This document shows positions 1-64,000 of a stretch of DNA of 64,000 bases, one piece after another (position 1 is the first letter of the stretch; the number at the start of each line of letters is the position of its first letter). The translations under genes were made by a program, and so were the position numbers. Location of the stretch: the NCBI GenBank assembly GCA_017478625.1, contig JAFVDF010000016.1:62001-126000 (forward strand), in the 5' to 3' direction. Source of the DNA: Alloprevotella sp. (GTDB lineage Bacteria > Bacteroidota > Bacteroidia > Bacteroidales > Bacteroidaceae). Below the pieces are notes generated by a model. It searched no databases. It was not told where the DNA came from and saw only the letters and a program-made list of their open reading frames with translations.

Positions 1-371
1 AACAGTCGGCTCAGGTTGCACTCCCCATCACGCACATACCACTGCGTCGGGCTCTCTGGTCCTTTGGGGCGTTTATCTTCCTTTGGGCGCTGATATATTG
101 GATACTGGTGCGCTTCACCCCAAGTACAGTACCCATGCAGGACAGTTTTTGCAATGCCTTAAGCATTATTGCACTTTGGATGCTGGCCCGTAAGTATGTC
201 GAACAATGGCTGTTGTGGCTGGTTGTAGATGCGCTCCTCTGTGGACTCTACATATACAAGGGAGTGCCGTTCCACGGTGCTTTGTACGGATTCTATACGG
301 TAATGGCCGTGGCAGGCTATCGGAAATGGCTACAACTTATGCGTACAGAAAAAGGCGCTTATTCTGTCTGA
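1..371 (+). CDS. pnuC: Nicotinamide riboside/mononucleotide transporter PnuC, C-terminal part
   Basis: The reading frame is open from base 3 and ends at the stop at 369-371; the N-terminus lies before the window. The visible ~122 residues hold about four hydrophobic segments. The end has the PnuC pattern [13 protein letters not shown], then an aromatic GLYIYKG segment, a short FYTVMAV helix and a basic tail. The family imports nicotinamide riboside through the inner membrane for NAD synthesis. The nearby pncA and pncB genes support an NAD-salvage role, although they lie on the other strand. The 73-bp gap to alaS would allow co-transcription. Confidence 0.85.
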
Positions 372-444
372 AAATGTGTCTATTCCGCAAAATTGCAGTA
401 ATTTCGCGCACGAATATTCAATAAGCCAATTTTACAATACAAAT

Positions 445-3069
445 ATGATGACAGCCAACGAAATTCGCGAATCATTCAAAAACTACTTCCAACAACACGA
501 TCACCTTATTGTACCGTCGGCTCCGATGGTTATCAAGGACGATCCGACGTTGATGTTTACCAATGCCGGTATGAACCAGTTTAAGGATATTATTCTGGGA
601 AATGCTGAGCCCAAGTGCCCTCGCCAGACCGATTCTCAAAAATGTCTGCGCGTCAGTGGAAAACACAACGATCTTGAGGAAGTCGGCCACGACACATATC
701 ACCACACCATGTTTGAAATGCTTGGAAACTGGAGTTTCGGAGATTATTTCAAAGAGGGTGCTATAGAATTGGCCTATGGCTATCTGGTTGATACACTTAA
801 GATAGATCCGAAAGATTTGTATGTTACCGTTTTTGAAGGAGCTAAGGAAGAAGGCTTAGAGCGCGATGATGAGGCCGCCCAGATTTGGGCTCGCCATTTC
901 CCTGAGGATCATATTATCAACGGCAATAAGCACGACAACTTCTGGGAGATGGGAGATACAGGCCCGTGCGGACCTTGTAGCGAAATCCATATTGACAGCC
1001 GTTCAGAGGAAGAGAAGGCCAAAGTGCCGGGTCGGGAACTGGTCAATAAGGATAATCCTCAGGTCATAGAAATCTGGAATCTTGTCTTCATGCAGTATAA
1101 CCGGAAAGCAGACGGTAGTCTGGAGCCATTGCCCAAGCGTGTAATTGATACAGGTATGGGCTTCGAGCGCTTGTGCCGCGTATTGCAGGGAAAGACAAGC
1201 AACTACGATACGGATGTTTTCCAGCCTATTCTTCAGAAGATAGGCGAGCTTTCGGGCTTTGTATATGGTAAAGAAGAAAAAACAGATGTGGCTATGCGTG
1301 TGGTCGCAGACCACCTGCGCGCCATTGCTTTCTCCATTGCCGACGGTCAGTTGCCCTCCAATGCCAAGGCCGGTTATGTAATCCGTCGCATATTGCGTCG
1401 CGCTGTACGATATGCCTATACCTTCCTGGGTCAGAAGCAGGCATTCATTTACAAGCTTGTACCCACGCTCGTCAGTGAGATGGGTGTGGCTTATCCTGAA
1501 CTTCCAGCCCAGCAGACGCTTATAACACGCGTTATCCTTGAGGAAGAAGAAAGTTTCCTGCGTACCCTTTCCACGGGTATCAGTCTGCTTGATTCTCTCA
1601 TTGGAGAGACACGTTCTGAAGGTCGTTCTGTCGTGGACGGCAAAAAGGTTTTCACTTTGTTTGATACTTACGGTTTCCCTCTTGACCTTACTCAACTTAT
1701 TTGTGCAGAGCATAATCTTACGGTGGATGAGGAAGGCTTCCAGGTGGAAATGCAGAAACAGAAAGAGCGTGCGCGCAATGCCGCTCAGGTTACTGCGGGC
1801 GATTGGGTAGTGCTGTCCGAGGGCGATACGCAGTTCGTCGGCTGGGACACTACTGAAGCCGACACACAGATTCTACGGTATCGTCGCGTAGAACAAAAGA
1901 AGCAATCTTATTACGAACTCGTTCTGTCCGTCAGTCCCTTCTATGCAGAGATGGGTGGTCAGGTCGGAGATAAGGGTATCCTGCGTGGAGCAAACGAAAA
2001 CGTGCAGATATTTGACACAAAGCGGGAGAATAATCTTCCTATCTGTTTGACTCACAGTTTGCCGGAACAGCCTGCGGCTCCATTCCATGCAGAAGTGGAT
2101 CTGAAAGCCCGTCGTGCCAGTGAAGCCAACCATACTGCCACCCATCTGCTGGATCAGGCGCTCCGCGAAGTGCTTGGAACCCATGTGGAGCAGAAAGGTT
2201 CGCTCGTAACGCCCGATTATCTGCGATTTGATCTCTCTCATTTCCAAAAAGTGACACCTGAAGAACTTCGACAGGTAGAGCGTATCGTCAATCGGCGCAT
2301 TCGTGAGGATCTGCCCTTGCAGGAATTCCGCGAAGTACCTATTGATGAGGCCAAAAAGATGGGAGCCATTGCGCTGTTTGGCGAGAAGTATGGTGACACG
2401 GTACGTGTAGTGCGTTTCGGCGAGAGTATTGAACTCTGCGGTGGATGCCATGCACAGAGTACGGGCCATATCGGGCTGTTCCGTATATTAAGTGAAAGTA
2501 GCGTTGCGGCCGGTATCCGCCGAATTGAGGCCGTGACAGGAGCAGCTGCCGAAGAGTTGTCGTATGCTCAGACGGATATGTTGCATCAGTTGCGCGAGTT
2601 ATTTAACAACGCTAAGGATTTGCAAGGGGCTATCCGCACTGCGCTCGCCGAAAACATCCAACTGAAAACACAGGTGGAAGGCTTTATGAAGCAGCGCCTT
2701 GATGAAATTCGCTCGCGCCTGGTAGAAAATGCCGAGGAAATCAATGGCGTGCGTGTGGTAAAGAGTGTAATCCCCACACAGCTCAAGCCTGAACTCGTTA
2801 AGGATCTTGCATTCCAGATAGGCGGCCAACTTCCAGAGAAAATGCTCTGTGTCATCGGCTGTAGCCACGAAGGAAAACCCTCACTGACCGTTATGATCAG
2901 TAAAGATCTTGTAGCAGAGCGTGGCCTCAATGCGGGTCAGCTCGTGCGCGAGGCCGCCAAGTTGATACAGGGCGGAGGTGGTGGCGCACCCCATTTTGCC
3001 ACAGCCGGAGGCAAGGACGTTACCGGATTGGAAAATGCCGTAGCCAAAGTGCTCGAACTGGCTCTTTAA
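445..3069 (+). CDS. alaS: Alanyl-tRNA synthetase
   Basis: Charges tRNA-Ala with alanine in the cytoplasm and edits mischarged Ser/Gly. The order is complete: an N-terminal class II catalytic core ([17 protein letters not shown]), a tRNA-recognition middle, an editing domain with HTATH and the downstream CGGCH metal site, then a C-Ala domain with the glycine-rich [11 protein letters not shown] stretch. The frame is open from 376, but the family N-terminus matches [11 protein letters not shown], so the start is ATG 445 or 448, giving 874 or 873 residues, the usual Bacteroidetes length. It is followed by a strong hairpin terminator. Confidence 0.97.
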
Positions 3070-3106
3070 CGGAATGTCTGTCGGTTCGACCGACACCATA
3101 GAACCA

Positions 3107-3144
3107 ATTAGGGCGGAGTTTCTGTAGCGAGACTCCGCCCTAAT
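3107..3144 (+). terminator. Hairpin terminator after alaS
   Basis: Stem TTAGGGCGGAGT pairs with ACTCCGCCCTAA around a loop of about 12 nt. It lies between the converging alaS and hydrolase genes, so it may serve both. A smaller hairpin, TGTCGGT-TCG-ACCGACA, precedes it at 3077-3093. The T-tract is weak. Confidence 0.7.
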
Positions 3145-3160
3145 AGTGTGTGCGTGTTTC

Positions 3161-4021
3161 CTATTGAAGAACCCGGTTAAGGAAGTCGCGCATCAGTCGG
3201 GCAATATCTGAGTGGTGGCTTTCTAATGCGAAATGCCCACTGGGAATAAAGTATATTTCAGCTGAAGGTACATCGCGTAGAAAGGCTTTCGCCCCTGCAG
3301 GAATAAAGGATGGGTCATTTTCACCCCAAACGGCTAAGAGTGGTGGTTGATAAGTGCGTAAGTATTTCTGGAAGTCGGGATAGAGCGCCACATTACTGCG
3401 GTAGTCCAGAATGAGGTCATCCTGCATGTCTGCACGCTCGGGGAGGCAGACATAATAATAGTCCAGCGAATAACCATCGGGACCTACAGATCCTTCGGGC
3501 GTACCATAGGTATATTGCCCTATGATAGTTTCCAATGCATAAGCAGAAGCAAACTGACAGCGCAGGTCGGGTGTCGGATTTTGCCAATAGGCTTTGCGTG
3601 CTTCCCACTTCTTACCAAGGCCTTCTTCGTACATGTTGCCATTCTGAGAGACTATTGCGTCAATGCGCTCGGGATGCCAGAGTGCGAGGCGGTAGCCTAT
3701 GGGTGCACCATAATCGAAGACATACATTGCATAATGCGACAAACCGATAGCTTCGGTAAATTTGTCTATAATCCGCGCCAAGTGGTCGAAAGTATAGTCA
3801 AACTGTTCGCGCGAGGGCGATTGTGTCTGTCCAAAAGCAGGAAAGTCGGGGGCTATCAGGTGAAATTCGTCTGCAAGTTCGGGCATTAGTTCGCGAAACA
3901 TATGGCTACTGGATGGAAATCCGTGCAACAGCAAAACAGCAGGTTTGTCCGCTTTGCCTGCTTCGCGGTAGAAAATGTTGCAATCTTCTACTTGAATTTT
4001 TCGATACTGTATGGAATTCAT
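3161..4021 (-). CDS. Alpha/beta hydrolase with Asp nucleophile (haloalkane dehalogenase / epoxide hydrolase type)
   Basis: A 286-residue alpha/beta hydrolase without signal peptide, so probably cytoplasmic. The oxyanion-hole motif HGFPSSS is at 33-39. The nucleophile elbow reads YVFDYGAPIG, placing Asp103 where lipases and esterases carry Ser. The likely acid is Asp236 (WGENDPSF) and the base His263 (PSGHFAL). An Asp nucleophile is typical of haloalkane dehalogenases and epoxide hydrolases, which form an alkyl-enzyme ester. The substrate cannot be told from sequence. Transcribed alone on the minus strand; no clear promoter box was found upstream. Confidence 0.85.
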   Translation of the reverse strand: MNSIQYRKIQVEDCNIFYREAGKADKPAVLLLHGFPSSSHMFRELMPELADEFHLIAPDFPAFGQTQSPSREQFDYTFDHLARIIDKFTEAIGLSHYAMYVFDYGAPIGYRLALWHPERIDAIVSQNGNMYEEGLGKKWEARKAYWQNPTPDLRCQFASAYALETIIGQYTYGTPEGSVGPDGYSLDYYYVCLPERADMQDDLILDYRSNVALYPDFQKYLRTYQPPLLAVWGENDPSFIPAGAKAFLRDVPSAEIYFIPSGHFALESHHSDIARLMRDFLNRVLQ

Positions 4022-4116
4022 TGGTTGGTGGAGTTGGTCGTGAGAGGCTGTGATTGCCCCACACGCAAGTAATAAAATCGAAAAAACATTATTTTTGGTG
4101 GAGTTAGAACGATGTT

Positions 4117-4150
4117 TTAGAGTCCCAGAATATGTTTAGCCACTTCAAAC
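4117..4150 (-). repeat. Partial duplicate of the pncB 3' end
   Basis: Bases 4121-4150 match the pncB 3' end at 4355-4384 in 29 of 30 positions, in the same orientation. Read on the minus strand it encodes FEVAKHILGL followed by a stop, against FEVAKYILGL-stop in pncB. Similarity ends upstream of this stretch. It may be a remnant of a second copy, or a direct repeat left by insertion of the 204-bp segment between the two copies. Confidence 0.75.
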
Positions 4151-4228
4151 AACACTTCGGTAAATAGATTTTTCGGGTCGGGTTAAAGTTTATACAGTTT
4201 TTCTTGTCCCATTTTATGCATATATTTT

Positions 4229-4236
4229 TATCTTTG
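4229..4236 (+). promoter_or_regulatory. Bacteroidetes -7 box facing pncB
   Basis: TATCTTTG fits TAnnTTTG exactly, with a TTG about 22 bp upstream at 4204-4206 in an AT-rich run. It points right, toward a region without an ORF and then antisense into pncB, so it could drive the candidate structured RNA below. Confidence 0.45.
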
Positions 4237-4242
4237 CATTAA

Positions 4243-4350
4243 CAATTCATAAGTACATTACTGAGTGTGCTCGGATGCGCGAAAGGCCCTCGCTTGTGAG
4301 GAAAGTGAATTGGAAAGGGAGAGTAAGCGCATGTTATACCCTTTTACTTC
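4243..4350 (+). ncRNA. Candidate structured RNA between pncB repeats
   Basis: No gene lies between 4022 and 4350. Downstream of the -7 box, ATGCGC (4275-4280) can pair with GCGCAT (4327-4332), and AAAGGG (4314-4319) with CCCTTT (4339-4344). The helices cross, so they would form a pseudoknot. A small hairpin CCTC-GCTTGT-GAGG sits inside at 4288-4301. I do not recognise a known RNA family, and 6-bp helices can arise by chance. Confidence 0.25.
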
Positions 4351-5517
4351 TTATAGTCCCAGAATATATTTAGCCACTTCAAACTCCTTGTCGTCTCCCA
4401 TGTGCTTGCCCAAATCGTCGGAAATCTTTATACACTTGCGCCACGTCTGGTTTTGGTTGATGCGACAGCGGGAGAGTTTCATCACGATGTTGGCCGGACG
4501 GAAGCCGGTGTCGTTGGTAAGATTCGTGCCGATACCTGCGCTGACGCGTACACGGCCCTTAAAGTAGGAGGCAATCTGCTTAAATTTTGGGAAATTAAGC
4601 GCATTGCTGAAGACGATGGTCTTGGTAGTGGGGTCGATACCGAGTTCTTCGTAGCGTGCAATGATTTTGTTGCCCACCTCGTACTCGTCGCCGGAATCCT
4701 GCCTTACCCCATCGAACAACTTGGCATATTTGCGTGAGAAGTTTTTCAGGAAAACATCTGTCGTAAGGGTGTCGATAAGGCAGATACCGAGGTCTCCGTC
4801 GTAGGTACGCACCCAGTCGCGCATGCCTAAGTAGTTGGCCTCTTGGTAGCCCCAACAAGCCGCATGGAACATAATCCATTCGTGTGGGAAGGTTCCACAG
4901 GGGACCATGTCATACTTCATGGCCAAGTGGACGTTACTGGTGCCAACACACATAACGGGACATTTCTCTTTGAGGCGGATGACGATTTGTTCGTGCAGGG
5001 CATAGGAGAAACGGCGCCGTGTACCAAACTCGCTGAACTTCAGTCCTTCGCTGTTGGCTAATGCGATTTTCTCGTCGAGGCGACGAATGACTTCATCCAT
5101 ATTCGGCTCGTTGCCGTTCAGACGGTTGCGCAATTCGGCTACAATAGCCAACAGGGGTACCTCATAAAGCGTCACTTTGTAGAGCTTGTCTGTTACGTCA
5201 ATATGCAGGTGTTGCTCATCGTCCAGCGTCATTTGCACCTTTTCCGGATCGAAGTGGAAACTGGTAAGCCATTCCCAGTACATCTCCGGAATATAGCGGA
5301 CGTGTTTTACCAACCACGCCTTTTCCTCTGGGGTAAGCCTGAGCGAGGAGAGATCCTTGATGGCGTCGCGCAGAGCCTGGATAAATTCAGGAGTGTACGT
5401 GGTTTTATCGCGGTCGTTAAAGGAAAATGTACCTTCAGCGTCGGGATAGAGTTTCAGATAGGCGTAACTGGTGGAAAACTTGTAGAGGTCGGTGTCCAGC
5501 ACCGAAGGGATAATCAT
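4351..5517 (-). CDS. pncB: Nicotinate phosphoribosyltransferase
   Basis: Converts nicotinate and PRPP to nicotinate mononucleotide with ATP hydrolysis, the entry step of the Preiss-Handler NAD route. The 388-residue protein carries the family marks in order: TDLYKFSTSYAY near the N-terminus, the FSEFGTRRRFS substrate loop, GTFPHEW with the His that is phosphorylated in the family, and GVRQDSGDEYEVG for PRPP binding. It starts 12 bp after the pncA stop, so the two form a pncA-pncB operon that turns nicotinamide into nicotinate mononucleotide. Its last 30 bases are repeated 234 bp downstream. Confidence 0.96.
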   Translation of the reverse strand: MIIPSVLDTDLYKFSTSYAYLKLYPDAEGTFSFNDRDKTTYTPEFIQALRDAIKDLSSLRLTPEEKAWLVKHVRYIPEMYWEWLTSFHFDPEKVQMTLDDEQHLHIDVTDKLYKVTLYEVPLLAIVAELRNRLNGNEPNMDEVIRRLDEKIALANSEGLKFSEFGTRRRFSYALHEQIVIRLKEKCPVMCVGTSNVHLAMKYDMVPCGTFPHEWIMFHAACWGYQEANYLGMRDWVRTYDGDLGICLIDTLTTDVFLKNFSRKYAKLFDGVRQDSGDEYEVGNKIIARYEELGIDPTTKTIVFSNALNFPKFKQIASYFKGRVRVSAGIGTNLTNDTGFRPANIVMKLSRCRINQNQTWRKCIKISDDLGKHMGDDKEFEVAKYILGL

Positions 5518-5529
5518 AGGGATAGGTTT

Positions 5530-6093
5530 TTATGAGTTTTTGAATAGGCGGAATTTTGAGCGGGGTGCAGTATGCTCTTCTACAAGGCGGTTAAAATTTT
5601 TTGCGTTGATGCTGCCGATACCTGGAGCATAGAGCGTCAGCCGAGCAGGGTTACTTTTCCGCAGATTGAGTGCAGTTTCCATTACGCAGAAGTCTCCTGC
5701 CAGTCCCATAATCCAGACATCGCGACCTTCAAACAGTTTGCGGGGCTGTGAAAAAGCACCGTATTCTTCTTGATCTCGGTGTTTGCCCTTTGTTACAATC
5801 TCATAGGGGAGCTCAAGTCGGTGCAATACTTGCAGTACACGCTCATGAATGGCGGCGCCATGGCTGTGTTGCACGCAATGAGGAGGCCACGGACCTCCTT
5901 GCTTGACAAACGAACAATGCGTAATGGGATGCCAGTCGGCTGTAAGCACTACGCGACTGATGTCATCTTTGAATTGTTCCAGAAAACGGCACGTACCGGC
6001 CAGTGCTCTTGTTGCGCCGGGAACTTCCAATGCCCCACCGCGACAAAAGTCGTATTGTTCATCTACTATGACCACAATTTTTTTCTGCTTCAT
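5530..6093 (-). CDS. pncA: Nicotinamidase
   Basis: Hydrolyses nicotinamide to nicotinate and ammonia in the cytoplasm. The 187-residue isochorismatase-fold protein shows catalytic Asp11 (IVDEQYDF), a metal site with Asp53 and His55 (TADWHP) and His72 (GPWPPHC), a catalytic Lys at 102 or 104 (VTKGK), and nucleophile Cys136 in GLAGDFCVMET. It is first in the operon with pncB. The reversed -7 box at 6187-6194 is a likely promoter, giving a leader of about 90 nt. Confidence 0.95.
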   Translation of the reverse strand: MKQKKIVVIVDEQYDFCRGGALEVPGATRALAGTCRFLEQFKDDISRVVLTADWHPITHCSFVKQGGPWPPHCVQHSHGAAIHERVLQVLHRLELPYEIVTKGKHRDQEEYGAFSQPRKLFEGRDVWIMGLAGDFCVMETALNLRKSNPARLTLYAPGIGSINAKNFNRLVEEHTAPRSKFRLFKNS

Positions 6094-6186
6094 AATCCGA
6101 TTTTTTTAGTTCATTATGAAACGGATGGGAAAGCCTATGAGGAGAAGGTGTTTCCCCGTCTGTCGGCGACTGTCCCGAATCCTGTT

Positions 6187-6194
6187 CAAAAGTA
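6187..6194 (-). promoter_or_regulatory. -7 box for pncA-pncB
   Basis: Read on the minus strand it is TACTTTTG, a perfect TAnnTTTG. No clear TTTG -33 element stands 19-21 bp upstream, so strength is uncertain. Confidence 0.4.
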
Positions 6195-6237
6195 GATAAA
6201 ACTTTCTAATATGTAACCTTTTACTATATAATCTTTC

Positions 6238-6245
6238 TATTTTTG
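6238..6245 (+). promoter_or_regulatory. -7 box abutting the start of the small His/Cys protein gene
   Basis: TATTTTTG fits TAnnTTTG. It ends 7 bp before the ATG at 6253, so transcription would begin at or next to the start codon, giving a leaderless mRNA or pointing to a different translation start. Confidence 0.4.
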
Positions 6246-6252
6246 TATTGGA

Positions 6253-6597
6253 ATGAAGAACCACTTGCAACGCAAACTGTGCGCTTGGACCCTGTTGGCG
6301 GTCTTTGTGCCCATGTTGCTCCTTACGTCTGTCCATCGTCACGAGGTTTCGGTGAGTCAGATGTGTACGGAGTGTGTCCAGCATATACCTCATGCGGGCC
6401 ATTGGTCGCAGGCGGTCTCCGGAGTAGATAATTGTCTGCTCTGCCAACTTCATGCGCTCTCTTATTTGCCTGTGGGGCTGGCGTCGTTGGGCTGTCGGGT
6501 CCACTATTGTCCTCTTCGGAGAAGCTTTCAGCAGGCTCCAGTCCCTTCGTATATCGGGCTGGTCTGCGGACAGCGTGCTCCTCCGTGCAAAGATTAA
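6253..6597 (+). CDS. Small His/Cys-rich exported protein upstream of a TonB receptor
   Basis: A 114-residue protein with an N-terminal hydrophobic segment (LCAWTLLAVFVPMLLLT) that is a signal anchor or signal peptide. The rest has paired metal-ligand-like motifs: HRHE at about 28-31, CTECVQHIPHAGH near 38-50, and NCLLCQLHAL near 60-69. From memory, small Bacteroidetes proteins with such H/C clusters sit directly before TonB receptors for metals. The order here fits, and an accessory metal-binding role is inferred. The ORF lacks length support from a known family I can name with certainty. Confidence 0.6.
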   Translation: MKNHLQRKLCAWTLLAVFVPMLLLTSVHRHEVSVSQMCTECVQHIPHAGHWSQAVSGVDNCLLCQLHALSYLPVGLASLGCRVHYCPLRRSFQQAPVPSYIGLVCGQRAPPCKD

Positions 6598-6686
6598 GTT
6601 TCCGTGTGCGCTTTCGGGCGTGAAATGTAGGCATAGTCGTATTCTCGTGCTATGCTGAACAATATTCGTGTAGAACTTAATCTTTG
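6588..6686 (+). promoter_or_regulatory. 13-bp inverted repeat spanning the gap before the TonB receptor
   Basis: CAAAGATTAAGTT at 6588-6600 is the exact reverse complement of AACTTAATCTTTG at 6674-6686. The loop contains a second hairpin, GCATAG (6631-6636) with CTATGC (6650-6655). The right arm ends 7 bp before the receptor ATG, so in mRNA it could occlude ribosome entry. The left arm overlaps the 3' end of the upstream gene. Confidence 0.5.
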
Positions 6687-6693
6687 ACTTTTT

Positions 6694-8808
6694 ATGCAGA
6701 AAAAATATCTTTCTTTATTCCTGCTTTTGGGGCTTTCATTTCCTATGCAAGCCCAGACTCCGGCCGATAGTACCGATGTCTTTTACGATCACGTCGTAGA
6801 AGGCGAGGCAGTAGTGACCGGATTGACGGGACGTACGCGTCTGAAAGACTCTCCGGCCCCCGTCCTACTTATTTTGGCCAATGAACTCAAGCAATCTACA
6901 GGTACCCACATCGTTGATATTCTGTCCCGACAACCCGGTCTCAGTCAGGTCAGTACGGGAACGGGCATAGGGAAGCCCATTATCCGCGGATTGGGCTATA
7001 ACCGGATGGTAAGCCTTAATGACGGTGTCCGGCTGGAGGGACAACAGTGGGGCGACGAGCATGGGCTGGAAGTGGACGGCAGTAGTATTCATTCCGTAGA
7101 AGTATTGAAGGGGCCGGCAAGTCTGATGTATGGTTCCGATGCAATGGCCGGAGTCGTAATTTTCCACGCGACACCCGTCCGTGCAGAGGGGGAGATGGGC
7201 GGAAGCGCCCTGGCCGAGTATCAGAGCAATAGCGGATTGTGGAATTACGCCGTCCATTTTGATGGAAACCGGCGCGGGTGGGTCTGGAATACGAACTGGT
7301 CGCAGAAGCGGAGCCATGCCTATAAGAATAAGTCTGACGGCTATGTTCCCGGGACGCAGTGGGGCGAATATGCGGCCCGTGCGATGATGGGGCTACATAA
7401 GGCGTGGGGCCATAGTTACCTTGTCTTGAGCACATACAACCTTACTCCGAGCATTACGGAGGGCGAACGCGATGAGACGGCAGGACTTCTTTTTGCGCCC
7501 GCGGGTTGGACCGGAAAATCCTATGGAAAGAGCCTTCCGTTTCAGCGTGTCAGACACCATAAGGTCATATCCGACAATTCTTTCCGACTGTCTCACGGAA
7601 CGCTGAATGCGGTGCTGGGCTATCAGCAGAACCGCCGGCAGGAATTTGAGGAGAATCTGTCAGACAGTGAACTCTTCTTCCTGCTCCACACGCTTACCTA
7701 CGACTTTCGCTTCCTTACGGCAGACATCAGTGGCTGGAAGCTGGCAGCAGGAGCAAACGGCATGTATCAGCGGTCGCTTAACAAAGGAGAGGAGGTCCTA
7801 ATCCCCGCTTATCATCTCTTTGACTTCGGCACCTATCTGACGGGGAGCCGTCGTCTGGGGAGCTTCTTGTTTAGCGGTGGCATACGATATGACCGCCGAC
7901 ACCTCCATAGCGAGGGACTGGAAGAAGATGGCATTGAGCGCTTTGAAGATTTTTCGCGCCAATTTCACGGAGTTACAGGTAGCCTTGGGGCTGTGTGGAG
8001 CGTGCGCAACAATCTGAATCTGCGCTTCAACCTTGCCCGTGGCTATCGCGCCCCCAGTATCAGCGAATTGGGGGTAAATGGTGTCCATGAAGGTACACTG
8101 CGCTACGAATCCGGCTCTTCCACCCTCCGGCCGGAATATAGTCTGCAAGCCGATGCCGGTCTGGATTTTACTAACCGCTATCTGTCGCTTCAGGCCGCCT
8201 TTTTCGTCAATCGCATCAACCATTACATCTACGCGACGCGTACCGGCACAGAGATAGGCGGTTATGCGGTCTATCAATATGCGCAGGGCAATGCCCGGTT
8301 GTATGGATTTGAACTGGGACTCGATTATCATCCCATCCACAGCCTCCATCTGCTCAACACGTTCTCCTATGTCAATTCCGTGCAACTCCATCAGCCTCTG
8401 GAAACCCGGTATCTGCCACTTACGCCTGCGCCTCGGTGGACCGCAGAAGTGAAGTGGGAAATCCTGCACGATAATGCGTCGCTCGGACAGTCGCCCTTAG
8501 CGCTTACCGGCGCCTATCTGTCGGCCAATATGGCCTGTTATCTGCGCCAGAACCATTATTACCGGGCCAACAAGACCGAGACGGCCACCCCGTCCTATAC
8601 GCTTTTCGGCTTGTCCGCAGGCACAGCGTTGCTATGGCAGGGGCGTAAGGTGGCAGACGTCTGTCTGACCGTGGAAAATCTCTTTGATAGGCTGTATCAG
8701 GACCATCTCAGCAGGCTAAAGTATGCGGCGGTCAATCCGCTAACCCATAGTGTCGGCATACACAACCCCGGGCGTAACATTTCCCTCCGACTTATCGTTC
8801 CCTTCTGA
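6694..8808 (+). CDS. TonB-dependent outer membrane receptor (probable metal or chelate uptake)
   Basis: A 704-residue outer membrane receptor with a Sec signal peptide ending near PMQAQ. A plug domain follows (VDILSRQPGLSQVSTG, IIRGLGYNRMVSLNDGVR, EVLKGPASLMYGSDAMAGVV), then a 22-strand type barrel ending in a terminal Phe (LIVPF). The plug run GVRLEGQQWGDEHGLEVD resembles ZnuD-type zinc receptors and some siderophore receptors rather than SusC, and there is no N-terminal carboxypeptidase-like domain. With the His/Cys-rich protein upstream, a metal substrate is the best guess. Translation may be controlled by the long inverted repeat before the start. Confidence 0.85.
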   Translation: MQKKYLSLFLLLGLSFPMQAQTPADSTDVFYDHVVEGEAVVTGLTGRTRLKDSPAPVLLILANELKQSTGTHIVDILSRQPGLSQVSTGTGIGKPIIRGLGYNRMVSLNDGVRLEGQQWGDEHGLEVDGSSIHSVEVLKGPASLMYGSDAMAGVVIFHATPVRAEGEMGGSALAEYQSNSGLWNYAVHFDGNRRGWVWNTNWSQKRSHAYKNKSDGYVPGTQWGEYAARAMMGLHKAWGHSYLVLSTYNLTPSITEGERDETAGLLFAPAGWTGKSYGKSLPFQRVRHHKVISDNSFRLSHGTLNAVLGYQQNRRQEFEENLSDSELFFLLHTLTYDFRFLTADISGWKLAAGANGMYQRSLNKGEEVLIPAYHLFDFGTYLTGSRRLGSFLFSGGIRYDRRHLHSEGLEEDGIERFEDFSRQFHGVTGSLGAVWSVRNNLNLRFNLARGYRAPSISELGVNGVHEGTLRYESGSSTLRPEYSLQADAGLDFTNRYLSLQAAFFVNRINHYIYATRTGTEIGGYAVYQYAQGNARLYGFELGLDYHPIHSLHLLNTFSYVNSVQLHQPLETRYLPLTPAPRWTAEVKWEILHDNASLGQSPLALTGAYLSANMACYLRQNHYYRANKTETATPSYTLFGLSAGTALLWQGRKVADVCLTVENLFDRLYQDHLSRLKYAAVNPLTHSVGIHNPGRNISLRLIVPF

Positions 8809-8979
8809 CAGGGTCGTGAAAGGACCGGATAATCGGCCAACACCTTTGGAGCCGTTGATAGTCTTGCCTCTCGCAGGCGTGTGTGGATTCCCTGTTTGCG
8901 TGGCAATAGGGGAGCGCAGTTCGCCTTGTCAGGCCCTTCGTTTGTCAAATTTTTTCGCGGAAACGCACCAAACTGCCCC

Positions 8980-9010
8980 TTGCACACGTCGGGAAATTTT
9001 TGTAAATTTG
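8980..9010 (+). promoter_or_regulatory. Promoter-like pair in repeat element 1
   Basis: TTGC (8980-8983), 19 bp, then TAAATTTG (9003-9010), matching the Bacteroidetes -33/-7 layout. The same boxes with the same 19-bp spacing occur in element 3 at 49521-49551. Confidence 0.5.
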
Positions 9011-9016
9011 AAAAAG

Positions 9017-9089
9017 AAGGAAGAAAAAATACCATTCGATACTCCAATGGGCTTAGGGGCGGTTTCTCTCGATGAAACCGCCCTTTTTT
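9017..9089 (+). ncRNA. Predicted short RNA of repeat element 1
   Basis: From the predicted start about 7 nt after the -7 box to the T-run of the hairpin, a transcript of about 70 nt would form. Its last 33 nt are almost identical to the matching part of element 3, differing at one loop base, while the 5' part varies. Confidence 0.35.
9057..9089 (+). terminator. Intrinsic terminator in repeat element 1
   Basis: GGGCGGTTTC pairs with GAAACCGCCC around a 7-nt loop, followed by six T. It is a textbook intrinsic terminator on the plus strand, just before the 21-bp array. Confidence 0.8.
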
Positions 9090-9095
9090 GTGCAA

Positions 9096-9221
9096 AAATC
9101 GGATTATGGCGCAGGAAAATTCCATAATGCGATGAGCGGATTGCATAATCGGATTTTTAGATTGCATACTGCGTTTTTTCTGCGCCATTATGCCACCGGC
9201 CGACTGCATTATGCCCTGTGT
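9096..9221. repeat. Array 1: six 21-bp phased repeats
   Basis: The core CAT(T/A)ATG-like motif recurs with its first base at 9102, 9123, 9144, 9165, 9186 and 9207, exactly 21 bp apart. Flanks often read ATTG before and CGGA or GCG after the core. Only the core and the spacing are kept; units differ at many other positions. The array lies between the terminator hairpin and a GTTAA/TTAAC dyad. Confidence 0.85.
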
Positions 9222-9222
9222 C

Positions 9223-9238
9223 GTTAAGATAATTTAAC
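9223..9238. promoter_or_regulatory. GTTAA/TTAAC dyad closing element 1
   Basis: GTTAAGATAATTTAAC begins 9 bp after the last array core. The reverse complement stands 9 bp from the first core of array 3 at 49292-49307, so both sequence and distance are kept. Its function is unknown. Confidence 0.55.
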
Positions 9239-9554
9239 AAATCGTTCCGATGTCAATTCTTTTCGCGGTCTCGGACCTGTATGCAGTTTCTTTAAGGTTG
9301 TCGTGCCGCTTCGCGTACTTTTTGACGGGAAAAGCCCTTTTCGTTTCTCCTACCCATAGTTTCTCCTCCCATTGACCGTACCTGCTCCTCAGAAAAAGGC
9401 GGGTTGAATGCGGTCCAATACTCCAAAGTACGTGGGCCCCAAACTGGTCCGCGAGGGTTGTAAGCCAGAGGGTCTGCAGCCCTTTGCGAGGCTTCTGTAG
9501 GTGCGTGGAATAGATTTATGGCTTCAGGTTGCAGACGGAACGCAAAGATTTACG

Positions 9555-9562
9555 TAAATTTG
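9555..9562 (+). promoter_or_regulatory. -7 box of the MFS-GT-SpoIID-AmpG operon
   Basis: TAAATTTG fits TAnnTTTG and sits 30 bp before ATG 9592, with a TTGC at 9529-9532, 22 bp upstream. Confidence 0.5.
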
Positions 9563-9591
9563 AAACCGAAAATTCTAAACAATCAATAATC

Positions 9592-11022
9592 ATGACAACT
9601 GAAACTATTACCAAAACACTACGCGACAACGCCGTTGCGCGCTGGACAGCCCTTGTGCTGTTGGCTGCGGCTATGTTTTTCGGCTACATCTTCGTAGATG
9701 TGCTTTCGCCGCTTAAGGATTTGCTTCAAGAACAGCGTGGCTGGGATTCGAATGCATTTGGCCATTTTGCGGGCTCAGAGACCTTTCTGAATGTTTTTGT
9801 ATTCTTCCTGATCTTTGCCGGTATCATACTGGACAAAATGGGCGTGCGATTTACGGCCATCCTGTCCGGCCTGGTAATGTTCATAGGTGGCGCTATCAAT
9901 TACTATGCAGTAAGCGAAATGTTTGCCGGTTCTGCATTGGAACAGACTATTGACGGCTGGCTGAATCTGCCGGAAACGTGGTGGAACATTACTCCGTTCT
10001 ACGTAGGGATGCCTGCCAGTGCCAAACTCTCCGCAGTGGGCTTTATGGTTTTTGGCTGCGGTGTGGAAATGGCCGGTATCACAGTGAGCCGTGGTATAGT
10101 GAAATGGTTCCGCGGTAAGGAGATGGCTCTCGCTATGGGCCTCGAAATGGCCATTGCACGTATTGGCGTGGCCGTCGTGATGGTCGGTTCGCCTCTCATC
10201 GCCAAGCTGGGTGGAAATATCTCCGTTTCACGCCCCGTCGCATTCAGTGTGTTGCTCCTGTTGATAGGACTTATCAGTTTTATCACCTATTCCTTTATGG
10301 ATAAGAAACTGGAAACGCAGGAAGGAAATACGGAAGAGAAAGACGATCCCTTTAAGATCAGCGATCTCAAATATATATTTACCTCACGGGTCTTTTGGCT
10401 CGTTGCCTTGCTCTGTGTGCTCTATTACAGCGCTATATTCCCCTTCCAGAAATATGCGGTGAATATGTTGCAATGTAACTTGGGTTACACGGCAGATCAG
10501 GCCGGTCTGGTCTTTTCCGTATTCCCGCTCGGTGCAGCAGCCATTACTCCGTTCCTAGGTAATTTCCTTGACCGCAAAGGTAAGGGGGCCACGATGCTTA
10601 TGCTGGGCGCTTTGCTGATGATAGTATGCCATCTGTCGTTTGCATTCCTTGTGCCTGCAACGCAGAGTACAGTGCTGACGCTGGCCAGTATCGTATTGCT
10701 CGGTATCAGCTTCTCGTTGGTTCCTGCAGCCCTTTGGCCCAGTGTTCCCAAGTTGGTAAAACCACAGCTCATAGGTAGCGCGTACGCCGTCATATTCTGG
10801 ATTCAGAATATCGGGCTCTACGCATTCCCCATGATTATCGGTGCCGTGCTCGTGGCAGTGAATCCGGGTCAGGAAGACCCTCTGAAACTCAACTACACCG
10901 TTCCGATGTGTATATTTGCCAGTCTGGGCGTCTTTGCCCTTATTCTGGGCCTGTTGCTTAAGGTAGAAGATCGCCGGAAGCATTATGGGCTGGAAGAACC
11001 CAATATCAAGAAAGAAAATTAA
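9592..11022 (+). CDS. MFS transporter, first of a tandem pair
   Basis: A 476-residue inner membrane carrier with about 12 hydrophobic segments and a charged central loop around KKLETQEGNTEEKDD. The A-motif-like loop between helices 2 and 3 reads LDKMGVRFTA, repeated in the C-half as LDRKGKGATM. The protein start is ATG 9592 (MTTETITKTL) rather than the upstream frame opening at 9529, because the -7 box would fall inside the longer form. The next gene is a paralogue (shared LSPL, LDKMG and final HYGLxxPNI). The substrate is not evident; the operon suggests a cell-wall-derived compound. Confidence 0.85.
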   Translation: MTTETITKTLRDNAVARWTALVLLAAAMFFGYIFVDVLSPLKDLLQEQRGWDSNAFGHFAGSETFLNVFVFFLIFAGIILDKMGVRFTAILSGLVMFIGGAINYYAVSEMFAGSALEQTIDGWLNLPETWWNITPFYVGMPASAKLSAVGFMVFGCGVEMAGITVSRGIVKWFRGKEMALAMGLEMAIARIGVAVVMVGSPLIAKLGGNISVSRPVAFSVLLLLIGLISFITYSFMDKKLETQEGNTEEKDDPFKISDLKYIFTSRVFWLVALLCVLYYSAIFPFQKYAVNMLQCNLGYTADQAGLVFSVFPLGAAAITPFLGNFLDRKGKGATMLMLGALLMIVCHLSFAFLVPATQSTVLTLASIVLLGISFSLVPAALWPSVPKLVKPQLIGSAYAVIFWIQNIGLYAFPMIIGAVLVAVNPGQEDPLKLNYTVPMCIFASLGVFALILGLLLKVEDRRKHYGLEEPNIKKEN

Positions 11023-11036
11023 GAACCACTAAGAAA

Positions 11037-11066
11037 GCAAACGCTCCCCGGTGTGGGAGTGTTTGC
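11037..11066 (+). terminator. Hairpin between the two MFS genes
   Basis: GCAAACGCTCCC pairs with GGGAGTGTTTGC over 12 bp with one G-T, loop of 6. Few T follow, and the next gene starts 18 bp later, so it is more likely an attenuator or an mRNA-stabilising stem than a full stop. Confidence 0.65.
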
Positions 11067-11083
11067 TTATTGTATCGTCTGAT

Positions 11084-12430
11084 ATGACTGCCCGAAAACT
11101 CAACGACTCCGTTCTGGCTCGCTGGAGCGTTCTGCTGATAGTGTCGTTCACTATGATGTTTGGCTACATCATAACCGACATCCTTTCCCCCTTGGAGACT
11201 ATGCTCGAAGCCCCTTATGCCGCAGGTGGATTGGGCTGGAGTAGTACCGAATACGGATTATATAGCGGGGCCTACGGATTCTTCAATGTGTTCCTGCTCA
11301 TGCTCTTTGTGAGCGGGCTCGTATTGGACAAGATGGGCGAACGCTTTACGGGGACGCTGGCTTGCCTGCTTATGGTAGTAGGCGTATTCACGAAATATTA
11401 TGCCGTAGCCTTTGTGTCGCCGGAAGCGGTGACCTCATTCGGTTTCTCCCTCTTCGGAGGCGACGGCACGGGCCTGCGTACTCAGGTGCTTATGGCGTCG
11501 GCCGGTTTCGCCCTCTTCGGCGTCGGTTGCGAGATGGTGGGAATCAGCATCAACAAGGTGATGGTAAAATGGTTTACCGGACACGAAATTGCGCTGGCCA
11601 TGGGTTTTCAGGTGGCTATGGCACGAATCGGCACCGTCGTGGCGTTGAGCCTTAGCCCTAAGATTGCCACCCACTGGTCCTTATCTGCGCCCTTATTGGT
11701 CGGACTTGTGCTCGTCTGCATCGGACTGATGATATACCTTGTCTATGGTGTGATGGACTGCAAGCTGGAGCGTCAGCTGAAAAGTACGGTTGATGAGAGC
11801 GAAAAGTTCCATGTGCGCGATATTCTTCTTACGCTGTCGAGCCGTGGCTTCTGGCTGGTAACCCTCATCTGCCTCTTTTTCTATTGTGGCATACGTCCGT
11901 TCCTCAAATTTGCCAGCAAGCTGATGGTTGTCAAATATGGCATTGATCCGGAAACAGCAGGTATTATCGTGGCGCTATTACCCTTTACCGCCATACCTCT
12001 TACTCCGACATTCGGTTACCTTATTGACCGTTTCGGTAAGGGCGCATCAGTCATGATAGCCGGTACTGCAATGCTCACATTGAGCCACTTCTGTTTTGCG
12101 CTTCCACTCCACTCGCCCGCCGTGGCCATAATCGTGATTATCATCTTGGGCGTGGCCTTTTCACTTTTGCCTAGTGCGCTCTGGCCCAGCATACCCAAAA
12201 TTGTTCCTTTGAAGCGTCTGGGAACGGCATACAGTATGGTGTTCTATATCCAGAATATTGGCTTGACACTTGTGCCTATCGGTATAGGCTATATCAACGG
12301 GCAAGACCCGAGTTTCACTACCGCCATGACAATCTTCACCGTGCTCGGCTCACTGGGCATAGTATGCAGCATCTTGTTGCTACATGCAGACAAAAAAGCG
12401 CATTATGGGCTGCAGAATCCCAATATTTAG
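11084..12430 (+). CDS. MFS transporter, second of a tandem pair
   Basis: A 448-residue paralogue of the preceding carrier with 12 predicted membrane segments. Shared stretches include FGYIITDILSPLE near the N-terminus, LDKMGERFTG in the loop after helix 2, LIDRFGKGASVM in the second half, and the closing HYGLQNPNI. I chose ATG 11084 (MTARKLNDSV): the upstream frame opening at 11051 lies inside the hairpin, and the N-terminus then aligns with the first paralogue. The 28-bp gap to the next gene indicates one operon. It may form a pair with the first carrier or differ in substrate. Confidence 0.85.
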   Translation: MTARKLNDSVLARWSVLLIVSFTMMFGYIITDILSPLETMLEAPYAAGGLGWSSTEYGLYSGAYGFFNVFLLMLFVSGLVLDKMGERFTGTLACLLMVVGVFTKYYAVAFVSPEAVTSFGFSLFGGDGTGLRTQVLMASAGFALFGVGCEMVGISINKVMVKWFTGHEIALAMGFQVAMARIGTVVALSLSPKIATHWSLSAPLLVGLVLVCIGLMIYLVYGVMDCKLERQLKSTVDESEKFHVRDILLTLSSRGFWLVTLICLFFYCGIRPFLKFASKLMVVKYGIDPETAGIIVALLPFTAIPLTPTFGYLIDRFGKGASVMIAGTAMLTLSHFCFALPLHSPAVAIIVIIILGVAFSLLPSALWPSIPKIVPLKRLGTAYSMVFYIQNIGLTLVPIGIGYINGQDPSFTTAMTIFTVLGSLGIVCSILLLHADKKAHYGLQNPNI

Positions 12431-12458
12431 ACGCTCTGACCCCCTTAAATCGTAAAAG

Positions 12459-14882
12459 ATGACCAACCAGATAGATTTTTTCCTGACAGCCAGAGAGGCG
12501 GACTCCGTTATACGTTGGGCCGACAACCCTATCGTGCGGCGCGTCTTTCTTATTACAGATGGCAGTAGTACCCTACCCAGCCATCCCAAGGTAGAGGTAA
12601 TGGTGGCGGAAGAAGTGGCTTCCAGCGAGTTTCTGCGTCGCATAGGGACCAAGGCCGTTGCTCCCTACACACTTCTGCATCTTTCGCCCCTGCAACTTAG
12701 GCTGCGCTATCGGTGTCTCGAACGTATGGTCCAAGTGGCTAAGGACGACAACGCGCTTCTCCTTTATACAGACCGTTTCGATAATGGAAAGCCACACGCC
12801 GTCATAGACTATCAGCTGGGAAGTGTGCGCAACGATTTCGACTTCGGCCCGCTGTGGCTTGTCAAGACCGTGGCTTTGCAGTGTTATATAGATGAAATAG
12901 GCTGTCGCTCGGACCTTTTGGTCGGCGCATTCTATGCGTTGCGCCTTTATCTAAGCCGACACGGAAATATCACCCACCTGCGCGAATTTCTCTACGACAG
13001 TGCCGAAACAGATCGGCGGAAGAGTGGCGAGAAACAGTTTGATTATGTCGATCCGCGTAATGAGACGGCCCAGAAGGAATATGAAGCAATCTGCACGAAC
13101 CATCTGGAAGCCATAGGGGCTTATCTGCATCCGGAACTCTACGATACGCTCCCCTCAGACGAGGCGGACACCTATCCGGTGGAGGCTTCCGTCATTATAC
13201 CGGTCTATAATCGCGCCCGAACCGTGGGAGATGCCATTCGAAGCGTGCTGGAACAGCAGACGACATTCCCCTTTAATATTCTTGTAGTCAATAACCATTC
13301 TACAGATGGGACCGGCGAGGTTATCGACTCCTTTAAGGCCGATTCGCGCGTGGTGCATCTGCAACCCGAAAGGACCGATCTGGGAATTGGGGGATGCTGG
13401 GATTTTGCTTTGCGCGACAGTCGTTGTGGACGATATGCTATTCAGCTGGATTCAGACGACCTTTATAGTAGCCCACAGACGCTTCAGACCATTGTGGAGA
13501 AATTTCGCGAAGGACCCTACGCTATGGTTATAGGAGCCTATCGTATGGTAAATTTCCAACTCGATACGCTACCGCCCGGACTCATCAGTCATGCCGAATG
13601 GACGGATACTAATGGTCGCAACAATGCTCTTCGTATCAACGGACTCGGCGCACCTCGGGCCTTCCGCACCAAAGTAATCCGTGAGTTGGGCTTTCCTAAT
13701 ACGTCCTACGGGGAAGATTATGCCGTAGGGCTGGCTCTGTCGCGCCGATATGCTATTGGGCGCATTTACGACGAACTGTATCTGTGCCGACGCTGGGATG
13801 GAAATTCTGATTCAGACCTTAGCGTGGAGCAAGTCAATAGGCACAATCTCTATAAGGACGGACTTAGGACGCAGGAAATCCGTGCGCGCCAAGCGTGGGT
13901 GCGCCAGTTTCAGCGACTCGCTAATACGACCGGCGTGGAGAACTTCTTCGAGAAACAGATAAGTCGCTGGCCAGAGGCTGCGCAACGCTTCCGCGACTTG
14001 ACGGAGCAGGTGTTGCAACGCGAAGTGAGCGTGGAGGAACTGTCTCTTAAACTTCAATTTAATCCTGCACGTATCGTCTCCACAGGTGCTACAGTGACGA
14101 AGGAAGCGGTAAGTAAGCGCCCGTGCTTCCTCTGTAAGGAAAATAGGCCCATAGAGCAGACAGTCTATGGCTGTCTCGGACATATCGAACTGCTGGTCAA
14201 TCCGTTCCCCATATTACCCCGTCACCTGACGCTGGTGCATCATACGCATAAACCACAGCGCTTTGCTGCGTTGTGGCAGGCTATGCTTCGTTTGGCATAC
14301 GATAATACATCGTTGCTGGTCTTCTATAACGGTGCCCGATGCGGGGCTTCTGCGCCCGATCACGCCCATTTCCAGGCGGTAAAAAAGGGACATACTCCGT
14401 TAGAGAAATATGTAAATCAGCAAGAGGACAGCAGGACGAGGCTGAAGATGTATGACGGCGACACACAGGTCAGTCTGCTACGCGGATATGTCTGTCCGGC
14501 ATTTCTGTTTGAGGGTAAAGATTTGACCTCACTGCATCGCGCGGTGTCAGAGGTGGTCAGTCTGCTCCCCTGTGATACAGACCGCCCCGAACCCGATATG
14601 AATGTGCTTGTGTGGAACGTGGCTCCCGACGATTCGGCTCCTGCAGACTTGCGCGTAGTAGTTCTGCCCAGAGCCAAGCACCGTCCAGACTGTTACTATG
14701 CCCAAGGGAGCGAGCAACGCCTCGTTTCGCCCGGCGCGCTTGATATGGCCGGACTGATAGTGACGCCTCGGCGAGAAGATTTCGACCGACTTACGGGCGA
14801 GGAGGTCCGAGATATTTTGAAAGAAGTGGCTATCAGCCGTGACCAGACGGCGCGCGTTGTAGAACATCTCTATAAGGATTAG
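12459..14882 (+). CDS. Fusion of GT2 glycosyltransferase and GalT/Ap4A-phosphorylase-like nucleotidyltransferase
   Basis: An 807-residue cytoplasmic protein in three parts. Residues 1-230 are alpha/beta and nucleotidyl- or glycosyltransferase-like without a clear motif. Residues about 242-450 are a GT2 domain (ASVIIPVYNRA, a LDSDD acidic motif near 330, GEDYAVGL). Residues about 550-807 resemble the GalT branch of the HIT superfamily: zinc-type C556-x2-C559, then the catalytic-type H635-A-H637-F-Q639, which in GalT carries the nucleotidyl-His intermediate. One enzyme could therefore make and use an activated sugar. It is followed after 3 bp by a SpoIID gene and an AmpG-like gene, so the sugar may come from peptidoglycan. 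The exact reaction is unknown. Confidence 0.75.
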   Translation: MTNQIDFFLTAREADSVIRWADNPIVRRVFLITDGSSTLPSHPKVEVMVAEEVASSEFLRRIGTKAVAPYTLLHLSPLQLRLRYRCLERMVQVAKDDNALLLYTDRFDNGKPHAVIDYQLGSVRNDFDFGPLWLVKTVALQCYIDEIGCRSDLLVGAFYALRLYLSRHGNITHLREFLYDSAETDRRKSGEKQFDYVDPRNETAQKEYEAICTNHLEAIGAYLHPELYDTLPSDEADTYPVEASVIIPVYNRARTVGDAIRSVLEQQTTFPFNILVVNNHSTDGTGEVIDSFKADSRVVHLQPERTDLGIGGCWDFALRDSRCGRYAIQLDSDDLYSSPQTLQTIVEKFREGPYAMVIGAYRMVNFQLDTLPPGLISHAEWTDTNGRNNALRINGLGAPRAFRTKVIRELGFPNTSYGEDYAVGLALSRRYAIGRIYDELYLCRRWDGNSDSDLSVEQVNRHNLYKDGLRTQEIRARQAWVRQFQRLANTTGVENFFEKQISRWPEAAQRFRDLTEQVLQREVSVEELSLKLQFNPARIVSTGATVTKEAVSKRPCFLCKENRPIEQTVYGCLGHIELLVNPFPILPRHLTLVHHTHKPQRFAALWQAMLRLAYDNTSLLVFYNGARCGASAPDHAHFQAVKKGHTPLEKYVNQQEDSRTRLKMYDGDTQVSLLRGYVCPAFLFEGKDLTSLHRAVSEVVSLLPCDTDRPEPDMNVLVWNVAPDDSAPADLRVVVLPRAKHRPDCYYAQGSEQRLVSPGALDMAGLIVTPRREDFDRLTGEEVRDILKEVAISRDQTARVVEHLYKD

Positions 14883-14885
14883 AAA

Positions 14886-16199
14886 ATGGAAGAGCCCAAA
14901 GTGCGCGTAGGTATTATGGCTGCCGAAGAGGTGCGGTTTGTCCTGCTGACGCCATATATCTGCGGGCAAAAGACCCTGTCTGGCACACAGACGGCACGGA
15001 TTGAGGGCGGACAAATCCTATGCGGTGAGTTCCGCGGTACGGAACTGCACTTCGAGGCCATATCGGAAGAGGCGCGTTTCAGCGTGGAAGACGTTGTCAT
15101 CGGAGTCCGGTTTCATTGGCAACGCCTGCAAAAACAAACTTTCCAAGGGGCGCTGACGCTATGCCTTATAGAAGGCAAGATTCAAATAATCAACGAAATA
15201 GGCGCAGAGGACTATCTGCGTAGCGTCATAGGAAGCGAGATGAATGCCACCGCTTCCCTTGAACTGCTGAAGGCACATGCCGTCATATCGCGTAGTTGGC
15301 TACTCTGTCGCATTATGCGTGATAATCCGTTGGAGCCCTTTCCGGTGCAGAAGGAGGACGGTGCAGAGAGTGAGGATAGGGTAGTGCGCTGGTACGGGCG
15401 TGATGAGCACCGTTTCTATGATGTTTGCGCCGACGACCACTGTCAGCGCTATCAAGGGCTCGGACATATTCACTCAGAGACCGTAGATATTGCCGTAGAA
15501 GCTACGCGAGGCGAGGTGCTGACCTATGGAGGGACTGTATGCGATGCGCGATTTTCCAAATGTTGTGGTGGAGTCAGCGAAACGTATGATACAGCGTGGG
15601 AAGATCGCCGTGTTCCCTATCTGCAGGCCATTCGTGACGACAGACCGGAGGCTTCTTTGCCCGACCTTACGCAAGAAGCGGAAGCACGCGCCTGGATAAA
15701 TGCCACGCCCAACAGTTTTTGCAACACCTCGGATAAGGGTCTGCTTCGGCAAGTGCTGAACGACTACGACAGAGAAACGGCCGACTTTTACCGCTGGGAG
15801 GTGCGACTGGAACAGAAGACGCTCCAGTCGTTGCTCTTGCGCAAGGCAGGAATAGACTTTGGCGACATACTGGCCCTTACGCCTATAGAACGAGGAAAAA
15901 GCGGGCGCATCACGCTCTTGCGTATAAGTGGCTCAAAGCGTAGCGTCTGTGTAGGCAAGGAATTGGAAATCCGCTCCTGGCTGTCGGACAGCCATCTCTA
16001 CAGTTCTGCCTTTTGGGTGGAGCCGGGCGACAATGGAAGTGGTGTTCCTCCCTATTTTATCCTTCACGGTGCAGGGTGGGGCCACGGTGTAGGACTATGC
16101 CAAATCGGTGCGGCAGCCATGGGGGCACAGGGATTTGGCTACGATGAGATACTAAGACATTACTATCGGGGTGCACGCCTCAGCAAAATCTATGAATAA
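14886..16199 (+). CDS. SpoIID/LytB domain protein without signal peptide
   Basis: A 437-residue protein with the SpoIID core: LRSVIGSEMNATASLELLKAHA with following SRSW near 120-145, a CCGG-type patch (RFSKCCGGVSETYD), and the closing GWGHGVGLCQIGAAAMG near 400. SpoIID proteins are lytic transglycosylases that cut glycan strands lacking stem peptides, normally outside the membrane. Here the N-terminus (MEEPKVRVGIMAAEEVRF) is charged and lacks a signal peptide or lipobox, suggesting cytoplasmic action on imported fragments. It is spaced 3 bp from its neighbours on both sides, which implies translational coupling. Confidence 0.88.
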   Translation: MEEPKVRVGIMAAEEVRFVLLTPYICGQKTLSGTQTARIEGGQILCGEFRGTELHFEAISEEARFSVEDVVIGVRFHWQRLQKQTFQGALTLCLIEGKIQIINEIGAEDYLRSVIGSEMNATASLELLKAHAVISRSWLLCRIMRDNPLEPFPVQKEDGAESEDRVVRWYGRDEHRFYDVCADDHCQRYQGLGHIHSETVDIAVEATRGEVLTYGGTVCDARFSKCCGGVSETYDTAWEDRRVPYLQAIRDDRPEASLPDLTQEAEARAWINATPNSFCNTSDKGLLRQVLNDYDRETADFYRWEVRLEQKTLQSLLLRKAGIDFGDILALTPIERGKSGRITLLRISGSKRSVCVGKELEIRSWLSDSHLYSSAFWVEPGDNGSGVPPYFILHGAGWGHGVGLCQIGAAAMGAQGFGYDEILRHYYRGARLSKIYE

Positions 16200-16202
16200 G
16201 CG

Positions 16203-17504
16203 ATGAAAAGATACGAACATCCATCTAATGAATCCACCACGGTACGCTCCTCACGCAATGCATGGTCGTGGGTGCCTACGCTATATTTTGCAGAGGGCAT
16301 ACCCTATGTGGTAGTGATGACTATCGCCGTGGTAATGTACAAAAGACTGGGACTGAGCAACGAGCAGATAGCCCTCTATACCTCTTGGCTCTATCTGCCG
16401 TGGGTCATCAAGCCTTTCTGGAGTCCTATAGTAGAGTTGCTGGGTTCTAAAAGGCGCTGGATTCTGATTACGCAGTTGTTGTCGGGTGTGGCAATGGGTG
16501 GCGTGGCACTCACGATAGAGGCCCCGTATTATTTGCAATTGACCTTGGCCTTTTTCTGGCTTATGGCATTCAGTTCCGCTACGCACGATATTGCGGCGGA
16601 CGGCTTTTATCTCTATGCGCTTAGCGAGCACGAGCAGAGCCAGTTTGTAGGCATACGCAGCACGTTCTATCGCATTTCCATGATAGCCGGGCAGGGCATT
16701 CTCATAGCACTGGCTGGCAATCTGGAAGCCTTTACCCGAAATCCGAGCCGGGCCTGGGGAATTACTTTCGGTCTGACCGCCACGCTCTATATCGTTACGT
16801 TTATATATCATTACTTCATTTTGCCGAGGCCTAATACTGACGGCCCGCGCGAGGTACCGCGCAGCGAGTTGTTCAACGACTTTCTGGATACTTTCATATC
16901 TTTTTTTCAGAAACCACACATCCTTTCGGCTCTTGCCTTTATGCTGTTGTTTCGTCTGCCCGAGGCGTTGCTCACAAAGATATGCCCGCTGTTTCTTCTG
17001 GACGGGGTAGATGACGGAGGGCTTGCCCTGACAACGGCTGAAGTAGGGCTGGTGCAGGGAACCATAGGAGTAATAGGCCTTACGATAGGTGGCATACTCG
17101 GCGGGCTCTATGTAGCCCAATTTGGCTTTAAGAAAAGTCTTTGGCTTATGGTGGGAGCCATCACGATTCCCGATGCAGTGTATATTATCCTTGCCTACTG
17201 GCAACCTACAAGTATTGCGCTGATCAGCACCTGTATCGGGTTGGAACAGTTTGGCTACGGATTTGGATTTACAGCCTACATGGTGTTCCTTATGTACTTT
17301 GCGCAGGGCGAGGCAAAGACTGCGCACTACGCTTTCTGTACGGGATTTATGGCTCTGAGTATGATGCTCCCGGGTATGGTGGCCGGCTACTTGCAGGAGA
17401 CTATCGGGTACCTTAACTTCTTTATTGTAGTGATGGTCTTGACCGTGCTGACCTTTATCTCCTCAGCACTTATCCGCGTGGACGATAATTACGGAAAGAA
17501 ATAG
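16203..17504 (+). CDS. AmpG-like muropeptide permease (MFS)
   Basis: A 433-residue inner membrane carrier with about 12 membrane segments. The N-terminal stretch FAEGIPYVVVMTIAVVMYKR, then LYLPWVIKPFWSPIVE and the following DIAADGFYLYAL, match the AmpG branch of MFS, whose members import anhydromuropeptides for recycling. It begins 3 bp after the SpoIID gene and ends the operon. The context with a SpoIID enzyme supports uptake of peptidoglycan fragments. I give no symbol because AmpG-like carriers in Bacteroidetes also include MurNAc permeases. Confidence 0.8.
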   Translation: MKRYEHPSNESTTVRSSRNAWSWVPTLYFAEGIPYVVVMTIAVVMYKRLGLSNEQIALYTSWLYLPWVIKPFWSPIVELLGSKRRWILITQLLSGVAMGGVALTIEAPYYLQLTLAFFWLMAFSSATHDIAADGFYLYALSEHEQSQFVGIRSTFYRISMIAGQGILIALAGNLEAFTRNPSRAWGITFGLTATLYIVTFIYHYFILPRPNTDGPREVPRSELFNDFLDTFISFFQKPHILSALAFMLLFRLPEALLTKICPLFLLDGVDDGGLALTTAEVGLVQGTIGVIGLTIGGILGGLYVAQFGFKKSLWLMVGAITIPDAVYIILAYWQPTSIALISTCIGLEQFGYGFGFTAYMVFLMYFAQGEAKTAHYAFCTGFMALSMMLPGMVAGYLQETIGYLNFFIVVMVLTVLTFISSALIRVDDNYGKK

Positions 17505-17520
17505 CCCTATGCCGTGAGCC

Positions 17521-17583
17521 AGTTCACGGTATGAAATGTACAGTTCACAGTGTGAAATTCATATTTCACACTGTGAACTTGCT
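17521..17583. repeat. Three-unit 21-bp palindromic repeat with a 17-bp stem
   Basis: Units begin at 17521, 17542 and 17563, each with a TTCAC(A/G)..TGAA half-palindrome at the same offset. Units 2 and 3 form a perfect stem: AGTTCACAGTGTGAAAT (17542-17558) with ATTTCACACTGTGAACT (17563-17579), loop of 4. It sits between the converging AmpG-like and recQ genes and could terminate both. The palindrome TTTCACACTGTGAA recurs at 57438-57451 beside another 21-bp array. Confidence 0.75.
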
Positions 17584-17600
17584 TTTTATATAAGGTTGTG

Positions 17601-19502
17601 TTACGACAGGAGGGAGAAACCTTCGCCCGAATGTGCAATTTTTCCCTCATCGGATAGTGCTTGTAAAGCACGGGCTACATAGTCTGTGTCGATGCCATCA
17701 AAGCGCAGGTCGGAAGCAGGGTGGGTTTTGCCATCTGCAAGGACATTCAGGATAATCTGAGCCACGTCTCGCTCTGCCTGAGGCTTGACGCTTTGTGCCC
17801 GACAGATGTCACACTGTCCGCAAGGCTCTGCTTCAGTCTCGCCAAAATAGGCCAGCATCACACTACTGCGACACTGTTCCGTTTGCTCGGCGTAGTGGAC
17901 CATTGACATAATGCGTTCCTCGTACTGCTTTTTGCGATGGTCGTACACTTCGGGGGAAAATACGAGTTCTTTGTTGAGCAGACGGCGTCGGACATAGGTG
18001 ATGCGCGGTACGTTTTTGCGGGGAATGTAATGGATAATGCGCTGACGATTGAGGAGTTTCAAGATCTGATATACAAAGTCGGTCGTGAATCCTGTGATTC
18101 GTGCAATGTGGTTCTCGTCTATGGGAACGTAGTCGGAGAATAGGCCTGTATAGGTGCGTAACAGGGCCTGTACGACCTCTTCTCCGCCCTGTGTGTTTGT
18201 GTAATTATAGAGTTGGTCGCGCGTCGTAAGAAAGACCACGCGTGAAACGCTGTCCTCGGCCTCACGATAGTTGAGATAGCCTGCACGGGTGAGCAAGTTG
18301 AGCGCACTCTCTACCTGTGTGGGGAAAAGTTTGAAGGAGCGACAGAACTCATCCATGTGGAATTCATGGGTAAGTCCTTCTCCCTCTCCGATAGGCACTT
18401 CGTAATAGAAAGCGATATCGTCGTACAGACTGCGAATATATTCTACAGGAGGAAATGTATCGGCTACACGTCGCCGGAGGGTGCGCGAGTCGAGCCCATT
18501 ATGGAGCAACACGGCATACGACTGCAATCCGTCGCGCCCAGCCCGCCCTGCTTCCTGAAAATAGGCTTCTATGGAATCGGGTAAATCGAGATGTACCACA
18601 AGTCGTACATCGGGTTTGTCAATGCCCATGCCGAAGGCGTTTGTAGCCACCATTACGCGCGCGTCTCCCTGCATCCATGCTTTTTGGCGGATATCCTTAT
18701 CGGTATCGGTAATGCCGGCATGGTAATATAAGGCGGAAATGCCCGATTCATTGAGGAGTTTTGCCACTTCGCGCGTCTTTGGACGGCTACGCACATACAC
18801 TACTGCACTTCCAGCCACACTACGAAGAATATGCAGGAGCTCGCTGTCCTTATCCTCCGTATGTCGGACGACATAGGCCAGATTTTTACGCGCAAAACTC
18901 ATACGATGGACCACTGCATTATGGCGGAATTCGAGCAGACGGCAAATATCTTCTACAACCCGAGGCGTGGCTGTGGCCGTAAGGGCCAACACGGGCGCTG
19001 TAGGATGGAACTGTCGTATTTCAGCTATATGAAGATAGGATGGGCGGAAGTCATAACCCCATTGGCTTATACAATGGGCTTCGTCAACTACCAAAAAGGA
19101 AATCTTCATAAAACGCAGTTTTTCCAAAAAGGATCTTGACTCCAAGCGCTCGGGCGAAACATACAGCAACTTATAGGCACCAAAAACTGCATTGTTCAAA
19201 ACAATGTCAATATTGCGTGGAGCCATACCGGAGTATATGGCCGCCGCAGGAATGGAGCGTCTTTTCAGATGCTCCACCTGATCTTTCATTAGCGAGATTA
19301 AGGGGGAGACAATAAGGCATAGGCCCTCGCTTATAAGGGCGGGCACTTGAAACGTGAGGCTCTTACCTCCGCCTGTCGGCATAAGGCCCAGTACGTCATT
19401 GCCGGCACTGATGTCACGGATAATACTGAGCTGTATGCCCCGAAATGCGGTATAGCCCCAGTATTGCTTTAAGGTGGAGAGAAATTCGCTGTCAGTGTGC
19501 AT
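17601..19502 (-). CDS. recQ: ATP-dependent DNA helicase RecQ
   Basis: A 633-residue 3'-5' helicase used in recombination and replication-fork repair. The motifs are in order: the aromatic Q-type motif WGYTAFRGIQ near 15-24, Walker A MPTGGGKS near 40-47, VVDEAHCISQWGYDFRP (DEAH box plus the RecQ aromatic loop), YFQEAGRAGRDG (motif VI), and the zinc cluster ending CGQCDICRA. A winged-helix part follows, but no clear HRDC domain. It starts 15 bp after the recJ stop, so recJ and recQ form an operon, a pairing that fits their joint end-processing role in the RecF route. Confidence 0.95.
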   Translation of the reverse strand: MHTDSEFLSTLKQYWGYTAFRGIQLSIIRDISAGNDVLGLMPTGGGKSLTFQVPALISEGLCLIVSPLISLMKDQVEHLKRRSIPAAAIYSGMAPRNIDIVLNNAVFGAYKLLYVSPERLESRSFLEKLRFMKISFLVVDEAHCISQWGYDFRPSYLHIAEIRQFHPTAPVLALTATATPRVVEDICRLLEFRHNAVVHRMSFARKNLAYVVRHTEDKDSELLHILRSVAGSAVVYVRSRPKTREVAKLLNESGISALYYHAGITDTDKDIRQKAWMQGDARVMVATNAFGMGIDKPDVRLVVHLDLPDSIEAYFQEAGRAGRDGLQSYAVLLHNGLDSRTLRRRVADTFPPVEYIRSLYDDIAFYYEVPIGEGEGLTHEFHMDEFCRSFKLFPTQVESALNLLTRAGYLNYREAEDSVSRVVFLTTRDQLYNYTNTQGGEEVVQALLRTYTGLFSDYVPIDENHIARITGFTTDFVYQILKLLNRQRIIHYIPRKNVPRITYVRRRLLNKELVFSPEVYDHRKKQYEERIMSMVHYAEQTEQCRSSVMLAYFGETEAEPCGQCDICRAQSVKPQAERDVAQIILNVLADGKTHPASDLRFDGIDTDYVARALQALSDEGKIAHSGEGFSLLS

Positions 19503-19517
19503 GGAGTGCAGGGCCTT

Positions 19518-21236
19518 TTACTCGCAGGGGCGTATGTCAATGATTTGCAACTGCACATCTCCCTTCTTGTGGGAGTTTTCTTCGATGGTATAGCATATGT
19601 CAAACGCCCTGCGGGTCTTGATGTAGCGCGCCTGACTACTTTGTCCGAAGGCAATACCATTGAGTACGTTGGTACTCTTATTGTCCACCAGTTCGAGTTT
19701 GATATGCTCCTGACCTCGGCCCACTACCTTGCTGGTTCCATAGTCGTACACATGGTGGGTACAGAATATCGGACGTTGATTTTCGGGCCCGAAGGGGGCA
19801 AACCGGCGTATCTGACGATAAAAATCAAAAGTGATATCCTTGAAATCAAGCGTGGCATCAATGTCGAGTGTGGGTTGTACCTGCTGAGTAGATATGTATG
19901 TTTCCACATATTCTTCAAATCGGCGTGTAAACTCAGGGACTTTTTCCACCTTTAAAGACAGGCCTACCGCATAAGTGTGTCCGCCAAAATTTTCCAACAG
20001 GTCTTCGCAACTCTGCACAGCCTTGTACACGTCAAATCCAGAAACACTGCGCGCAGAGCCGGTAGCAAGCCCCTCGCTTTCGGTAAGCACTACGACGGGC
20101 CTGTAATACTGTTCGGTCAGTCGGCTGGCCACAATACCGATAACGCCTTTGTGCCATTCGGGATTAAAGACTACAAATCCACGCCGTTTATCTATATCAG
20201 GAATTTGCTTTACATGCTCGATGGCCTCCTCGGTGATGCGACGGTCCAAGTCCTTGCGCATCTCGTTGAAGATATTGATGCGCTGTGCCATCTCCGTGGC
20301 GGCAGAATAATCTTGCTCTATAAGTAGCTGGACAGCCCCCGAACCATTCTGTACACGGCCTGCCGCATTTAGGCGGGGCCCGATTTTGAAAATAATGTCG
20401 TTCAGGGTGAGTTCGCGCTCAGACAAACCGCACAATTCAATTATCGCCTGAAGGCCAACGGAAGGGTTGCTGTTCAGACGCCTTAATCCGTGCCAGGCCA
20501 GGATGCGGTTTTCACCCATAATGGGCACGATGTCGGTGGCTATGCTTACGGCACAAAGATCCAGCAATTCCATAAGTTGGTTGAACTCTATGCCATTGTT
20601 TGAGGCAAAGGCCTGCATAAACTTGAAACCAACTCCACAGCCAGACAGGCTATCGCAAGGATAAGTGTTGTCTAATCGCTTCGGATTGAGGATGGCTACA
20701 GCCGGTGGAAGAATCTCGTCTGGAACGTGGTGGTCACATATAATAAAATCAATGCCAAGACTCTTTGCGTAACCAATCTCGTCAATAGCTTTGATTCCAC
20801 AATCAAGAACGATGATTAGTTTAACTCCTGTTTCATAGGCATAATCAACACCTTTACGGGATATGCCATAGCCTTCTTCGTAGCGGTCCGGAATATAAAA
20901 ATCAAGGTTGGAATAGTAGCGGAATAAGAACTTATAGACTAACGCAACGGCTGTACAGCCATCTACATCGTAGTCGCCATAAATCAGAATACGCTCCTTG
21001 TGAGCCATGGCCATATTAAGGCGCTGGACGGCTATTTGCATATCATTCATCAAGAACGGATCAAACAATTCCGTCAGCTGTGGTCGGAAAAATCGCTTTA
21101 CTTGTGCCGAGTCCTTAAAGCCACGTTCGAGCAGAAGTGGTCCTAAGTTGGGATTTATTCCAACCTCTTCAGCCAAATGTCGGGCAGCTGAATCATCCGC
21201 TGCTTCGAACGACTTGAAATTCCATTTGTACTGCAT
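19518..21236 (-). CDS. recJ: Single-stranded-DNA exonuclease RecJ
   Basis: A 572-residue 5'-3' ssDNA exonuclease. It carries the DHH phosphoesterase motifs GDYDVDG (87-93), LDCG (144-147) and CDHH (167-170), and the DHHA1 motif FGGHTYAVGL, then an OB-type C-terminal domain. Metal-binding Asp and His residues are all present. The gene is first in an operon with recQ. The N-terminus MQYKWNFKSF is typical of Bacteroidetes RecJ, so the start is taken at 21236. Confidence 0.95.
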   Translation of the reverse strand: MQYKWNFKSFEAADDSAARHLAEEVGINPNLGPLLLERGFKDSAQVKRFFRPQLTELFDPFLMNDMQIAVQRLNMAMAHKERILIYGDYDVDGCTAVALVYKFLFRYYSNLDFYIPDRYEEGYGISRKGVDYAYETGVKLIIVLDCGIKAIDEIGYAKSLGIDFIICDHHVPDEILPPAVAILNPKRLDNTYPCDSLSGCGVGFKFMQAFASNNGIEFNQLMELLDLCAVSIATDIVPIMGENRILAWHGLRRLNSNPSVGLQAIIELCGLSERELTLNDIIFKIGPRLNAAGRVQNGSGAVQLLIEQDYSAATEMAQRINIFNEMRKDLDRRITEEAIEHVKQIPDIDKRRGFVVFNPEWHKGVIGIVASRLTEQYYRPVVVLTESEGLATGSARSVSGFDVYKAVQSCEDLLENFGGHTYAVGLSLKVEKVPEFTRRFEEYVETYISTQQVQPTLDIDATLDFKDITFDFYRQIRRFAPFGPENQRPIFCTHHVYDYGTSKVVGRGQEHIKLELVDNKSTNVLNGIAFGQSSQARYIKTRRAFDICYTIEENSHKKGDVQLQIIDIRPCE

Positions 21237-21360
21237 TATATATTATTCTTTTCATTTCAGGGAAGGATGTAATCACTTTGCTAAATTATATAATTTTCCT
21301 CATGTAGCCTCTCATAGACATTATAAAACCAACCAGCGATTTTCAAAACCCGATAAAATA

Positions 21361-21392
21361 AAAAATCCCCACAGAAATTTGTGGGGATTTTT
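21361..21392. terminator. Bidirectional-looking terminator between recJ and susD
   Basis: AAAATCCCCACA pairs with TGTGGGGATTTT, with A- and T-runs on both sides. It is placed 18 bp after the susD stop, so it most likely ends the susC-susD transcript. Confidence 0.8.
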
Positions 21393-21409
21393 ACAGGTAT
21401 CAACTATTA

Positions 21410-23278
21410 CTAATAGTTGGGGAAATTGCTTGTTACTGAAGCCGGATCCCACCATAGGTGAGTGGCTTGCTTGTCGGGACCTCCAAGAGCTTCGATACCG
21501 GTCTCTTGGATATCACGAATATCAGCGTCAGAACTTCCAGGGAATATTGCACGACGAATAATGTCGCCATAATGGAGACTTCCATCGCCGTCTTCCGGAT
21601 TGAGCACTTTAAAGAGTTTTGGATAGCCTGTGCGGCGTAACTCAGCAAACATTTCTGGGCTTGTGGGAAGTAGGGCAATGTATTTCTGGGTGATAATTTT
21701 CTCCAGCTTAGTCTCCTTATCATCTGCCTCATCCCAGGCAACACCGATTAACGTTGTACTGGGTTCGTCGTCGGCAATGCCGAGCGGATCAGTCCAGGTA
21801 AACGCCGTCGGAGCTGTCTGAGCAAGATATGCTTCTATAAGTGCATCGTAATTGGCATCTGGACTTTCATGACGCAATAGGCTAGCGTGACGGATACCAG
21901 CTTCATAGAAATCCTGAGCCGTTCCACCCATGTCCCATCCACGTACTGCACCTTCAGCACGTAAGAATTCAACTTCAGACAATTTTACAATGTAGAAGGG
22001 GAATTCATGACCAGTCAGACTGGGCTGATCAATGTCTCCACTCATAGAGAAACGGCTAAATGCTACATACTGATTTCCACCAAGAGCTTGGCCAAATCCC
22101 GTACGCTGTCCATCGCGGATGCCGACATTGCGGGAACCTTTAGGAAGAATTTCTCCGGTTTGTTCATTCAAAATATCTGCGAAGTTCTTATCTATGAGAT
22201 AAGTGAGATAAGGATGGTTCAGACTGGTCAGCAGAGATTCAAGCGAAGCACTGATGCGCTGGTCGTTCCATACATTCATAATCATATGAAGCGGATTGAA
22301 GTTCACATCGTAAATGGGGTCAACCTTAATCTCTTGTGCATACGTTTCAACTACGCCGTCGCGTATGGCCTCTTCAGCCCACTTACGACAAACGCCATCG
22401 TCAACATCTGCAGCAATACGCTGGAGGTCTTCATCAACCTGGATGATACGAGTTAAGTGCATGGCTATGCGAAGTTTTAGCGAATTAGCCATTCTAACAA
22501 GCATATCCATCTTGCGTGCTGAATATTCTGTAGGACTCCAGAAGGGGAAACGGTTTAGCAATAACTGATCAACCTTATTCTGATACCAGTCTGGACGACT
22601 TTCGTAATTCTTCAGACGATCAACGATAGTATCTACATTAGCCTCAACGTTAAGATAAACCGTGAAGATGTTATCGTAATTAAATGGAGACTCCTGCTTG
22701 TTTGATTTATAATCCAAGAAAGGCATAGCTCCATACATATCAATGGCTTCAACGGCAGCAAAGTCAAAGAAAAGCAAAGCCAAAGCCTTGATTTCTGGAA
22801 TAGAATCTACGTCAGGATGGTTGAGCAAAGGTACAGCTCCGTTCTTGACAGAGATAAAACCACTCCACGGGCCACCATTATATGCAGTGTGATAGCAACT
22901 TAATTTATCATCGCCATATGCAAAATCCTGGTGAGGTATCATACCCCATTGAGCCCATCCGTCTACGGAGTTGGTAAATACATATTGGTATGCATGTTCT
23001 ACTGGAGTTCCGCCATCTTTACCGCCACGAAGTCCATACACACCTCCATGGAAAGCATCGAAAGCATCACTAATATTATTCAAGGCTGCATTTAAATTAG
23101 CTTCAGTTTTACATGCTTCAACAGGAATACTGTCGGCCTTGCCATGATAGACAACATCGTCAATTGTATGTGTAGTGGAATTAAAGTTGTCACCTGGCTC
23201 ATCATAATCGAGACAAGATGCAAGACCAAATGCTACGAATGTAACCGGTAGATATAATAGAATTTTTTTAGCGTTCAT
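21410..23278 (-). CDS. SusD/RagB-family surface glycan-binding lipoprotein
   Basis: A 622-residue lipoprotein with signal peptide and lipobox FGLASC (Cys22), followed by an acidic DYDEPGD stretch of the kind that can direct surface export. The body is helical and rich in aromatic residues, with the SusD-type C-terminus around MFAELRRTGYPKLF and WWDPASV. SusD proteins cap the SusC barrel and capture glycan at the cell surface. It follows susC by 10 bp. The size, above the usual 500-550, and the phrase MFAELRRTGYP place it in the SusD_like group. The facing GH92 genes suggest a mannose-rich ligand. Confidence 0.92.
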   Translation of the reverse strand: MNAKKILLYLPVTFVAFGLASCLDYDEPGDNFNSTTHTIDDVVYHGKADSIPVEACKTEANLNAALNNISDAFDAFHGGVYGLRGGKDGGTPVEHAYQYVFTNSVDGWAQWGMIPHQDFAYGDDKLSCYHTAYNGGPWSGFISVKNGAVPLLNHPDVDSIPEIKALALLFFDFAAVEAIDMYGAMPFLDYKSNKQESPFNYDNIFTVYLNVEANVDTIVDRLKNYESRPDWYQNKVDQLLLNRFPFWSPTEYSARKMDMLVRMANSLKLRIAMHLTRIIQVDEDLQRIAADVDDGVCRKWAEEAIRDGVVETYAQEIKVDPIYDVNFNPLHMIMNVWNDQRISASLESLLTSLNHPYLTYLIDKNFADILNEQTGEILPKGSRNVGIRDGQRTGFGQALGGNQYVAFSRFSMSGDIDQPSLTGHEFPFYIVKLSEVEFLRAEGAVRGWDMGGTAQDFYEAGIRHASLLRHESPDANYDALIEAYLAQTAPTAFTWTDPLGIADDEPSTTLIGVAWDEADDKETKLEKIITQKYIALLPTSPEMFAELRRTGYPKLFKVLNPEDGDGSLHYGDIIRRAIFPGSSDADIRDIQETGIEALGGPDKQATHLWWDPASVTSNFPNY

Positions 23279-23288
23279 TTTCGTAGAT

Positions 23289-26200
23289 TTAGAAATTAAG
23301 TTTCAAAGAAATACCATAAGAACGTGTTGACGGCAATGTGAAGTTCTCAAAAGCTGCCAGACCGCGAGATGTAGATTGAGAAATATCTGGATCTGTTGGG
23401 CTGTCTTTGTAAAGGAAGAACAAGTTACGTGCAATGAACGAGAGCGTCAAGTTCTTATTTTCGCCAATGAGGTTACGGAATGTGTAACCTAGAGAGAGTT
23501 CGCGTAAACGGAAATTGGTGGCATTATAAACGTAGTTTCCTGGGCAGTTACGGCTTATATAACGATAATAAGACTCAATGTCCACTAAGCGGTTACTACC
23601 ATCAGGCAAATACATGGCTAATTTTCCACTAGGAGTGCGGAGATTATTGGCCTCTGCATAGAGGCGTGCTTCAGCAGAACGCTGAGAATTACCGATACGA
23701 TCTAATTCAGCTTCAGTCAGAGATATAACCTTACCTCCGATACGGCCAGAAATCAAGAAATAGAGTTGGAAATCCTTGAAGGAGATGGTATTGCTCCAAC
23801 CAAGTTGATAATTGGAGTTCATATTACCAATATACTTTCCATAGACTTTATTCTTTTCGGTTTCAAGCAGAGGAAGATTGTCGCTTGTAACCTTGTATGT
23901 GCCATCTTCGTTGTACTGGAAGTCAGTTACATACATATCGCCTACGGAACCTCCTTCACGATAACGGACACGTACACCTGCTACATCAGAATATACAAGT
24001 TTTTCTTTTCCTGTTTGAGGCTCATAAACGGTCTCAATAATCTTGTTTTTGTTATAGGAGAAGTTTGCTTGCGTTTTCCAGCGCCAGTCTTCACCAAATC
24101 GGAAGTTGTAGCCAAGTGTAATCTCAACACCACGGTTGCGAATACGACCACTATTTACAGGCTCACTCAGACCAGAAGCATTAGTTGCTATCATGTACTG
24201 ATTCTTAGATACTGTGTTGTAGAAAGAAACGTCTAAGTTTAGATTTTGATTGAAGAACAACATTTCTAAACCAGTCTCGAAAGACGCTAATTTCTCAGGA
24301 CGAGGATTTTTGAACTGAGCAAATGTGTTTGAGGTCATTGCTCCAGTTGACAAATTCACAGAGGCTGAAGAGTACACAATATTAGGAATGGAGTTACCTA
24401 CCTCAGAGTAAGATAAGCGGTACTTCATATAACTGATAGGCTCTGGCATCTTGAAGAGAGATGAAAGTATTGCAGAAGCACCTACGCCAAAGTATCCGTA
24501 ATTGTCGGGAGTTCCACGATCTTTAAACTGGCGGAAAGCACGATACCAGTCACGACGATAAGAGCCATCCAAATATATCATATCTTTCCATCCAAATTGA
24601 GCAGTTACAAGAGCAGCTTTGTCCCAATTGCTGGAACGGCTTGTGCTTGTTACGCCAGGTCCGCCGGAACTAACCTCAAAGACATTTACAGCGTCATAAA
24701 GTTGACGACGATTGCCATCATAATAGGTTGCACTTGTTACATTGGAACTTTCAGTGCGGCCCTTAGTTACATGCCCAACCCAACCAGCGGTTGCGCTTAC
24801 GCTCCAGTCTTCTCCAAAAACTTTGTCGTATGAGAGGAGATAGTCAGTATAAATCTCAGTTGCACGAGAATGGCTATACCAATAGCGACCATAGTTTTCC
24901 ATAGACGCAGCCAGATAGGTAGTTGCGTAGCGCTTGGATTCATTTGTGTACCAAGAATGGTCAAAGCTTACACGGCCTTGGAAGCTTAATCCGTCTAAGA
25001 GATTTACTTTTCCGGTAAAGGTTCCGTATGCGCGGTCTTCTTTTTGCTTGGATACATTCTGACGAGTCAGCCAATAGGGGTTGTTCTGCGCTGCTGCGGT
25101 ATAAGCCCATTGTTGCATAGGACCTGTTAATGGGATGTTCATAGAAACGTAATCGTAAAGAACACCGCCACCTGGTTGTACAACTGTGCCGTCATAGATG
25201 TAGCGCATATCTTGAATCTGAGTATTCTGTACGTTTTCGTCAAACGTTGACCAGTCTGGATCCCACCACATATAATCTATCATGTTAGAGGTGTCCACTG
25301 CGCGATAAATAGACTGGTTGCCGGAGAACCATTGGCCTTGTGCAGCGTAATTGTTGCGGTAGTAAGCCATGTCAATGTTACGAGGAGCAGTGTATAGGTG
25401 GTATATTGGGTTTAAGATACGACCTCCACCAGGACGATTCTTCGTTACGGTCTGTACATAGTTTAAGGAAGCGTCAATCTGCACGCGGTCCCACAGTTTA
25501 TAACTTTGGCGGAATGCAAAAGTATTACGATTGTAAGTGTTTTCTTCAATCATTCCTTTTGCGTGTGAGTTAGCATAAGAGAAATAGGACTTGATTTTAT
25601 CCGTACCGCCAGATAGAGCTATTGAGTTATTGGCGGTAACACCTAGACGATAGAAGTCGTTGACATCGTCGTTGCCATAATTGCGCAGATGAACACCGTG
25701 GGTCTGTGCAGAGGTATAGTTCTCTAGACCGGCGTTTGTAGCATCAAATGCAAGCACTGGAGTTTCTGCTACACGACCGCCCCAAGAAGATGTTCCCAAA
25801 GAATAGAGACCACCTGTGGATGGGGTAACGGAAGCACCATAAATGTTTTGGATTTCTGGCAGGAGAAGAGGCTTTTCGAAAGTTACATTGGATGTAAAGT
25901 TTACATCTAGGCGACCTTCTCTACCTTTCTTTGTGGTAATCATCAAAACACCATTAGCAGCTGCTGAGCCATATAGTGCGGCAGCGTTGGCACCCTTCAG
26001 GATATTGACAGATTCAATATCGTCACCGTTAATCATGGAGAGTGCGTCACCACCTTCAGACTGGCCGTAGTTTATATCTAGGGAGTTAATCTGTCCAGAT
26101 ACCGAGTTTGTCATAGGAACACCGTCCACGACAATCAGAGGATCGCTACTTCCAAGAATAGACTTAACACCGCGAAGCGTAATCTTAGAGGCACCACCGG

Positions 26201-26705
26201 CACCACCGGCACTTGGGGTAATGGTAATACCTGCGACTTTACCTTCAATAGAGTTTACAAAATTGACATCCTGCACTTTCATGATGTCATCACTCTTAAT
26301 TTGCTGAGTAGAATACGTCAGAGATTTTTCTTTACGTACAATACCCATGGCAGTAACAACGGCTTCGTTCAAAGTATTCTCTGCTTCTTCCAGCACTACA
26401 TTCACTACATTATCAGTGACTTTAACGTTCTGAGTAGCGTAGCCGATGAGACCAATCTTTAGTGTTGCGCCAGCAGGAACTCCTCTAAGAGTAAAAGCAC
26501 CGTTATCGTCCACAATTGCCATCGTCTTAGTTCCAACGACAACGACTGTGGCGCCCGATGCAGGCTCTCCTGTAGCAAGTTTTACTGTGCCGCGCACAGT
26601 CTGCGTTTGCTGAACTTCTTTTACGGCTTTGGAGTCTGCGGAAGCGGCATTCATGCCTCCGGTACCCATAAGCGCAAAGAGCAGCAACATGCTAACATGT
26701 TTCAT
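23289..26705 (-). CDS. SusC/RagA-family TonB-dependent glycan transporter
   Basis: A 1138-residue outer membrane transporter. The signal peptide ends near MNAASA. The carboxypeptidase-like domain covers about 38-112 (VRGTVKLATGEPASGATVVV), then the plug with SIEGKVAGITITPS, IVVDGVPMTN and SVNILKGANAAALYGSAAANGV, and a 22-strand barrel ending SYGISLKLNF. It imports oligosaccharides with energy from TonB. It is cotranscribed with susD and faces a GH92 gene across 395 bp with divergent promoters. No SusR, ECF sigma or hybrid sensor gene is adjacent. Confidence 0.95.
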   Translation of the reverse strand: MKHVSMLLLFALMGTGGMNAASADSKAVKEVQQTQTVRGTVKLATGEPASGATVVVVGTKTMAIVDDNGAFTLRGVPAGATLKIGLIGYATQNVKVTDNVVNVVLEEAENTLNEAVVTAMGIVRKEKSLTYSTQQIKSDDIMKVQDVNFVNSIEGKVAGITITPSAGGAGGASKITLRGVKSILGSSDPLIVVDGVPMTNSVSGQINSLDINYGQSEGGDALSMINGDDIESVNILKGANAAALYGSAAANGVLMITTKKGREGRLDVNFTSNVTFEKPLLLPEIQNIYGASVTPSTGGLYSLGTSSWGGRVAETPVLAFDATNAGLENYTSAQTHGVHLRNYGNDDVNDFYRLGVTANNSIALSGGTDKIKSYFSYANSHAKGMIEENTYNRNTFAFRQSYKLWDRVQIDASLNYVQTVTKNRPGGGRILNPIYHLYTAPRNIDMAYYRNNYAAQGQWFSGNQSIYRAVDTSNMIDYMWWDPDWSTFDENVQNTQIQDMRYIYDGTVVQPGGGVLYDYVSMNIPLTGPMQQWAYTAAAQNNPYWLTRQNVSKQKEDRAYGTFTGKVNLLDGLSFQGRVSFDHSWYTNESKRYATTYLAASMENYGRYWYSHSRATEIYTDYLLSYDKVFGEDWSVSATAGWVGHVTKGRTESSNVTSATYYDGNRRQLYDAVNVFEVSSGGPGVTSTSRSSNWDKAALVTAQFGWKDMIYLDGSYRRDWYRAFRQFKDRGTPDNYGYFGVGASAILSSLFKMPEPISYMKYRLSYSEVGNSIPNIVYSSASVNLSTGAMTSNTFAQFKNPRPEKLASFETGLEMLFFNQNLNLDVSFYNTVSKNQYMIATNASGLSEPVNSGRIRNRGVEITLGYNFRFGEDWRWKTQANFSYNKNKIIETVYEPQTGKEKLVYSDVAGVRVRYREGGSVGDMYVTDFQYNEDGTYKVTSDNLPLLETEKNKVYGKYIGNMNSNYQLGWSNTISFKDFQLYFLISGRIGGKVISLTEAELDRIGNSQRSAEARLYAEANNLRTPSGKLAMYLPDGSNRLVDIESYYRYISRNCPGNYVYNATNFRLRELSLGYTFRNLIGENKNLTLSFIARNLFFLYKDSPTDPDISQSTSRGLAAFENFTLPSTRSYGISLKLNF

Positions 26706-26827
26706 AGGATTTAACTTAAAATAATTACAGATGATTGATAATTAAATTTTATTTTGATTATAATTTGGTTCAATAGATTTACATATTGATAACCATCTTT
26801 TGTGGTAAAATTGCATTATGCAATGAA

Positions 26828-26858
26828 CAAAAGTAAACCTAAATTAGGATTCAGCAAA
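26828..26858 (-). promoter_or_regulatory. susC promoter
   Basis: On the minus strand, TTTG (26855-26858), 19 bp, then TACTTTTG (26828-26835): a full match to the Bacteroidetes -33/-7 consensus. The leader would be about 115 nt. Confidence 0.75.
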
Positions 26859-27085
26859 AGATTTAAAGAAAAATTAAGAGTGGAAATCTGAAAAATCAAG
26901 CCCGTTCTGTCTTGCCTGAAAAGTTGTTGCACAAAAATGGGCCTATTCTGCAAAAATGAGGTATAAATCGTTGAGTTCATAGTACATTTTTTTGTGCTCT
27001 TCCCACTACCCAAAAGCCTTGCGATTATTGTCTATTTTTATATACACATATTTGGTCGGTTGATATCTATATCCTGAAAAATCAT

Positions 27086-27093
27086 TACCTTTG
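27086..27093 (+). promoter_or_regulatory. -7 box abutting the first GH92 gene
   Basis: TACCTTTG is followed by only 7 bp before ATG 27101, so the mRNA would be leaderless or nearly so. A possible -33 TTGA lies at 27059-27062, 23 bp upstream. Confidence 0.5.
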
Positions 27094-27100
27094 CTAAACT

Positions 27101-29296
27101 ATGAAAAAGACCAATCCTACGACGTTGTGGAGGAGGCTCTTCCTCTTATTGATTTATGCCATTTTCTTGTTCGGCTCTTCGTTTTCTTTTGCGCAGAATA
27201 CAGGAAAATTGCACCATTATGCTGAGTTTGTAAATCCTTTTATCGGTACTGATTTTACAGGCAATACTTATCCTGGCGCACAGTCGCCTTTTGGGATGGT
27301 ACAACTTTCGCCGGATAACGGCTTACCGGGTTGGGACAGAATAGCGGGCTATTTTTATCCCGACTCTACGATAGCAGGCTTCAGCCATACTCATTTGCTG
27401 GGCACGGGCGCGGGAGATTTGTACGATATATCGTTTTTGCCGGTCAGCACCCCAATTCGCAAGTCGGCCGAGCCACTGGGTGTTCATTCGCGTTTTTCTC
27501 ATGCTGAGGAGCAGGCCGAAGCCGGCTATTATCGTGTGCGTCTCAGTGACTACGATATAGATGTAGAACTGACGGCTACGGAGCGTGTAGGAGTGCAACG
27601 TTACACTTTTCCGACGTCGCAGGGTCTGGTAATTCTCAACCTCGCGAAAGCCATGAACTGGGACCGCACGCTGGAGTGTGAGATAAGGCAGGTGGACAGT
27701 GTTACTATTGAGGGCTGGCGCTTCTCCGATGGATGGGCCCGTAACCAGAAAGTATTTTTCCGCACACGTTTTTCATCGCCTGTCAAGAGCATGGAATTTC
27801 AAAGCGACTCGCTCTTTCAGCACGGTGTAGTTCACTTGTCGTTCGATTTGCCTATGCGCAACCTTACGGTCTGCACGGCATTGTCGCCCGTAAGTGTGGA
27901 GGGGGCTCGTAAGAACCTTGAGGCCGAATGTCCGATAATTGATTTTGACCGTACGCGCAGGTTGGTGCAGCGTAAATGGGACGAACTGCTCAGCCGCATA
28001 GAGATACAGACGGAAAAGCCTGTGCAGGACACGATTTTCTATACCGCACTCTATCACGCCCTTAGTGCGCCCACCATTTATTCGGATGTAGATGGAGGTT
28101 ATCGCGGTCCAGACGGCAAGGTCCATATCGCAAATGGATGGACAAACTACTCTACGCTGTCTCTTTGGGACACGTTCCGTGCGGCCCACCCGCTTTATAC
28201 GCTTATCTGCCCCGAGCGCGTCAATGACTTTGTGCAGTCTTTCCTTGCCTTTGAGAAACAACACGGGCGCCTGCCTGTATGGCCACTTCAAGGGAGCGAA
28301 ACGGATATGATGATAGGCTATCATGCTATTCCCGTATTGGTGGATGCCTGTCTGAAAGGCCTGACAAGCGCCAACCCTGTCGAGGTGTTAGAGGCCTGCG
28401 TCCGCACAGCCACCGATACCTCATATCGCGACATAGACAAGTATCTGAAATACGGCTATATACCTTATGACGGCGGAAAGGCTATGAACAGCGACGACTG
28501 GTCGCTTTCGCGTACGCTGGAATATAGTTACGACGACGCTTGTATTGCTCGCTTGGCCCGACATCTCGGTCAGGACAGCATAGCGAAGGTGTTTGCCCTG
28601 CGCGCACAGTATTACAAGAACTTGTACGAGCCAGTGAGCGATTTCTTTGTGCCTCGCAACAGCCAGGGGCAGTATCAGGCCGACTTTTTCCCCGAGGCTT
28701 ATACCCCACATATCTGTGAGAGCAATGCGTGGCAATACTTTTGGTTCGTACCCCACGATGTATCCGGTCTGATACGTCTGTCCGGTGGAAAAAAAGCCTT
28801 TGAGAGCAAGTTGGATTGTTTCTTCTCTTCAGCCCCAAGTGCTGACGACGAATTACCGCTGTTCTCTACGGGAATGATTGGACAATATGTTCACGGCAAC
28901 GAACCGTGCCATCATGTGGCATACCTCTACAACGCTGTCGGAAAACCTGAGAAAACGCAACGTTACTTGCGTCAGATTATGGGTGAGTTATATCAGAACA
29001 ATCCAGCCGGTCTTTGTGGCAACGAAGATTGCGGTCAGATGTCATCGTGGTACGTACTTTCTGCCCTAGGCTTCTATCCGGTTGATGCGGCAGATGGTCG
29101 CTACGAACTGGGCGCGCCTCTTTTTGAGCAGGCCAAGATACATCTTTCCTCAGACAAAAGCCTTGAGATAAAGGCGCCTGGTGCGGTGGGCGGACAAGTC
29201 TTTCGGCATCATCGCTTCAATGGGAAAAAGAACAGGGCCACCTATATAGAGGATGCACTACTGCGTCAGGGCGGCACGCTGGAATTTCTGCCATAA
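27101..29296 (+). CDS. Secreted GH92 alpha-mannosidase (HGNEP type)
   Basis: A 731-residue calcium-dependent exo-alpha-mannosidase of family GH92 with a Sec signal peptide (to about SFSFAQ). The N-terminal sandwich domain shows VNPFIGT and NTYPGAQSPFGMVQLSPD. The (alpha/alpha)6 domain holds the likely general acid Glu540 in CESNAWQY, the subsite motif HGNEPCHH (598-605), and the likely base in NEDCGQMSSWY (Asp643). The intact HGNEP-x-HH is, as I recall, the form of alpha-1,2-mannosidases. It would trim mannose from N-glycans or yeast mannan for the SusCD system. The second GH92 gene follows by 44 bp. Confidence 0.94.
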   Translation: MKKTNPTTLWRRLFLLLIYAIFLFGSSFSFAQNTGKLHHYAEFVNPFIGTDFTGNTYPGAQSPFGMVQLSPDNGLPGWDRIAGYFYPDSTIAGFSHTHLLGTGAGDLYDISFLPVSTPIRKSAEPLGVHSRFSHAEEQAEAGYYRVRLSDYDIDVELTATERVGVQRYTFPTSQGLVILNLAKAMNWDRTLECEIRQVDSVTIEGWRFSDGWARNQKVFFRTRFSSPVKSMEFQSDSLFQHGVVHLSFDLPMRNLTVCTALSPVSVEGARKNLEAECPIIDFDRTRRLVQRKWDELLSRIEIQTEKPVQDTIFYTALYHALSAPTIYSDVDGGYRGPDGKVHIANGWTNYSTLSLWDTFRAAHPLYTLICPERVNDFVQSFLAFEKQHGRLPVWPLQGSETDMMIGYHAIPVLVDACLKGLTSANPVEVLEACVRTATDTSYRDIDKYLKYGYIPYDGGKAMNSDDWSLSRTLEYSYDDACIARLARHLGQDSIAKVFALRAQYYKNLYEPVSDFFVPRNSQGQYQADFFPEAYTPHICESNAWQYFWFVPHDVSGLIRLSGGKKAFESKLDCFFSSAPSADDELPLFSTGMIGQYVHGNEPCHHVAYLYNAVGKPEKTQRYLRQIMGELYQNNPAGLCGNEDCGQMSSWYVLSALGFYPVDAADGRYELGAPLFEQAKIHLSSDKSLEIKAPGAVGGQVFRHHRFNGKKNRATYIEDALLRQGGTLEFLP

Positions 29297-29340
29297 AAAA
29301 AGGATAATTCAATTCATCAAAACTCTTATACTGACAACTA

Positions 29341-31614
29341 ATGTCTATGAAAAAAATCTTGCTTTCGCTATGCGGTCTGTTGATGTGTACAGCACTCTCT
29401 GCCCAGACCGATTTTGCAGCGTATGTAAACCCGCTGGTGGGCACCGAATCCTCGTTTGAACTCTCCACCGGCAATACCTATCCTGCCATAGCCACGCCTT
29501 GGGGAATGAATGCGTGGGTTGCGCAGACTGGTCCTAACGGTGATGGTTGGCAATACACTTATGGGGCCAAGAAGATACGGGGCTTCAAACAGACCCATCA
29601 GCCCAGTCCGTGGATCAACGACTATGGCGTTTTTTCCTTGATGCCTGTGGTAGGTGCTCCCCTCTATAAGGAGGACGCCCGGGCCAGTTGGTTCAGCCAC
29701 AAGGCCGAGGAGGCAAGGCCCTACTATTATCGCGTCTATCTGGCCGATTATGATGTAACAGCCGAGGTGGCTCCGACGAGTCGGGCCGCCATACTTCGTT
29801 TCTCTTTTCCCAATACGTCCGACGCATTTGTCGTGCTCGATGCTTTCGACCGCGGTTCTTGTGTGGAGATTCAGCCCGAAAAAAATCGTATTGTAGGCTA
29901 TTCTACGCGCAACAGTGGTGGAGTAACGGACAATTTCAAGAACTATTTTATTGCAGAGTTCGACCGTCCGTTTAGTTACATAGCCACTTCCGACGGCGAC
30001 ACGCTTGTGGCCGGTCAGCCAAAGATTCTGTCTGACCATGCCTTGGCCGTAGTCGGTTTTACGACTGGGAGAGAGACTCCTGTCATTGTGCGTACGGCGT
30101 CCTCCTTTATCAGCGAGACGCAGGCGGAGCGCAATTTACAAGAAGTAAAGGGCCAATCCTTTGAAGCCATAAAGGAACAAGGACACAAGGCCTGGAATGA
30201 TGTCTTGGGCCGTATCGAAGTGACCGGTGGCACTACCGACCAACTTCGCACCTTCTATTCGTGTCTCTATCGGAGCCTGCTTTTCCCACGCAGTTTCTAT
30301 GAATTCGATGAGAACGGCGAGCCACAACACTACAGTCCCCACGACGGAAAAATCCATAAAGGCTATTTCTACACCGACACGGGTTTCTGGGACACTTTCC
30401 GCTGTCTCTTCCCTCTCTTGAACCTTGTCTATCCTGACGAGAGCCTGAAGATGCAGGAAGGCTTGCTCCATGTCTATGAGGAGAGCGGTTTCTTCCCTGA
30501 ATGGGCTAGCCCCGGCCATCGTGGCTGTATGGTGGGTAACAACTCGGCCAGCGTGCTGACCGACGCCTATATCAAGGGGGTGCGCGTCAGCCGTCCGGAG
30601 TTGCTTTACGAAGGACTCATAGCCAGTGCGAACCATGTGCACCCGGATGTGTCCTCCACAGGTCGGCTTGGGTTTGAGGAATACAACCGCTTGGGCTATG
30701 TACCGTGTGATATAGATATTCGCGAGAGCGCCGCACGTACCTTGGAATATTGCTACGACGATTGGTGCATTCTTCAGATGGCGAAGTCGCTCAAAAAGTC
30801 GAAGAACGACATCAAAATCTTAGAGCAACGCACACAAAATTACCGCAACCTCTTTGACGCCACAAGTGGGCTGATGCGAGGCAAGCAGGCTGACGGAAAA
30901 TTCGAGGCACCTTATTCTCCCTATAAGTGGGGTGGGGTCTTCACCGAGGGAAATGCGTGGCATTATACTTGGAGCGTCTTCCACGATGTCAAAGGTCTGA
31001 TGGACCTGATGGGAGGGCGTGAAGCGTTTGCCAATAAGATGGACAGCGTCTTTACGCTTCCGCCGGTATTCGACGATTCTTATTACGGACAAGTGATTCA
31101 TGAGATTCGGGAAATGCAGATTATGAATATGGGCCAATATGCTCACGGCAACCAACCTATTCAGCACTTCATATATCTCTACGATTGGGCCGGACAACCC
31201 TGGAAAGCACAGTTGCGCCTGCGTGAAGTAATGGACAAACTCTATACGCCGAACCCAGACGGCTATTGCGGTGATGAAGACAACGGACAGACCAGTGCCT
31301 GGTATGTGTTCTCTGCGCTCGGCTTCTATCCCGTCTGTCCGGGTACAACGCAATATGCTCTCGGCGCGCCCCTCTTCCAGCATGCTGTTATCCATTTGCC
31401 TAACGGCAAGAATGTAGAGATAGCCGCGCCCAATAACTCGCAACAGAATTTCTATGTCGATACGCTTCGGCTGAATGGTAAGTCGTACGACAAGAACTAT
31501 CTGGAACACTTTGACCTGCTGAAAGGGGTTAAGTTGGACTTTGAGATGACCGACAAACCCAACCTCCAGCGTGGCACAAGCCTCAAGGCGATGCCTTACT
31601 CCGTTACAAAATAG
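29341..31614 (+). CDS. Secreted GH92 alpha-mannosidase (HGNQP type)
   Basis: A 757-residue GH92 enzyme, second in the pair, with signal peptide ending TALSAQ. ATG 29347 is an equally good start (MKKILLS), giving 755 residues. The family marks are VNPLVGT, NTYPAIATPWGMN, the likely acid Glu536 in TEGNAWHY, and GDEDNGQTSAWY with Asp647. The +1 subsite motif is HGNQPIQH instead of HGNEPxHH: Glu became Gln and the first His became Gln. In GH92 this spot is tied to linkage choice, so it probably cuts a bond other than alpha-1,2 and complements its neighbour. Confidence 0.93.
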   Translation: MSMKKILLSLCGLLMCTALSAQTDFAAYVNPLVGTESSFELSTGNTYPAIATPWGMNAWVAQTGPNGDGWQYTYGAKKIRGFKQTHQPSPWINDYGVFSLMPVVGAPLYKEDARASWFSHKAEEARPYYYRVYLADYDVTAEVAPTSRAAILRFSFPNTSDAFVVLDAFDRGSCVEIQPEKNRIVGYSTRNSGGVTDNFKNYFIAEFDRPFSYIATSDGDTLVAGQPKILSDHALAVVGFTTGRETPVIVRTASSFISETQAERNLQEVKGQSFEAIKEQGHKAWNDVLGRIEVTGGTTDQLRTFYSCLYRSLLFPRSFYEFDENGEPQHYSPHDGKIHKGYFYTDTGFWDTFRCLFPLLNLVYPDESLKMQEGLLHVYEESGFFPEWASPGHRGCMVGNNSASVLTDAYIKGVRVSRPELLYEGLIASANHVHPDVSSTGRLGFEEYNRLGYVPCDIDIRESAARTLEYCYDDWCILQMAKSLKKSKNDIKILEQRTQNYRNLFDATSGLMRGKQADGKFEAPYSPYKWGGVFTEGNAWHYTWSVFHDVKGLMDLMGGREAFANKMDSVFTLPPVFDDSYYGQVIHEIREMQIMNMGQYAHGNQPIQHFIYLYDWAGQPWKAQLRLREVMDKLYTPNPDGYCGDEDNGQTSAWYVFSALGFYPVCPGTTQYALGAPLFQHAVIHLPNGKNVEIAAPNNSQQNFYVDTLRLNGKSYDKNYLEHFDLLKGVKLDFEMTDKPNLQRGTSLKAMPYSVTK

Positions 31615-31638
31615 AGCGGTCTGCATCTGCTGACTGAT

Positions 31639-31676
31639 AAGTCTGTCCGGGCGTTTGTCTCGGGCAGACTTTTTTC
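31639..31676 (+). terminator. Terminator after the GH92 pair
   Basis: AAGTCTGTCCG pairs with the CGGGCAGACTT arm (one G-T), followed by a run of T from 31670. Confidence 0.75.
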
Positions 31677-31698
31677 AATGCCCGCACTGAGAGCCGGA

Positions 31699-31824
31699 AA
31701 ATTCCATTATGCGACGCGCAAATTGCATTATGGAATCGGAAAATTGTAGTATTGAATTTCAAAATTGCATAAGGGAATTTTGAAATTGCATAAGCGAATC
31801 GGAGCGTATCATTATGCGCCAACA
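31699..31824. repeat. Array 2: six 21-bp phased repeats
   Basis: Core first bases fall at 31705, 31726, 31747, 31768, 31789 and 31810, exactly 21 bp apart. Units 2-5 begin AAATTG and share GAAT after the core; unit 3 has a degenerate core (TAGTATT). It lacks the promoter, short RNA and GTTAA dyad of elements 1 and 3. Confidence 0.87.
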
Positions 31825-31846
31825 TTTTCTGACTGAAAATGTTGGC
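31818..31846. other. Perfect 12-bp hairpin closing array 2
   Basis: GCCAACATTTTC pairs with GAAAATGTTGGC, loop TGACT, starting inside the last repeat unit. There is no T-run, so it is not a typical terminator. Its place next to the array parallels the hairpins of arrays 1 and 3. The rest of 31850-32050 shows no gene. Confidence 0.7.
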
Positions 31847-32055
31847 GAAAGGTGCTGATAGGGCGAATGGTAGCTGAATCGTGGGAGGCAAAAGGACAGG
31901 GCGAGGAGGCTTCTTCCTGTTGCGAGGCAACAATTCCATTATGTAATCTGTGCCTGAGGACTGTACTGGGGTACTTCCCCCTTGGCTAATTGCGGAATGG
32001 CAGTATGGCTGGAGGCAGAAGCAGGACTGCAGACCCGCATTGCAGGTTGCTATAT

Positions 32056-32093
32056 AGAAAGCCGGCGAACCTGTAATGGTCCGCCGGCTTTCT
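32056..32093 (-). terminator. Terminator after nuoN
   Basis: AGAAAGCCGGCG pairs perfectly with CGCCGGCTTTCT, loop of 14. It lies 35 bp past the nuoN stop and most likely ends the nuo transcript. Confidence 0.7.
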
Positions 32094-32127
32094 AAGCGAA
32101 AAAGAAATTATGTGGTGAGTTTTCTTT

Positions 32128-33621
32128 TTAGAGGATGCTGAGGGAATCGATATAGGAATAGCATACGCCCATTATACCGAAGAGTACCACGCCAAGCGTA
32201 CAGATGACGAGTGCCGCACGAGTGCCGTTGTCCGAGCGGAATGTGGCAATCGGGGAGGCATTGGTCTTAATGTACATGGCCTTGACGATGAGCAGGTAAT
32301 AGTAGAGGGAAAGTACAGTATTAATCAAGGCAATCAGTACGAGCCAGGGATAGCCCGCGTTGAAGGCTGCCATGAAAATAAAGAACTTACTGAACATTCC
32401 GGCGAATGGCGGTATGCCCGCAAGGGAGAAGAGGCATAGCGTCATTAGGAAGGATAATTTCGGATTCGTATTATAGAGTCCGTCGTAATCATCGATGCGT
32501 ATCTTTCCACTCTGTTGCTCTATGACGTTTATAACGGCAAATGCACCGAGGTTGGCGGCCATATAAACGAGCAGATAATAGACGAGCGCGGTCTGACCTT
32601 GCGCTGTGCCACCCATAATACCTAACACGAGATAACCGGCTTGCGAGATGGCACTGAATGCCATAAAGCGTTTCAGATTCTGCTGCTGGATGGCAAAAAG
32701 GTTGGCTACGGTAATGGTTACGATAATAATCCAGAAGAGTGCGCGGTTCCATTCTACTGCCAAGTCGTCTGCACCGAAAGCTTTAACGAGCACGGTGAAC
32801 AGTACAAAGGCTGCACTGCCCTTACTGATAACGCTGAGGTACGACGTCACTACGGTAGGTGCTCCTTGGTAGGTGTCAGCGGTCCACAGGTGGAAGGGAA
32901 CCAGACTTATCTTAAAGCCCATACCCGTCAGGAAGAACGTAAGGCCGATAAGGTTTATCAGCGAATCGGCTGAGAAGGCCAAGCGAAGCCGCTCAAAATA
33001 GAGCGTGCCCGTAGCACCATATATGAGCGAGATTCCGTATAGGAGCAGACCACTGGAGAAGATGGCAAGCAAGACGAACTTAGCACCGGCTTCGGCGCTC
33101 TCATAGCGATATTTGTCAAATGCTACTAAGGCGGCCATTGGCACACTGGCCATTTCCAGCCCTATGAAGAACATAAGAAAATGTCCGCTTGAGATCATAA
33201 AGTACATGCCCAGCAAGGTAAACAGCGTGATGGTGTAAAACTCGCCACGCTTTACCCGATTCTCCTCTCGGTTAAGCCAACCGCCCGCCATAAGGAACAC
33301 AACGAGTGTGCCGACGTTTAAGACGGATTTTACCACGGTCATCATAGCCGTGTGCTGGTACATACCGCCAAATGCGCTTATTGTGTCCATCGAGCCATTA
33401 AGGCAGGGCAACAGATTGATAAGCGTATGGACTGTGAAGAGCGTCAGCGTCACCCACGCAATAGGCGATTTTTTCTGTGCGGAAAGGGACTCGCCGTCCT
33501 TGGGCTCCTTGCAGAGAAACAGGTCGGCCACAAACACCAGGAGGATAACGAGCATCAGGCTCAACTCCTCGCGCATATTAAGGAACTGCGAGTAGTCTAA
33601 TGAAGATAGTGAGTAATCCAT
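32128..33621 (-). CDS. nuoN: NADH-quinone oxidoreductase subunit N
   Basis: A 497-residue antiporter-like membrane subunit of complex I with about 14 helices. It shows the family's proton-channel pattern: a Glu in the fifth helix ([14 protein letters not shown]), a Lys-containing helix seven ([13 protein letters not shown]) and a Lys in the later helix ([15 protein letters not shown]). It is last in the operon. NuoL, M and N each move protons through the membrane arm. The initiating Met is the only sensible one, since [10 protein letters not shown] precedes helix one. Confidence 0.95.
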
Positions 33622-33649
33622 ATATATCTTTATTCTTTTCAGCGAGATT

Positions 33650-35170
33650 CTACATAAACGGATTCAGTGAAGCATCGGCCGTGAACTTCGTAATATTGCT
33701 TATTATCGGAGCTACGCCGCCGTCTATCAAGTTGCTTATCCAGAACGGGGCCGTACCCAGTCCTGCAATGCAGAAGATGAGGCAGATGACAGCAAAACGC
33801 TCTTCCCACGTAGCGTCGGATAATTTGAGATGATGCTCGTCGGTACAAACACCATACAAAATCTTTCCAACCAGACGAAGGATATAGACCGCTGTCACGA
33901 CGATACTGGTGCACGCTGCAATGGTAAGCACGCGATGGAAGGTATCAGCCTGCGCGAAGGAGCCTACAAATATGGTCATCTCGGCTACAAAGCCACTGAA
34001 TCCTGGCAGGCCGAGGTTGGCAAGTCCCGCAATGACATAACAGACTGACAGGAAGGGCATAATACGCATCAGACCGGTCATTTCACGGATGTCGCGCGTA
34101 TGTGTCCGTCCGTAAATCATACCAATCAGTGCAAAGAATAATGCCGTAGTCAAACCGTGCGAGAGCATCTGAAGCACAGCACCCGTGGCGGCCACTTGAT
34201 TGATCATCAAAATGCCAAACAAGACGAGGCCACAGTGGGATACAGAGGAGTAGGCGTTGATGTACTTAAGGTCGGTCTGTACGCAGGCCGAGAAAGCACC
34301 ATATACCACGGAGATACCAGTAAGAATCAAGAAGATCCAGCCCAAATCCTGTGCAGCCTGGGGCATCAGGTACATAGCAATGCGGAAACAGCCATATCCT
34401 CCCAGTTTCATCAATACACCTGCGTGCAGCATAGATACTGCGGTTGGCGCAGAAGCGTGACCATCGGGGCTCCAAGTATGGAAGGGGAAGAGCGCCCCAA
34501 GGACTCCGAAACCGGCAAAAGTAAGCGGGAACCAAATATGTTGCTGGGCCAAATCAATGACATGTGCACCATTGAGCTGGTTGGCTATGTCTATGATGTT
34601 CATAGTCTGTCCGCCGGCACCGTAGAATATTCCGAAAATACCACACATTAAGAATGCGGAACCGCCCATCAGCATCAGCGTCAGTTTCATGGCGGCATAT
34701 TCTTTCGGGCCAGTACCCCACACACCGATAAGTAAGTACATGGGAATCAGCGCCACCTCATAGAACATAAACATGGCAAACATATCAATGCTTATGAAGA
34801 AGCCGAACACACCAGCCGATAAGAGTGTGAACCAAAGGAAGTATTCTTTGTTCATATTCCACGATACAAACGTACCGGTGAATACGATAATGGACGAAAG
34901 CAACAGCATGGCTACTGAAATGCCATCGACACCTACGGAATATTTAATATGCAACGGGGCAATCCAATCGAACGATGCAGTAAATAGCATCGGCGAGGTG
35001 GGATCTACCGCACGCTCCTGAAGGAACAGTACGGTCAAGGCAACCGAAAGGATAAGTAAGCCAGTGCTTCCGATTACCATTACGCTCCGAATGCCCTTTT
35101 GATCCTTCACGAGCCACAACCCGAGAAGCATCAGTAACGGTATCAGTACAAATATTGATAAGAAGTTCAT
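33650..35170 (-). CDS. nuoM: NADH-quinone oxidoreductase subunit M
   Basis: A 506-residue antiporter-like proton-pumping subunit. The marks include [18 protein letters not shown] with the conserved helix-5 Glu, the [19 protein letters not shown] channel segment, and [17 protein letters not shown] with the mid-membrane Lys. The spacing is 13 bp from nuoL and 28 bp to nuoN, within one operon. Length and order are normal for the family. Confidence 0.96.
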
Positions 35171-35183
35171 GGTCGTGGATAGT

Positions 35184-37103
35184 TTAAAGAATCATAATAA
35201 ATATCAAAACAATTGCTCCGAGCAAGAAGATGAATGCGTACTTCTGGATAGAGCCACTTTGGAAGCCTCTGATTTCAAATCCAAGCTCGTGAGTGCCCCA
35301 CGCAAGGAAGTTGAAGAAGCCGTCAATAATGTGGCGGTCAAACCAGGCCAGTGGTTTGGAAATATGCTTGAAGATAATCTGGTGGGTTACATATTGGTAC
35401 ACTTCATCCAGATAGAAACGCTTGTAGGCCCACTTATGTAATCTGGGCATAGCGGCCTGCAACCTGTCGGCCACAGGTTGTTTTTCACCTTTGTAAATAT
35501 AGGTTGCCAGTGCGATAGAGACTAACGCGATGAGGCAACTGGTGGCACCAAGTTTCCAATCGAAATGTGCGAGGAAATCGTAGGCTTGCCCATCGGCGCT
35601 CACTAATTTACCGAACGGAATGAAACCGGCTACGAGTGTGAAGATAGTGAGGAATATGAGTGGGAAAGTCATTACCCAGCCACCTTCATGTGGAGTGTGG
35701 GCCGAGTGGTGCTCTTTATTTTCTGTTCCCCAGAAGATTCCGTAGTATAGGCGGAACATATAGAACGCGGTCATAGCAGCTATACCGGTCATAACCCATC
35801 CCATTACAGGACTGTAGGCGAAACTGGCTGATAAGATCTCGTCTTTCGAGAAGAAACCACTGAAGGGTGGAATACCGGAAATAGCGAGACAGGCAATCAG
35901 GAACGTCCAGTGTGTTACGGGCATATACTTGCGCATTCCTCCCATCATAGACATTTCGTTGCTGTGTACTGCATGAATCAGACAGCCTGCGCAAAGGAAC
36001 AGAGTGGCCTTGAACATGGCGTGGGTAAACAGGTGGAACATGGAAGCCATATAACCGAGGCTACCCTCATGTCCGTGGCCCGTGGTTGCTTCTGTACATA
36101 CGCCGAGTGCTACCATCATGAAAGCAATCTGCGAGATAGTGGAGAAGGCCAGTACGCGCTTGATGTCGCTTTGTGCACAAGCTACGGCAGCGGCATAGAA
36201 TGCGGTGAATGCACCTATCCAAGCCACAACGTGGAGCGTCTCTGGCGCATATTGAATCCAAAGAGGGAACAATCGCGCTACTTGATAGACGCCTGCTACT
36301 ACCATCGTGGCTGCGTGGATTAATGCGCTTACGGGAGTAGGACCTTCCATAGCGTCCGGCAACCAGATGTGGAGCGGGAACATGGCGCTCTTACCTGCAC
36401 CTCCTAAGAACATAAGGAAAAGTGCTGTCGGCAATATGAATGCGGCTCCTGCAATATTGCGCGCATTTTCTGCGTCCGTGAAGTCGAAGCTAAATGTCTT
36501 TGTATAGAATCCGTAAATAAGGATACCTATCAGGAAGAACATATCGGCAAAGCGCGTCACAATAAATGCTTTTTTAGAAGCGGCTATGGCCGGTTTGAGT
36601 GTATAGAAGAATCCGATGAGCAGATAGGATGATACTCCCACAAGTTCCCAGAACAGATACATCTGGAAGATGTTTGTGGCCACTACAAGCCCGAGCATAG
36701 ACATGGTAAAGAGGCTCAGGAATGCGTAATAGCGCTGGAAACCGCGTTCTCCGTGCATATAGCCGAAAGAATAGATGTGCACCATCAGACTGACGGTGGA
36801 AATGACAATCAGCATTACGACGGAAATAGGATCCAGCAGGATACCCATGTCAAAGGATAGTTTTCCAAGCGGAAGCCACGAGATGTTTATGGGTACAACT
36901 GGCTGAAATGCTCCATCTACCCGTGGGGAACCAAAATAGCGGATAGCAGTATAGTAAGAGAGCACTGCTACAATGCCCAAACAGATGGTTCCAACGAGTC
37001 CTGCGGCCTTATGACTCAACTTGTGTCCAGCCAAGCCTAAGAAAAGAAATGAGGCTAGTGGCAGCAGCAGAATAAGAAGTGTGAATATAAACTGATTTTC
37101 CAT
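35184..37103 (-). CDS. nuoL: NADH-quinone oxidoreductase subunit L
   Basis: A 639-residue antiporter-like subunit at the distal end of the membrane arm. It has the helix-5 Glu ([15 protein letters not shown]), the [22 protein letters not shown]-type channel region with its Asp, [14 protein letters not shown] with the channel Lys, and the long C-terminal lateral-helix part. No frameshift or truncation is seen. The stretch [14 protein letters not shown] is an extra His-rich loop. It follows nuoK by 19 bp. Confidence 0.96.
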   Translation of the reverse strand: [639 protein letters not shown]

Positions 37104-37122
37104 ATTACGTTCTTTATGCGGT

Positions 37123-37434
37123 TTACCACTTCATTTTATCTAGTTTGTCGGCCGACAGATCTTTCAGATGGCGATATATATTGATCATAATCGCTATCGC
37201 TATTGCACTTTCCGCTGCCGTAATGGCAATGGAGAATAGCGTAAAGAAGAAGCCATCGTTGTTCTGTCCACTGAATAAGAACCTATTGAAAACAGCAAAA
37301 TTGATATCTGCAGCATTCAACATCAACTCGATAGAGAGCAAAATGGCTAGGGTGCTACGACGTGTGAGGAATCCGAAAATTCCTGCGAACATCATAATGG
37401 CAGACAGTATAAGGAGACAATTAATTTGTATCAT
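37123..37434 (-). CDS. nuoK: NADH-quinone oxidoreductase subunit K
   Basis: A 103-residue three-helix membrane subunit with the proton-path Glu residues in LLSIELMLNAADINF and AAESAIAIAI. It is placed between nuoJ and nuoL in the usual order, 12 bp after nuoJ. Confidence 0.95.
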   Translation of the reverse strand: MIQINCLLILSAIMMFAGIFGFLTRRSTLAILLSIELMLNAADINFAVFNRFLFSGQNNDGFFFTLFSIAITAAESAIAIAIMINIYRHLKDLSADKLDKMKW

Positions 37435-37446
37435 AGCGTCAAGATT

Positions 37447-37959
37447 TTAGCGTTTACGAGCAATTACCAAGGCCGCTACAATGCAAGCAAGCAATAGGAC
37501 GGAAACAGCCTCGAAAGGAAGCAGAAATCCGTTGTCGCCTGTTGACAGCATACTCGAGCCTACGTCATTCATACTCAATATGCCCTCGTTGGGAGCGGCA
37601 AGGGGATTCGTAGCGAAATTCCCCTTCAAAATGGCGAAAACAAAGATGCCTAATCCGGCCAGACTAAGCAGGGCTGATGCAAAAATCTTTGTTTTTGTAT
37701 TTTGGCTAAGCTGGTCTTTGCGTCCGCGCGTCAAAAGGATTGCGAAGACATATAGTACCACTACGCCGCCTGCATATACCATCAACTGGACTGCTCCAAG
37801 GAATGTGTAGCCCAATATAAAATATATTCCAGCTGTACCTACCAAAGCAAAGAAAAGGTAGGTGGCTGCACGCAATATGCTTTTCGTCAGCACGCAGGCT
37901 ATTGACGAAAACAAAATTAAAGCAGCCAAAATGAAAAACATAATGTTATGTGAATCCAT
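37447..37959 (-). CDS. nuoJ: NADH-quinone oxidoreductase subunit J
   Basis: A 170-residue membrane subunit with five helices and the family's helix-3 pi-bulge segment GAVQLMVYAGGVVVLYVF. It begins 3 bp after the nuoI stop. A polar stretch around NPLAAPNEGILSMNDVGSSM separates helices four and five, as in other NuoJ proteins. Confidence 0.94.
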   Translation of the reverse strand: MDSHNIMFFILAALILFSSIACVLTKSILRAATYLFFALVGTAGIYFILGYTFLGAVQLMVYAGGVVVLYVFAILLTRGRKDQLSQNTKTKIFASALLSLAGLGIFVFAILKGNFATNPLAAPNEGILSMNDVGSSMLSTGDNGFLLPFEAVSVLLLACIVAALVIARKR

Positions 37960-37962
37960 ATA

Positions 37963-38496
37963 TTACGATTGTGTTGGCTGAGGGTTAGACGAATCGGTTG
38001 CAGGTTTGGGGGCTACTGGGCGAGCCACAGGTTTGCGCTCTTGAACCTTGCTTCCTGGCTGATTAAGTTGCTTGATGAGTTTAGAACGGTCAAACACGGC
38101 ATTCTCAAAACTCTGGTCAAAACTGATAGCATCCTGCGGACAAACGCGTACGCAAATCATGCAGTACATGCATATTCCCTGGTCGTAGATGTACCGGTCA
38201 AGAATCTTTTTCTTCTTTCCGTCTTCCGTCTCGATAGTCTTGCTCTTTACCTCAATAGTGCCGTTGGGGCAGTTCATAGAGCAAATACCGCAAGCGATAC
38301 ACTTGTGTTCGTTCTGCTCGTTGTGAGGCATTACCAGACTACCGCGGAAACGGTCGAACATAACGAGTTCGTTGCGGTTCTCAGGGTATTGCTCTGTTAT
38401 CTTCTTGGTGAAGAATTCGCGCATAGTGGTTTTTAGGCCAACCATTAGCGTCTTGATTCCTCCAAAGAGTCCTTGTATATAATTGTTATTTTCCAT
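37963..38496 (-). CDS. nuoI: NADH-quinone oxidoreductase subunit I (two 4Fe-4S)
   Basis: A 177-residue peripheral-arm subunit carrying clusters N6a and N6b, ligated by CIACGICSMNCP and CMYCMICVRVCP. It passes electrons to NuoB. The C-terminus has a Pro/Ala/Lys tail (RKPVARPVAPKPA and following) not needed for the ferredoxin fold, and a closely similar tail begins NuoCD. The gene lies 6 bp after nuoH. NuoEFG, the NADH module that normally feeds it, are absent from the operon. Confidence 0.96.
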   Translation of the reverse strand: MENNNYIQGLFGGIKTLMVGLKTTMREFFTKKITEQYPENRNELVMFDRFRGSLVMPHNEQNEHKCIACGICSMNCPNGTIEVKSKTIETEDGKKKKILDRYIYDQGICMYCMICVRVCPQDAISFDQSFENAVFDRSKLIKQLNQPGSKVQERKPVARPVAPKPATDSSNPQPTQS

Positions 38497-38502
38497 GGCA
38501 GC

Positions 38503-39591
38503 TTAGTTTAGGTTAATTCCAAGTCCGAGTACCACGACAAGAGCCATCAGCAACAAATTGATCAGACTGATAGGCATGAGGTATTTCCACTCTAAGGAAA
38601 GAATGTGGTCAATACGCAAGCGGGGGAATGTCCACCGTTCCCACATCAGCAGGAATACGACAAAGAAGGTTTTGCCTACGAACCAGAAGAATCCGGGTAT
38701 CAAATCCATTATATGGTTAAAGCCGTCGAGACCTGCAATATGCAGGGGTGCCCAACCGCCCAAGAAAATGGTGGATGCAATACCTGCAGCAATAAACAAG
38801 TTAAGGTATTCAGCCAAGTAGTAATAGCCGAAATGCATACCGGAATATTCTGTGTGGTAACCGGCCGTAAGTTCGCTCTCACCTTCAGGTAGGTCGAACG
38901 GGCCACGATTACACTCTGCATTGCCTGCAATAAGGTAAACAAGGAATGCAATAAGTGCAGGCAGATGTCCGCGTACGATGTTCCAGCCGTAGTCGGCTTG
39001 TTGCTGCACGATCTCGGAGATTTGCATTGTTCCTGTAAGGGCCACCATTGTCAGCATAGTCAGACCGATGGAAATCTCGTAGCTGATGAGCTGCGCTCCT
39101 GCACGCATGGCTCCAATCATCGGATATTTACTGTTACTTCCCAATCCGGCTAGCAGAATACCTACTACGCCGATGCTGGACACCGCCAGCATGAAGAATA
39201 TACCAATATTGAAGTCGATGATATGACCACCTTTGTTCCATGGAAGACAAGCAAAAGTGAGCATAGATGCGGTCACGACGAGATACGGGGCAAGGTCGTG
39301 GAGGAAACGGTCGGACTTACGCATTCGTATAATCTCTTTCTGGAGCATTTTGAATACGTCGCCGAAAACTTGCAATAGTCCCCACTTACCTACACGGTTC
39401 GGACCGATTCGGCACTGGAAGAAAGCGCAGATTTTGCGCTCCAAATAAATTAGGGCAATAGCGAAAACGGCATAGAGCGTAATGATGATGAGTGCCACCA
39501 CTACCGACTCCAGCAAAATGGCGGTCCATTCTGGTATGAAACCCGTCAGCCAAGTGTGTATCGCTGTTGTCCAAGTCTGTAAGTCAAACAT
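38503..39591 (-). CDS. nuoH: NADH-quinone oxidoreductase subunit H
   Basis: A 362-residue membrane subunit that forms the quinone cavity with NuoB and NuoD. It shows [21 protein letters not shown], the charged loop [17 protein letters not shown] and the late RFPRLR-like [10 protein letters not shown]. About eight helices are predicted. The start [10 protein letters not shown] leaves 40 bp to nuoCD. Confidence 0.96.
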
Positions 39592-39631
39592 ATTGTAGTT
39601 TCTTATAATTTCTTGGTTACACGGAATAGAG

Positions 39632-41296
39632 TTATCTGTCGATATCAGGGACTACATAGTCAAGCGTACCATTGATGGCCATCATATCTGCGATGAGCTC
39701 GTTGTGGCAAGCCTTGTCCATAATATAAACAAGCGGAAGTCCGGTGGAGCGATAGTGGAGTCGATAGGGAGTCTTATCGCCTTTGCTTTCCAGATAGACA
39801 CCAAATTCGCCACGACTGCCTTCTACGGCGCTGTAATAAGCGCCCTCGGGCACTTTAAGGATGGGCTTGGTTTTTGTCTGATACGTTCCTTCGGGAATAT
39901 TATCCACCAGTTGTTCAATGATATGCAAACTCTCCTCAATCTCGTCCAGACGGTTGAGCAGACGGGCATAACTGTCGCCTTCAGTACGGATGATTTCCTT
40001 AAAGTCCACCTTGTCGTAAGCTGCATAAGGAGCCCGTTTGCGCACATCGTTGTGCCAACCTGAAGCACGGCCTGAAGGACCTGTGCAACCTCCGGAGATG
40101 ACATCTTCCTTACTTAGCAGGCCTACGCCAATAAGACGATTGCGTGCGATGATATTGTTTACGAAAATGTCATAGTATTCCTTAATATTCTTACGCATGT
40201 AAGGTATAAATTCGCTTACCCGTTTCTGGAAATTCGGGTGGATGTCGTGAGCTAAGCCACCTATCATATTATAATTTAATATGAGTCGTCCGCCACAAGT
40301 CTCCTCGAAGATGTCCAAAACACGCTCGCGGTCGCGGAAACCATAAAGGAATGCGGTCGTGGCACCCATGTCTTGGCAGAGACATGAGAAGAAAAGGATG
40401 TGTGAGTCTATGCGCTGAAGTTCGTCCATAATGGTGCGGACGTACTGCACGCGGTCGCTTACTTCTATGCCCGATGCTTTTTCAATCGTCATACATAGCG
40501 CGTGGCGACTCTGCATAGCGCCCAGATAATCCATACGGTCCGTCAGAGCCAGAGTCTGCGGATAGGTGTAGCTTTCATTGAGTTTTTCAATACCGCGATG
40601 GATATATCCGAGGATGGGATCTATCTTCTTGATTTTTTCTCCCTCCAATGCTACGCGGAAATGTAGAACTCCGTGCGTAGAGGGGTGTTGCGGGCCAATA
40701 TTGACTACGTAATCGTCGGGCGTAAAGACTACATTTTCAGTTTCCTTAATACTTCCGTCCTCAGCACGGTCGTATTGCTTCGTTACATCAGCGAACTGAA
40801 AATTGTCCATACGTAGGTCATTCTGCTCCTCGGTCTTATCATCTTTCCGCAGAGGGTGGCCAATCCAGTCCTCGCGCAAAAATACGCGACGCATATCGGG
40901 ATGGCCCAAGAAGCGTATGCCGTAGAAGTCGAACACCTCACGTTCATAGATGTTGGCTATGTCCCACAAATCGGCTACAGACGGGAGGAAAGGATTTTCT
41001 CTATCCGTTGTTACACTTTTAATATATGCGCGCTTTCCAGATTGGGTGGACCAAAGATTATAAATACAGCCCAGACCATCTTCTCCCCAGTCCACGCCTG
41101 TGATAAGTTCGAGGAAATCCATTTCTTCCTCTTGCTTAAGTCTAGACAGTTCGGCATGAAGATTTTCTGGCTCTACCAGCGTAGCCTTAACTTCGTTTTC
41201 TGCAGGAGAAGGAGCGGGTGTAACGGCTGGTTTCGGTTGTACGGGTTTTGCAACGGGCTGCGTCTCAGCAGCTACATTCTGTTTGTTGTCTTCCAT
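39632..41296 (-). CDS. nuoCD: Fused NADH-quinone oxidoreductase subunits C and D
   Basis: A 554-residue fusion. Residues about 1-35 are a Pro/Ala/Lys linker ([17 protein letters not shown]). Residues about 45-165 are the 30-kDa NuoC domain ([20 protein letters not shown]). The rest is the 49-kDa NuoD domain with [15 protein letters not shown], the quinone-site residues, and the closing [12 protein letters not shown]. The fusion is known in several bacterial lineages. Its N-terminal linker resembles the NuoI C-terminal tail, which is unusual. It lies 23 bp after nuoB. Confidence 0.96.
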
Positions 41297-41319
41297 ATCG
41301 TATTCCGTTATTTGAGCCG

Positions 41320-41964
41320 TTAGGCTTGTTCTTGGTTCTTAATAATTTCGTCTTCCTGCTGACGCACTTCCTTGTAGGATAGTGGTGACGCTTCCTTACG
41401 GTTTGTAGTGCCGAAGAATTGCTCGGCTTTTACTTTGCGCTGTAATTGCATCATTCCGTACAAGAAGCTTTCCGGACGTGGCGGACAACCTGGTACGTAA
41501 ACATCTACGGGAATAATTTTATCTACACCCTGCACTACGTGGTAAGATTTGGTAAACGGGCCACCTGCAATAGCGCATCCGCCAATTGCAACCACATATT
41601 TCGGATCAGCCATTTGATCGTAGAGTCGGCGCAATACGGGAGCCATTTTGTGTGTTATGGTGCCGTTCACCAGAATAACGTCGGCTTGGCGTGGGCTATT
41701 GCGAGTTACCTCGAACCCAAAGCGAGCGATATCGTAGCGGGCCGCGCAGACCGCCATGAACTCGATACCACAACAACTGGTAGCGAAAGTGAGCGGCCAG
41801 AGGGAGTTGCTGCGTCCCCAGTCAAATAAATCGTCCAACGTGCGTACTGCAATATTTACGCCGTTCTGATTGAGTTCATCGATTAGTTGCTCTAACGTTT
41901 CGTTATCTTTGAACTCTTCGTAGGGAATGCTTTTGATTTTTGGTCTTTTAGGTTTCATTGCCAT
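41320..41964 (-). CDS. nuoB: NADH-quinone oxidoreductase subunit B
   Basis: A 214-residue subunit carrying cluster N2, the last cluster before quinone: ligands in ATSCCGIEFM, GGCAIAGG and YVPGCPPRPE. The frame is open upstream into nuoA, but the family N-terminus and an AGGAG about 8 bp before ATG 41964 place the start there; ATG 41958 would form a direct ATGA overlap with the nuoA stop. Overlap with nuoA implies coupled translation. Confidence 0.96.
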   Translation of the reverse strand: MAMKPKRPKIKSIPYEEFKDNETLEQLIDELNQNGVNIAVRTLDDLFDWGRSNSLWPLTFATSCCGIEFMAVCAARYDIARFGFEVTRNSPRQADVILVNGTITHKMAPVLRRLYDQMADPKYVVAIGGCAIAGGPFTKSYHVVQGVDKIIPVDVYVPGCPPRPESFLYGMMQLQRKVKAEQFFGTTNRKEASPLSYKEVRQQEDEIIKNQEQA

Positions 41965-42305
41965 CTTAATGCTCCTTTCCTCCAGGCATAGGCCAAACCT
42001 AGAATTAGAATGAATAAGAAAAACAAAGCGCTCAATAGGCCGGCCGGACCTAGAGAACGCATTACTACTGCCCATGGAAAGAGAAACATCGTTTCTACAT
42101 CGAACAACAGAAAGAGAATAGCGAAGAGATAGTAGCCTACACGGAACTGCATCCAAGTTTGACCGCGTGTAGGAATTCCGCACTCAAAGGCCTCGTCTTT
42201 CTGGGCGTTGAAACTTCTCGGTGCGATAAGGTTAGCCAGCACCAAAACAAAGCCTACGAACGCCAGTCCTGTCACAATGACCGTGACAAACAAGGTAAAA
42301 TTCAT
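41955..42305 (-). CDS. nuoA: NADH-quinone oxidoreductase subunit A
   Basis: A 116-residue three-helix membrane subunit, first in the operon. It contains the conserved AFECGIPTRGQ loop, which lies near the quinone cavity, and FLLFDVETMFLFPWAV. The order nuoA-B-CD-H-I-J-K-L-M-N is complete for the membrane arm and connecting arm, without E, F or G. The predicted promoter is at 42423-42430. Confidence 0.95.
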   Translation of the reverse strand: MNFTLFVTVIVTGLAFVGFVLVLANLIAPRSFNAQKDEAFECGIPTRGQTWMQFRVGYYLFAILFLLFDVETMFLFPWAVVMRSLGPAGLLSALFFLFILILGLAYAWRKGALRWQ

Positions 42306-42633
42306 AGCGATTATGTGATAGAATTATAGATTTATTATGCGACTAGACGGGTGAGCGAGCGTGGACAATTCAGAGGGTGCAATTTTCTTGCGCCATAATG
42401 GGACACACTACGCAATTATGCGCAAAAGTATAATAAATCGGCAAATCCTCCAACTTCTATATTATAGAAATTCCTGCAGGCTGGAAATTCTGCAATTAGA
42501 CGGTACTGTCGGAAAACGCGATTTTTGGATTTTTGTGTGCAATTTCCAAAAAATAGGCTTACTTTCGGTTTTTAGAAAATTTTCCGCTGGGCTGAATTCG
42601 GTTGATTTAGCCCCAGAAATTTTAGATAACAGC
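42306..42633. other. Divergent nuo / rsmI control region
   Basis: No gene. It contains the nuo promoter and two array-like motifs, GCGCCATAATGGG (42391-42403) and CGCAATTATGCGC (42411-42423), about 20 bp apart and overlapping the predicted nuo start point. Confidence 0.5.
42423..42454 (-). promoter_or_regulatory. nuo operon promoter
   Basis: On the minus strand, TACTTTTG (42423-42430) preceded 20 bp upstream by GTTG (42451-42454). The leader would be about 110 nt. Confidence 0.55.
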
Positions 42634-43341
42634 ATGCTTTATTTAGTACCTACTCCTATTGGAAATCTTGAAGATATAACGTTGCGGGCGCTTCGCATTC
42701 TCAAAGAAGTGGACGTGGTTTTGGCAGAAGATACGCGCACGAGTGGAATGCTACTAAAACACTTCGATATTCAGGCTAAATTTTGTTCGCACCATAAGTT
42801 TAACGAACATCAGACGGCAGCCGCCTTTGCGGCGCGTATGGCGGCAGGTGAAAATATGGCTCTCATAAGTGATGCGGGTACTCCGGCCATTTCAGATCCC
42901 GGATTTATGCTTGTGCGGGCCTGTGTGGAGCACAATGTAGAAGTACAGTGTCTGCCCGGGCCTACGGCTTTTGTGCCTGCGCTGGCGGTGTCTGGACTGC
43001 CCTGTGAGCGCTTTACGTTTGAAGGATTCTTGCCCCAGAAAAAAGGCCGTCTCTCCCGACTGGCGGAACTCGCCAATGAAGCCAGGACAATGATTTTTTA
43101 CGAATCTCCTTACCGTGTAGTAAAGACTTTAAGCCAAATGTCCGAGGCTTGGGGCGGGGAGCGGGCTTGCGCCGTATGCAGAGAAATTTCCAAGCTACAC
43201 GAAGAGTGCGTCCGTGGTACGCTGTCGGAAGTTCAAAGCCATTTTGAGCAGAATCCCCCACGCGGAGAGTTCGTTATAATAGTAGAGGGAGCCAGTCGCT
43301 CCGCGAAAAAACAAAAATTAAACGCTGTAGATTCAGAATAG
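42634..43341 (+). CDS. rsmI: 16S rRNA 2'-O-ribose C1402 methyltransferase
   Basis: A 235-residue SAM-dependent enzyme of the tetrapyrrole-methylase fold that 2'-O-methylates C1402 of 16S rRNA. The motifs are LVPTPIGNLEDITLRA at the N-terminus, AEDTRTSGMLLKH, ALISDAGTPAISDPG, LPGPTAFVPAL and FYESPYRVVKTL. The frame is open from 42361, but the family starts at MLYLVPTP, so ATG 42634 is chosen. A C-terminal extension found in some members is absent. Confidence 0.96.
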   Translation: MLYLVPTPIGNLEDITLRALRILKEVDVVLAEDTRTSGMLLKHFDIQAKFCSHHKFNEHQTAAAFAARMAAGENMALISDAGTPAISDPGFMLVRACVEHNVEVQCLPGPTAFVPALAVSGLPCERFTFEGFLPQKKGRLSRLAELANEARTMIFYESPYRVVKTLSQMSEAWGGERACAVCREISKLHEECVRGTLSEVQSHFEQNPPRGEFVIIVEGASRSAKKQKLNAVDSE

Positions 43342-43409
43342 TCTAAACTTATAAACTGACACAAGGCTTGCACCAATAGGCAAAAGCCTGTCGTAATAAA
43401 CTTGTAACT

Positions 43410-44297
43410 ATGAAAATTGTAAAACATCTTATTTTCTTTTTCCTTTCTTCCTTCCTTCTTTCTGTAGCTTCCTGCGATACCTTGCTACAAAAGAAAAAAT
43501 CGGGCGAAGACTCTATGGCTCAGCAGATAGATTCTTTGCGTAGCGCCTTAGAAGAGTCTAAGAATGAAACTAATGACTTGATGCAGACGGTAGATGAGAT
43601 CCAGCAATGTTTCCGAGAGATTAATGATGCAGAAGGAATAGTTACTACGCAGATTGCTCAGGGCGAGGGAACGCAGAAGCAGGCCATCGTGGACAACATC
43701 TTACTTATACAGGAAAAGATGAAGCTCAATCGCAAACTTATAGATAGTCTGCGCGAACAGCTCCGTACTTCTAAGGGCGCAAATACCAAGATGAAATCTA
43801 CGCTCGAGGAGATGGTTGATAATTTTCAGAAGCAGTTGGATGAAAAGACTGCGCGCATCAGCGCACTGGAAGAAGAACTGCAGAAGAAGGATATTCGTAT
43901 CCAGGAGCAAAGTGAACAAATCAGTTCGCTCAATGAGAATGTCAATTCGTTAGCGCAGAGTAACGAAGAGCAGGCTAAGATTATTGAAGCGCAGGACGAG
44001 CGTCAGCACACAGCCTATTATGCTTTTGGCCTGAAGAAAGAACTAAAGAAACTTCATATACTTGAAGACGGTGAAGTGCTCCGTTCTTCCAACTTCAACC
44101 CTAGCTACTTTACAAAAATTGACTACCGCGTTACAAAAGTTATCCCTTTGCGTTCGAAGAGTGCCAAGCTTCTGACGAGTCATCCGGCCGATTCTTACAC
44201 GCTTGATCGCGATTCCAATAAGGAATACACCCTTCGTATCCAAGACCCCGACCGCTTTTGGAGTGTGAGCAAGTATTTAGTTATTGTGGTCAAATAA
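43410..44297 (+). CDS. Coiled-coil lipoprotein of unknown function
   Basis: A 295-residue protein with signal peptide and lipobox SVASC (Cys22), so probably membrane-anchored. Residues about 35-210 are a long coiled coil rich in Glu, Lys and Gln with leucine at heptad positions (EKTARISALEEELQKKDIRI). The C-terminal 80 residues are globular (ILEDGEVLRSSNFNPSYFTK). I do not recognise a named family; similar predicted proteins are common in Bacteroidetes envelopes. The next lipoprotein gene follows by 20 bp. Confidence 0.75.
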   Translation: MKIVKHLIFFFLSSFLLSVASCDTLLQKKKSGEDSMAQQIDSLRSALEESKNETNDLMQTVDEIQQCFREINDAEGIVTTQIAQGEGTQKQAIVDNILLIQEKMKLNRKLIDSLREQLRTSKGANTKMKSTLEEMVDNFQKQLDEKTARISALEEELQKKDIRIQEQSEQISSLNENVNSLAQSNEEQAKIIEAQDERQHTAYYAFGLKKELKKLHILEDGEVLRSSNFNPSYFTKIDYRVTKVIPLRSKSAKLLTSHPADSYTLDRDSNKEYTLRIQDPDRFWSVSKYLVIVVK

Positions 44298-44317
44298 TCA
44301 TTCAAATCTCTATAGTT

Positions 44318-44944
44318 ATGAAAAAGTACACGCTCTTATTGTTTGCATGCGTTCTGGCTTTGCAGAGTTGTTCTTCTAGCCAATTTGCCGGTACTGCAAC
44401 GGGTGGCTTTTTGGGAGGTATGGTGGGTTCTGCCATTGGAGGTATAATTGGAGGGCCTCGAGGCTCGGATGTCGGTACGCTCATAGGTGCCGCTACAGGT
44501 GCTGCTGTGGGTGCTGCGGCTACCTCGCCCGAATCACAGGCCGACCGTAGCAGGACGCATCAATCGCAGGCTCAGCCTCGTCGGAACAGCCGTCCGGTCT
44601 ATTCGGATCGTAGAGATTATGGCGTGCTGAGTATAGAAAATATTTATCTTGACGATTATAACCGTAACGGCATTCTTGAAAGTGGAGAACCTGCTTATCT
44701 GATTGTGGATATATACAATCGTGGCAGTCGCTATGTCGGAGATATCACACCGTATATCACCTGCAGTTATTCGTCCGTAAAAGTTTCTCCCGCGGCCACA
44801 ATATTGGGCATTGAGCCGGGACAGGGTATCCGGTACAGAGCTACGATTAAAACGGGACGCCGTTTACCCAACGGTTCTATTTCCTTCCGGGTACAACTCC
44901 CAGACGGCACTACTCGCACCTTTACTGCGCGTTGTCGTCGATGA
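44318..44944 (+). CDS. Glycine-zipper lipoprotein of unknown function
   Basis: A 208-residue lipoprotein (lipobox ALQSC, Cys18). Residues about 27-70 are glycine-zipper repeats (GGFLGGMVGSAIGGIIGG), which pack into membranes, followed by an Arg/Gln/Ser-rich linker and an Ig-like domain with an EF-hand-like acidic loop (DDYNRNGILESGE). The start is ATG 44318 because the upstream frame overlaps the previous gene and hides the signal peptide. Role unknown; an outer membrane structural part is possible. Confidence 0.75.
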   Translation: MKKYTLLLFACVLALQSCSSSQFAGTATGGFLGGMVGSAIGGIIGGPRGSDVGTLIGAATGAAVGAAATSPESQADRSRTHQSQAQPRRNSRPVYSDRRDYGVLSIENIYLDDYNRNGILESGEPAYLIVDIYNRGSRYVGDITPYITCSYSSVKVSPAATILGIEPGQGIRYRATIKTGRRLPNGSISFRVQLPDGTTRTFTARCRR

Positions 44945-44995
44945 ATGAAGTACAATCTGCTGAGCCGGTTGTGTTGTAGGCTCGCATGATATAGA

Positions 44996-45029
44996 AAAAA
45001 TCCCTTCGCCTTAGGCTGGAGGGATTTTT
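44996..45029. terminator. Terminator between the lipoprotein pair and the dehydrogenase
   Basis: An imperfect stem AAAAATCCCT...AGGGATTTTT with A- and T-runs on both sides, usable by both converging genes. Confidence 0.7.
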
Positions 45030-45057
45030 ATGTATGAAGCGGATTGTCTGAACAGAG

Positions 45058-46017
45058 TTATGAGACCACATTCTGAGGATGTCCTTCTAGAAATGCCTGT
45101 AAGTTGGCCACGGATACATCCATCAGGCGTTGCCGGGCTTCTCGGCTGGTCCAACCTATATGGGGCGTAATCAGACAGTGCTTTGCGTGGAGTAGTGGAT
45201 TGGTTGCGCTAGGTGGCTCCTCCGTAATAGCATCCAAGCAAGCGGCTCCGAGATGTTCGCATTCTAATGCGTCGATGAGTGCGGCTTCATCTATGAGTCC
45301 GCCCCTGCTGGTGTTGATTAAGATAGCCCCTTTCTTCATCGAGAAAAGTCGTTCACGGCTGACTATACCTGCGGTTTCCGGACATAGCGGACAATGGAGT
45401 GATACGAAATCACTTTCGCGAAAGAGGGCGTCAAGTTCGCGTTTCTCAATTCCTTTAGGCAATAGCGTGGCAGGTTTGGAGGTGTAGGCCAGCACCTGCA
45501 TCTGCAGACCGAGAGCCATATAGGCCAGTGACATACCGATATGGCCTAGTCCTACAATGCCGAGTCGTTTGCCTGCCAGCTCCACTATCGGGCGGTCGCA
45601 AGGGTAGTCGGGATGATTTTGCCATTGTCCGTCGCGTACCTGTCGGACATAATGGGCCACGTGAGTGGTGGCGTTGAGCAAGTGGGCCAGAGCCATCTGC
45701 GCTACGGCTTGCGACGAATAGGCAGGAACGTTGCTCACCACAATTCCGCGTTGGCGTGCTTCGGCTACATCTACCACGTTTACACCGGTGGCCAGGACGT
45801 TGATGAATCGCAGGGAGGGGAGGGCAGACAGCACATTTGCGTCAAGCCGGACCTTATTAGTCATTACTATATCTGCGTTAGTACAACGTGCTATAGTCTG
45901 TTCTGCAGCGGTGCGCGGATATACCGTCAGGTTGCCCAAGGCTTCCATCGGTTCCCACGACAGGTCGCCGGGGTTTCCGGCATATCCGTCCAATACGACA
46001 ATGCGGGGTCTTTTCAT
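45058..46017 (-). CDS. D-2-hydroxyacid dehydrogenase (hydroxypyruvate/glycerate type)
   Basis: A 319-residue NAD(P)-dependent dehydrogenase. The Rossmann motif is GIVGLGHIGMSLA. The catalytic trio is visible as Arg in NTSRGGLIDE, Glu in ITEEPPS and His in TPHIGWTS. The N-terminal motif INVLATGVNVVDV fits glycerate or hydroxypyruvate reductases better than D-lactate dehydrogenases or PdxB, but the substrate is not certain. It overlaps no gene; the small membrane protein gene upstream ends 1 bp before its start, so they are cotranscribed. Confidence 0.88.
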   Translation of the reverse strand: MKRPRIVVLDGYAGNPGDLSWEPMEALGNLTVYPRTAAEQTIARCTNADIVMTNKVRLDANVLSALPSLRFINVLATGVNVVDVAEARQRGIVVSNVPAYSSQAVAQMALAHLLNATTHVAHYVRQVRDGQWQNHPDYPCDRPIVELAGKRLGIVGLGHIGMSLAYMALGLQMQVLAYTSKPATLLPKGIEKRELDALFRESDFVSLHCPLCPETAGIVSRERLFSMKKGAILINTSRGGLIDEAALIDALECEHLGAACLDAITEEPPSATNPLLHAKHCLITPHIGWTSREARQRLMDVSVANLQAFLEGHPQNVVS

Positions 46018-46018
46018 A

Positions 46019-46309
46019 TTAGCGCAGTATGATTAATAAAATGTCACAAATCGTCAGCACGTTACCCAAGGCCAGAATGGCTATACCTTGCCAGTACCAG
46101 CCTCTCCGATAGATGTCCAGACCGAAGAAAAAGGTCAGAGCGGGAAATAGCCACAGCAGGTTGGTCAGCACATAGAGCAGGAACGACAGTACGATGTTTG
46201 TGCTGGTTCCAAACGGGTGCAGACCACCAAAGAGGAAGAATACACTCAAAAAGACAGGTATGATGTTGAAAAATGCTTGGGTAAGTACCCACTTGGGAAA
46301 CTCTTTCAT
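46019..46309 (-). CDS. Small three-helix membrane protein
   Basis: A 96-residue hydrophobic protein with three predicted membrane segments (FFNIIPVFLSVFFLFGG, IVLSFLLYVLTNLLWLF, GIAILALGNVLTICDIL). No known family was recognised. It lies directly upstream of the dehydrogenase gene with a 1-bp gap, so they probably form a two-gene unit. Confidence 0.65.
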   Translation of the reverse strand: MKEFPKWVLTQAFFNIIPVFLSVFFLFGGLHPFGTSTNIVLSFLLYVLTNLLWLFPALTFFFGLDIYRRGWYWQGIAILALGNVLTICDILLIILR

Positions 46310-46396
46310 TTGCCAGGAAAATTATTTCTTCTCGTATTTGTCTGTACAAAAATACAGAAATACCGCAGTTTGTCTATGCGCTCAGATATAAAAATA

Positions 46397-46425
46397 AAAT
46401 GGGAACCCTTTTGGCTCCCATTTTT
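46397..46425 (-). terminator. Terminator after the small exported protein gene
   Basis: AAAATGGGA and its partner TCCCATTTT pair around a GG/CC extension, with T- and A-runs outside. It ends the 46449-46952 gene. Confidence 0.75.
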
Positions 46426-46448
46426 AATTATCCTGGTGGAGGACACTG

Positions 46449-46952
46449 TTATTGGGCATAGATGTTATAGTCGCCCAGAGTAAAGACTCCTGTAACAATC
46501 ATGCCGGCAGGAATGACGGCCTGACCTCCTTTCTTACAAAGATAGAAAAGCATAGGCCACAGTACGGTCAGTCCTACTCCTAATCCAACGCCCAGAACTT
46601 TCCCTTTTCGGTTCTCGCCCTCTTGTGTCGTTTTGCCATAAAGTTTGATGAGGGTACCATCTACGGCTTTTGTACTGACGTACTCTACCTCCAACATTCC
46701 AGGCCTGCCTACTCCGCGGGCCTTCTTGCTGGTCAGGGTGGCTACGACTGGAGTGCCGGCTTTGATAAGGATTTTTCCTGCGTTGTCCTTTACGTCGGTG
46801 GCCACTACGATTCCACTGCTAAATGTGGACGTGTCCTTGCTGGATAGTTCTGAGGTAAACTGAACTGGCACCTGTGTGTTGTTGGGCAACGTCTGCGCTG
46901 TGGCTGACAATCCTATGCAAAGAACTGACAGAAAGAATGCAATTTTCTTCAT
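46449..46952 (-). CDS. Exported protein of unknown function
   Basis: A 167-residue protein with a Sec signal peptide (to LSATAQ). The middle has repeated beta-type stretches (NAGKILIKAGTPVVATLTSKK), like a SAF or beta-clip fold. A hydrophobic stretch (GVGLGVGLTVLWPMLFYL) and a second turn near VIPAGMIVTGVFTL follow. No family named with confidence. Upstream lies a nine-G homopolymer and a promoter module shared with the TolB-like gene. Confidence 0.65.
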   Translation of the reverse strand: MKKIAFFLSVLCIGLSATAQTLPNNTQVPVQFTSELSSKDTSTFSSGIVVATDVKDNAGKILIKAGTPVVATLTSKKARGVGRPGMLEVEYVSTKAVDGTLIKLYGKTTQEGENRKGKVLGVGLGVGLTVLWPMLFYLCKKGGQAVIPAGMIVTGVFTLGDYNIYAQ

Positions 46953-47256
46953 AAAGTAATAAGTTTAAAGTTAAATGTGTGAGTTCTTCCAATCCTACTT
47001 ATGGTGGAATTCTGACGCGAAGTTAGTCAAAGGAATTACCCCCCCCCATTTTTTACAATGTTTAACTAAAAACATTCGTGCGTTAATTAGATTGGCGCAC
47101 ACATGTGTATTGCGATGTTAAATGTTAAAGGAATTCACGGGCGGGCCCTTTTTATGGCCAGACCCGAATAGGGAAAAAGAAAAGTGGCGGAACTTTTTCG
47201 TAGTTCCGCCACTTGTACAGACCTGTACGGCTGTACTTCTTTCTGTTTGTATATGC
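46953..47256. other. Upstream region with poly-G tract and shared module
   Basis: No gene. It holds nine C at 47039-47047 (G on the coding strand), a TTTAAC block after it, GTTAAATGTTAAAGGA at 47117-47132, and the terminator of the next gene at 47182-47214. Confidence 0.6.
47182..47214 (-). terminator. Terminator after the outer membrane barrel gene
   Basis: AAGTGGCGGAACT pairs perfectly with AGTTCCGCCACTT over 13 bp, loop of 7. Confidence 0.8.
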
Positions 47257-47886
47257 TTAGAATGTTACGCCTATATTCACATTGACACCACTAGTCTTCT
47301 GCTTTCCATAATATGTTTTCCATATCGGATTGAAATCGAAGTTGTAGCCAATACCCAGATAGAAGCGGTTGAAATCAAAGTTCACGCCGGCCTGACCTCC
47401 GAACTGGAAACGATTAGGACCTTCAGGATAATAATCTTTATTGAAGTAAGAATCGCCATCACTGTCGAGCAAGAGCACATTGACTTTCGGACGGATACCT
47501 ACATAAGGCGCAATGCGGACATTAGAATCGCCTATTTTGAAACGATAGGTAATGTTAATGGGTACATTGAGCGCCATGAGAACTTCATCCTCCTTGCTGA
47601 AATTCAGATTATCCGTCAGACCTACTTCCAGATAGAGTGGAGAATTTCCCTTAGTGAGATTGATACCGTAAGTAAAGCCAATGGCACCACCATGGGCCGT
47701 TTCGCTGTCAAGTCCCGAGAATTTTAGAAAAGTAGGGGTGTAGCCCAGGAAAACTCGGGTATAGTTATCGTTGTCTCCCTTGACATTGTCTACAACGATA
47801 TCTGTTTCCGAACGAGATGAGACAAACTGTGCCTGCGCGCCGTAAGATGCAATCAGACAAGCTACTAGAAGAAATGTTCTTTTCAT
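47257..47886 (-). CDS. Outer membrane beta-barrel protein
   Basis: A 209-residue protein with signal peptide (to YGAQAQ) and alternating polar/aromatic strands ending in a terminal Phe (NVNIGVTF), the mark for BAM assembly. Stretches such as APYVGIRPKVNVLLL and FGGQAGVNFDFNRFYLGIGY fit the OmpA/OprF-like eight-strand barrel group. There is no peptidoglycan-binding domain. It follows the TolB-like gene by 33 bp on the same strand and may be cotranscribed with it. Confidence 0.8.
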   Translation of the reverse strand: MKRTFLLVACLIASYGAQAQFVSSRSETDIVVDNVKGDNDNYTRVFLGYTPTFLKFSGLDSETAHGGAIGFTYGINLTKGNSPLYLEVGLTDNLNFSKEDEVLMALNVPINITYRFKIGDSNVRIAPYVGIRPKVNVLLLDSDGDSYFNKDYYPEGPNRFQFGGQAGVNFDFNRFYLGIGYNFDFNPIWKTYYGKQKTSGVNVNIGVTF

Positions 47887-47919
47887 AACAATTTAGTATT
47901 TATAGTGTAGAATGAATCC

Positions 47920-48963
47920 TTATATATTGAAGTCCATGCGCCACACATTATAAATGCGACCAATAGAACCACGCTGTGAGAGGAAGAAAATACTCTTTCC
48001 GTCCGGACTCCATATAGGGCTCAGGTCATTACCCGGATGGTAGGTTAGTTGGGTCAGTTGCGTACCGTCAGTGCGTACTACAAAAATGTCCGTGTTCTCA
48101 ATTCCTTCTTTTTCGGAGGTTACGTTGCTCACGACTAATAACCATTGGCCGTCGGGCGATAGTTGAGGAGAGGTAAAGCTCTTACCCGGCTGGCCGAGGA
48201 TAAATTCCTCTACGCCTGTTTCATAATTGATTCGCCAGATTTCACTTTCGCCTTTGTCTGTAAAGCGGGCGCAATAGACGGAACTCTTCTGATCGTATGA
48301 GGGACAAGCCGTCATTCCGCGCGAATAATTAGAGAACAGGTTGTTCTTACGGTCGTAGCTCCACAGGCTATAAGCCATATAGCCCTCGCCACGGTGGAAA
48401 TAGATTGTACTGCCGTCTTTGCTGATTTCGCCACAGTAGTCGTTGTCGTTGCTGTTAGATACCTGTTTTACAACCGTACCCTGATCGGCCGACACAATAT
48501 AGAGTCCTTGGTGACCTCCGCGCAATTCGGTGAAGCAAAGTTCCTTTCCGTCCGGGCTCCAAGAGAATCCCTGAATATTAGAGCGGAATGTGCGCTGAAC
48601 ACTGGCTCCTCCACGCTGGGCACTTTTAATCATAATGTTTGTAGTACCGTTTTTCTCATTGATATAGCCAATCCGCTTGCCGTCGGGGGAGATACCAATC
48701 TGTGGCAGTATCCACCAGTCGAATTTATCTACGATTTTATTGGTCAGCAGTATCTTGCGCTTCTGCACAATCCCGCTGTTGATACCATGGCTCTTCAAAT
48801 TGGCGCAGTAGTCGGCCACGCAGTCGGCGTCGTCGGTGATTTTTTCAAATTTCACACCACCTTCTTCGGGTACAAATACTACAGAGTAGTCAAACTTGAT
48901 TTTCTTGGCCTGCAGACCCAGCACAAAAACTGACAGCAGGGTCGTCAATAACAATTTCCTCAT
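47920..48963 (-). CDS. Exported TolB-like beta-propeller protein
   Basis: A 347-residue protein with a Sec signal peptide (to LGLQA) and a beta-propeller built of WD40-like PD40 repeats: ISPDGKRIGYI, WSPDGKELCFTE, LSPDGQWLLVV, WSPDGKSIFFLS. It resembles TolB's propeller, but there are no tolQRA-pal genes nearby, so I do not call it TolB. The start ATG 48963 is chosen because it opens the signal peptide; the frame extends to 49056 but includes the poly-G region. A binding or scaffolding role in the envelope is inferred. Confidence 0.82.
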   Translation of the reverse strand: MRKLLLTTLLSVFVLGLQAKKIKFDYSVVFVPEEGGVKFEKITDDADCVADYCANLKSHGINSGIVQKRKILLTNKIVDKFDWWILPQIGISPDGKRIGYINEKNGTTNIMIKSAQRGGASVQRTFRSNIQGFSWSPDGKELCFTELRGGHQGLYIVSADQGTVVKQVSNSNDNDYCGEISKDGSTIYFHRGEGYMAYSLWSYDRKNNLFSNYSRGMTACPSYDQKSSVYCARFTDKGESEIWRINYETGVEEFILGQPGKSFTSPQLSPDGQWLLVVSNVTSEKEGIENTDIFVVRTDGTQLTQLTYHPGNDLSPIWSPDGKSIFFLSQRGSIGRIYNVWRMDFNI

Positions 48964-49291
48964 TGTAAAAAGTTTTATAATAATTGAATGTATTTGTTGA
49001 ATTATCTCTCCAAATCGTACCTCAGTAAGCGCGATTCGAAAACAAAGGTGCAACATTTCATTTTTACCCCCCCCATTTTACAAACTTTAACAGTTCAAGC
49101 AGGTTTAACTATTTATTCCGAGTGTTCTGTAATGGGAAATTGTTAAATGTTAAAGGACTCCTTCGGTTGGATAATGCAGTCCGTCTGCAAGTTTGGGGGC
49201 CAATTTGAATAGAAAATGGATTTTTGTTAGAAGCCTCATCCGCCAGCAGGTCCGCTTATTGAGGTAAATTATTTTGACATTTGGCGCAAAG

Positions 49292-49307
49292 GTTAAATTA
49301 TCTTAAC
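49292..49307. promoter_or_regulatory. GTTAA/TTAAC dyad of element 3
   Basis: GTTAAATTATCTTAAC is the reverse complement of the dyad at 9223-9238 and stands 9 bp from the first array core, as in element 1. Confidence 0.55.
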
Positions 49308-49310
49308 AGT

Positions 49311-49436
49311 TTGTTCCATAATGCAATCGTCTGGAGGCATTATGGAATAGAAAAAAAGCCTTATGGAATCTGAAAATCAGCTTATGAAATCTGTCGGTTG
49401 CATAAGCCGATTTCTCTGCGCCATAATCGGAATTTT
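49311..49436. repeat. Array 3: six 21-bp phased repeats
   Basis: Core first bases at 49317, 49338, 49359, 49380, 49401 and 49422, exactly 21 bp apart. Cores include CATAATG, CATTATG and CCTTATG, often followed by GAATC. In reversed orientation it aligns unit for unit with array 1. The frame that is open through array 1 is closed here by TAG in unit 2. Confidence 0.87.
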
Positions 49437-49440
49437 CAAC

Positions 49441-49473
49441 AAAAAAGGGCGGTTTCATCGATAGAAACCGCCC
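49441..49473 (-). terminator. Intrinsic terminator in repeat element 3
   Basis: GGGCGGTTTC and GAAACCGCCC around a 7-nt loop, with six A on the plus strand that give a U-tract in the minus-strand RNA. It differs from the element 1 terminator by one loop base. Confidence 0.8.
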
Positions 49474-49514
49474 TATAAGTCTATTGCAGTATGGCGCGAT
49501 GTGCTTCTCTTAGG
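49441..49514 (-). ncRNA. Predicted short RNA of repeat element 3
   Basis: Runs from the predicted start after TAAATTTG to the terminator, about 70 nt, matching the predicted RNA of element 1 in length and 3' end. Confidence 0.35.
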
Positions 49515-49520
49515 CTATCA

Positions 49521-49551
49521 CAAATTTACAAAAACTTCCGGACCTGCGCAA
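49521..49551 (-). promoter_or_regulatory. Promoter-like pair in repeat element 3
   Basis: On the minus strand, TTGC (49548-49551), 19 bp, TAAATTTG (49521-49528), identical in boxes and spacing to element 1. Confidence 0.5.
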
Positions 49552-49966
49552 GGGGGCTTTTTTGTGCTTTTCCGCGAAAAATTTTGACAAACGAGGAGTG
49601 TTTCCTGTCGTTGCTTGCTGTGGTTCCGCCGACAGATGGTACGGGGTGCTTGTGCGAGTATGGCATCGGCGTTTTCCGACCCGATGTGAACCGAACCCAT
49701 TATGGAGGCGCCGTGGGAGTGCTTGGAGTCGTGCGGTTCTGCCGTGGTCTTTTTTGCGAGAACGGTGGGCAGGGCGCGTGAGAGCAGTGTAGGAGCGTTG
49801 TGGAAATGAGGTAAAATCGTAGGACTGCCTGCGACGGGCTGATGCGTCCGTTGTAGCAGCCGACAGCTGGCAGATACACGCCACACCGTGGCTATAGTCG
49901 CTCAGTCGGTATAGGACTTATGCTGAGGGCTCGCTCCCACGAACCGGCGGGCCTTATCTACGCAAA

Positions 49967-49992
49967 AAATCCTCTGTTTAGTCAGAGGATTT
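49967..49992 (-). terminator. Terminator after tRNA-Gln
   Basis: AAATCCTCTG pairs with CAGAGGATTT, loop of 6, followed on the minus strand by further T. It lies 6 bp past the encoded CCA. Confidence 0.8.
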
Positions 49993-49998
49993 CTCGGT

Positions 49999-50072
49999 TG
50001 GTTGGGGTACCCGGATTCGAACCAGGAAAGGCAGGACCAGAATCTGCAGTGTTACCATTACACCATACCCCA
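49999..50072 (-). tRNA. tRNA-Gln(CUG) with encoded CCA
   Basis: Reads on the minus strand from TGGGGTA to TACCCCA-A-CCA. The acceptor stem is perfect, the D-loop has GTGTAATGGTAAC, the anticodon loop is TTCTGGT (anticodon CTG) and the T-arm holds GGTTCGAATCC. The 3' CCA appears to be encoded. The anticodon stem GCAGA/CCTGC has an A-C mismatch next to the loop. Confidence 0.93.
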
Positions 50073-50109
50073 ATCGGAGTCATTCGGGGGTTCCTTCCCA
50101 AATGCGGAG

Positions 50110-50141
50110 CAAAAATAGAGTCTTCCGAAATAAATAGCAAA
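50110..50141 (-). promoter_or_regulatory. tRNA-Gln promoter
   Basis: On the minus strand, TTTG (50138-50141), 20 bp, TATTTTTG (50110-50117): both boxes match the Bacteroidetes consensus, about 38 bp before the tRNA. Confidence 0.75.
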
Positions 50142-50185
50142 TAATTTTTGAGAAAAAGTGAAATCTGTTCTGTTTTTGCGTGGGC

Positions 50186-52246
50186 TTATTCTGTTTTTTT
50201 GCCCGCCGATGCGGTCTTCGTGGCGAACGGATGGCGGAACGTACAACCCTCGCGCCAGCGGCTACAACCGTATGCGGTGCGTCCTTTGATTACTTTGCCC
50301 TCGCCACAGACCGGACATTTCATGCCGGCGCGTATGCTTTTTTTATTGCCGGAAGTTCCGGATTTGCGCGTCGGCTTGGTGGCCGAGGCCGTGCGGGCCG
50401 TGTGTATGACGGTGCCGTTATTCTCTCGCAGCACATCCAGCACAATCCGGCTGATCATATCTTTCATTTCGCCTATAAAAGTGGCGGCATCGTAATCGCC
50501 ACGCTCTATCTGTCGGAGTTTGCGCTCCCATTGGCCGGTAAGTTCTACGCTTTTGAGCAATTCCTCCTTGATGACGGCTATCAGGGCTGTTCCCGTATCT
50601 GTCGGCATAAGGGCTTTCTTCGCTTTCCGGATGTAGTTGCGCCGGAAGAGCGTCTCAATGATTGCCGCTCGCGTAGAAGGACGTCCAATGCCGTTTTCTT
50701 TCAGCGCGTCGCGCAGGTCTTCGTCTTCCACTTGCTTACCCGCTGTTTCCATGGCACGGAGTAGGGTGGCTTCCGTATAAGGCTTCGGTGGCTGGGTCTG
50801 CTTCTGTGTGAGCGTGGGCTTATGGGGGCCACTTTCGCCTTTGTGAAATGCGGGCAGTGTGCGTTCCTCTTCTTTTGCGGCCTCATCCTCTTCCTCTGTT
50901 AGGGCCTTTTCCCGTTCGAAAACTATGCGCCAGCCAGATTGCAGAATCTGTTTTCCCGTAGCGCGGAAAGAGGTTTCTTCCACGCGCCCGGTTACCGTCG
51001 TCGTAGAGAACAGGCAGTCGGGGTGGAAGATGGCTATGAACCGACGGGCGATAAGGTCGAACACTTTGGCTTCCATATCGGGCAGGCCTGCGGGCTTATG
51101 CCCTGTGGGGATTATAGCGTGGTGGTCGGTCACTTTCTTTGTGTCAAATACCTTTTTGCTCTTCCGGAGTTTCTGTCCGCGCAGGGGCTGGAGTAGTTCG
51201 CCGTACCTGTCGTTCAGACTGTTAAGGATTTGTGCACATTTCGGGTAGATGTCATCGGGCAGATAGGTAGTATCGACGCGCGGATAGGTTGTGATCTTCT
51301 TTTCGTAGAGACTCTGAATCAGTTGGAGCGTCGTATCGGCCGAAAAACCAAACTTCTTGTTACATTCCACTTGTAGCGAGGTCAGGTCAAACAGTCGTGG
51401 AGGAGCCTCGGAGCCGTCTTTTTGGCTGACGGATACTACTTCAAATGGCTTTCCCTCAATGCGTCGGAGCGCTTCACGGCCCTCCTCTTCACTTAGAAAG
51501 GCATTTTTCAGGGCTTTATTATTGCCGGTGTCGCCCTCTGTGTCGGTCTGTGCGGTAAAAAGCACTTTGCGATATTCCGTAGCCAGCACCCAGTAGGGCG
51601 TAGGCACAAACGAATCGATTTCCTGTTGCCGTCGTACAATCAGAGCCAGCGTGGGAGTTTGTACACGGCCCACGGAGAGTGGCGTAGCCCCCCGTTCGCG
51701 CTGACCAAACTTGAGTGTGTAGAGTCGCGTAGCATTCATTCCCAGAATCCAGTCGCCTATGGCGCGGCAAAGACCGGCTTCATAGAGCCCATTATATTTT
51801 TCTTCCGCTTGCAGGTTGTCGAAGCCCTCGCGAATGGCTTCGTCGGTCATAGAAGATATCCACAGCCGTTTTACAGGCACCTGTGCGCCCGTATGTTGCT
51901 TCACCCAGCGCTGAATAAGTTCACCTTCCTGTCCGGCATCGCCGCAATTTACGATTAGCTCTGCGCTCTTAAACAGTCGCTTAATGGTGTCAAACTGTTT
52001 CTTTATGCCACGGTCGTTTTTCAGTCGTATGCCGAAGCGTGGCGGTAGCATAGGCAGTTGGCCGAGGCTCCAATGGTGCCAGGTCTCGGCGTAATCCTCG
52101 GGGTACTTGAGCTCGCAGAGATGTCCAAAGGTCCAAGTCACCTGGTAGCCGTTGCCTTCGATATACCCGTCGCGCATAGTGGTGGCTCCGAGTATGCGGG
52201 CAATGTCTCTCGCCACGCTAGGTTTTTCTGCAATACATACTATCAT
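50186..52246 (-). CDS. topB: DNA topoisomerase III
   Basis: A 686-residue type IA topoisomerase that relaxes and decatenates DNA through a covalent tyrosine link. The Toprim domain starts with VCIAEKPSVARDIA and has NCGDAGQEGELIQRW; the catalytic Tyr lies in KKITTYPRVDTTYLP; PLSVGRVQTPTLALIV marks domain IV. The C-terminus has one Cys4-type zinc finger (CPVCGEGKV...GCSRWREGC) and a basic tail. TopB copies also occur on mobile elements, but nothing around this one suggests transfer. The FecE-like gene upstream ends 9 bp before its start. Confidence 0.95.
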   Translation of the reverse strand: MIVCIAEKPSVARDIARILGATTMRDGYIEGNGYQVTWTFGHLCELKYPEDYAETWHHWSLGQLPMLPPRFGIRLKNDRGIKKQFDTIKRLFKSAELIVNCGDAGQEGELIQRWVKQHTGAQVPVKRLWISSMTDEAIREGFDNLQAEEKYNGLYEAGLCRAIGDWILGMNATRLYTLKFGQRERGATPLSVGRVQTPTLALIVRRQQEIDSFVPTPYWVLATEYRKVLFTAQTDTEGDTGNNKALKNAFLSEEEGREALRRIEGKPFEVVSVSQKDGSEAPPRLFDLTSLQVECNKKFGFSADTTLQLIQSLYEKKITTYPRVDTTYLPDDIYPKCAQILNSLNDRYGELLQPLRGQKLRKSKKVFDTKKVTDHHAIIPTGHKPAGLPDMEAKVFDLIARRFIAIFHPDCLFSTTTVTGRVEETSFRATGKQILQSGWRIVFEREKALTEEEDEAAKEEERTLPAFHKGESGPHKPTLTQKQTQPPKPYTEATLLRAMETAGKQVEDEDLRDALKENGIGRPSTRAAIIETLFRRNYIRKAKKALMPTDTGTALIAVIKEELLKSVELTGQWERKLRQIERGDYDAATFIGEMKDMISRIVLDVLRENNGTVIHTARTASATKPTRKSGTSGNKKSIRAGMKCPVCGEGKVIKGRTAYGCSRWREGCTFRHPFATKTASAGKKTE

Positions 52247-52255
52247 TTCGTAGGT

Positions 52256-53032
52256 CTATGGGGTGGTGGGATCAGAAGAATGAGTCAAATCGCAAGGGGC
52301 TTCCAGATTCAGAAACCGTATCAGTGTGCCGTCGGCCGAAAGGGCTGAGGGCGTGCCCGTCAGCAGTTGGTCTGGTGAAAGTAGCCAGCATTGGTCTGCA
52401 GAACGGATCGCGTTGCCTACGTCGTGGGTGCTTACGAGAATGGCCTTATGCTCTTCGTGGGCCAGACGCGCCAGCAGGTCCATCAGCCGTTTCTTTGCTC
52501 TGAAATCCAAGTAGGCTCCCGGTTCGTCCAATAGGATGACGGGAGTTTGCTGGGACAAGGCCTTGGCTATCATTACGCGCTGACGCTCGCCGTCGGACAA
52601 ACTGCTCAGAAGACGGCGCGAAAGGTGGGACACCTCCGTGGCTTCCATGGCCTGGCTTACGATCTGACGGTCTTCCTCTGAGATACGCCCGGAGAAGGGG
52701 GTGTAAGGCATCCGTCCCATTTCCACAATTTCACGTACCCTAAGGAAACCCGTATCGGGCAGGCTCGTGAGCACTACGGCCACAGTCTGTGCAAGTTGTC
52801 GGGGCGTGAAATCCGCAAGGGGCTTGGTGCCGTAGCAGATTTCCCCAGAGATAGGAGCCAGAAGGCCCGAGAGCGTGCGCAACAGCGTCGTCTTTCCGCA
52901 CCCGTTAAGCCCGATGAGCGCCGTTAATGCCGAGGCGCTCAGCTGCGCGCTAAGGCCTTGGCCTACTAGGTGCTGTCGGCCTGCGTTGCGGTAGCCTGTA
53001 GAAAGACGGGAGATGCTGAGCGGGGAGTTCAC
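52256..53032 (-). CDS. ABC transporter ATPase, FecE/BtuD type (orphan)
   Basis: A 258-residue ATPase with Walker A GLNGCGKTT (41-49), the Q-loop region after TLSGLLAP, signature LSDGERQR, Walker B VILLDEP and the switch His in STHDVGNAI. It belongs to the group that powers uptake of iron-siderophores, heme or cobalamin. No permease or binding protein gene is adjacent: a sialidase lies upstream (12 bp) and topB downstream (9 bp), all on the minus strand. Its partner must lie elsewhere. Confidence 0.88.
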   Translation of the reverse strand: MNSPLSISRLSTGYRNAGRQHLVGQGLSAQLSASALTALIGLNGCGKTTLLRTLSGLLAPISGEICYGTKPLADFTPRQLAQTVAVVLTSLPDTGFLRVREIVEMGRMPYTPFSGRISEEDRQIVSQAMEATEVSHLSRRLLSSLSDGERQRVMIAKALSQQTPVILLDEPGAYLDFRAKKRLMDLLARLAHEEHKAILVSTHDVGNAIRSADQCWLLSPDQLLTGTPSALSADGTLIRFLNLEAPCDLTHSSDPTTP

Positions 53033-53044
53033 AAGACGAGCGGA

Positions 53045-54364
53045 TTAGCGTGTGGCGGGCTGGAGTGCGTATTTTCCAGAAGTTATTTCTTCCAAAGACA
53101 GGTTGCGGTAAATCAGGTCATAGCCATCACCGATTTTTACCTGCTGTGTGTAGGATTCTTCATAAAAGAAACCGATTGTACCATCCTGCTGCAAGCACAT
53201 AGTAGAGTAAGCGCTGGTCTGTGTGCTTATGCGACAGACATTTTCTACGGGCCAGTGGTCTGCGATGTCTGCAGGCGTCGGGTCGGCCGGTATTTCTTTG
53301 TACACAATAGATACATCCGCGCGCGTGTTAGCGGCTGGAAGCGATTGAAGCAACAGCCATACGGGAGTATTGTCGGCCCGGCGGATTGCGGACAACAGGA
53401 GTACGTCGCCGTTGCAGGCATTACCTCCCAGATGCAAGCCTTCCGGAAATGCGTCGGAGTCGGCTTGCTGTTGCCACGAGCCTTCCGCAGTGGTGGCGTC
53501 GGTATATTTATATATGTTATAATATCGGCCGTGGGCTTTTCTGCTGGAGAGGAGTACATCGCCGTTGGGCAGTTCTTCGCATTTAGGCTCGTTTCCGTTG
53601 GCTACAGCCAGTTGTGCGCCGTCGGCACCCACGCCCAGCGGATGCCAGGTATGCCCCAAGTCGTCGCTATATAGCACGTAGTTACCCGAATAGGTGCAAA
53701 AAGGAGCATAGATACGGTAATGGCTCCCTACCTTTATCCGACTACTTTGGCACAGTTCTCCGCTGCCCACGAAAGCGGCCTTAGCCGATGGGGGAATAAT
53801 GGAATAGACGGATTCGGTAATATCCTCAGGCGGAAAGAATGTCCAATGGCCCTGCGCATCGGACGTGCCTCGAAACTGTGCACATCGGAGCGTCTTCTCG
53901 AAGCCATCTGTCACGTCGGAGAACGGCCAAGCCACTCCACCGGCCGCACATAAGGTGAGCAAGGTGCCTGTCTCGCGGTCGCACACTATGGCTGCATCGC
54001 CGAAACCATAGGTAAAATCATTGTAGATACGTCCGTCGGTCCGTCGGTCGGGACTTCCCGTGCCACGGATTACGGTAAAGGGTTCACTCCAAGTCCGTCC
54101 CTGATCATCACTCGTTCGCGCCAGAATGTCGCAACGGCCAAATCCGATATCGGTCCCGCATTTCAGCCAGCCTGCCAGAGCAATTAGCTGCCCGCTCGGA
54201 TGCTGGTCCAGAGAAGGAATACGGTACGGATAGTCGGAAGCGGTGTTGGCAAAGAGCGTCTGGCTCTTCCGGACCGGTGCTTCTGCAGGGGTCTGAGCAT
54301 AGCATAATGCGGTTGTAGAAAAGAAGGCTACTGTCAGCAGAGCGGAGCGTTGTATGAGGTTCAT
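53045..54364 (-). CDS. Secreted sialidase (GH33)
   Basis: A 439-residue exo-sialidase with Sec signal peptide (to CYAQ). The FRIP-type motif is YRIPSLDQHP, followed by the acid/base region GTDIGFGRCDI. Asp boxes are SDDQGRTW and SDDLGHTW. The Glu in ANGNEPKCEEL and later Arg residues complete the six-blade active site in which Arg residues bind the sialate carboxylate. It releases terminal sialic acid from host glycans and would complement the GH92 enzymes in N-glycan foraging, although it lies 22 kb away. No sialic acid catabolic genes are seen in the window. Confidence 0.9.
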   Translation of the reverse strand: MNLIQRSALLTVAFFSTTALCYAQTPAEAPVRKSQTLFANTASDYPYRIPSLDQHPSGQLIALAGWLKCGTDIGFGRCDILARTSDDQGRTWSEPFTVIRGTGSPDRRTDGRIYNDFTYGFGDAAIVCDRETGTLLTLCAAGGVAWPFSDVTDGFEKTLRCAQFRGTSDAQGHWTFFPPEDITESVYSIIPPSAKAAFVGSGELCQSSRIKVGSHYRIYAPFCTYSGNYVLYSDDLGHTWHPLGVGADGAQLAVANGNEPKCEELPNGDVLLSSRKAHGRYYNIYKYTDATTAEGSWQQQADSDAFPEGLHLGGNACNGDVLLLSAIRRADNTPVWLLLQSLPAANTRADVSIVYKEIPADPTPADIADHWPVENVCRISTQTSAYSTMCLQQDGTIGFFYEESYTQQVKIGDGYDLIYRNLSLEEITSGKYALQPATR

Positions 54365-54402
54365 CGGGCGTGGTTTTTGAAAATAGAGGCTTACAATTAG
54401 AG

Positions 54403-54410
54403 CAAAATTA
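54403..54410 (-). promoter_or_regulatory. -7 box for the sialidase gene
   Basis: TAATTTTG on the minus strand, 38 bp before the start codon. The array-like motif TTGCATTATACAA lies just upstream at 54426-54438. Confidence 0.45.
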
Positions 54411-54443
54411 TGCTTTTTCGTTTTATTGCATTATACAATTTTC

Positions 54444-54451
54444 TAAATTTG
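54444..54451 (+). promoter_or_regulatory. -7 box for the M48 protease gene
   Basis: TAAATTTG, 38 bp before ATG 54490, in an AT-rich run. The -33 element is unclear. Confidence 0.45.
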
Positions 54452-54489
54452 TGGCTGAGTTGACGAAAACAAATATTAAATCAAACGAT

Positions 54490-55305
54490 ATGAAAAAGAT
54501 TTTTACCAGTTTGCTTTTTGCAACACTGATTACCCTTACGGGATGTGGCACTTCAAGCAAGGTTCCACTCACCGGGCGTACCCAACGGCTCCTTGTCTCG
54601 GATGCGCAGGTGCTTAGCCTAAGTAGCGAACAATATACCTCCTATATGAAGACCGCTAAGGCTAGCACAGACAAGAAAAACACCGAGATGGTGAAGCGCG
54701 TGGGCCAGAAGCTGGCCACGGCCGTGGAGAAATATCTCACTGCAAACGGCTATGCAGAAGACGTGAAGAACTTCTCGTGGGAATTCAACCTTGTACAGGA
54801 CGCTACGGCCAATGCATTTTGTATGCCTGGCGGGAAAATTGTCGTTTACGAGGGCCTGTTGCCCATCACCAAGGATGAATCGTCGCTCGCCATAGTGCTG
54901 GGTCACGAAATCGCCCACGCAGTGGCTCGCCATAGCGCCGAACAACTCACCAGTCAGCTCAAAGCGCAATATGGAGCGCAGGCAGCGAATTATATCTTAG
55001 GCGCAGTGGGCGGTGGCCAGTGGCAACAGATCGGCAATGCCGCATTTAGTTTCGGAAGCAATAGTCTTTTGCGCAAATTCTCGCGTTCCAACGAATCGGA
55101 GGCCGATTATATGGGTCTGGTGTTCGCTGCAATGGCGGGATACAACCCTGCTGTAGCCGTAGATTTCTGGCAAAGGATGGCAAGCAACAGTTCTTCCAGT
55201 ACGCCCGAGTTCTTTAGCGATCACCCCAGTGATGCCACTCGTATCGCTAATATTCAGAGGTGGCTACCCGAGGCTCAGAAATACTATACGGGTACGTCTA
55301 AGTAG
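54490..55305 (+). CDS. M48-family metalloprotease lipoprotein (BepA/LoiP-like)
   Basis: A 271-residue zinc peptidase. The lipobox is TLTGC (Cys19), then the family's VPLTGRTQRLLVS entry. The metal site is HEIAH (139-143) with Glu202 in NESEADYMG as third ligand. This group cleaves misfolded outer membrane proteins in the periplasm. The frame opens at 54370, but ATG 54490 starts the signal peptide. No tetratricopeptide domain follows, so it is closer to LoiP than BepA. Confidence 0.92.
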   Translation: MKKIFTSLLFATLITLTGCGTSSKVPLTGRTQRLLVSDAQVLSLSSEQYTSYMKTAKASTDKKNTEMVKRVGQKLATAVEKYLTANGYAEDVKNFSWEFNLVQDATANAFCMPGGKIVVYEGLLPITKDESSLAIVLGHEIAHAVARHSAEQLTSQLKAQYGAQAANYILGAVGGGQWQQIGNAAFSFGSNSLLRKFSRSNESEADYMGLVFAAMAGYNPAVAVDFWQRMASNSSSSTPEFFSDHPSDATRIANIQRWLPEAQKYYTGTSK

Positions 55306-55332
55306 GCGTAACCCTATTGCATAGATTGATAA

Positions 55333-55365
55333 TAGCCGCTTATGTCCTGAAAACATAAGCGGCTA
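55333..55365 (+). terminator. Terminator after the M48 gene
   Basis: TAGCCGCTTATGT pairs with ACATAAGCGGCTA over 13 bp, loop of 7, followed by CTTTT. Confidence 0.8.
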
Positions 55366-55419
55366 CTTTTATGTCATAAGCGTACGCTCCGACCTACGGC
55401 TTGCATAGGCCGAGAAGAG

Positions 55420-56025
55420 TCAGATTTCTTCTACGCGTACGATGTTGTGCATAACAGCAAATATCGTAAGCGCACCGATGGACTTTGTGCCGAGTTTTTG
55501 CGTAAGGTTTTTACGGTGGGTTATAATGGTGGTAAGTTCTACATTCAGCTTGTCGGCAATTTCCTTATTCAGATAGCCTTTTACTATAAGGCGGAGTACC
55601 TCTTTCTCCCTCTCAGTGAGCGGAGACTTGGTTTCGTCTTTGGGGGGCATTATGCCTTTCTGCCGTGCATTAGGGATTTGCTGGTGTCCCTGTTGCATAC
55701 GAACTAACAGGTGCTTTACAAATTCCGATTCGGGTACCTGCATGTCAATTTGCCTGAAGCCATCGGGCAGTTGGCCAGAGGTGTCGCCTTGTACCAGTAC
55801 GAAAGTGCGTTGCTGGACGGACTTATAGAACGTTACCTGCTCGAGGAGCGCCCGGCTGTCTATGAAATAATGTAAAAAGTCGGGCTTGGGATGTTGTGCG
55901 AGCATCTCCTCGGTTGAGGAAAATATGAAAAAAGAACCTTGGGGTACAATGCGCAGGAATAGAGCCTGCAACCCAATCCCTACAAGGGCATTGTGCGACA
56001 CAATGGCTATATGCTTTTGGGACAT
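55420..56025 (-). CDS. LuxR-type regulator with degenerate receiver
   Basis: A 201-residue protein. The first ~120 residues resemble a response-regulator receiver ([16 protein letters not shown]), but the two acidic residues normally after strand one are Ser-His, so regular phosphorylation is doubtful. The C-terminus is a LuxR helix-turn-helix ([25 protein letters not shown]). I prefer ATG 56025 (MSQKHIAIV) over 56070 because the extra His/Pro-rich residues do not belong to the fold. It follows argR closely on the same strand. Targets unknown. Confidence 0.82.
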
Positions 56026-56076
56026 GGCTGTGGGATGGCCTGAGGGATGTATGGGGTGAGAGGGGTGCATGGTTTT

Positions 56077-56577
56077 CTATTCGTTTTCGAGTATGGATTG
56101 AAAAGCCGTCAATATGCCAGCCAGTTCAGACTTAAAGGTTTCGCGCGGTGCATTCTCTGCGCAGACGACGAGGATAGTGTCGTGGCCCGCCACCGTACCG
56201 ATGACGGTCGAGAGATGCTCTTGGTCTATCTTGTGGGCCAGTCCTGCAGCAAATCCCGGGCGGGTTTTGACGACGGCCAAGCCTTGTGCAAACTGAACGC
56301 CTCTTACGCTGGAGTTTTCCACATATTCAAATGCCTGATCGTGTTCTACAATGCGCTGGTAGCCTTTGTTCTCCGGCAAGACGTAACGGTCGCCCTCCAC
56401 CGTGTGGACCTTGGCCACGCCCAGGCGCTTGAGGTCTGAGGAGATAGTGGGCTGGGTTGCTTTTATGCCACTGCGCTTCAACTCTCTGGAAAGTTCTGCC
56501 TGATTGCCGATGCGTGAGGTCTGGAGCAGGGTCCTTATGGCGTTCAACCGTTTGTCTTTCTTGTTCTTGGATGGCAT
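56077..56577 (-). CDS. argR: Arginine repressor ArgR
   Basis: A 166-residue hexameric regulator of arginine metabolism. The N-terminal winged helix reads IGNQAELSRELKRSGIKATQPTISSDLKRLG, cited here as domain position 23-53. The C-terminal oligomerisation and ligand domain ends with GTVAGHDTILVV. The usual pair GDDT that binds arginine is Gly-His132-Asp133, an unusual change at the ligand site. No arg biosynthesis genes are adjacent; the LuxR-type gene follows in the same direction. Confidence 0.93.
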   Translation of the reverse strand: MPSKNKKDKRLNAIRTLLQTSRIGNQAELSRELKRSGIKATQPTISSDLKRLGVAKVHTVEGDRYVLPENKGYQRIVEHDQAFEYVENSSVRGVQFAQGLAVVKTRPGFAAGLAHKIDQEHLSTVIGTVAGHDTILVVCAENAPRETFKSELAGILTAFQSILENE

Positions 56578-56612
56578 ACGTATATGAGAAGGTCTCCGAG
56601 GAGAACTTTTTG

Positions 56613-56620
56613 CAAAGTTA
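56613..56620 (-). promoter_or_regulatory. -7 box for argR
   Basis: TAACTTTG on the minus strand, 35 bp before the argR start. The region between argR and tdk is AT-rich, but I did not find a clear ARG-box palindrome. Confidence 0.45.
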
Positions 56621-56673
56621 GTTTTTTAGTCAATATATATTATACTATCAAGTCGTTGGAATTGATTTTTTTT

Positions 56674-56681
56674 TACTTTTG
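56674..56681 (+). promoter_or_regulatory. -7 box for tdk
   Basis: TACTTTTG, 29 bp before ATG 56711, with a weak GTTG about 15 bp upstream. Confidence 0.5.
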
Positions 56682-56710
56682 CTATGTGATTTTCTCAGAA
56701 ACCCAAGCCT

Positions 56711-57322
56711 ATGCAGTCATTGTTCCAAGAAGAAACCAGTTTGCGCGGACGTATTGAAGTCATCTGCGGTTCTATGTTTTCAGGCAAGACAGAAGAACTC
56801 ATACGCAGACTTCGCAGGGCGGAATTTGCCCGTCAGCGCGTGGAGATATATAAGCCTACGGTCGATACGCGTTATTCAGAGGAGGACGTAGTCTCTCACG
56901 ACAGCAAACACATCCCTTCCACGCCCGTGGACTCCCCTCAGAGCATACTGCTTCTGGCTTCCGAGGCGCAAGTAGTAGGCATTGACGAAGCGCAATTCTT
57001 TGACGATTCGCTCGTGCAAGTATGCAACGAACTGGCCAACCGCGGAAAGCGCGTAATAGTTGCTGGCCTCGATATGGATTTCCAGGAGAAACCGTTTGGT
57101 CCGATGCCTCAGTTGCTTGCCATTGCCGAGGAAGTGACAAAAGTGCACGCCATTTGTGTCCGGTGTGGTAGTTTGGCCCACATATCTCATCGTATAGTGG
57201 CCGGAGAGAAACAAGTAATGCTCGGCGAGAAGCAGGAGTACGAACCGCTATGTCGGCGTTGCTACTGCGAAGTAAGGGCCAAGGCGAAAGCCGAAGTAGC
57301 CGACACGCCCGCAGAAGAGTAG
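56711..57322 (+). CDS. tdk: Thymidine kinase (type II)
   Basis: A 203-residue enzyme that phosphorylates thymidine for salvage into dTMP. P-loop [14 protein letters not shown] at 20-33, Walker-B-like [14 protein letters not shown], the lasso-loop region after [12 protein letters not shown], and the four zinc Cys in CVRCG and CRRC. The N-terminal [17 protein letters not shown] and the acidic C-terminal tail are lineage extensions. ATG 56711 is in reach of the promoter and gives the family length. Confidence 0.95.
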
Positions 57323-57350
57323 CCGTAGCCGGAAGAACTGTTAAAAAACT

Positions 57351-57434
57351 ATATGCCATAAGCCCGTTTGCTTGTGGCATATTTTGTTCTGTCCGTGGTA
57401 TAAGCCTTTCTAAAAATGGCCTTATGCCCTTTCC
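57351..57434. repeat. Array 4: four 21-bp phased repeats next to a palindrome
   Basis: Cores start at 57357 (CATAAGC), 57378 (CATATTT), 57399 (TATAAGC) and 57420 (CCTTATG), each 21 bp apart. The palindrome TTTCACACTGTGAAA follows at 57438-57452, about where a fifth unit would lie. It is weaker than arrays 1-3. Confidence 0.6.
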
Positions 57435-57552
57435 CGTTTCACACTGTGAAATGAACCAAAGAACGGACCTGTGGAAATAGGGGATAGAGAAAGATAAACC
57501 GTTTATAGTCAAATATTTTTACAAAGAAATCGGATGAATCTGTAAAAAAGGC

Positions 57553-57560
57553 TATATTTG
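57553..57560 (+). promoter_or_regulatory. -7 box for the Lys/Glu-rich protein gene
   Basis: TATATTTG, about 70 bp before ATG 57633, with no clear -33 element. Confidence 0.45.
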
Positions 57561-57632
57561 TAAATCAACTCAATAGAAAAGGCCGAACCGCTTAGAAAGG
57601 GCGTAGGCAATAATCCAAAAATCAGACAGGAT

Positions 57633-58124
57633 ATGAACGACGAAGTAAAGAATCTTGTGACGGAAGCCGAGGAGGAAGTAAAGGCTGTAGTCGAAGAGGT
57701 AAAAGAGACAGCAGAAGTAGTTGCTGAAGCAACGGAACCAGTGGCCGAGCCCGCGGAAGAAGCAGTTGCGGAAAAAGCCGAAGACGTGGCCGAAGCAACC
57801 AAGGCAGAGGCAAACGAAACGCTTGAAGAGGTAAAAGAAAAAGCGGCAGAAGTTGTGGGCGACCTTAAGGAAAAGGTTGAAGAGACCCTTGGCGACGTGA
57901 AGGAGAAAGTAGAAAAAGTGGTAGAAGACCTTAAAGAAAACGAAACGGTCAAGGCCGTCAAGGAAAAGGTCGAAGAACTCGTTCAAGGCGAGGAAGCACA
58001 GAAAGCAAAAGACTTTGTAAAAGAAAGCGCCGATAAGGTAGGTGACTTCGTAGAAGAAGCCGTAGAAGAAGTAAAGAAGTCGGGTTTCTTTGCCAAACTG
58101 AAGAATTTCTTCGGTTGCAAGTAG
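57633..58124 (+). CDS. Lys/Glu/Val/Ala-rich repeat protein, LEA-like
   Basis: A 163-residue, highly charged protein with no signal peptide. Residues 1-150 are near-repeats of about 11 residues built on VKEKVEE-type segments (VKAVVEEVKETAE, VKEKAAEVVGDLKE, VKEKVEELVQ), which would form long amphipathic helices or stay disordered. The end is different: SGFFAKLKNFFGCK, hydrophobic and basic with a penultimate Cys. The composition recalls LEA or YtxH-like stress proteins and apolipoprotein-like helices. Strong codon bias toward GAA/AAG and its own promoter and terminator support a real gene. Function unknown. Confidence 0.8.
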   Translation: MNDEVKNLVTEAEEEVKAVVEEVKETAEVVAEATEPVAEPAEEAVAEKAEDVAEATKAEANETLEEVKEKAAEVVGDLKEKVEETLGDVKEKVEKVVEDLKENETVKAVKEKVEELVQGEEAQKAKDFVKESADKVGDFVEEAVEEVKKSGFFAKLKNFFGCK

Positions 58125-58143
58125 AACCGGACCGAAAACCGTA

Positions 58144-58180
58144 CAAATCCCACTGTGGACTTATTCCTCAGTGGGATTTG
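58144..58180. terminator. Terminator shared by the Lys/Glu-rich gene and queH
   Basis: CAAATCCCACTG pairs perfectly with CAGTGGGATTTG, loop of 13. It overlaps the queH stop codon at 58161 on the other strand. Confidence 0.75.
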
Positions 58181-58796
58181 TCGTATCTTGTAATAGAGGG
58201 CAATGGGAGGAGGCTGTGGGCCGCATACTGAATTCGCAACCACAATACTGCTGATTGTAAAAACCATATTCCTTTAAGAGCACATTACGCCGATCGGAAA
58301 GGCCACCCTTACGCCAGTTTTGCGCCCAATAGGTCACTCCTCCGACGGCTTCTTCGGCCCTTTTGCCGGCACGCTCTATCTGCTCAATACTCTTCCAGCG
58401 CGACGAAGCCAGTGTGGTGGTAAAATAGCGCATACCTATCTGGCGGGCCTGCAGAGCCGTTGCCGTGAGTCTGTAGGTAAAGCAGGTCTCACAACGCAAG
58501 CCACGTTCGGGCTCCCGCTCTAGACCTTTCACTGCCTGCAACCATTGAGCGTGGTCGTAGTCGCCGTCTATCCAGCGTAGGCCCAGACTTTCGGCATGGC
58601 GCATGCTTTCCTGCTTGCGGATTTCATATTCCTTCTGTGGGAAAATATTAGGGTTGAAGTAGAAAACCACGGGGCGTACCCCATTTTGAAGCATCCATTC
58701 AACGATAGCAGAAGAGCATGGCGCACAACAAGCGTGGAGCAGCACCTCGGTAAGGCCTTCGGGAATCACAATGGGCGACTTTTTGCGTGTAGTCAT
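58161..58796 (-). CDS. queH: Epoxyqueuosine reductase QueH
   Basis: A 211-residue enzyme that reduces epoxyqueuosine to queuosine in the tRNA wobble base, the last step of Q synthesis. It has the family's cysteine sets: HACCAPCS (Cys23, 24, 27), GLRCETCFTYRL and YCGCEFS, which bind the iron-sulfur and adjacent iron centre. The frame opens at 58859, but a -7 box lies at 58820-58827, so the start is ATG 58796 (MTTRKKSPIV). Confidence 0.93.
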   Translation of the reverse strand: MTTRKKSPIVIPEGLTEVLLHACCAPCSSAIVEWMLQNGVRPVVFYFNPNIFPQKEYEIRKQESMRHAESLGLRWIDGDYDHAQWLQAVKGLEREPERGLRCETCFTYRLTATALQARQIGMRYFTTTLASSRWKSIEQIERAGKRAEEAVGGVTYWAQNWRKGGLSDRRNVLLKEYGFYNQQYCGCEFSMRPTASSHCPLLQDTTNPTEE

Positions 58797-58819
58797 ATCG
58801 ATGAGGAAAAATGGCGGGA

Positions 58820-58827
58820 CAAAGATA
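58820..58827 (-). promoter_or_regulatory. -7 box for queH
   Basis: TATCTTTG on the minus strand, 24 bp before ATG 58796. It rules out the longer reading frame. Confidence 0.5.
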
Positions 58828-58859
58828 CAGAAAACCTGCGAGCGCAGATTTGTACGCAA

Positions 58860-59415
58860 GAGATTTCGGCACAGATTTGGCTCTGTTTTTTAATTTTTTA
58901 CCTCTGTTTTGACAACTCAAGGAACGAATAGCCGTAAAAAACGCGGAAATTTTAAAATTCCATTATAAAAAATAATTCTATATTTGGATAAAAAGAGCAA
59001 AAAATCTGTAATTTTGCCCACCCAAATAATTGATTGTTTTCATTTGCCTGAGAAATTGACCGATTCGCTGGGTTTATGGAATCATTCAACGGAACATAAC
59101 AAAGAAAAACGCTAACCTCACATTTAGATCCTAATGCAGTCCATTCACCCGACACGTGTTGCCGAGCGTTGTGCTAGTTTGCTCTGTCTGTCTGATGGAG
59201 TAATTCTTGGATCCAATTGTTTACCCCCCCCTATTTGCAGTAAAAGTCTGTTTGTCAAATATTTATACGTCTGAAAAGGCGTCTGGTCTTGGCATGTTCA
59301 ATCCTTTTAAGGTTGGATGTGCCAATGCTTTTTTACGCTCTGACCGCATTATATTTTCCAACCTCTAAAAAGTCAATCAATCAAATAAATTTATACACAC
59401 AAAAAACTATTATTT
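58860..59415. other. Long leader region before the secreted protein genes
   Basis: No certain gene. Two plus-strand -7 boxes, TATATTTG (58979-58986) and TAATTTTG (59009-59016), lie about 400 bp before the next start codon. An eight-C tract is at 59224-59231. A frame of 46 codons at 59134-59274 reads through the C-tract but looks non-coding. The hairpin below would end a transcript of about 310 nt, so this may be a regulated leader or a separate RNA. Confidence 0.5.
59292..59338 (+). terminator. Imperfect hairpin with T-run in the leader
   Basis: TTGGCATGTTCAATCC can pair, with a few mismatches, with GGTTGGATGTGCCAA, followed by GCTTTTTTA. It looks like a terminator or attenuator 80 bp before the secreted protein gene. 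Confidence 0.55.
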
Positions 59416-61944
59416 ATGTTAAAGAAACTAAGGTTTTTAACCCTAACAATGGTGCTGACAATCGGTAGTTGCTGGGTTGCAAAGGCAGGGCCTAGTGATC
59501 TGCCTCAACTCTCTACTCCCGAGAGCCCGGTGTACTATGTGGTAATGAATGCCTATAGTGACATTGATGAAGAGAATCCTGGTCAGTTTCGATACCTCGC
59601 TTATCAGGGTTACAATCGTAATCGCGTGAAATTGCTCCGTGTTGGAGATATGACAGATGCCTTTCTTTGGTATTTCGTAGGCGCAGGTGGCGCGAAAGAT
59701 GCCAGTGAAGGTTGCTATTTTGCTTCGCTTGGTGCGTTGCAGGAGACGCATGCGTATGTGTCCAATACTTTTGAGGGCCCGTATCTCAGCAATGCACGCC
59801 AATACAATTATAATATTTGTTTCTTCTCACAGCAAACGAGCGATGCGGTCTGGTATATCCACCACAATCCCTATGACAAGGTGGGATGCTATATTGCTAA
59901 CACGGCAGCGCAGGTAGAAGGCTCTACGCGTGGCTATTGGTACCACGACAAGGTGGCTCTGATTGGAGAAGATAACTTTTTTGTGAAAGATGTGGAGTCG
60001 GGTAGTGCGTTGCAAAACCAAGATTATCAGAAATACGTCTTTTACAGTTATCAGGATCTGCTGGATATAGCCAAAGCCAATAATGTGGCTATTGCAACGT
60101 ACGAAGCTATGGACCGCACGAAAGGAGCTAGTTTTAAAGCCCTTATTGAGGCCATCAATTCGGCTAAGGCTTCCGCTGCAGTGCCTACGGTTACAGACGG
60201 ACTCTATCTGCTCCGCAACCGCAGACATGGCTTGTATCTGAATACGGCCAACGGTAATACCACGCTGCAAGCCGTAACCCATCCTACGCAATGTTCTGTT
60301 TGGAATCTTACTACTGTAGGTGGCACGCGCTTCCTTACCAGCCTGGCTGGTGAGTCGGAGGGAAAAGCTATCCGAGTAAGCGTGTCCAGTAATGTGGCCT
60401 CATTTGACTTGCAGGCCACTAATTCTCTGAACGCACAGGCCTTTAAGTCGAGCGACGGCGACCGTCGTTTTATATCGTTCGACCAGACAGATGCTTCTAC
60501 GGGATGGTTCTCTATGGATACGCGAGACAACGATCATGTCATTTATGCCCGCAGTTCGCAAGGTTGGGCTTCCGACTGGGAATATATAAAGTTGACTGAC
60601 GCAGAGATAGCCTCTTATGGAAAGGCAGTAACGGACGATAACGCAGAAATAGCGGCTAAATGTGAGACGCAGTTCTTCCGTCTGCGTAATGTGGCCAGAG
60701 ATTTTGCCCACAGTGGTTTCGATCATGTAGTGGGATATGAAGACTTTGTTGAAGGTGGCTACCTTGAAGATGTAGATCACGAGCACAACAAAACAGACTT
60801 CGGCGCCGCAAATACCGCAGAGGCTTATGCGGCCGTAGCCGACTTGAGTCATGCCAGCGCATTATGGTATTTCGAACAAATCGGTCATGGTGCAGACGCA
60901 GATGATGGCGAAAATGCAACCGGCGTTATCTCTCCGCGCCACAACATATACCTTATCCGAAATGCTAATACCGGAAAGTATATCACCCAGGGTCTCGTGG
61001 CTGACGGAGCCGTGACAAATGCAGCAGATGGTAAGGGATTTATCAATCTGACTACTGACCGGAGCCAGGCGGCCAAGATATTCTTCCAGAAGCTTATTGA
61101 CGGTCAATATGCCATGATGGTATATCGTGGTACATCAGGCGCAACGGACCAGGTCTGGGGCTCAATGGCTATTACGGGCCAGGGAACGGGCTACGAGGCC
61201 GGTCTGACGTGGCAGAACGAAGTGGTAGCGAAAAATACAGCTTGGGCCTGGAATATTTTGCCTGCCCCAACACTTCGTGCAAACTATATAGAGCTTGACA
61301 CAGACGATGAATATCAGTTTGCCACTATCCATTATCCGTTCGATGCCCGACTGTCGGCTGAAAACGAGAGCGGACTGGAGGCTAAGTTCTATAAAGGCGT
61401 ATGGATGTCGGATGAATCTGGCTTGTTGCCCGAAGGAAAACTCAGACAGTACGAGGTTGCTGACGTACCCGGTAGTAATGCCGTCTTAGTGCGCGGTAAT
61501 AAAGGCTACGACTATATTGTACTTGACGTGGCCCCCGATGCCGCAGGTCTGGCTACTACTCCTGCCTCAGAATTTGATGGTAATGAATGGAAAGGGGTTA
61601 TAGAAAGTGAAGGAACGAACTTTGTGGTCAACGAAGGCGAATCTGCAAGAAAAAATTATTGGGTTGTTTCCAAAAATTCTCTTGATGAGCCTCGCTTAGA
61701 GTATCCTACGCTGGACTATTTCCTACCTAACACCGCCTATGTGGATGCTAAAGAAGCCAAAGAAAACGGAGTAACCAATGATGAACCCTTCATTGTTTTT
61801 GAAGAAGATCTTATCACGGGTGTAGATACTCCTATCGTAAACATCCAAAATAAAGGTGTAATCTATGATTTGCAGGGACGTCGCGTCCAGAAGCCTACAC
61901 AAGGCATTTATATCATAGACGGTCAGAAAGTTTTAATTAAGTAA
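59416..61944 (+). CDS. Large secreted protein with C-terminal sorting-like tail
   Basis: An 842-residue protein with a signal peptide (to WVAKA). The body has at least two similar blocks with GLYLLRNRRHGLYLNT and NIYLIRNANTGKYITQGL, like the strand starts of ricin-type or other beta-trefoil carbohydrate-binding domains. The C-terminus reads IYDLQGRRVQKPTQGIYI with a final KVLIK, the pattern of the C-terminal domain (type A-like) seen in proteins exported by the type IX system or attached to the surface in Bacteroidetes. No enzyme motif was found. The next large gene begins 17 bp later. Confidence 0.78.
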   Translation: MLKKLRFLTLTMVLTIGSCWVAKAGPSDLPQLSTPESPVYYVVMNAYSDIDEENPGQFRYLAYQGYNRNRVKLLRVGDMTDAFLWYFVGAGGAKDASEGCYFASLGALQETHAYVSNTFEGPYLSNARQYNYNICFFSQQTSDAVWYIHHNPYDKVGCYIANTAAQVEGSTRGYWYHDKVALIGEDNFFVKDVESGSALQNQDYQKYVFYSYQDLLDIAKANNVAIATYEAMDRTKGASFKALIEAINSAKASAAVPTVTDGLYLLRNRRHGLYLNTANGNTTLQAVTHPTQCSVWNLTTVGGTRFLTSLAGESEGKAIRVSVSSNVASFDLQATNSLNAQAFKSSDGDRRFISFDQTDASTGWFSMDTRDNDHVIYARSSQGWASDWEYIKLTDAEIASYGKAVTDDNAEIAAKCETQFFRLRNVARDFAHSGFDHVVGYEDFVEGGYLEDVDHEHNKTDFGAANTAEAYAAVADLSHASALWYFEQIGHGADADDGENATGVISPRHNIYLIRNANTGKYITQGLVADGAVTNAADGKGFINLTTDRSQAAKIFFQKLIDGQYAMMVYRGTSGATDQVWGSMAITGQGTGYEAGLTWQNEVVAKNTAWAWNILPAPTLRANYIELDTDDEYQFATIHYPFDARLSAENESGLEAKFYKGVWMSDESGLLPEGKLRQYEVADVPGSNAVLVRGNKGYDYIVLDVAPDAAGLATTPASEFDGNEWKGVIESEGTNFVVNEGESARKNYWVVSKNSLDEPRLEYPTLDYFLPNTAYVDAKEAKENGVTNDEPFIVFEEDLITGVDTPIVNIQNKGVIYDLQGRRVQKPTQGIYIIDGQKVLIK

Positions 61945-61961
61945 TCAAAAGACAGAAAGCA

Positions 61962-64000
61962 ATGAGATACTCCTTATATAATATGATACTCCGTGGCCTG
62001 CTGATGTTGCTGGCCGTTGCATTGCCTTCTATGGCTTTTGCAGAAGATGATTTAGGAAATGTAGATGCCGACGAGAGCGCTGCTATGGCCAAATCGAAAG
62101 AGGGTGCTATCGTATGGCAAGAGACCGACCCGACGGGAGCCAATTACTTAAGCGCCCGACGCGCTTTGGTAGGGCGAAATTGCGCTGTGAACCGCGTAAT
62201 TAATGTGGTGGCAGTGGGAACGGGCACCAGTGGGCTTGAAAATTTAACCAATGAAGACATAGACGACTATGCCACCTTCCCGCAGGTGATTTCTGCTACT
62301 GTGGCAGTCAGCCCTACAGTCAGTGTGCGTGACTTGAAGTATTACTATGCAGCAGGCACTACGGCTGGATTCTGTATAGTGGCTGGCGCGGGTAGCGTGC
62401 TTAATCTGGATATTGTCAAGACTATGCACATCTGGTTCTACAAAGATGGTGTCCGTGTGGATGACAAGACTGTGCGCGAAGCCAACGGAGGTGCAGGCGT
62501 ACGCATCCAGCTGGGAAACATCCCCGGTAGTGATCAGGCTTGTGCCAACCTTACCGCGGTTTCAGACAAAGAGTTTGATGAGGTAGCACTGGTTCAAGGT
62601 GGCGCAGTAGATGCTGCAGTCGGTTCTGTAATGATGATAAAATATGCGTTTGTGGGAGATAATCATGACGTGTATATGACCACGAACGGAATCAAGAATT
62701 ATTGTGAGCAGAAAGGCTTGCCAACGTATGCAGTGGCTTGTGATGCCTTTATGCCTTCGCCTTTGGTGGGTGGAATTCCTATTCCGATGGCCAGTTCCGC
62801 CCGTGCTCGTGTAATAGACGATAATCTGGATAATCGTATAGCCTTAGTTAGTGCTGTCCAGCTGGCTAGTGTGGCCTTCAAGGGTCGTGTTAGATTGGAA
62901 GTGACTAATGATGACAAATCGTTGCCGGAATTGTTTGAAGCAGGAGACCAAGTAGGCTTCAAGTATGACTATGGTGAGGCGCTGAATCTTATTTCGGCAG
63001 GCACATGGGTGGACATAAAACTTTATGACCATAATGGGGACGCAACAGAAACCATAACCATTCCAGCCAACGTATTAGCCGTGGGTATTGCTTCTGGTGG
63101 AGACCAGACCGCTTACGTAACAGCAACAAAACCTTTCAGCGGTGCAGAAATTACATTCTATAATGCGCTTGGCGTGTTGGATGTAGGTAGCGGTTATGGT
63201 GTCTATTATGGATTTGTACGCCCCAAGGCTACGATTGACCACAAGTGTCAGATTAATCCATCGGCTAGTACAAATATCTGCTACACTCAGACTTCGCTCC
63301 AACTGAAGCATAATCCAGAGGTATCGGTTACTTGGTCAATAGTTAAACAGCCTGCAGAAAATGCCAATCAGGCTACAGTTGATCCAAACACGGGTTTCTT
63401 GAGTGGAATGTTTGCTGACGGAGAATACATAATCCGTGCGACTTCTACAGACGGTAATGAGCAGTGCTACGAAGACCTTGTAATCAATCACGGTGACAGT
63501 GAAGATTTTCTGGAAGAGCCAGTTGAACATGTACTCTACAATGCAGATCCGACAAATCCCGATTACGCGCTCAGCGATAACCTTCACGGCGAGACCTCGG
63601 CTAATCTGCTATCCATAAGCGATATGACTAATCCCGACAATATCCTTTCAGCACAATTTGACGACGCAGCTTCTTACACAGGCGGTCTGCAATTATTGGG
63701 CTCCAATGGTGTAATTGTCGGAATCAAAAAGCTTGACGCCTCCGATCCTTATATATACGATGGCTCCAAGGCTTCTGCAAAAGAATCAGTACGCGTGGGC
63801 TTTGTAATAGAAATGGAGCAAACGGCGCTTGGACTTAACCTGTTGAATTCTTTCCAAATCCGCTGTTACGACGAGACAGGCGCACGCACATATAGCCATA
63901 TTGTAGAAGATGCGGGTGTGCTTGGCTTGAATGTGGTAAGTAGCAATGAGAAAAACAACAAGCTTCGCCTGAGCATCACAGTACCTAAGACAAAAGATGG
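61962..64000 (+). CDS. Large secreted protein, 3' end beyond the window
   Basis: The frame from ATG 61962 stays open for 679 codons to the window edge. The start has a signal peptide (RGLLMLLAVALPSMAFA). The following part is acidic and rich in Gly, Val, Asp and Thr with beta-strand patterns. Near residue 450 there is an Ig-like or BIG2-like stretch (VTWSIVKQPAENANQATVDP, then TGFLSGMFADGEYIIRATS). This suggests a long surface or secreted adhesin-like protein. It is coupled to the previous gene, so the pair is probably an export substrate unit. No named family was recognised. Confidence 0.78.
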   Translation, partial: MRYSLYNMILRGLLMLLAVALPSMAFAEDDLGNVDADESAAMAKSKEGAIVWQETDPTGANYLSARRALVGRNCAVNRVINVVAVGTGTSGLENLTNEDIDDYATFPQVISATVAVSPTVSVRDLKYYYAAGTTAGFCIVAGAGSVLNLDIVKTMHIWFYKDGVRVDDKTVREANGGAGVRIQLGNIPGSDQACANLTAVSDKEFDEVALVQGGAVDAAVGSVMMIKYAFVGDNHDVYMTTNGIKNYCEQKGLPTYAVACDAFMPSPLVGGIPIPMASSARARVIDDNLDNRIALVSAVQLASVAFKGRVRLEVTNDDKSLPELFEAGDQVGFKYDYGEALNLISAGTWVDIKLYDHNGDATETITIPANVLAVGIASGGDQTAYVTATKPFSGAEITFYNALGVLDVGSGYGVYYGFVRPKATIDHKCQINPSASTNICYTQTSLQLKHNPEVSVTWSIVKQPAENANQATVDPNTGFLSGMFADGEYIIRATSTDGNEQCYEDLVINHGDSEDFLEEPVEHVLYNADPTNPDYALSDNLHGETSANLLSISDMTNPDNILSAQFDDAASYTGGLQLLGSNGVIVGIKKLDASDPYIYDGSKASAKESVRVGFVIEMEQTALGLNLLNSFQIRCYDETGARTYSHIVEDAGVLGLNVVSSNEKNNKLRLSITVPKTKD

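What the first reader, a model, noticed from the sequence alone, without database searches (positions are those of the whole stretch)
9096..57434. Exactly 21-bp phased CATTATG arrays, six units each, at three intergenic loci
Direct reading: the core recurs at 9102+21n, 31705+21n and 49317+21n for six positions each, with no slip in the period though most other bases differ. Each six-unit array abuts a strong hairpin. 21 bp is two helical turns, so all cores lie on one DNA face, as in iteron or nucleoprotein-nucleating sites. The period is also seven codons, so a heptad-coding origin must be excluded. Inference: a chromosomal binding array for an unknown protein, perhaps a titration, centromere-like or domain-boundary site.
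Basis: partly seen in the sequence, partly recalled or inferred. Interest (0 to 1): 0.88.

Follow-up and report, generated by a model that had tools for sequence, protein, structure and literature searches.

The report
Evenly spaced, phased palindrome arrays
This gut bacterium and several relatives carry, at intervals of roughly ten to twenty thousand bases, short rows of palindromes set exactly two DNA turns apart, with a different palindrome in different species, which looks like an undescribed way of marking or dividing the chromosome.

Summary
Three intergenic arrays of six CATWATG-centred units lie at exact 21-bp steps, though only 8 of 18 cores match exactly. They are part of a genome-wide set: 23 arrays in 801 kb of this genome and 61 in 791 kb of a sister, Alloprevotella sp. 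RGIG4801, where arrays have five sharp-edged units without compensatory pairing.

Three results go further. Arrays avoid each other: 0 of 35 intervals below 7 kb here, 9.8 expected; 1 of 55 below 4 kb in the sister, 15.5 expected. Here a second palindrome, TTCACASTGTGAA, usually in threes, lies inside decayed CATWATG arrays in exact register; its 21-bp pair occurs in no other of 58 genus genomes. Other Alloprevotella carry other palindromes at 21 or 22 bp.

Best reading: landing sites for a DNA-binding protein stacked two turns apart, kept about once per 10-20 kb, perhaps as chromosome-domain anchors. Mobile cassettes remain a serious rival. The protein was not found; spacing was not significant in G064; orthologous positions are only weakly shared.

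The parts
9095..9220 (.). Array 1: six 21-bp units (class B, inside a ~300-bp element), between a TonB-receptor gene and an MFS gene
8938..9238 (+). Full repeat element around array 1; about 11 copies found in the own genome
8980..9010 (+). Promoter-like TTGCAC...TAAATTTG conserved in the element (the Bacteroidetes TTG / TAnnTTTG promoter pattern is recalled, not from a call)
   Evidence: alignment of 10 copies
9055..9089 (+). Terminator-like hairpin with T run; RNA fold z -3.6 against shuffles for 9025-9095
   Evidence: stem kept with a different sequence in 3 of 10 copies
9223..9238 (-). GTTAAGATAATTTAAC, conserved right end of the element, lies one unit step beyond the array
17519..17581 (.). 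Second-palindrome triplet TTCACASTGTGAA at 21-bp steps (first unit has two mismatches), with a weak CATWATG-like unit in register at 17498-17518
31698..31823 (.). Array 2: six units (class A, no element flanks) between convergent GH92 and Proton_antipo_M genes; the sister has an array at the same place
31817..31847 (+). Hairpin beside array 2, 13-bp perfect stem
49289..49435 (.). Array 3: six units at 49310-49435 plus an in-register GTTAAATTATCTTAAC unit at 49289-49309
49292..49594 (-). Inverted copy of the same ~300-bp element as at 8938-9238
49447..49473 (-). Hairpin of that element copy
57392..57454 (.). Hybrid array: a CATWATG-like unit (57413-57433, score 15.4) and a TTCACACTGTGAA unit (57438-57450) with centres exactly 21 bp apart; the preceding unit scores 0.0. 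A predicted minus-strand ORF overlaps it.

Best explanation
These are chromosomal landing arrays for one or more dimeric, sequence-specific DNA-binding proteins. Shown: each unit is a palindrome of about 13-17 bp; units repeat every 21 bp (22 bp in some families of other species); unit number is nearly fixed; outside the units sequence conservation drops to background; paired positions do not compensate each other; arrays keep a minimum distance of several kilobases; and one palindrome can occupy positions of another in the same register. Inferred: dimers sit side by side on one face of the helix and stabilise each other, making a stiff or bridging nucleoprotein block, and one such block about every 10-20 kb anchors or insulates a stretch of chromosome. 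The sequence of the palindrome changes between species together with its reader, while register and spacing are kept.
For: Register: pair spacing 124 at 21 bp against at most 9 at any spacing from 8 to 89 bp that is not a multiple of 21, in 340 kb of the sister; steps 247/250 and 116/117. Sharp five-unit block: 15.7-24.1 bits per unit inside, 1.8-3.8 outside. No compensation: within-unit complementary fraction equals expectation, whole-array 0.612 against 0.624. Spacing: (no draw of 5000 reaches the observed value), and 9 arrays of mixed families in 100 kb of G080, CV 0.31, P 0.0035. In-register mixing: 40 of 102 in-phase flank positions score as CATWATG units beside 17 second-palindrome arrays, against a mean of 0.7 and a maximum of 4 for 20 other phases; 32 of 35 strong CATWATG-like units near such sites lie at multiples of 21. 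Palindromes found in one genome only. A spacing of order 10 kb matches the size of topological domains of E. coli and Salmonella as stated in passages of PMC10642903.
Against: No binder, no binding data and no expression data. Spacing is not significant in G064 (6 arrays, P 0.87 for CV) and, for CATWATG arrays alone in the own genome, only for the minimum (P 0.003) and not for the CV (P 0.11). Arrays are rare or absent in 100 kb of G003, G081, G061 and G062, so the function cannot be essential to the genus. Orthologous positions are only weakly shared once intergenic length is controlled (P 0.047, 0.17, 0.15). About 11 arrays of the own genome ride in a conserved ~300-bp element, which looks more like a spreading repeat. 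Array 2 as RNA folds better than shuffles (z -3.1). Twenty of 84 arrays overlap an ORF of my simple caller.
Confidence: 0.45

Rival explanations
1. Mobile cassettes: non-autonomous elements whose transposase or recombinase binds the palindromes, spread by copying, with the distance rule produced by a target-immunity effect.
For: Palindromes found in one genome only, many copies; near-identical triplets with shared linker words at distant places; a 300-bp element with conserved ends in about 11 copies; most sister arrays are missing at the mapped place in the own genome (19 of 22 without a CATWATG array). Insertion of a 3 x 21-bp cassette at a fixed point of a unit would keep register.
Against: No shared flank beyond the units in array-only copies and no target duplication seen; unit numbers hardly vary; different palindrome families in G080 also keep apart, whereas target immunity as recalled for Tn7 and Mu is family-specific (only 9 arrays). 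The cross-family distance in the own genome (0 of 16 within 7 kb, 4.8 expected, P 0.0026) is weaker evidence than it looks, because the triplets lie inside old CATWATG arrays. Y1 transposase genes do not track arrays.
Confidence: 0.27
2. Operator arrays of ordinary transcription factors: each palindrome family is a large regulon.
For: Palindromic 13-17 bp sites spaced by two turns are typical of cooperative repressors (recalled); some arrays lie close to start codons.
Against: Arrays also lie between convergent genes (16 of 84) and only 8 of 84 between divergent genes; dozens of full-length arrays per genome that avoid each other are not what regulons look like; several families per species.
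Confidence: 0.13
3. RNA-level elements: tandem hairpins in 3' ends that stabilise or terminate transcripts.
For: Each unit can form a short hairpin; strong hairpins lie beside the three window arrays; array 2 folds with z -3.1.
Against: No compensatory pairing across 61 arrays; array 1 folds no better than shuffles (z -1.3); conservation is of sequence and register; spacing between arrays is chromosomal.
Confidence: 0.07
4. REP/BIME-type repeats spread by a RAYT transposase.
For: Intergenic palindromes, species-specific, in composite arrays and sometimes hybrid, as described for BIMEs in passages of PMC2817692.
Against: No Y1 transposase found in G000, G026 or G074; two in G003, where I saw no array in 100 kb (G000 and G026 are incomplete). 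BIMEs keep palindrome pairing by complementary changes; here they do not. Exact two-turn period and distance rule.
Confidence: 0.05
5. Remnant of a heptad-repeat protein gene.
For: 21 bp is seven codons.
Against: Mostly intergenic, palindromic sites, and 22-bp families in other species.
Confidence: 0.01

Closest known systems
REP / BIME repeats with RAYT transposases (passages of PMC2817692)
   Same: Intergenic palindromes, species-specific, in composite and hybrid arrays, proposed role in chromosome organisation
   Different: No RAYT association, no compensatory changes, fixed two-turn period, nearly fixed unit number, arrays avoid each other
BrickBuilt MITE minisatellite of Porphyromonas gingivalis (abstract and sections 5, 7 (part 1) and 8 of PMC4596501)
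   Same: Bacteroidales, intergenic, tandem short units, leader and tail segments, promoter-like parts
   Different: 23-bp units that are close copies, 1 to 22.8 of them, terminal inverted repeats of IS5 type; here units diverge except at the palindrome, and unit number is nearly fixed
Plasmid iterons and partition centromeres (recalled)
   Same: Short repeats spaced by whole helical turns for side-by-side protein binding
   Different: Those are one or few sites per replicon; here dozens to over a hundred per chromosome at a regulated distance
parS / Noc sites of the ParB family (recalled)
   Same: Palindromes scattered over a chromosome; the half-sites of TTTCACASTGTGAAA recall parS
   Different: Single sites, not phased arrays; ParB_N genes are not multiplied in G080 or G064

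Membership tests
REP/BIME with RAYT | RAYT (Y1) transposase gene in the genome, flanked by the repeats | tested here: not met
   none in G000 (58.9% complete), G026 (77%) or G074 (84%); one in G080 and in G064, flanks not examined; two in G003, which showed no array in 100 kb. Incomplete genomes limit this.
REP/BIME with RAYT | Palindrome pairing kept by compensatory change | tested here: not met
   61 arrays, observed pairing equals expectation (CATWATG family only)
BrickBuilt-type MITE | Near-identical tandem units in variable number | tested here: not met
   five units in most sister arrays (40 of 61 detected with exactly five, 4-7 overall), linkers diverged
BrickBuilt-type MITE | Terminal inverted repeats and target duplications | tested here: inconclusive
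   no shared flank for array-only copies; the 300-bp element has direct TGTCAA-type ends; intergenic DNA too diverged to show an empty site
ParB/Noc-type sites | A ParB paralogue for each palindrome family | tested here: not met
   one ParB_N gene in G080 and one in G064, each with several array families; none found in the incomplete G000 and G026
Heptad-coding repeat | Open frame with a 21-base period | tested here: not met
   Arrays mostly intergenic; 22-bp families
Plasmid iteron or centromere | Located at a replication or partition locus | tested here: not met
   dozens of arrays spread along chromosomal contigs
Known RNA family | Match to an Rfam model | tested here: not met
   only a tRNA in the window at gathering thresholds
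Tn7/Mu-type transposon end | Transposase gene and 22-bp non-palindromic end sites | not tested
   No search for TnsB or MuA was made

The most novel reading that the evidence does not exclude
A new class of bacterial chromosome-partitioning element: rows of palindromes phased at two helical turns, read by dimeric proteins that stack on one DNA face, maintained about once per 10-20 kb by selection on distance, with the palindrome and its reader turning over between species while register and spacing persist, in some arrays by unit-for-unit replacement inside the old array.
Probability: 0.35. Interest if true: 0.93.

Novelty: categorically new. Interest (0 to 1): 0.85.

Why it matters
Bacterial chromosomes are thought to be divided into topological domains of order 10 kb, but DNA-encoded boundaries with such a spacing are not something I know of (recalled; not searched for exhaustively). 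If these arrays are such anchors, their sequence can be read straight from a genome, which makes the question of what sets domain boundaries testable. Turnover of the palindrome with conservation of register would also be a rare natural experiment in co-evolution of a DNA-binding protein with dozens of its sites at once.

Tried and rejected
Heptad coding: disfavoured. RNA or cruciform structure: no covariation in the CATWATG family, although array 2 alone folds better than shuffles. REP/RAYT. ParB paralogues. Phage origin or carriage: exact pair patterns of two palindromes gave 0 stretches in viral contigs; the three-core CATWATG pattern gave 5 viral stretches, all scoring low with the unit profile. 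Wider spread: the three-core pattern gave matches in 5 of 393 genomes of the order, with one other (G096) showing 14 in the reversed control; by eye these are ordinary tandem repeats. In one search the reversed control was 0 for G000 and G026 but 5 in G036 and 1 in G034. Two other genera of the family, 20 kb each: no 21- or 22-bp array, too little to conclude.

Orthology: of 22 sister arrays with both flanks mapped, 3 have a CATWATG array in the own genome; of 4 own arrays mapped, 3 have one in the sister. Counting both palindromes over adjacent-gene intervals, 3 of 11 against 2 of 122 (P 0.004), but P 0.047, 0.17 and 0.15 with minimum intergenic lengths (with a slightly different filter gave 3 of 11 against 2 of 158). 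Alignments of mapped places could not show a clean empty site.

Limits: the profile was trained on the same arrays it then scored, with reversed sequences as control; thresholds of the family-agnostic detectors were set after the first families had been seen; gene calls are a longest-ORF heuristic. In one search the intergenic filter dropped the G080 array at 87.2 kb and a possible one at 54.4 kb, and several G074 arrays; one of the two G061 hits (85.5 kb) is a tRNA. Literature: searches found nothing that describes such arrays in the open-access library; most listings were seen as titles and abstract starts only. Searches were for background.
Full report
1. What is there. The three arrays lie at the stated coordinates. 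Of the 18 cores, 8 match CATWATG exactly and the others keep the register. Pair spacing in the window peaks at 21 and 42 bp (12 and 7 pairs; 3 or fewer elsewhere from 8 to 59 bp). In the assembled genome 14 of 15 distinct places with two cores 11-41 bp apart are at 21 bp, with 19 exact pairs and 0 in the reversed control.

2. Two kinds of array. Loci 1 and 3 are inverted copies of a ~300-bp element found about 11 times in the own genome. Ten aligned copies share a left end with a promoter-like TTGCAC...TAAATTTG, a terminator-like hairpin whose stem persists with another sequence in three copies, the array, and a right end GTTAAGATAATTTAAC followed by TGTCAA. Read on the other strand the right end resembles a second promoter, TTGACA...TTAAATTATC, and lies in register with the units. 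Promoter readings are by recalled pattern only. Locus 2 has the array without these flanks.

3. Sister species. Among 58 genomes of the genus, exact 21-bp pairs number 97 in G026, 19 in G000, 1 each in G032 and G013, and 0 in the rest; the reversed control is 0 in G000 and G026, 5 in G036 and 1 in G034. G026 is Alloprevotella sp. RGIG4801, JAFUTC01, from roe deer reticulum, by matching contig lengths. In 791 kb of it I find 61 arrays, in 801 kb of the own genome 23 (at least four units, score at least 45; reversed control 0). Median identity of reciprocal best proteins is 78%.

4. Anatomy. Alignment of the 61 sister arrays gives five units with 15.7-24.1 bits each and neighbours with 1.8-3.8 bits: a 105-bp block with sharp edges. 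The symmetrised unit reads AAATTGCATWATGCAATTT. A-tracts lie to the left in the first units and T-tracts to the right in the last. Complementary pairing within units and across the array equals expectation from column composition, so the palindromes are not kept as stems. Core variants are mainly of the type CATAAT[ACT] or [GTA]ATTATG, as if one half-site may decay.

5. Distance rule. In the sister, 55 intervals average 12.1 kb with CV 0.62; one is below 4 kb. Random choice among intergenic regions gives CV 0.95 and 15.5 below 4 kb, and none of 5000 draws reaches the observed values under three weightings. In the own genome CATWATG arrays alone give minimum 8.6 kb (P 0.003) but CV 0.70 (P 0.11). 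Adding the second palindrome (below) gives 39 arrays, 35 intervals, mean 19.5 kb, CV 0.51, none below 7 kb against 9.8 expected, not reached in 5000 draws. G080: 9 arrays in 100 kb, CV 0.31 (P 0.0035), minimum 5.2 kb (P 0.011). G064: 6 arrays, not significant.

6. A second palindrome in the same register. At some places where the sister has CATWATG arrays the own genome has TTCACASTGTGAA units, also 21 bp apart. In the held sequence there are 18 clusters: 16 with three units, one with two, one single. None was found in 791 kb of the sister with up to one mismatch. As a 21-bp pair it occurs 60 times in G000 and in none of the other 57 genus genomes (control 0). The triplets lie inside decayed CATWATG arrays: of 102 in-phase neighbouring positions 40 score above zero as CATWATG units, against a mean of 0.7 and at most 4 for the 20 other phases; 32 of 35 strong units near second-palindrome sites are at multiples of 21. 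So one palindrome has taken positions of another without loss of register. Some triplets share linker words, which points to copying.

7. Genus-wide. A detector for three palindrome centres at equal steps peaks at 21 bp in both genomes (27 and 56 places) and in G080 (5 in 100 kb), with 0-4 per contig for other steps from 15 to 30. A family-agnostic detector on intergenic DNA of eight other species (about 100 kb each) finds at 21 and 22 bp: G080 4 and 6, G064 4 and 2, G032 2 and 0, G074 2 and 0, G062 1 and 0, G061 1 and 1 (the latter a tRNA), G003 and G081 none; other periods are mostly 0, except G081 (5 at 16, 3 at 24) and single or double hits in G003, G064 and G074. At one orthologous locus of 28 species the counts are 3 at 21 and 3 at 22 against 3 in the 13 other periods together; in 18 other loci 4 at 21 against 4 in the other periods (no intergenic filter). 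The palindromes differ between the species seen; CAAACNATNGTTTG pairs number 83 in G080 and 0 in 57 others. Several species have more than one family.

8. Context. Of 84 arrays, 39 lie between tandem genes, 16 between convergent, 8 between divergent, 20 overlap a predicted ORF and one is at an edge. The simple gene caller over-extends ORFs, so the 20 are uncertain.

9. Mechanism. A palindrome without compensatory change is what a dimeric protein reads; a step of two turns puts the dimers on one face; a fixed small number of units and sharp edges suggest a complex of defined size; avoidance at several kilobases suggests that what matters is one site per stretch of chromosome. The spacing matches the order of 10 kb given for topological domains in passages of PMC10642903. 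This is inference; no binder is known. The main rival is spread of cassettes with an immunity-like distance effect. The orthology test does not decide.

10. Known relatives. REP/BIME repeats share most outward features, including hybrid arrays (passages of PMC2817692), but RAYT genes do not track arrays and pairing is not preserved. BrickBuilt differs in unit identity and number (PMC4596501). ParB-type genes are not multiplied. I therefore do not file the arrays under any of these. The rating 'categorically new' refers to the combination of phasing, distance rule and register-keeping change of palindrome; the function is unproven.

Noticed in passing
window 8938-9238 and 49292-49594: The ~300-bp element looks like a small RNA gene: promoter-like box, about 50-80 transcribed bases, terminator hairpin, then the array and an opposed promoter-like end. 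No Rfam match in the window besides a tRNA.
   Followed up: partly
L191, L203, L219, L237, L263, L265, L283, L290 (JAKVOZ01, Bacteroidales UW_MP_BACTE7_1): An unrelated interspersed repeat with three to four CATAATGCCATTCT units at 21 or 22 bp steps in several contigs of one genome.
   Followed up: no
L193, L200-L202, L206, L216-L218, L226 and others (Prevotellaceae, Bacteroidales MAGs): Intergenic-looking microsatellites built of 7-bp words such as CATTATG/CATAATG, so that 21 bp is three words; a possible raw material for phased arrays.
   Followed up: no
window 49999-52246: tRNA-Gln and a topoisomerase gene (Topoisom_bac, Toprim) are the neighbours of array 3.
   Followed up: no
window 4117-4150 and 4351-4384: A 34-bp direct repeat at 94% identity.
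   Followed up: no
window 57657-57856 and 57786-57982: Overlapping internal repeat at 60% identity, within or near predicted ORFs.
   Followed up: no
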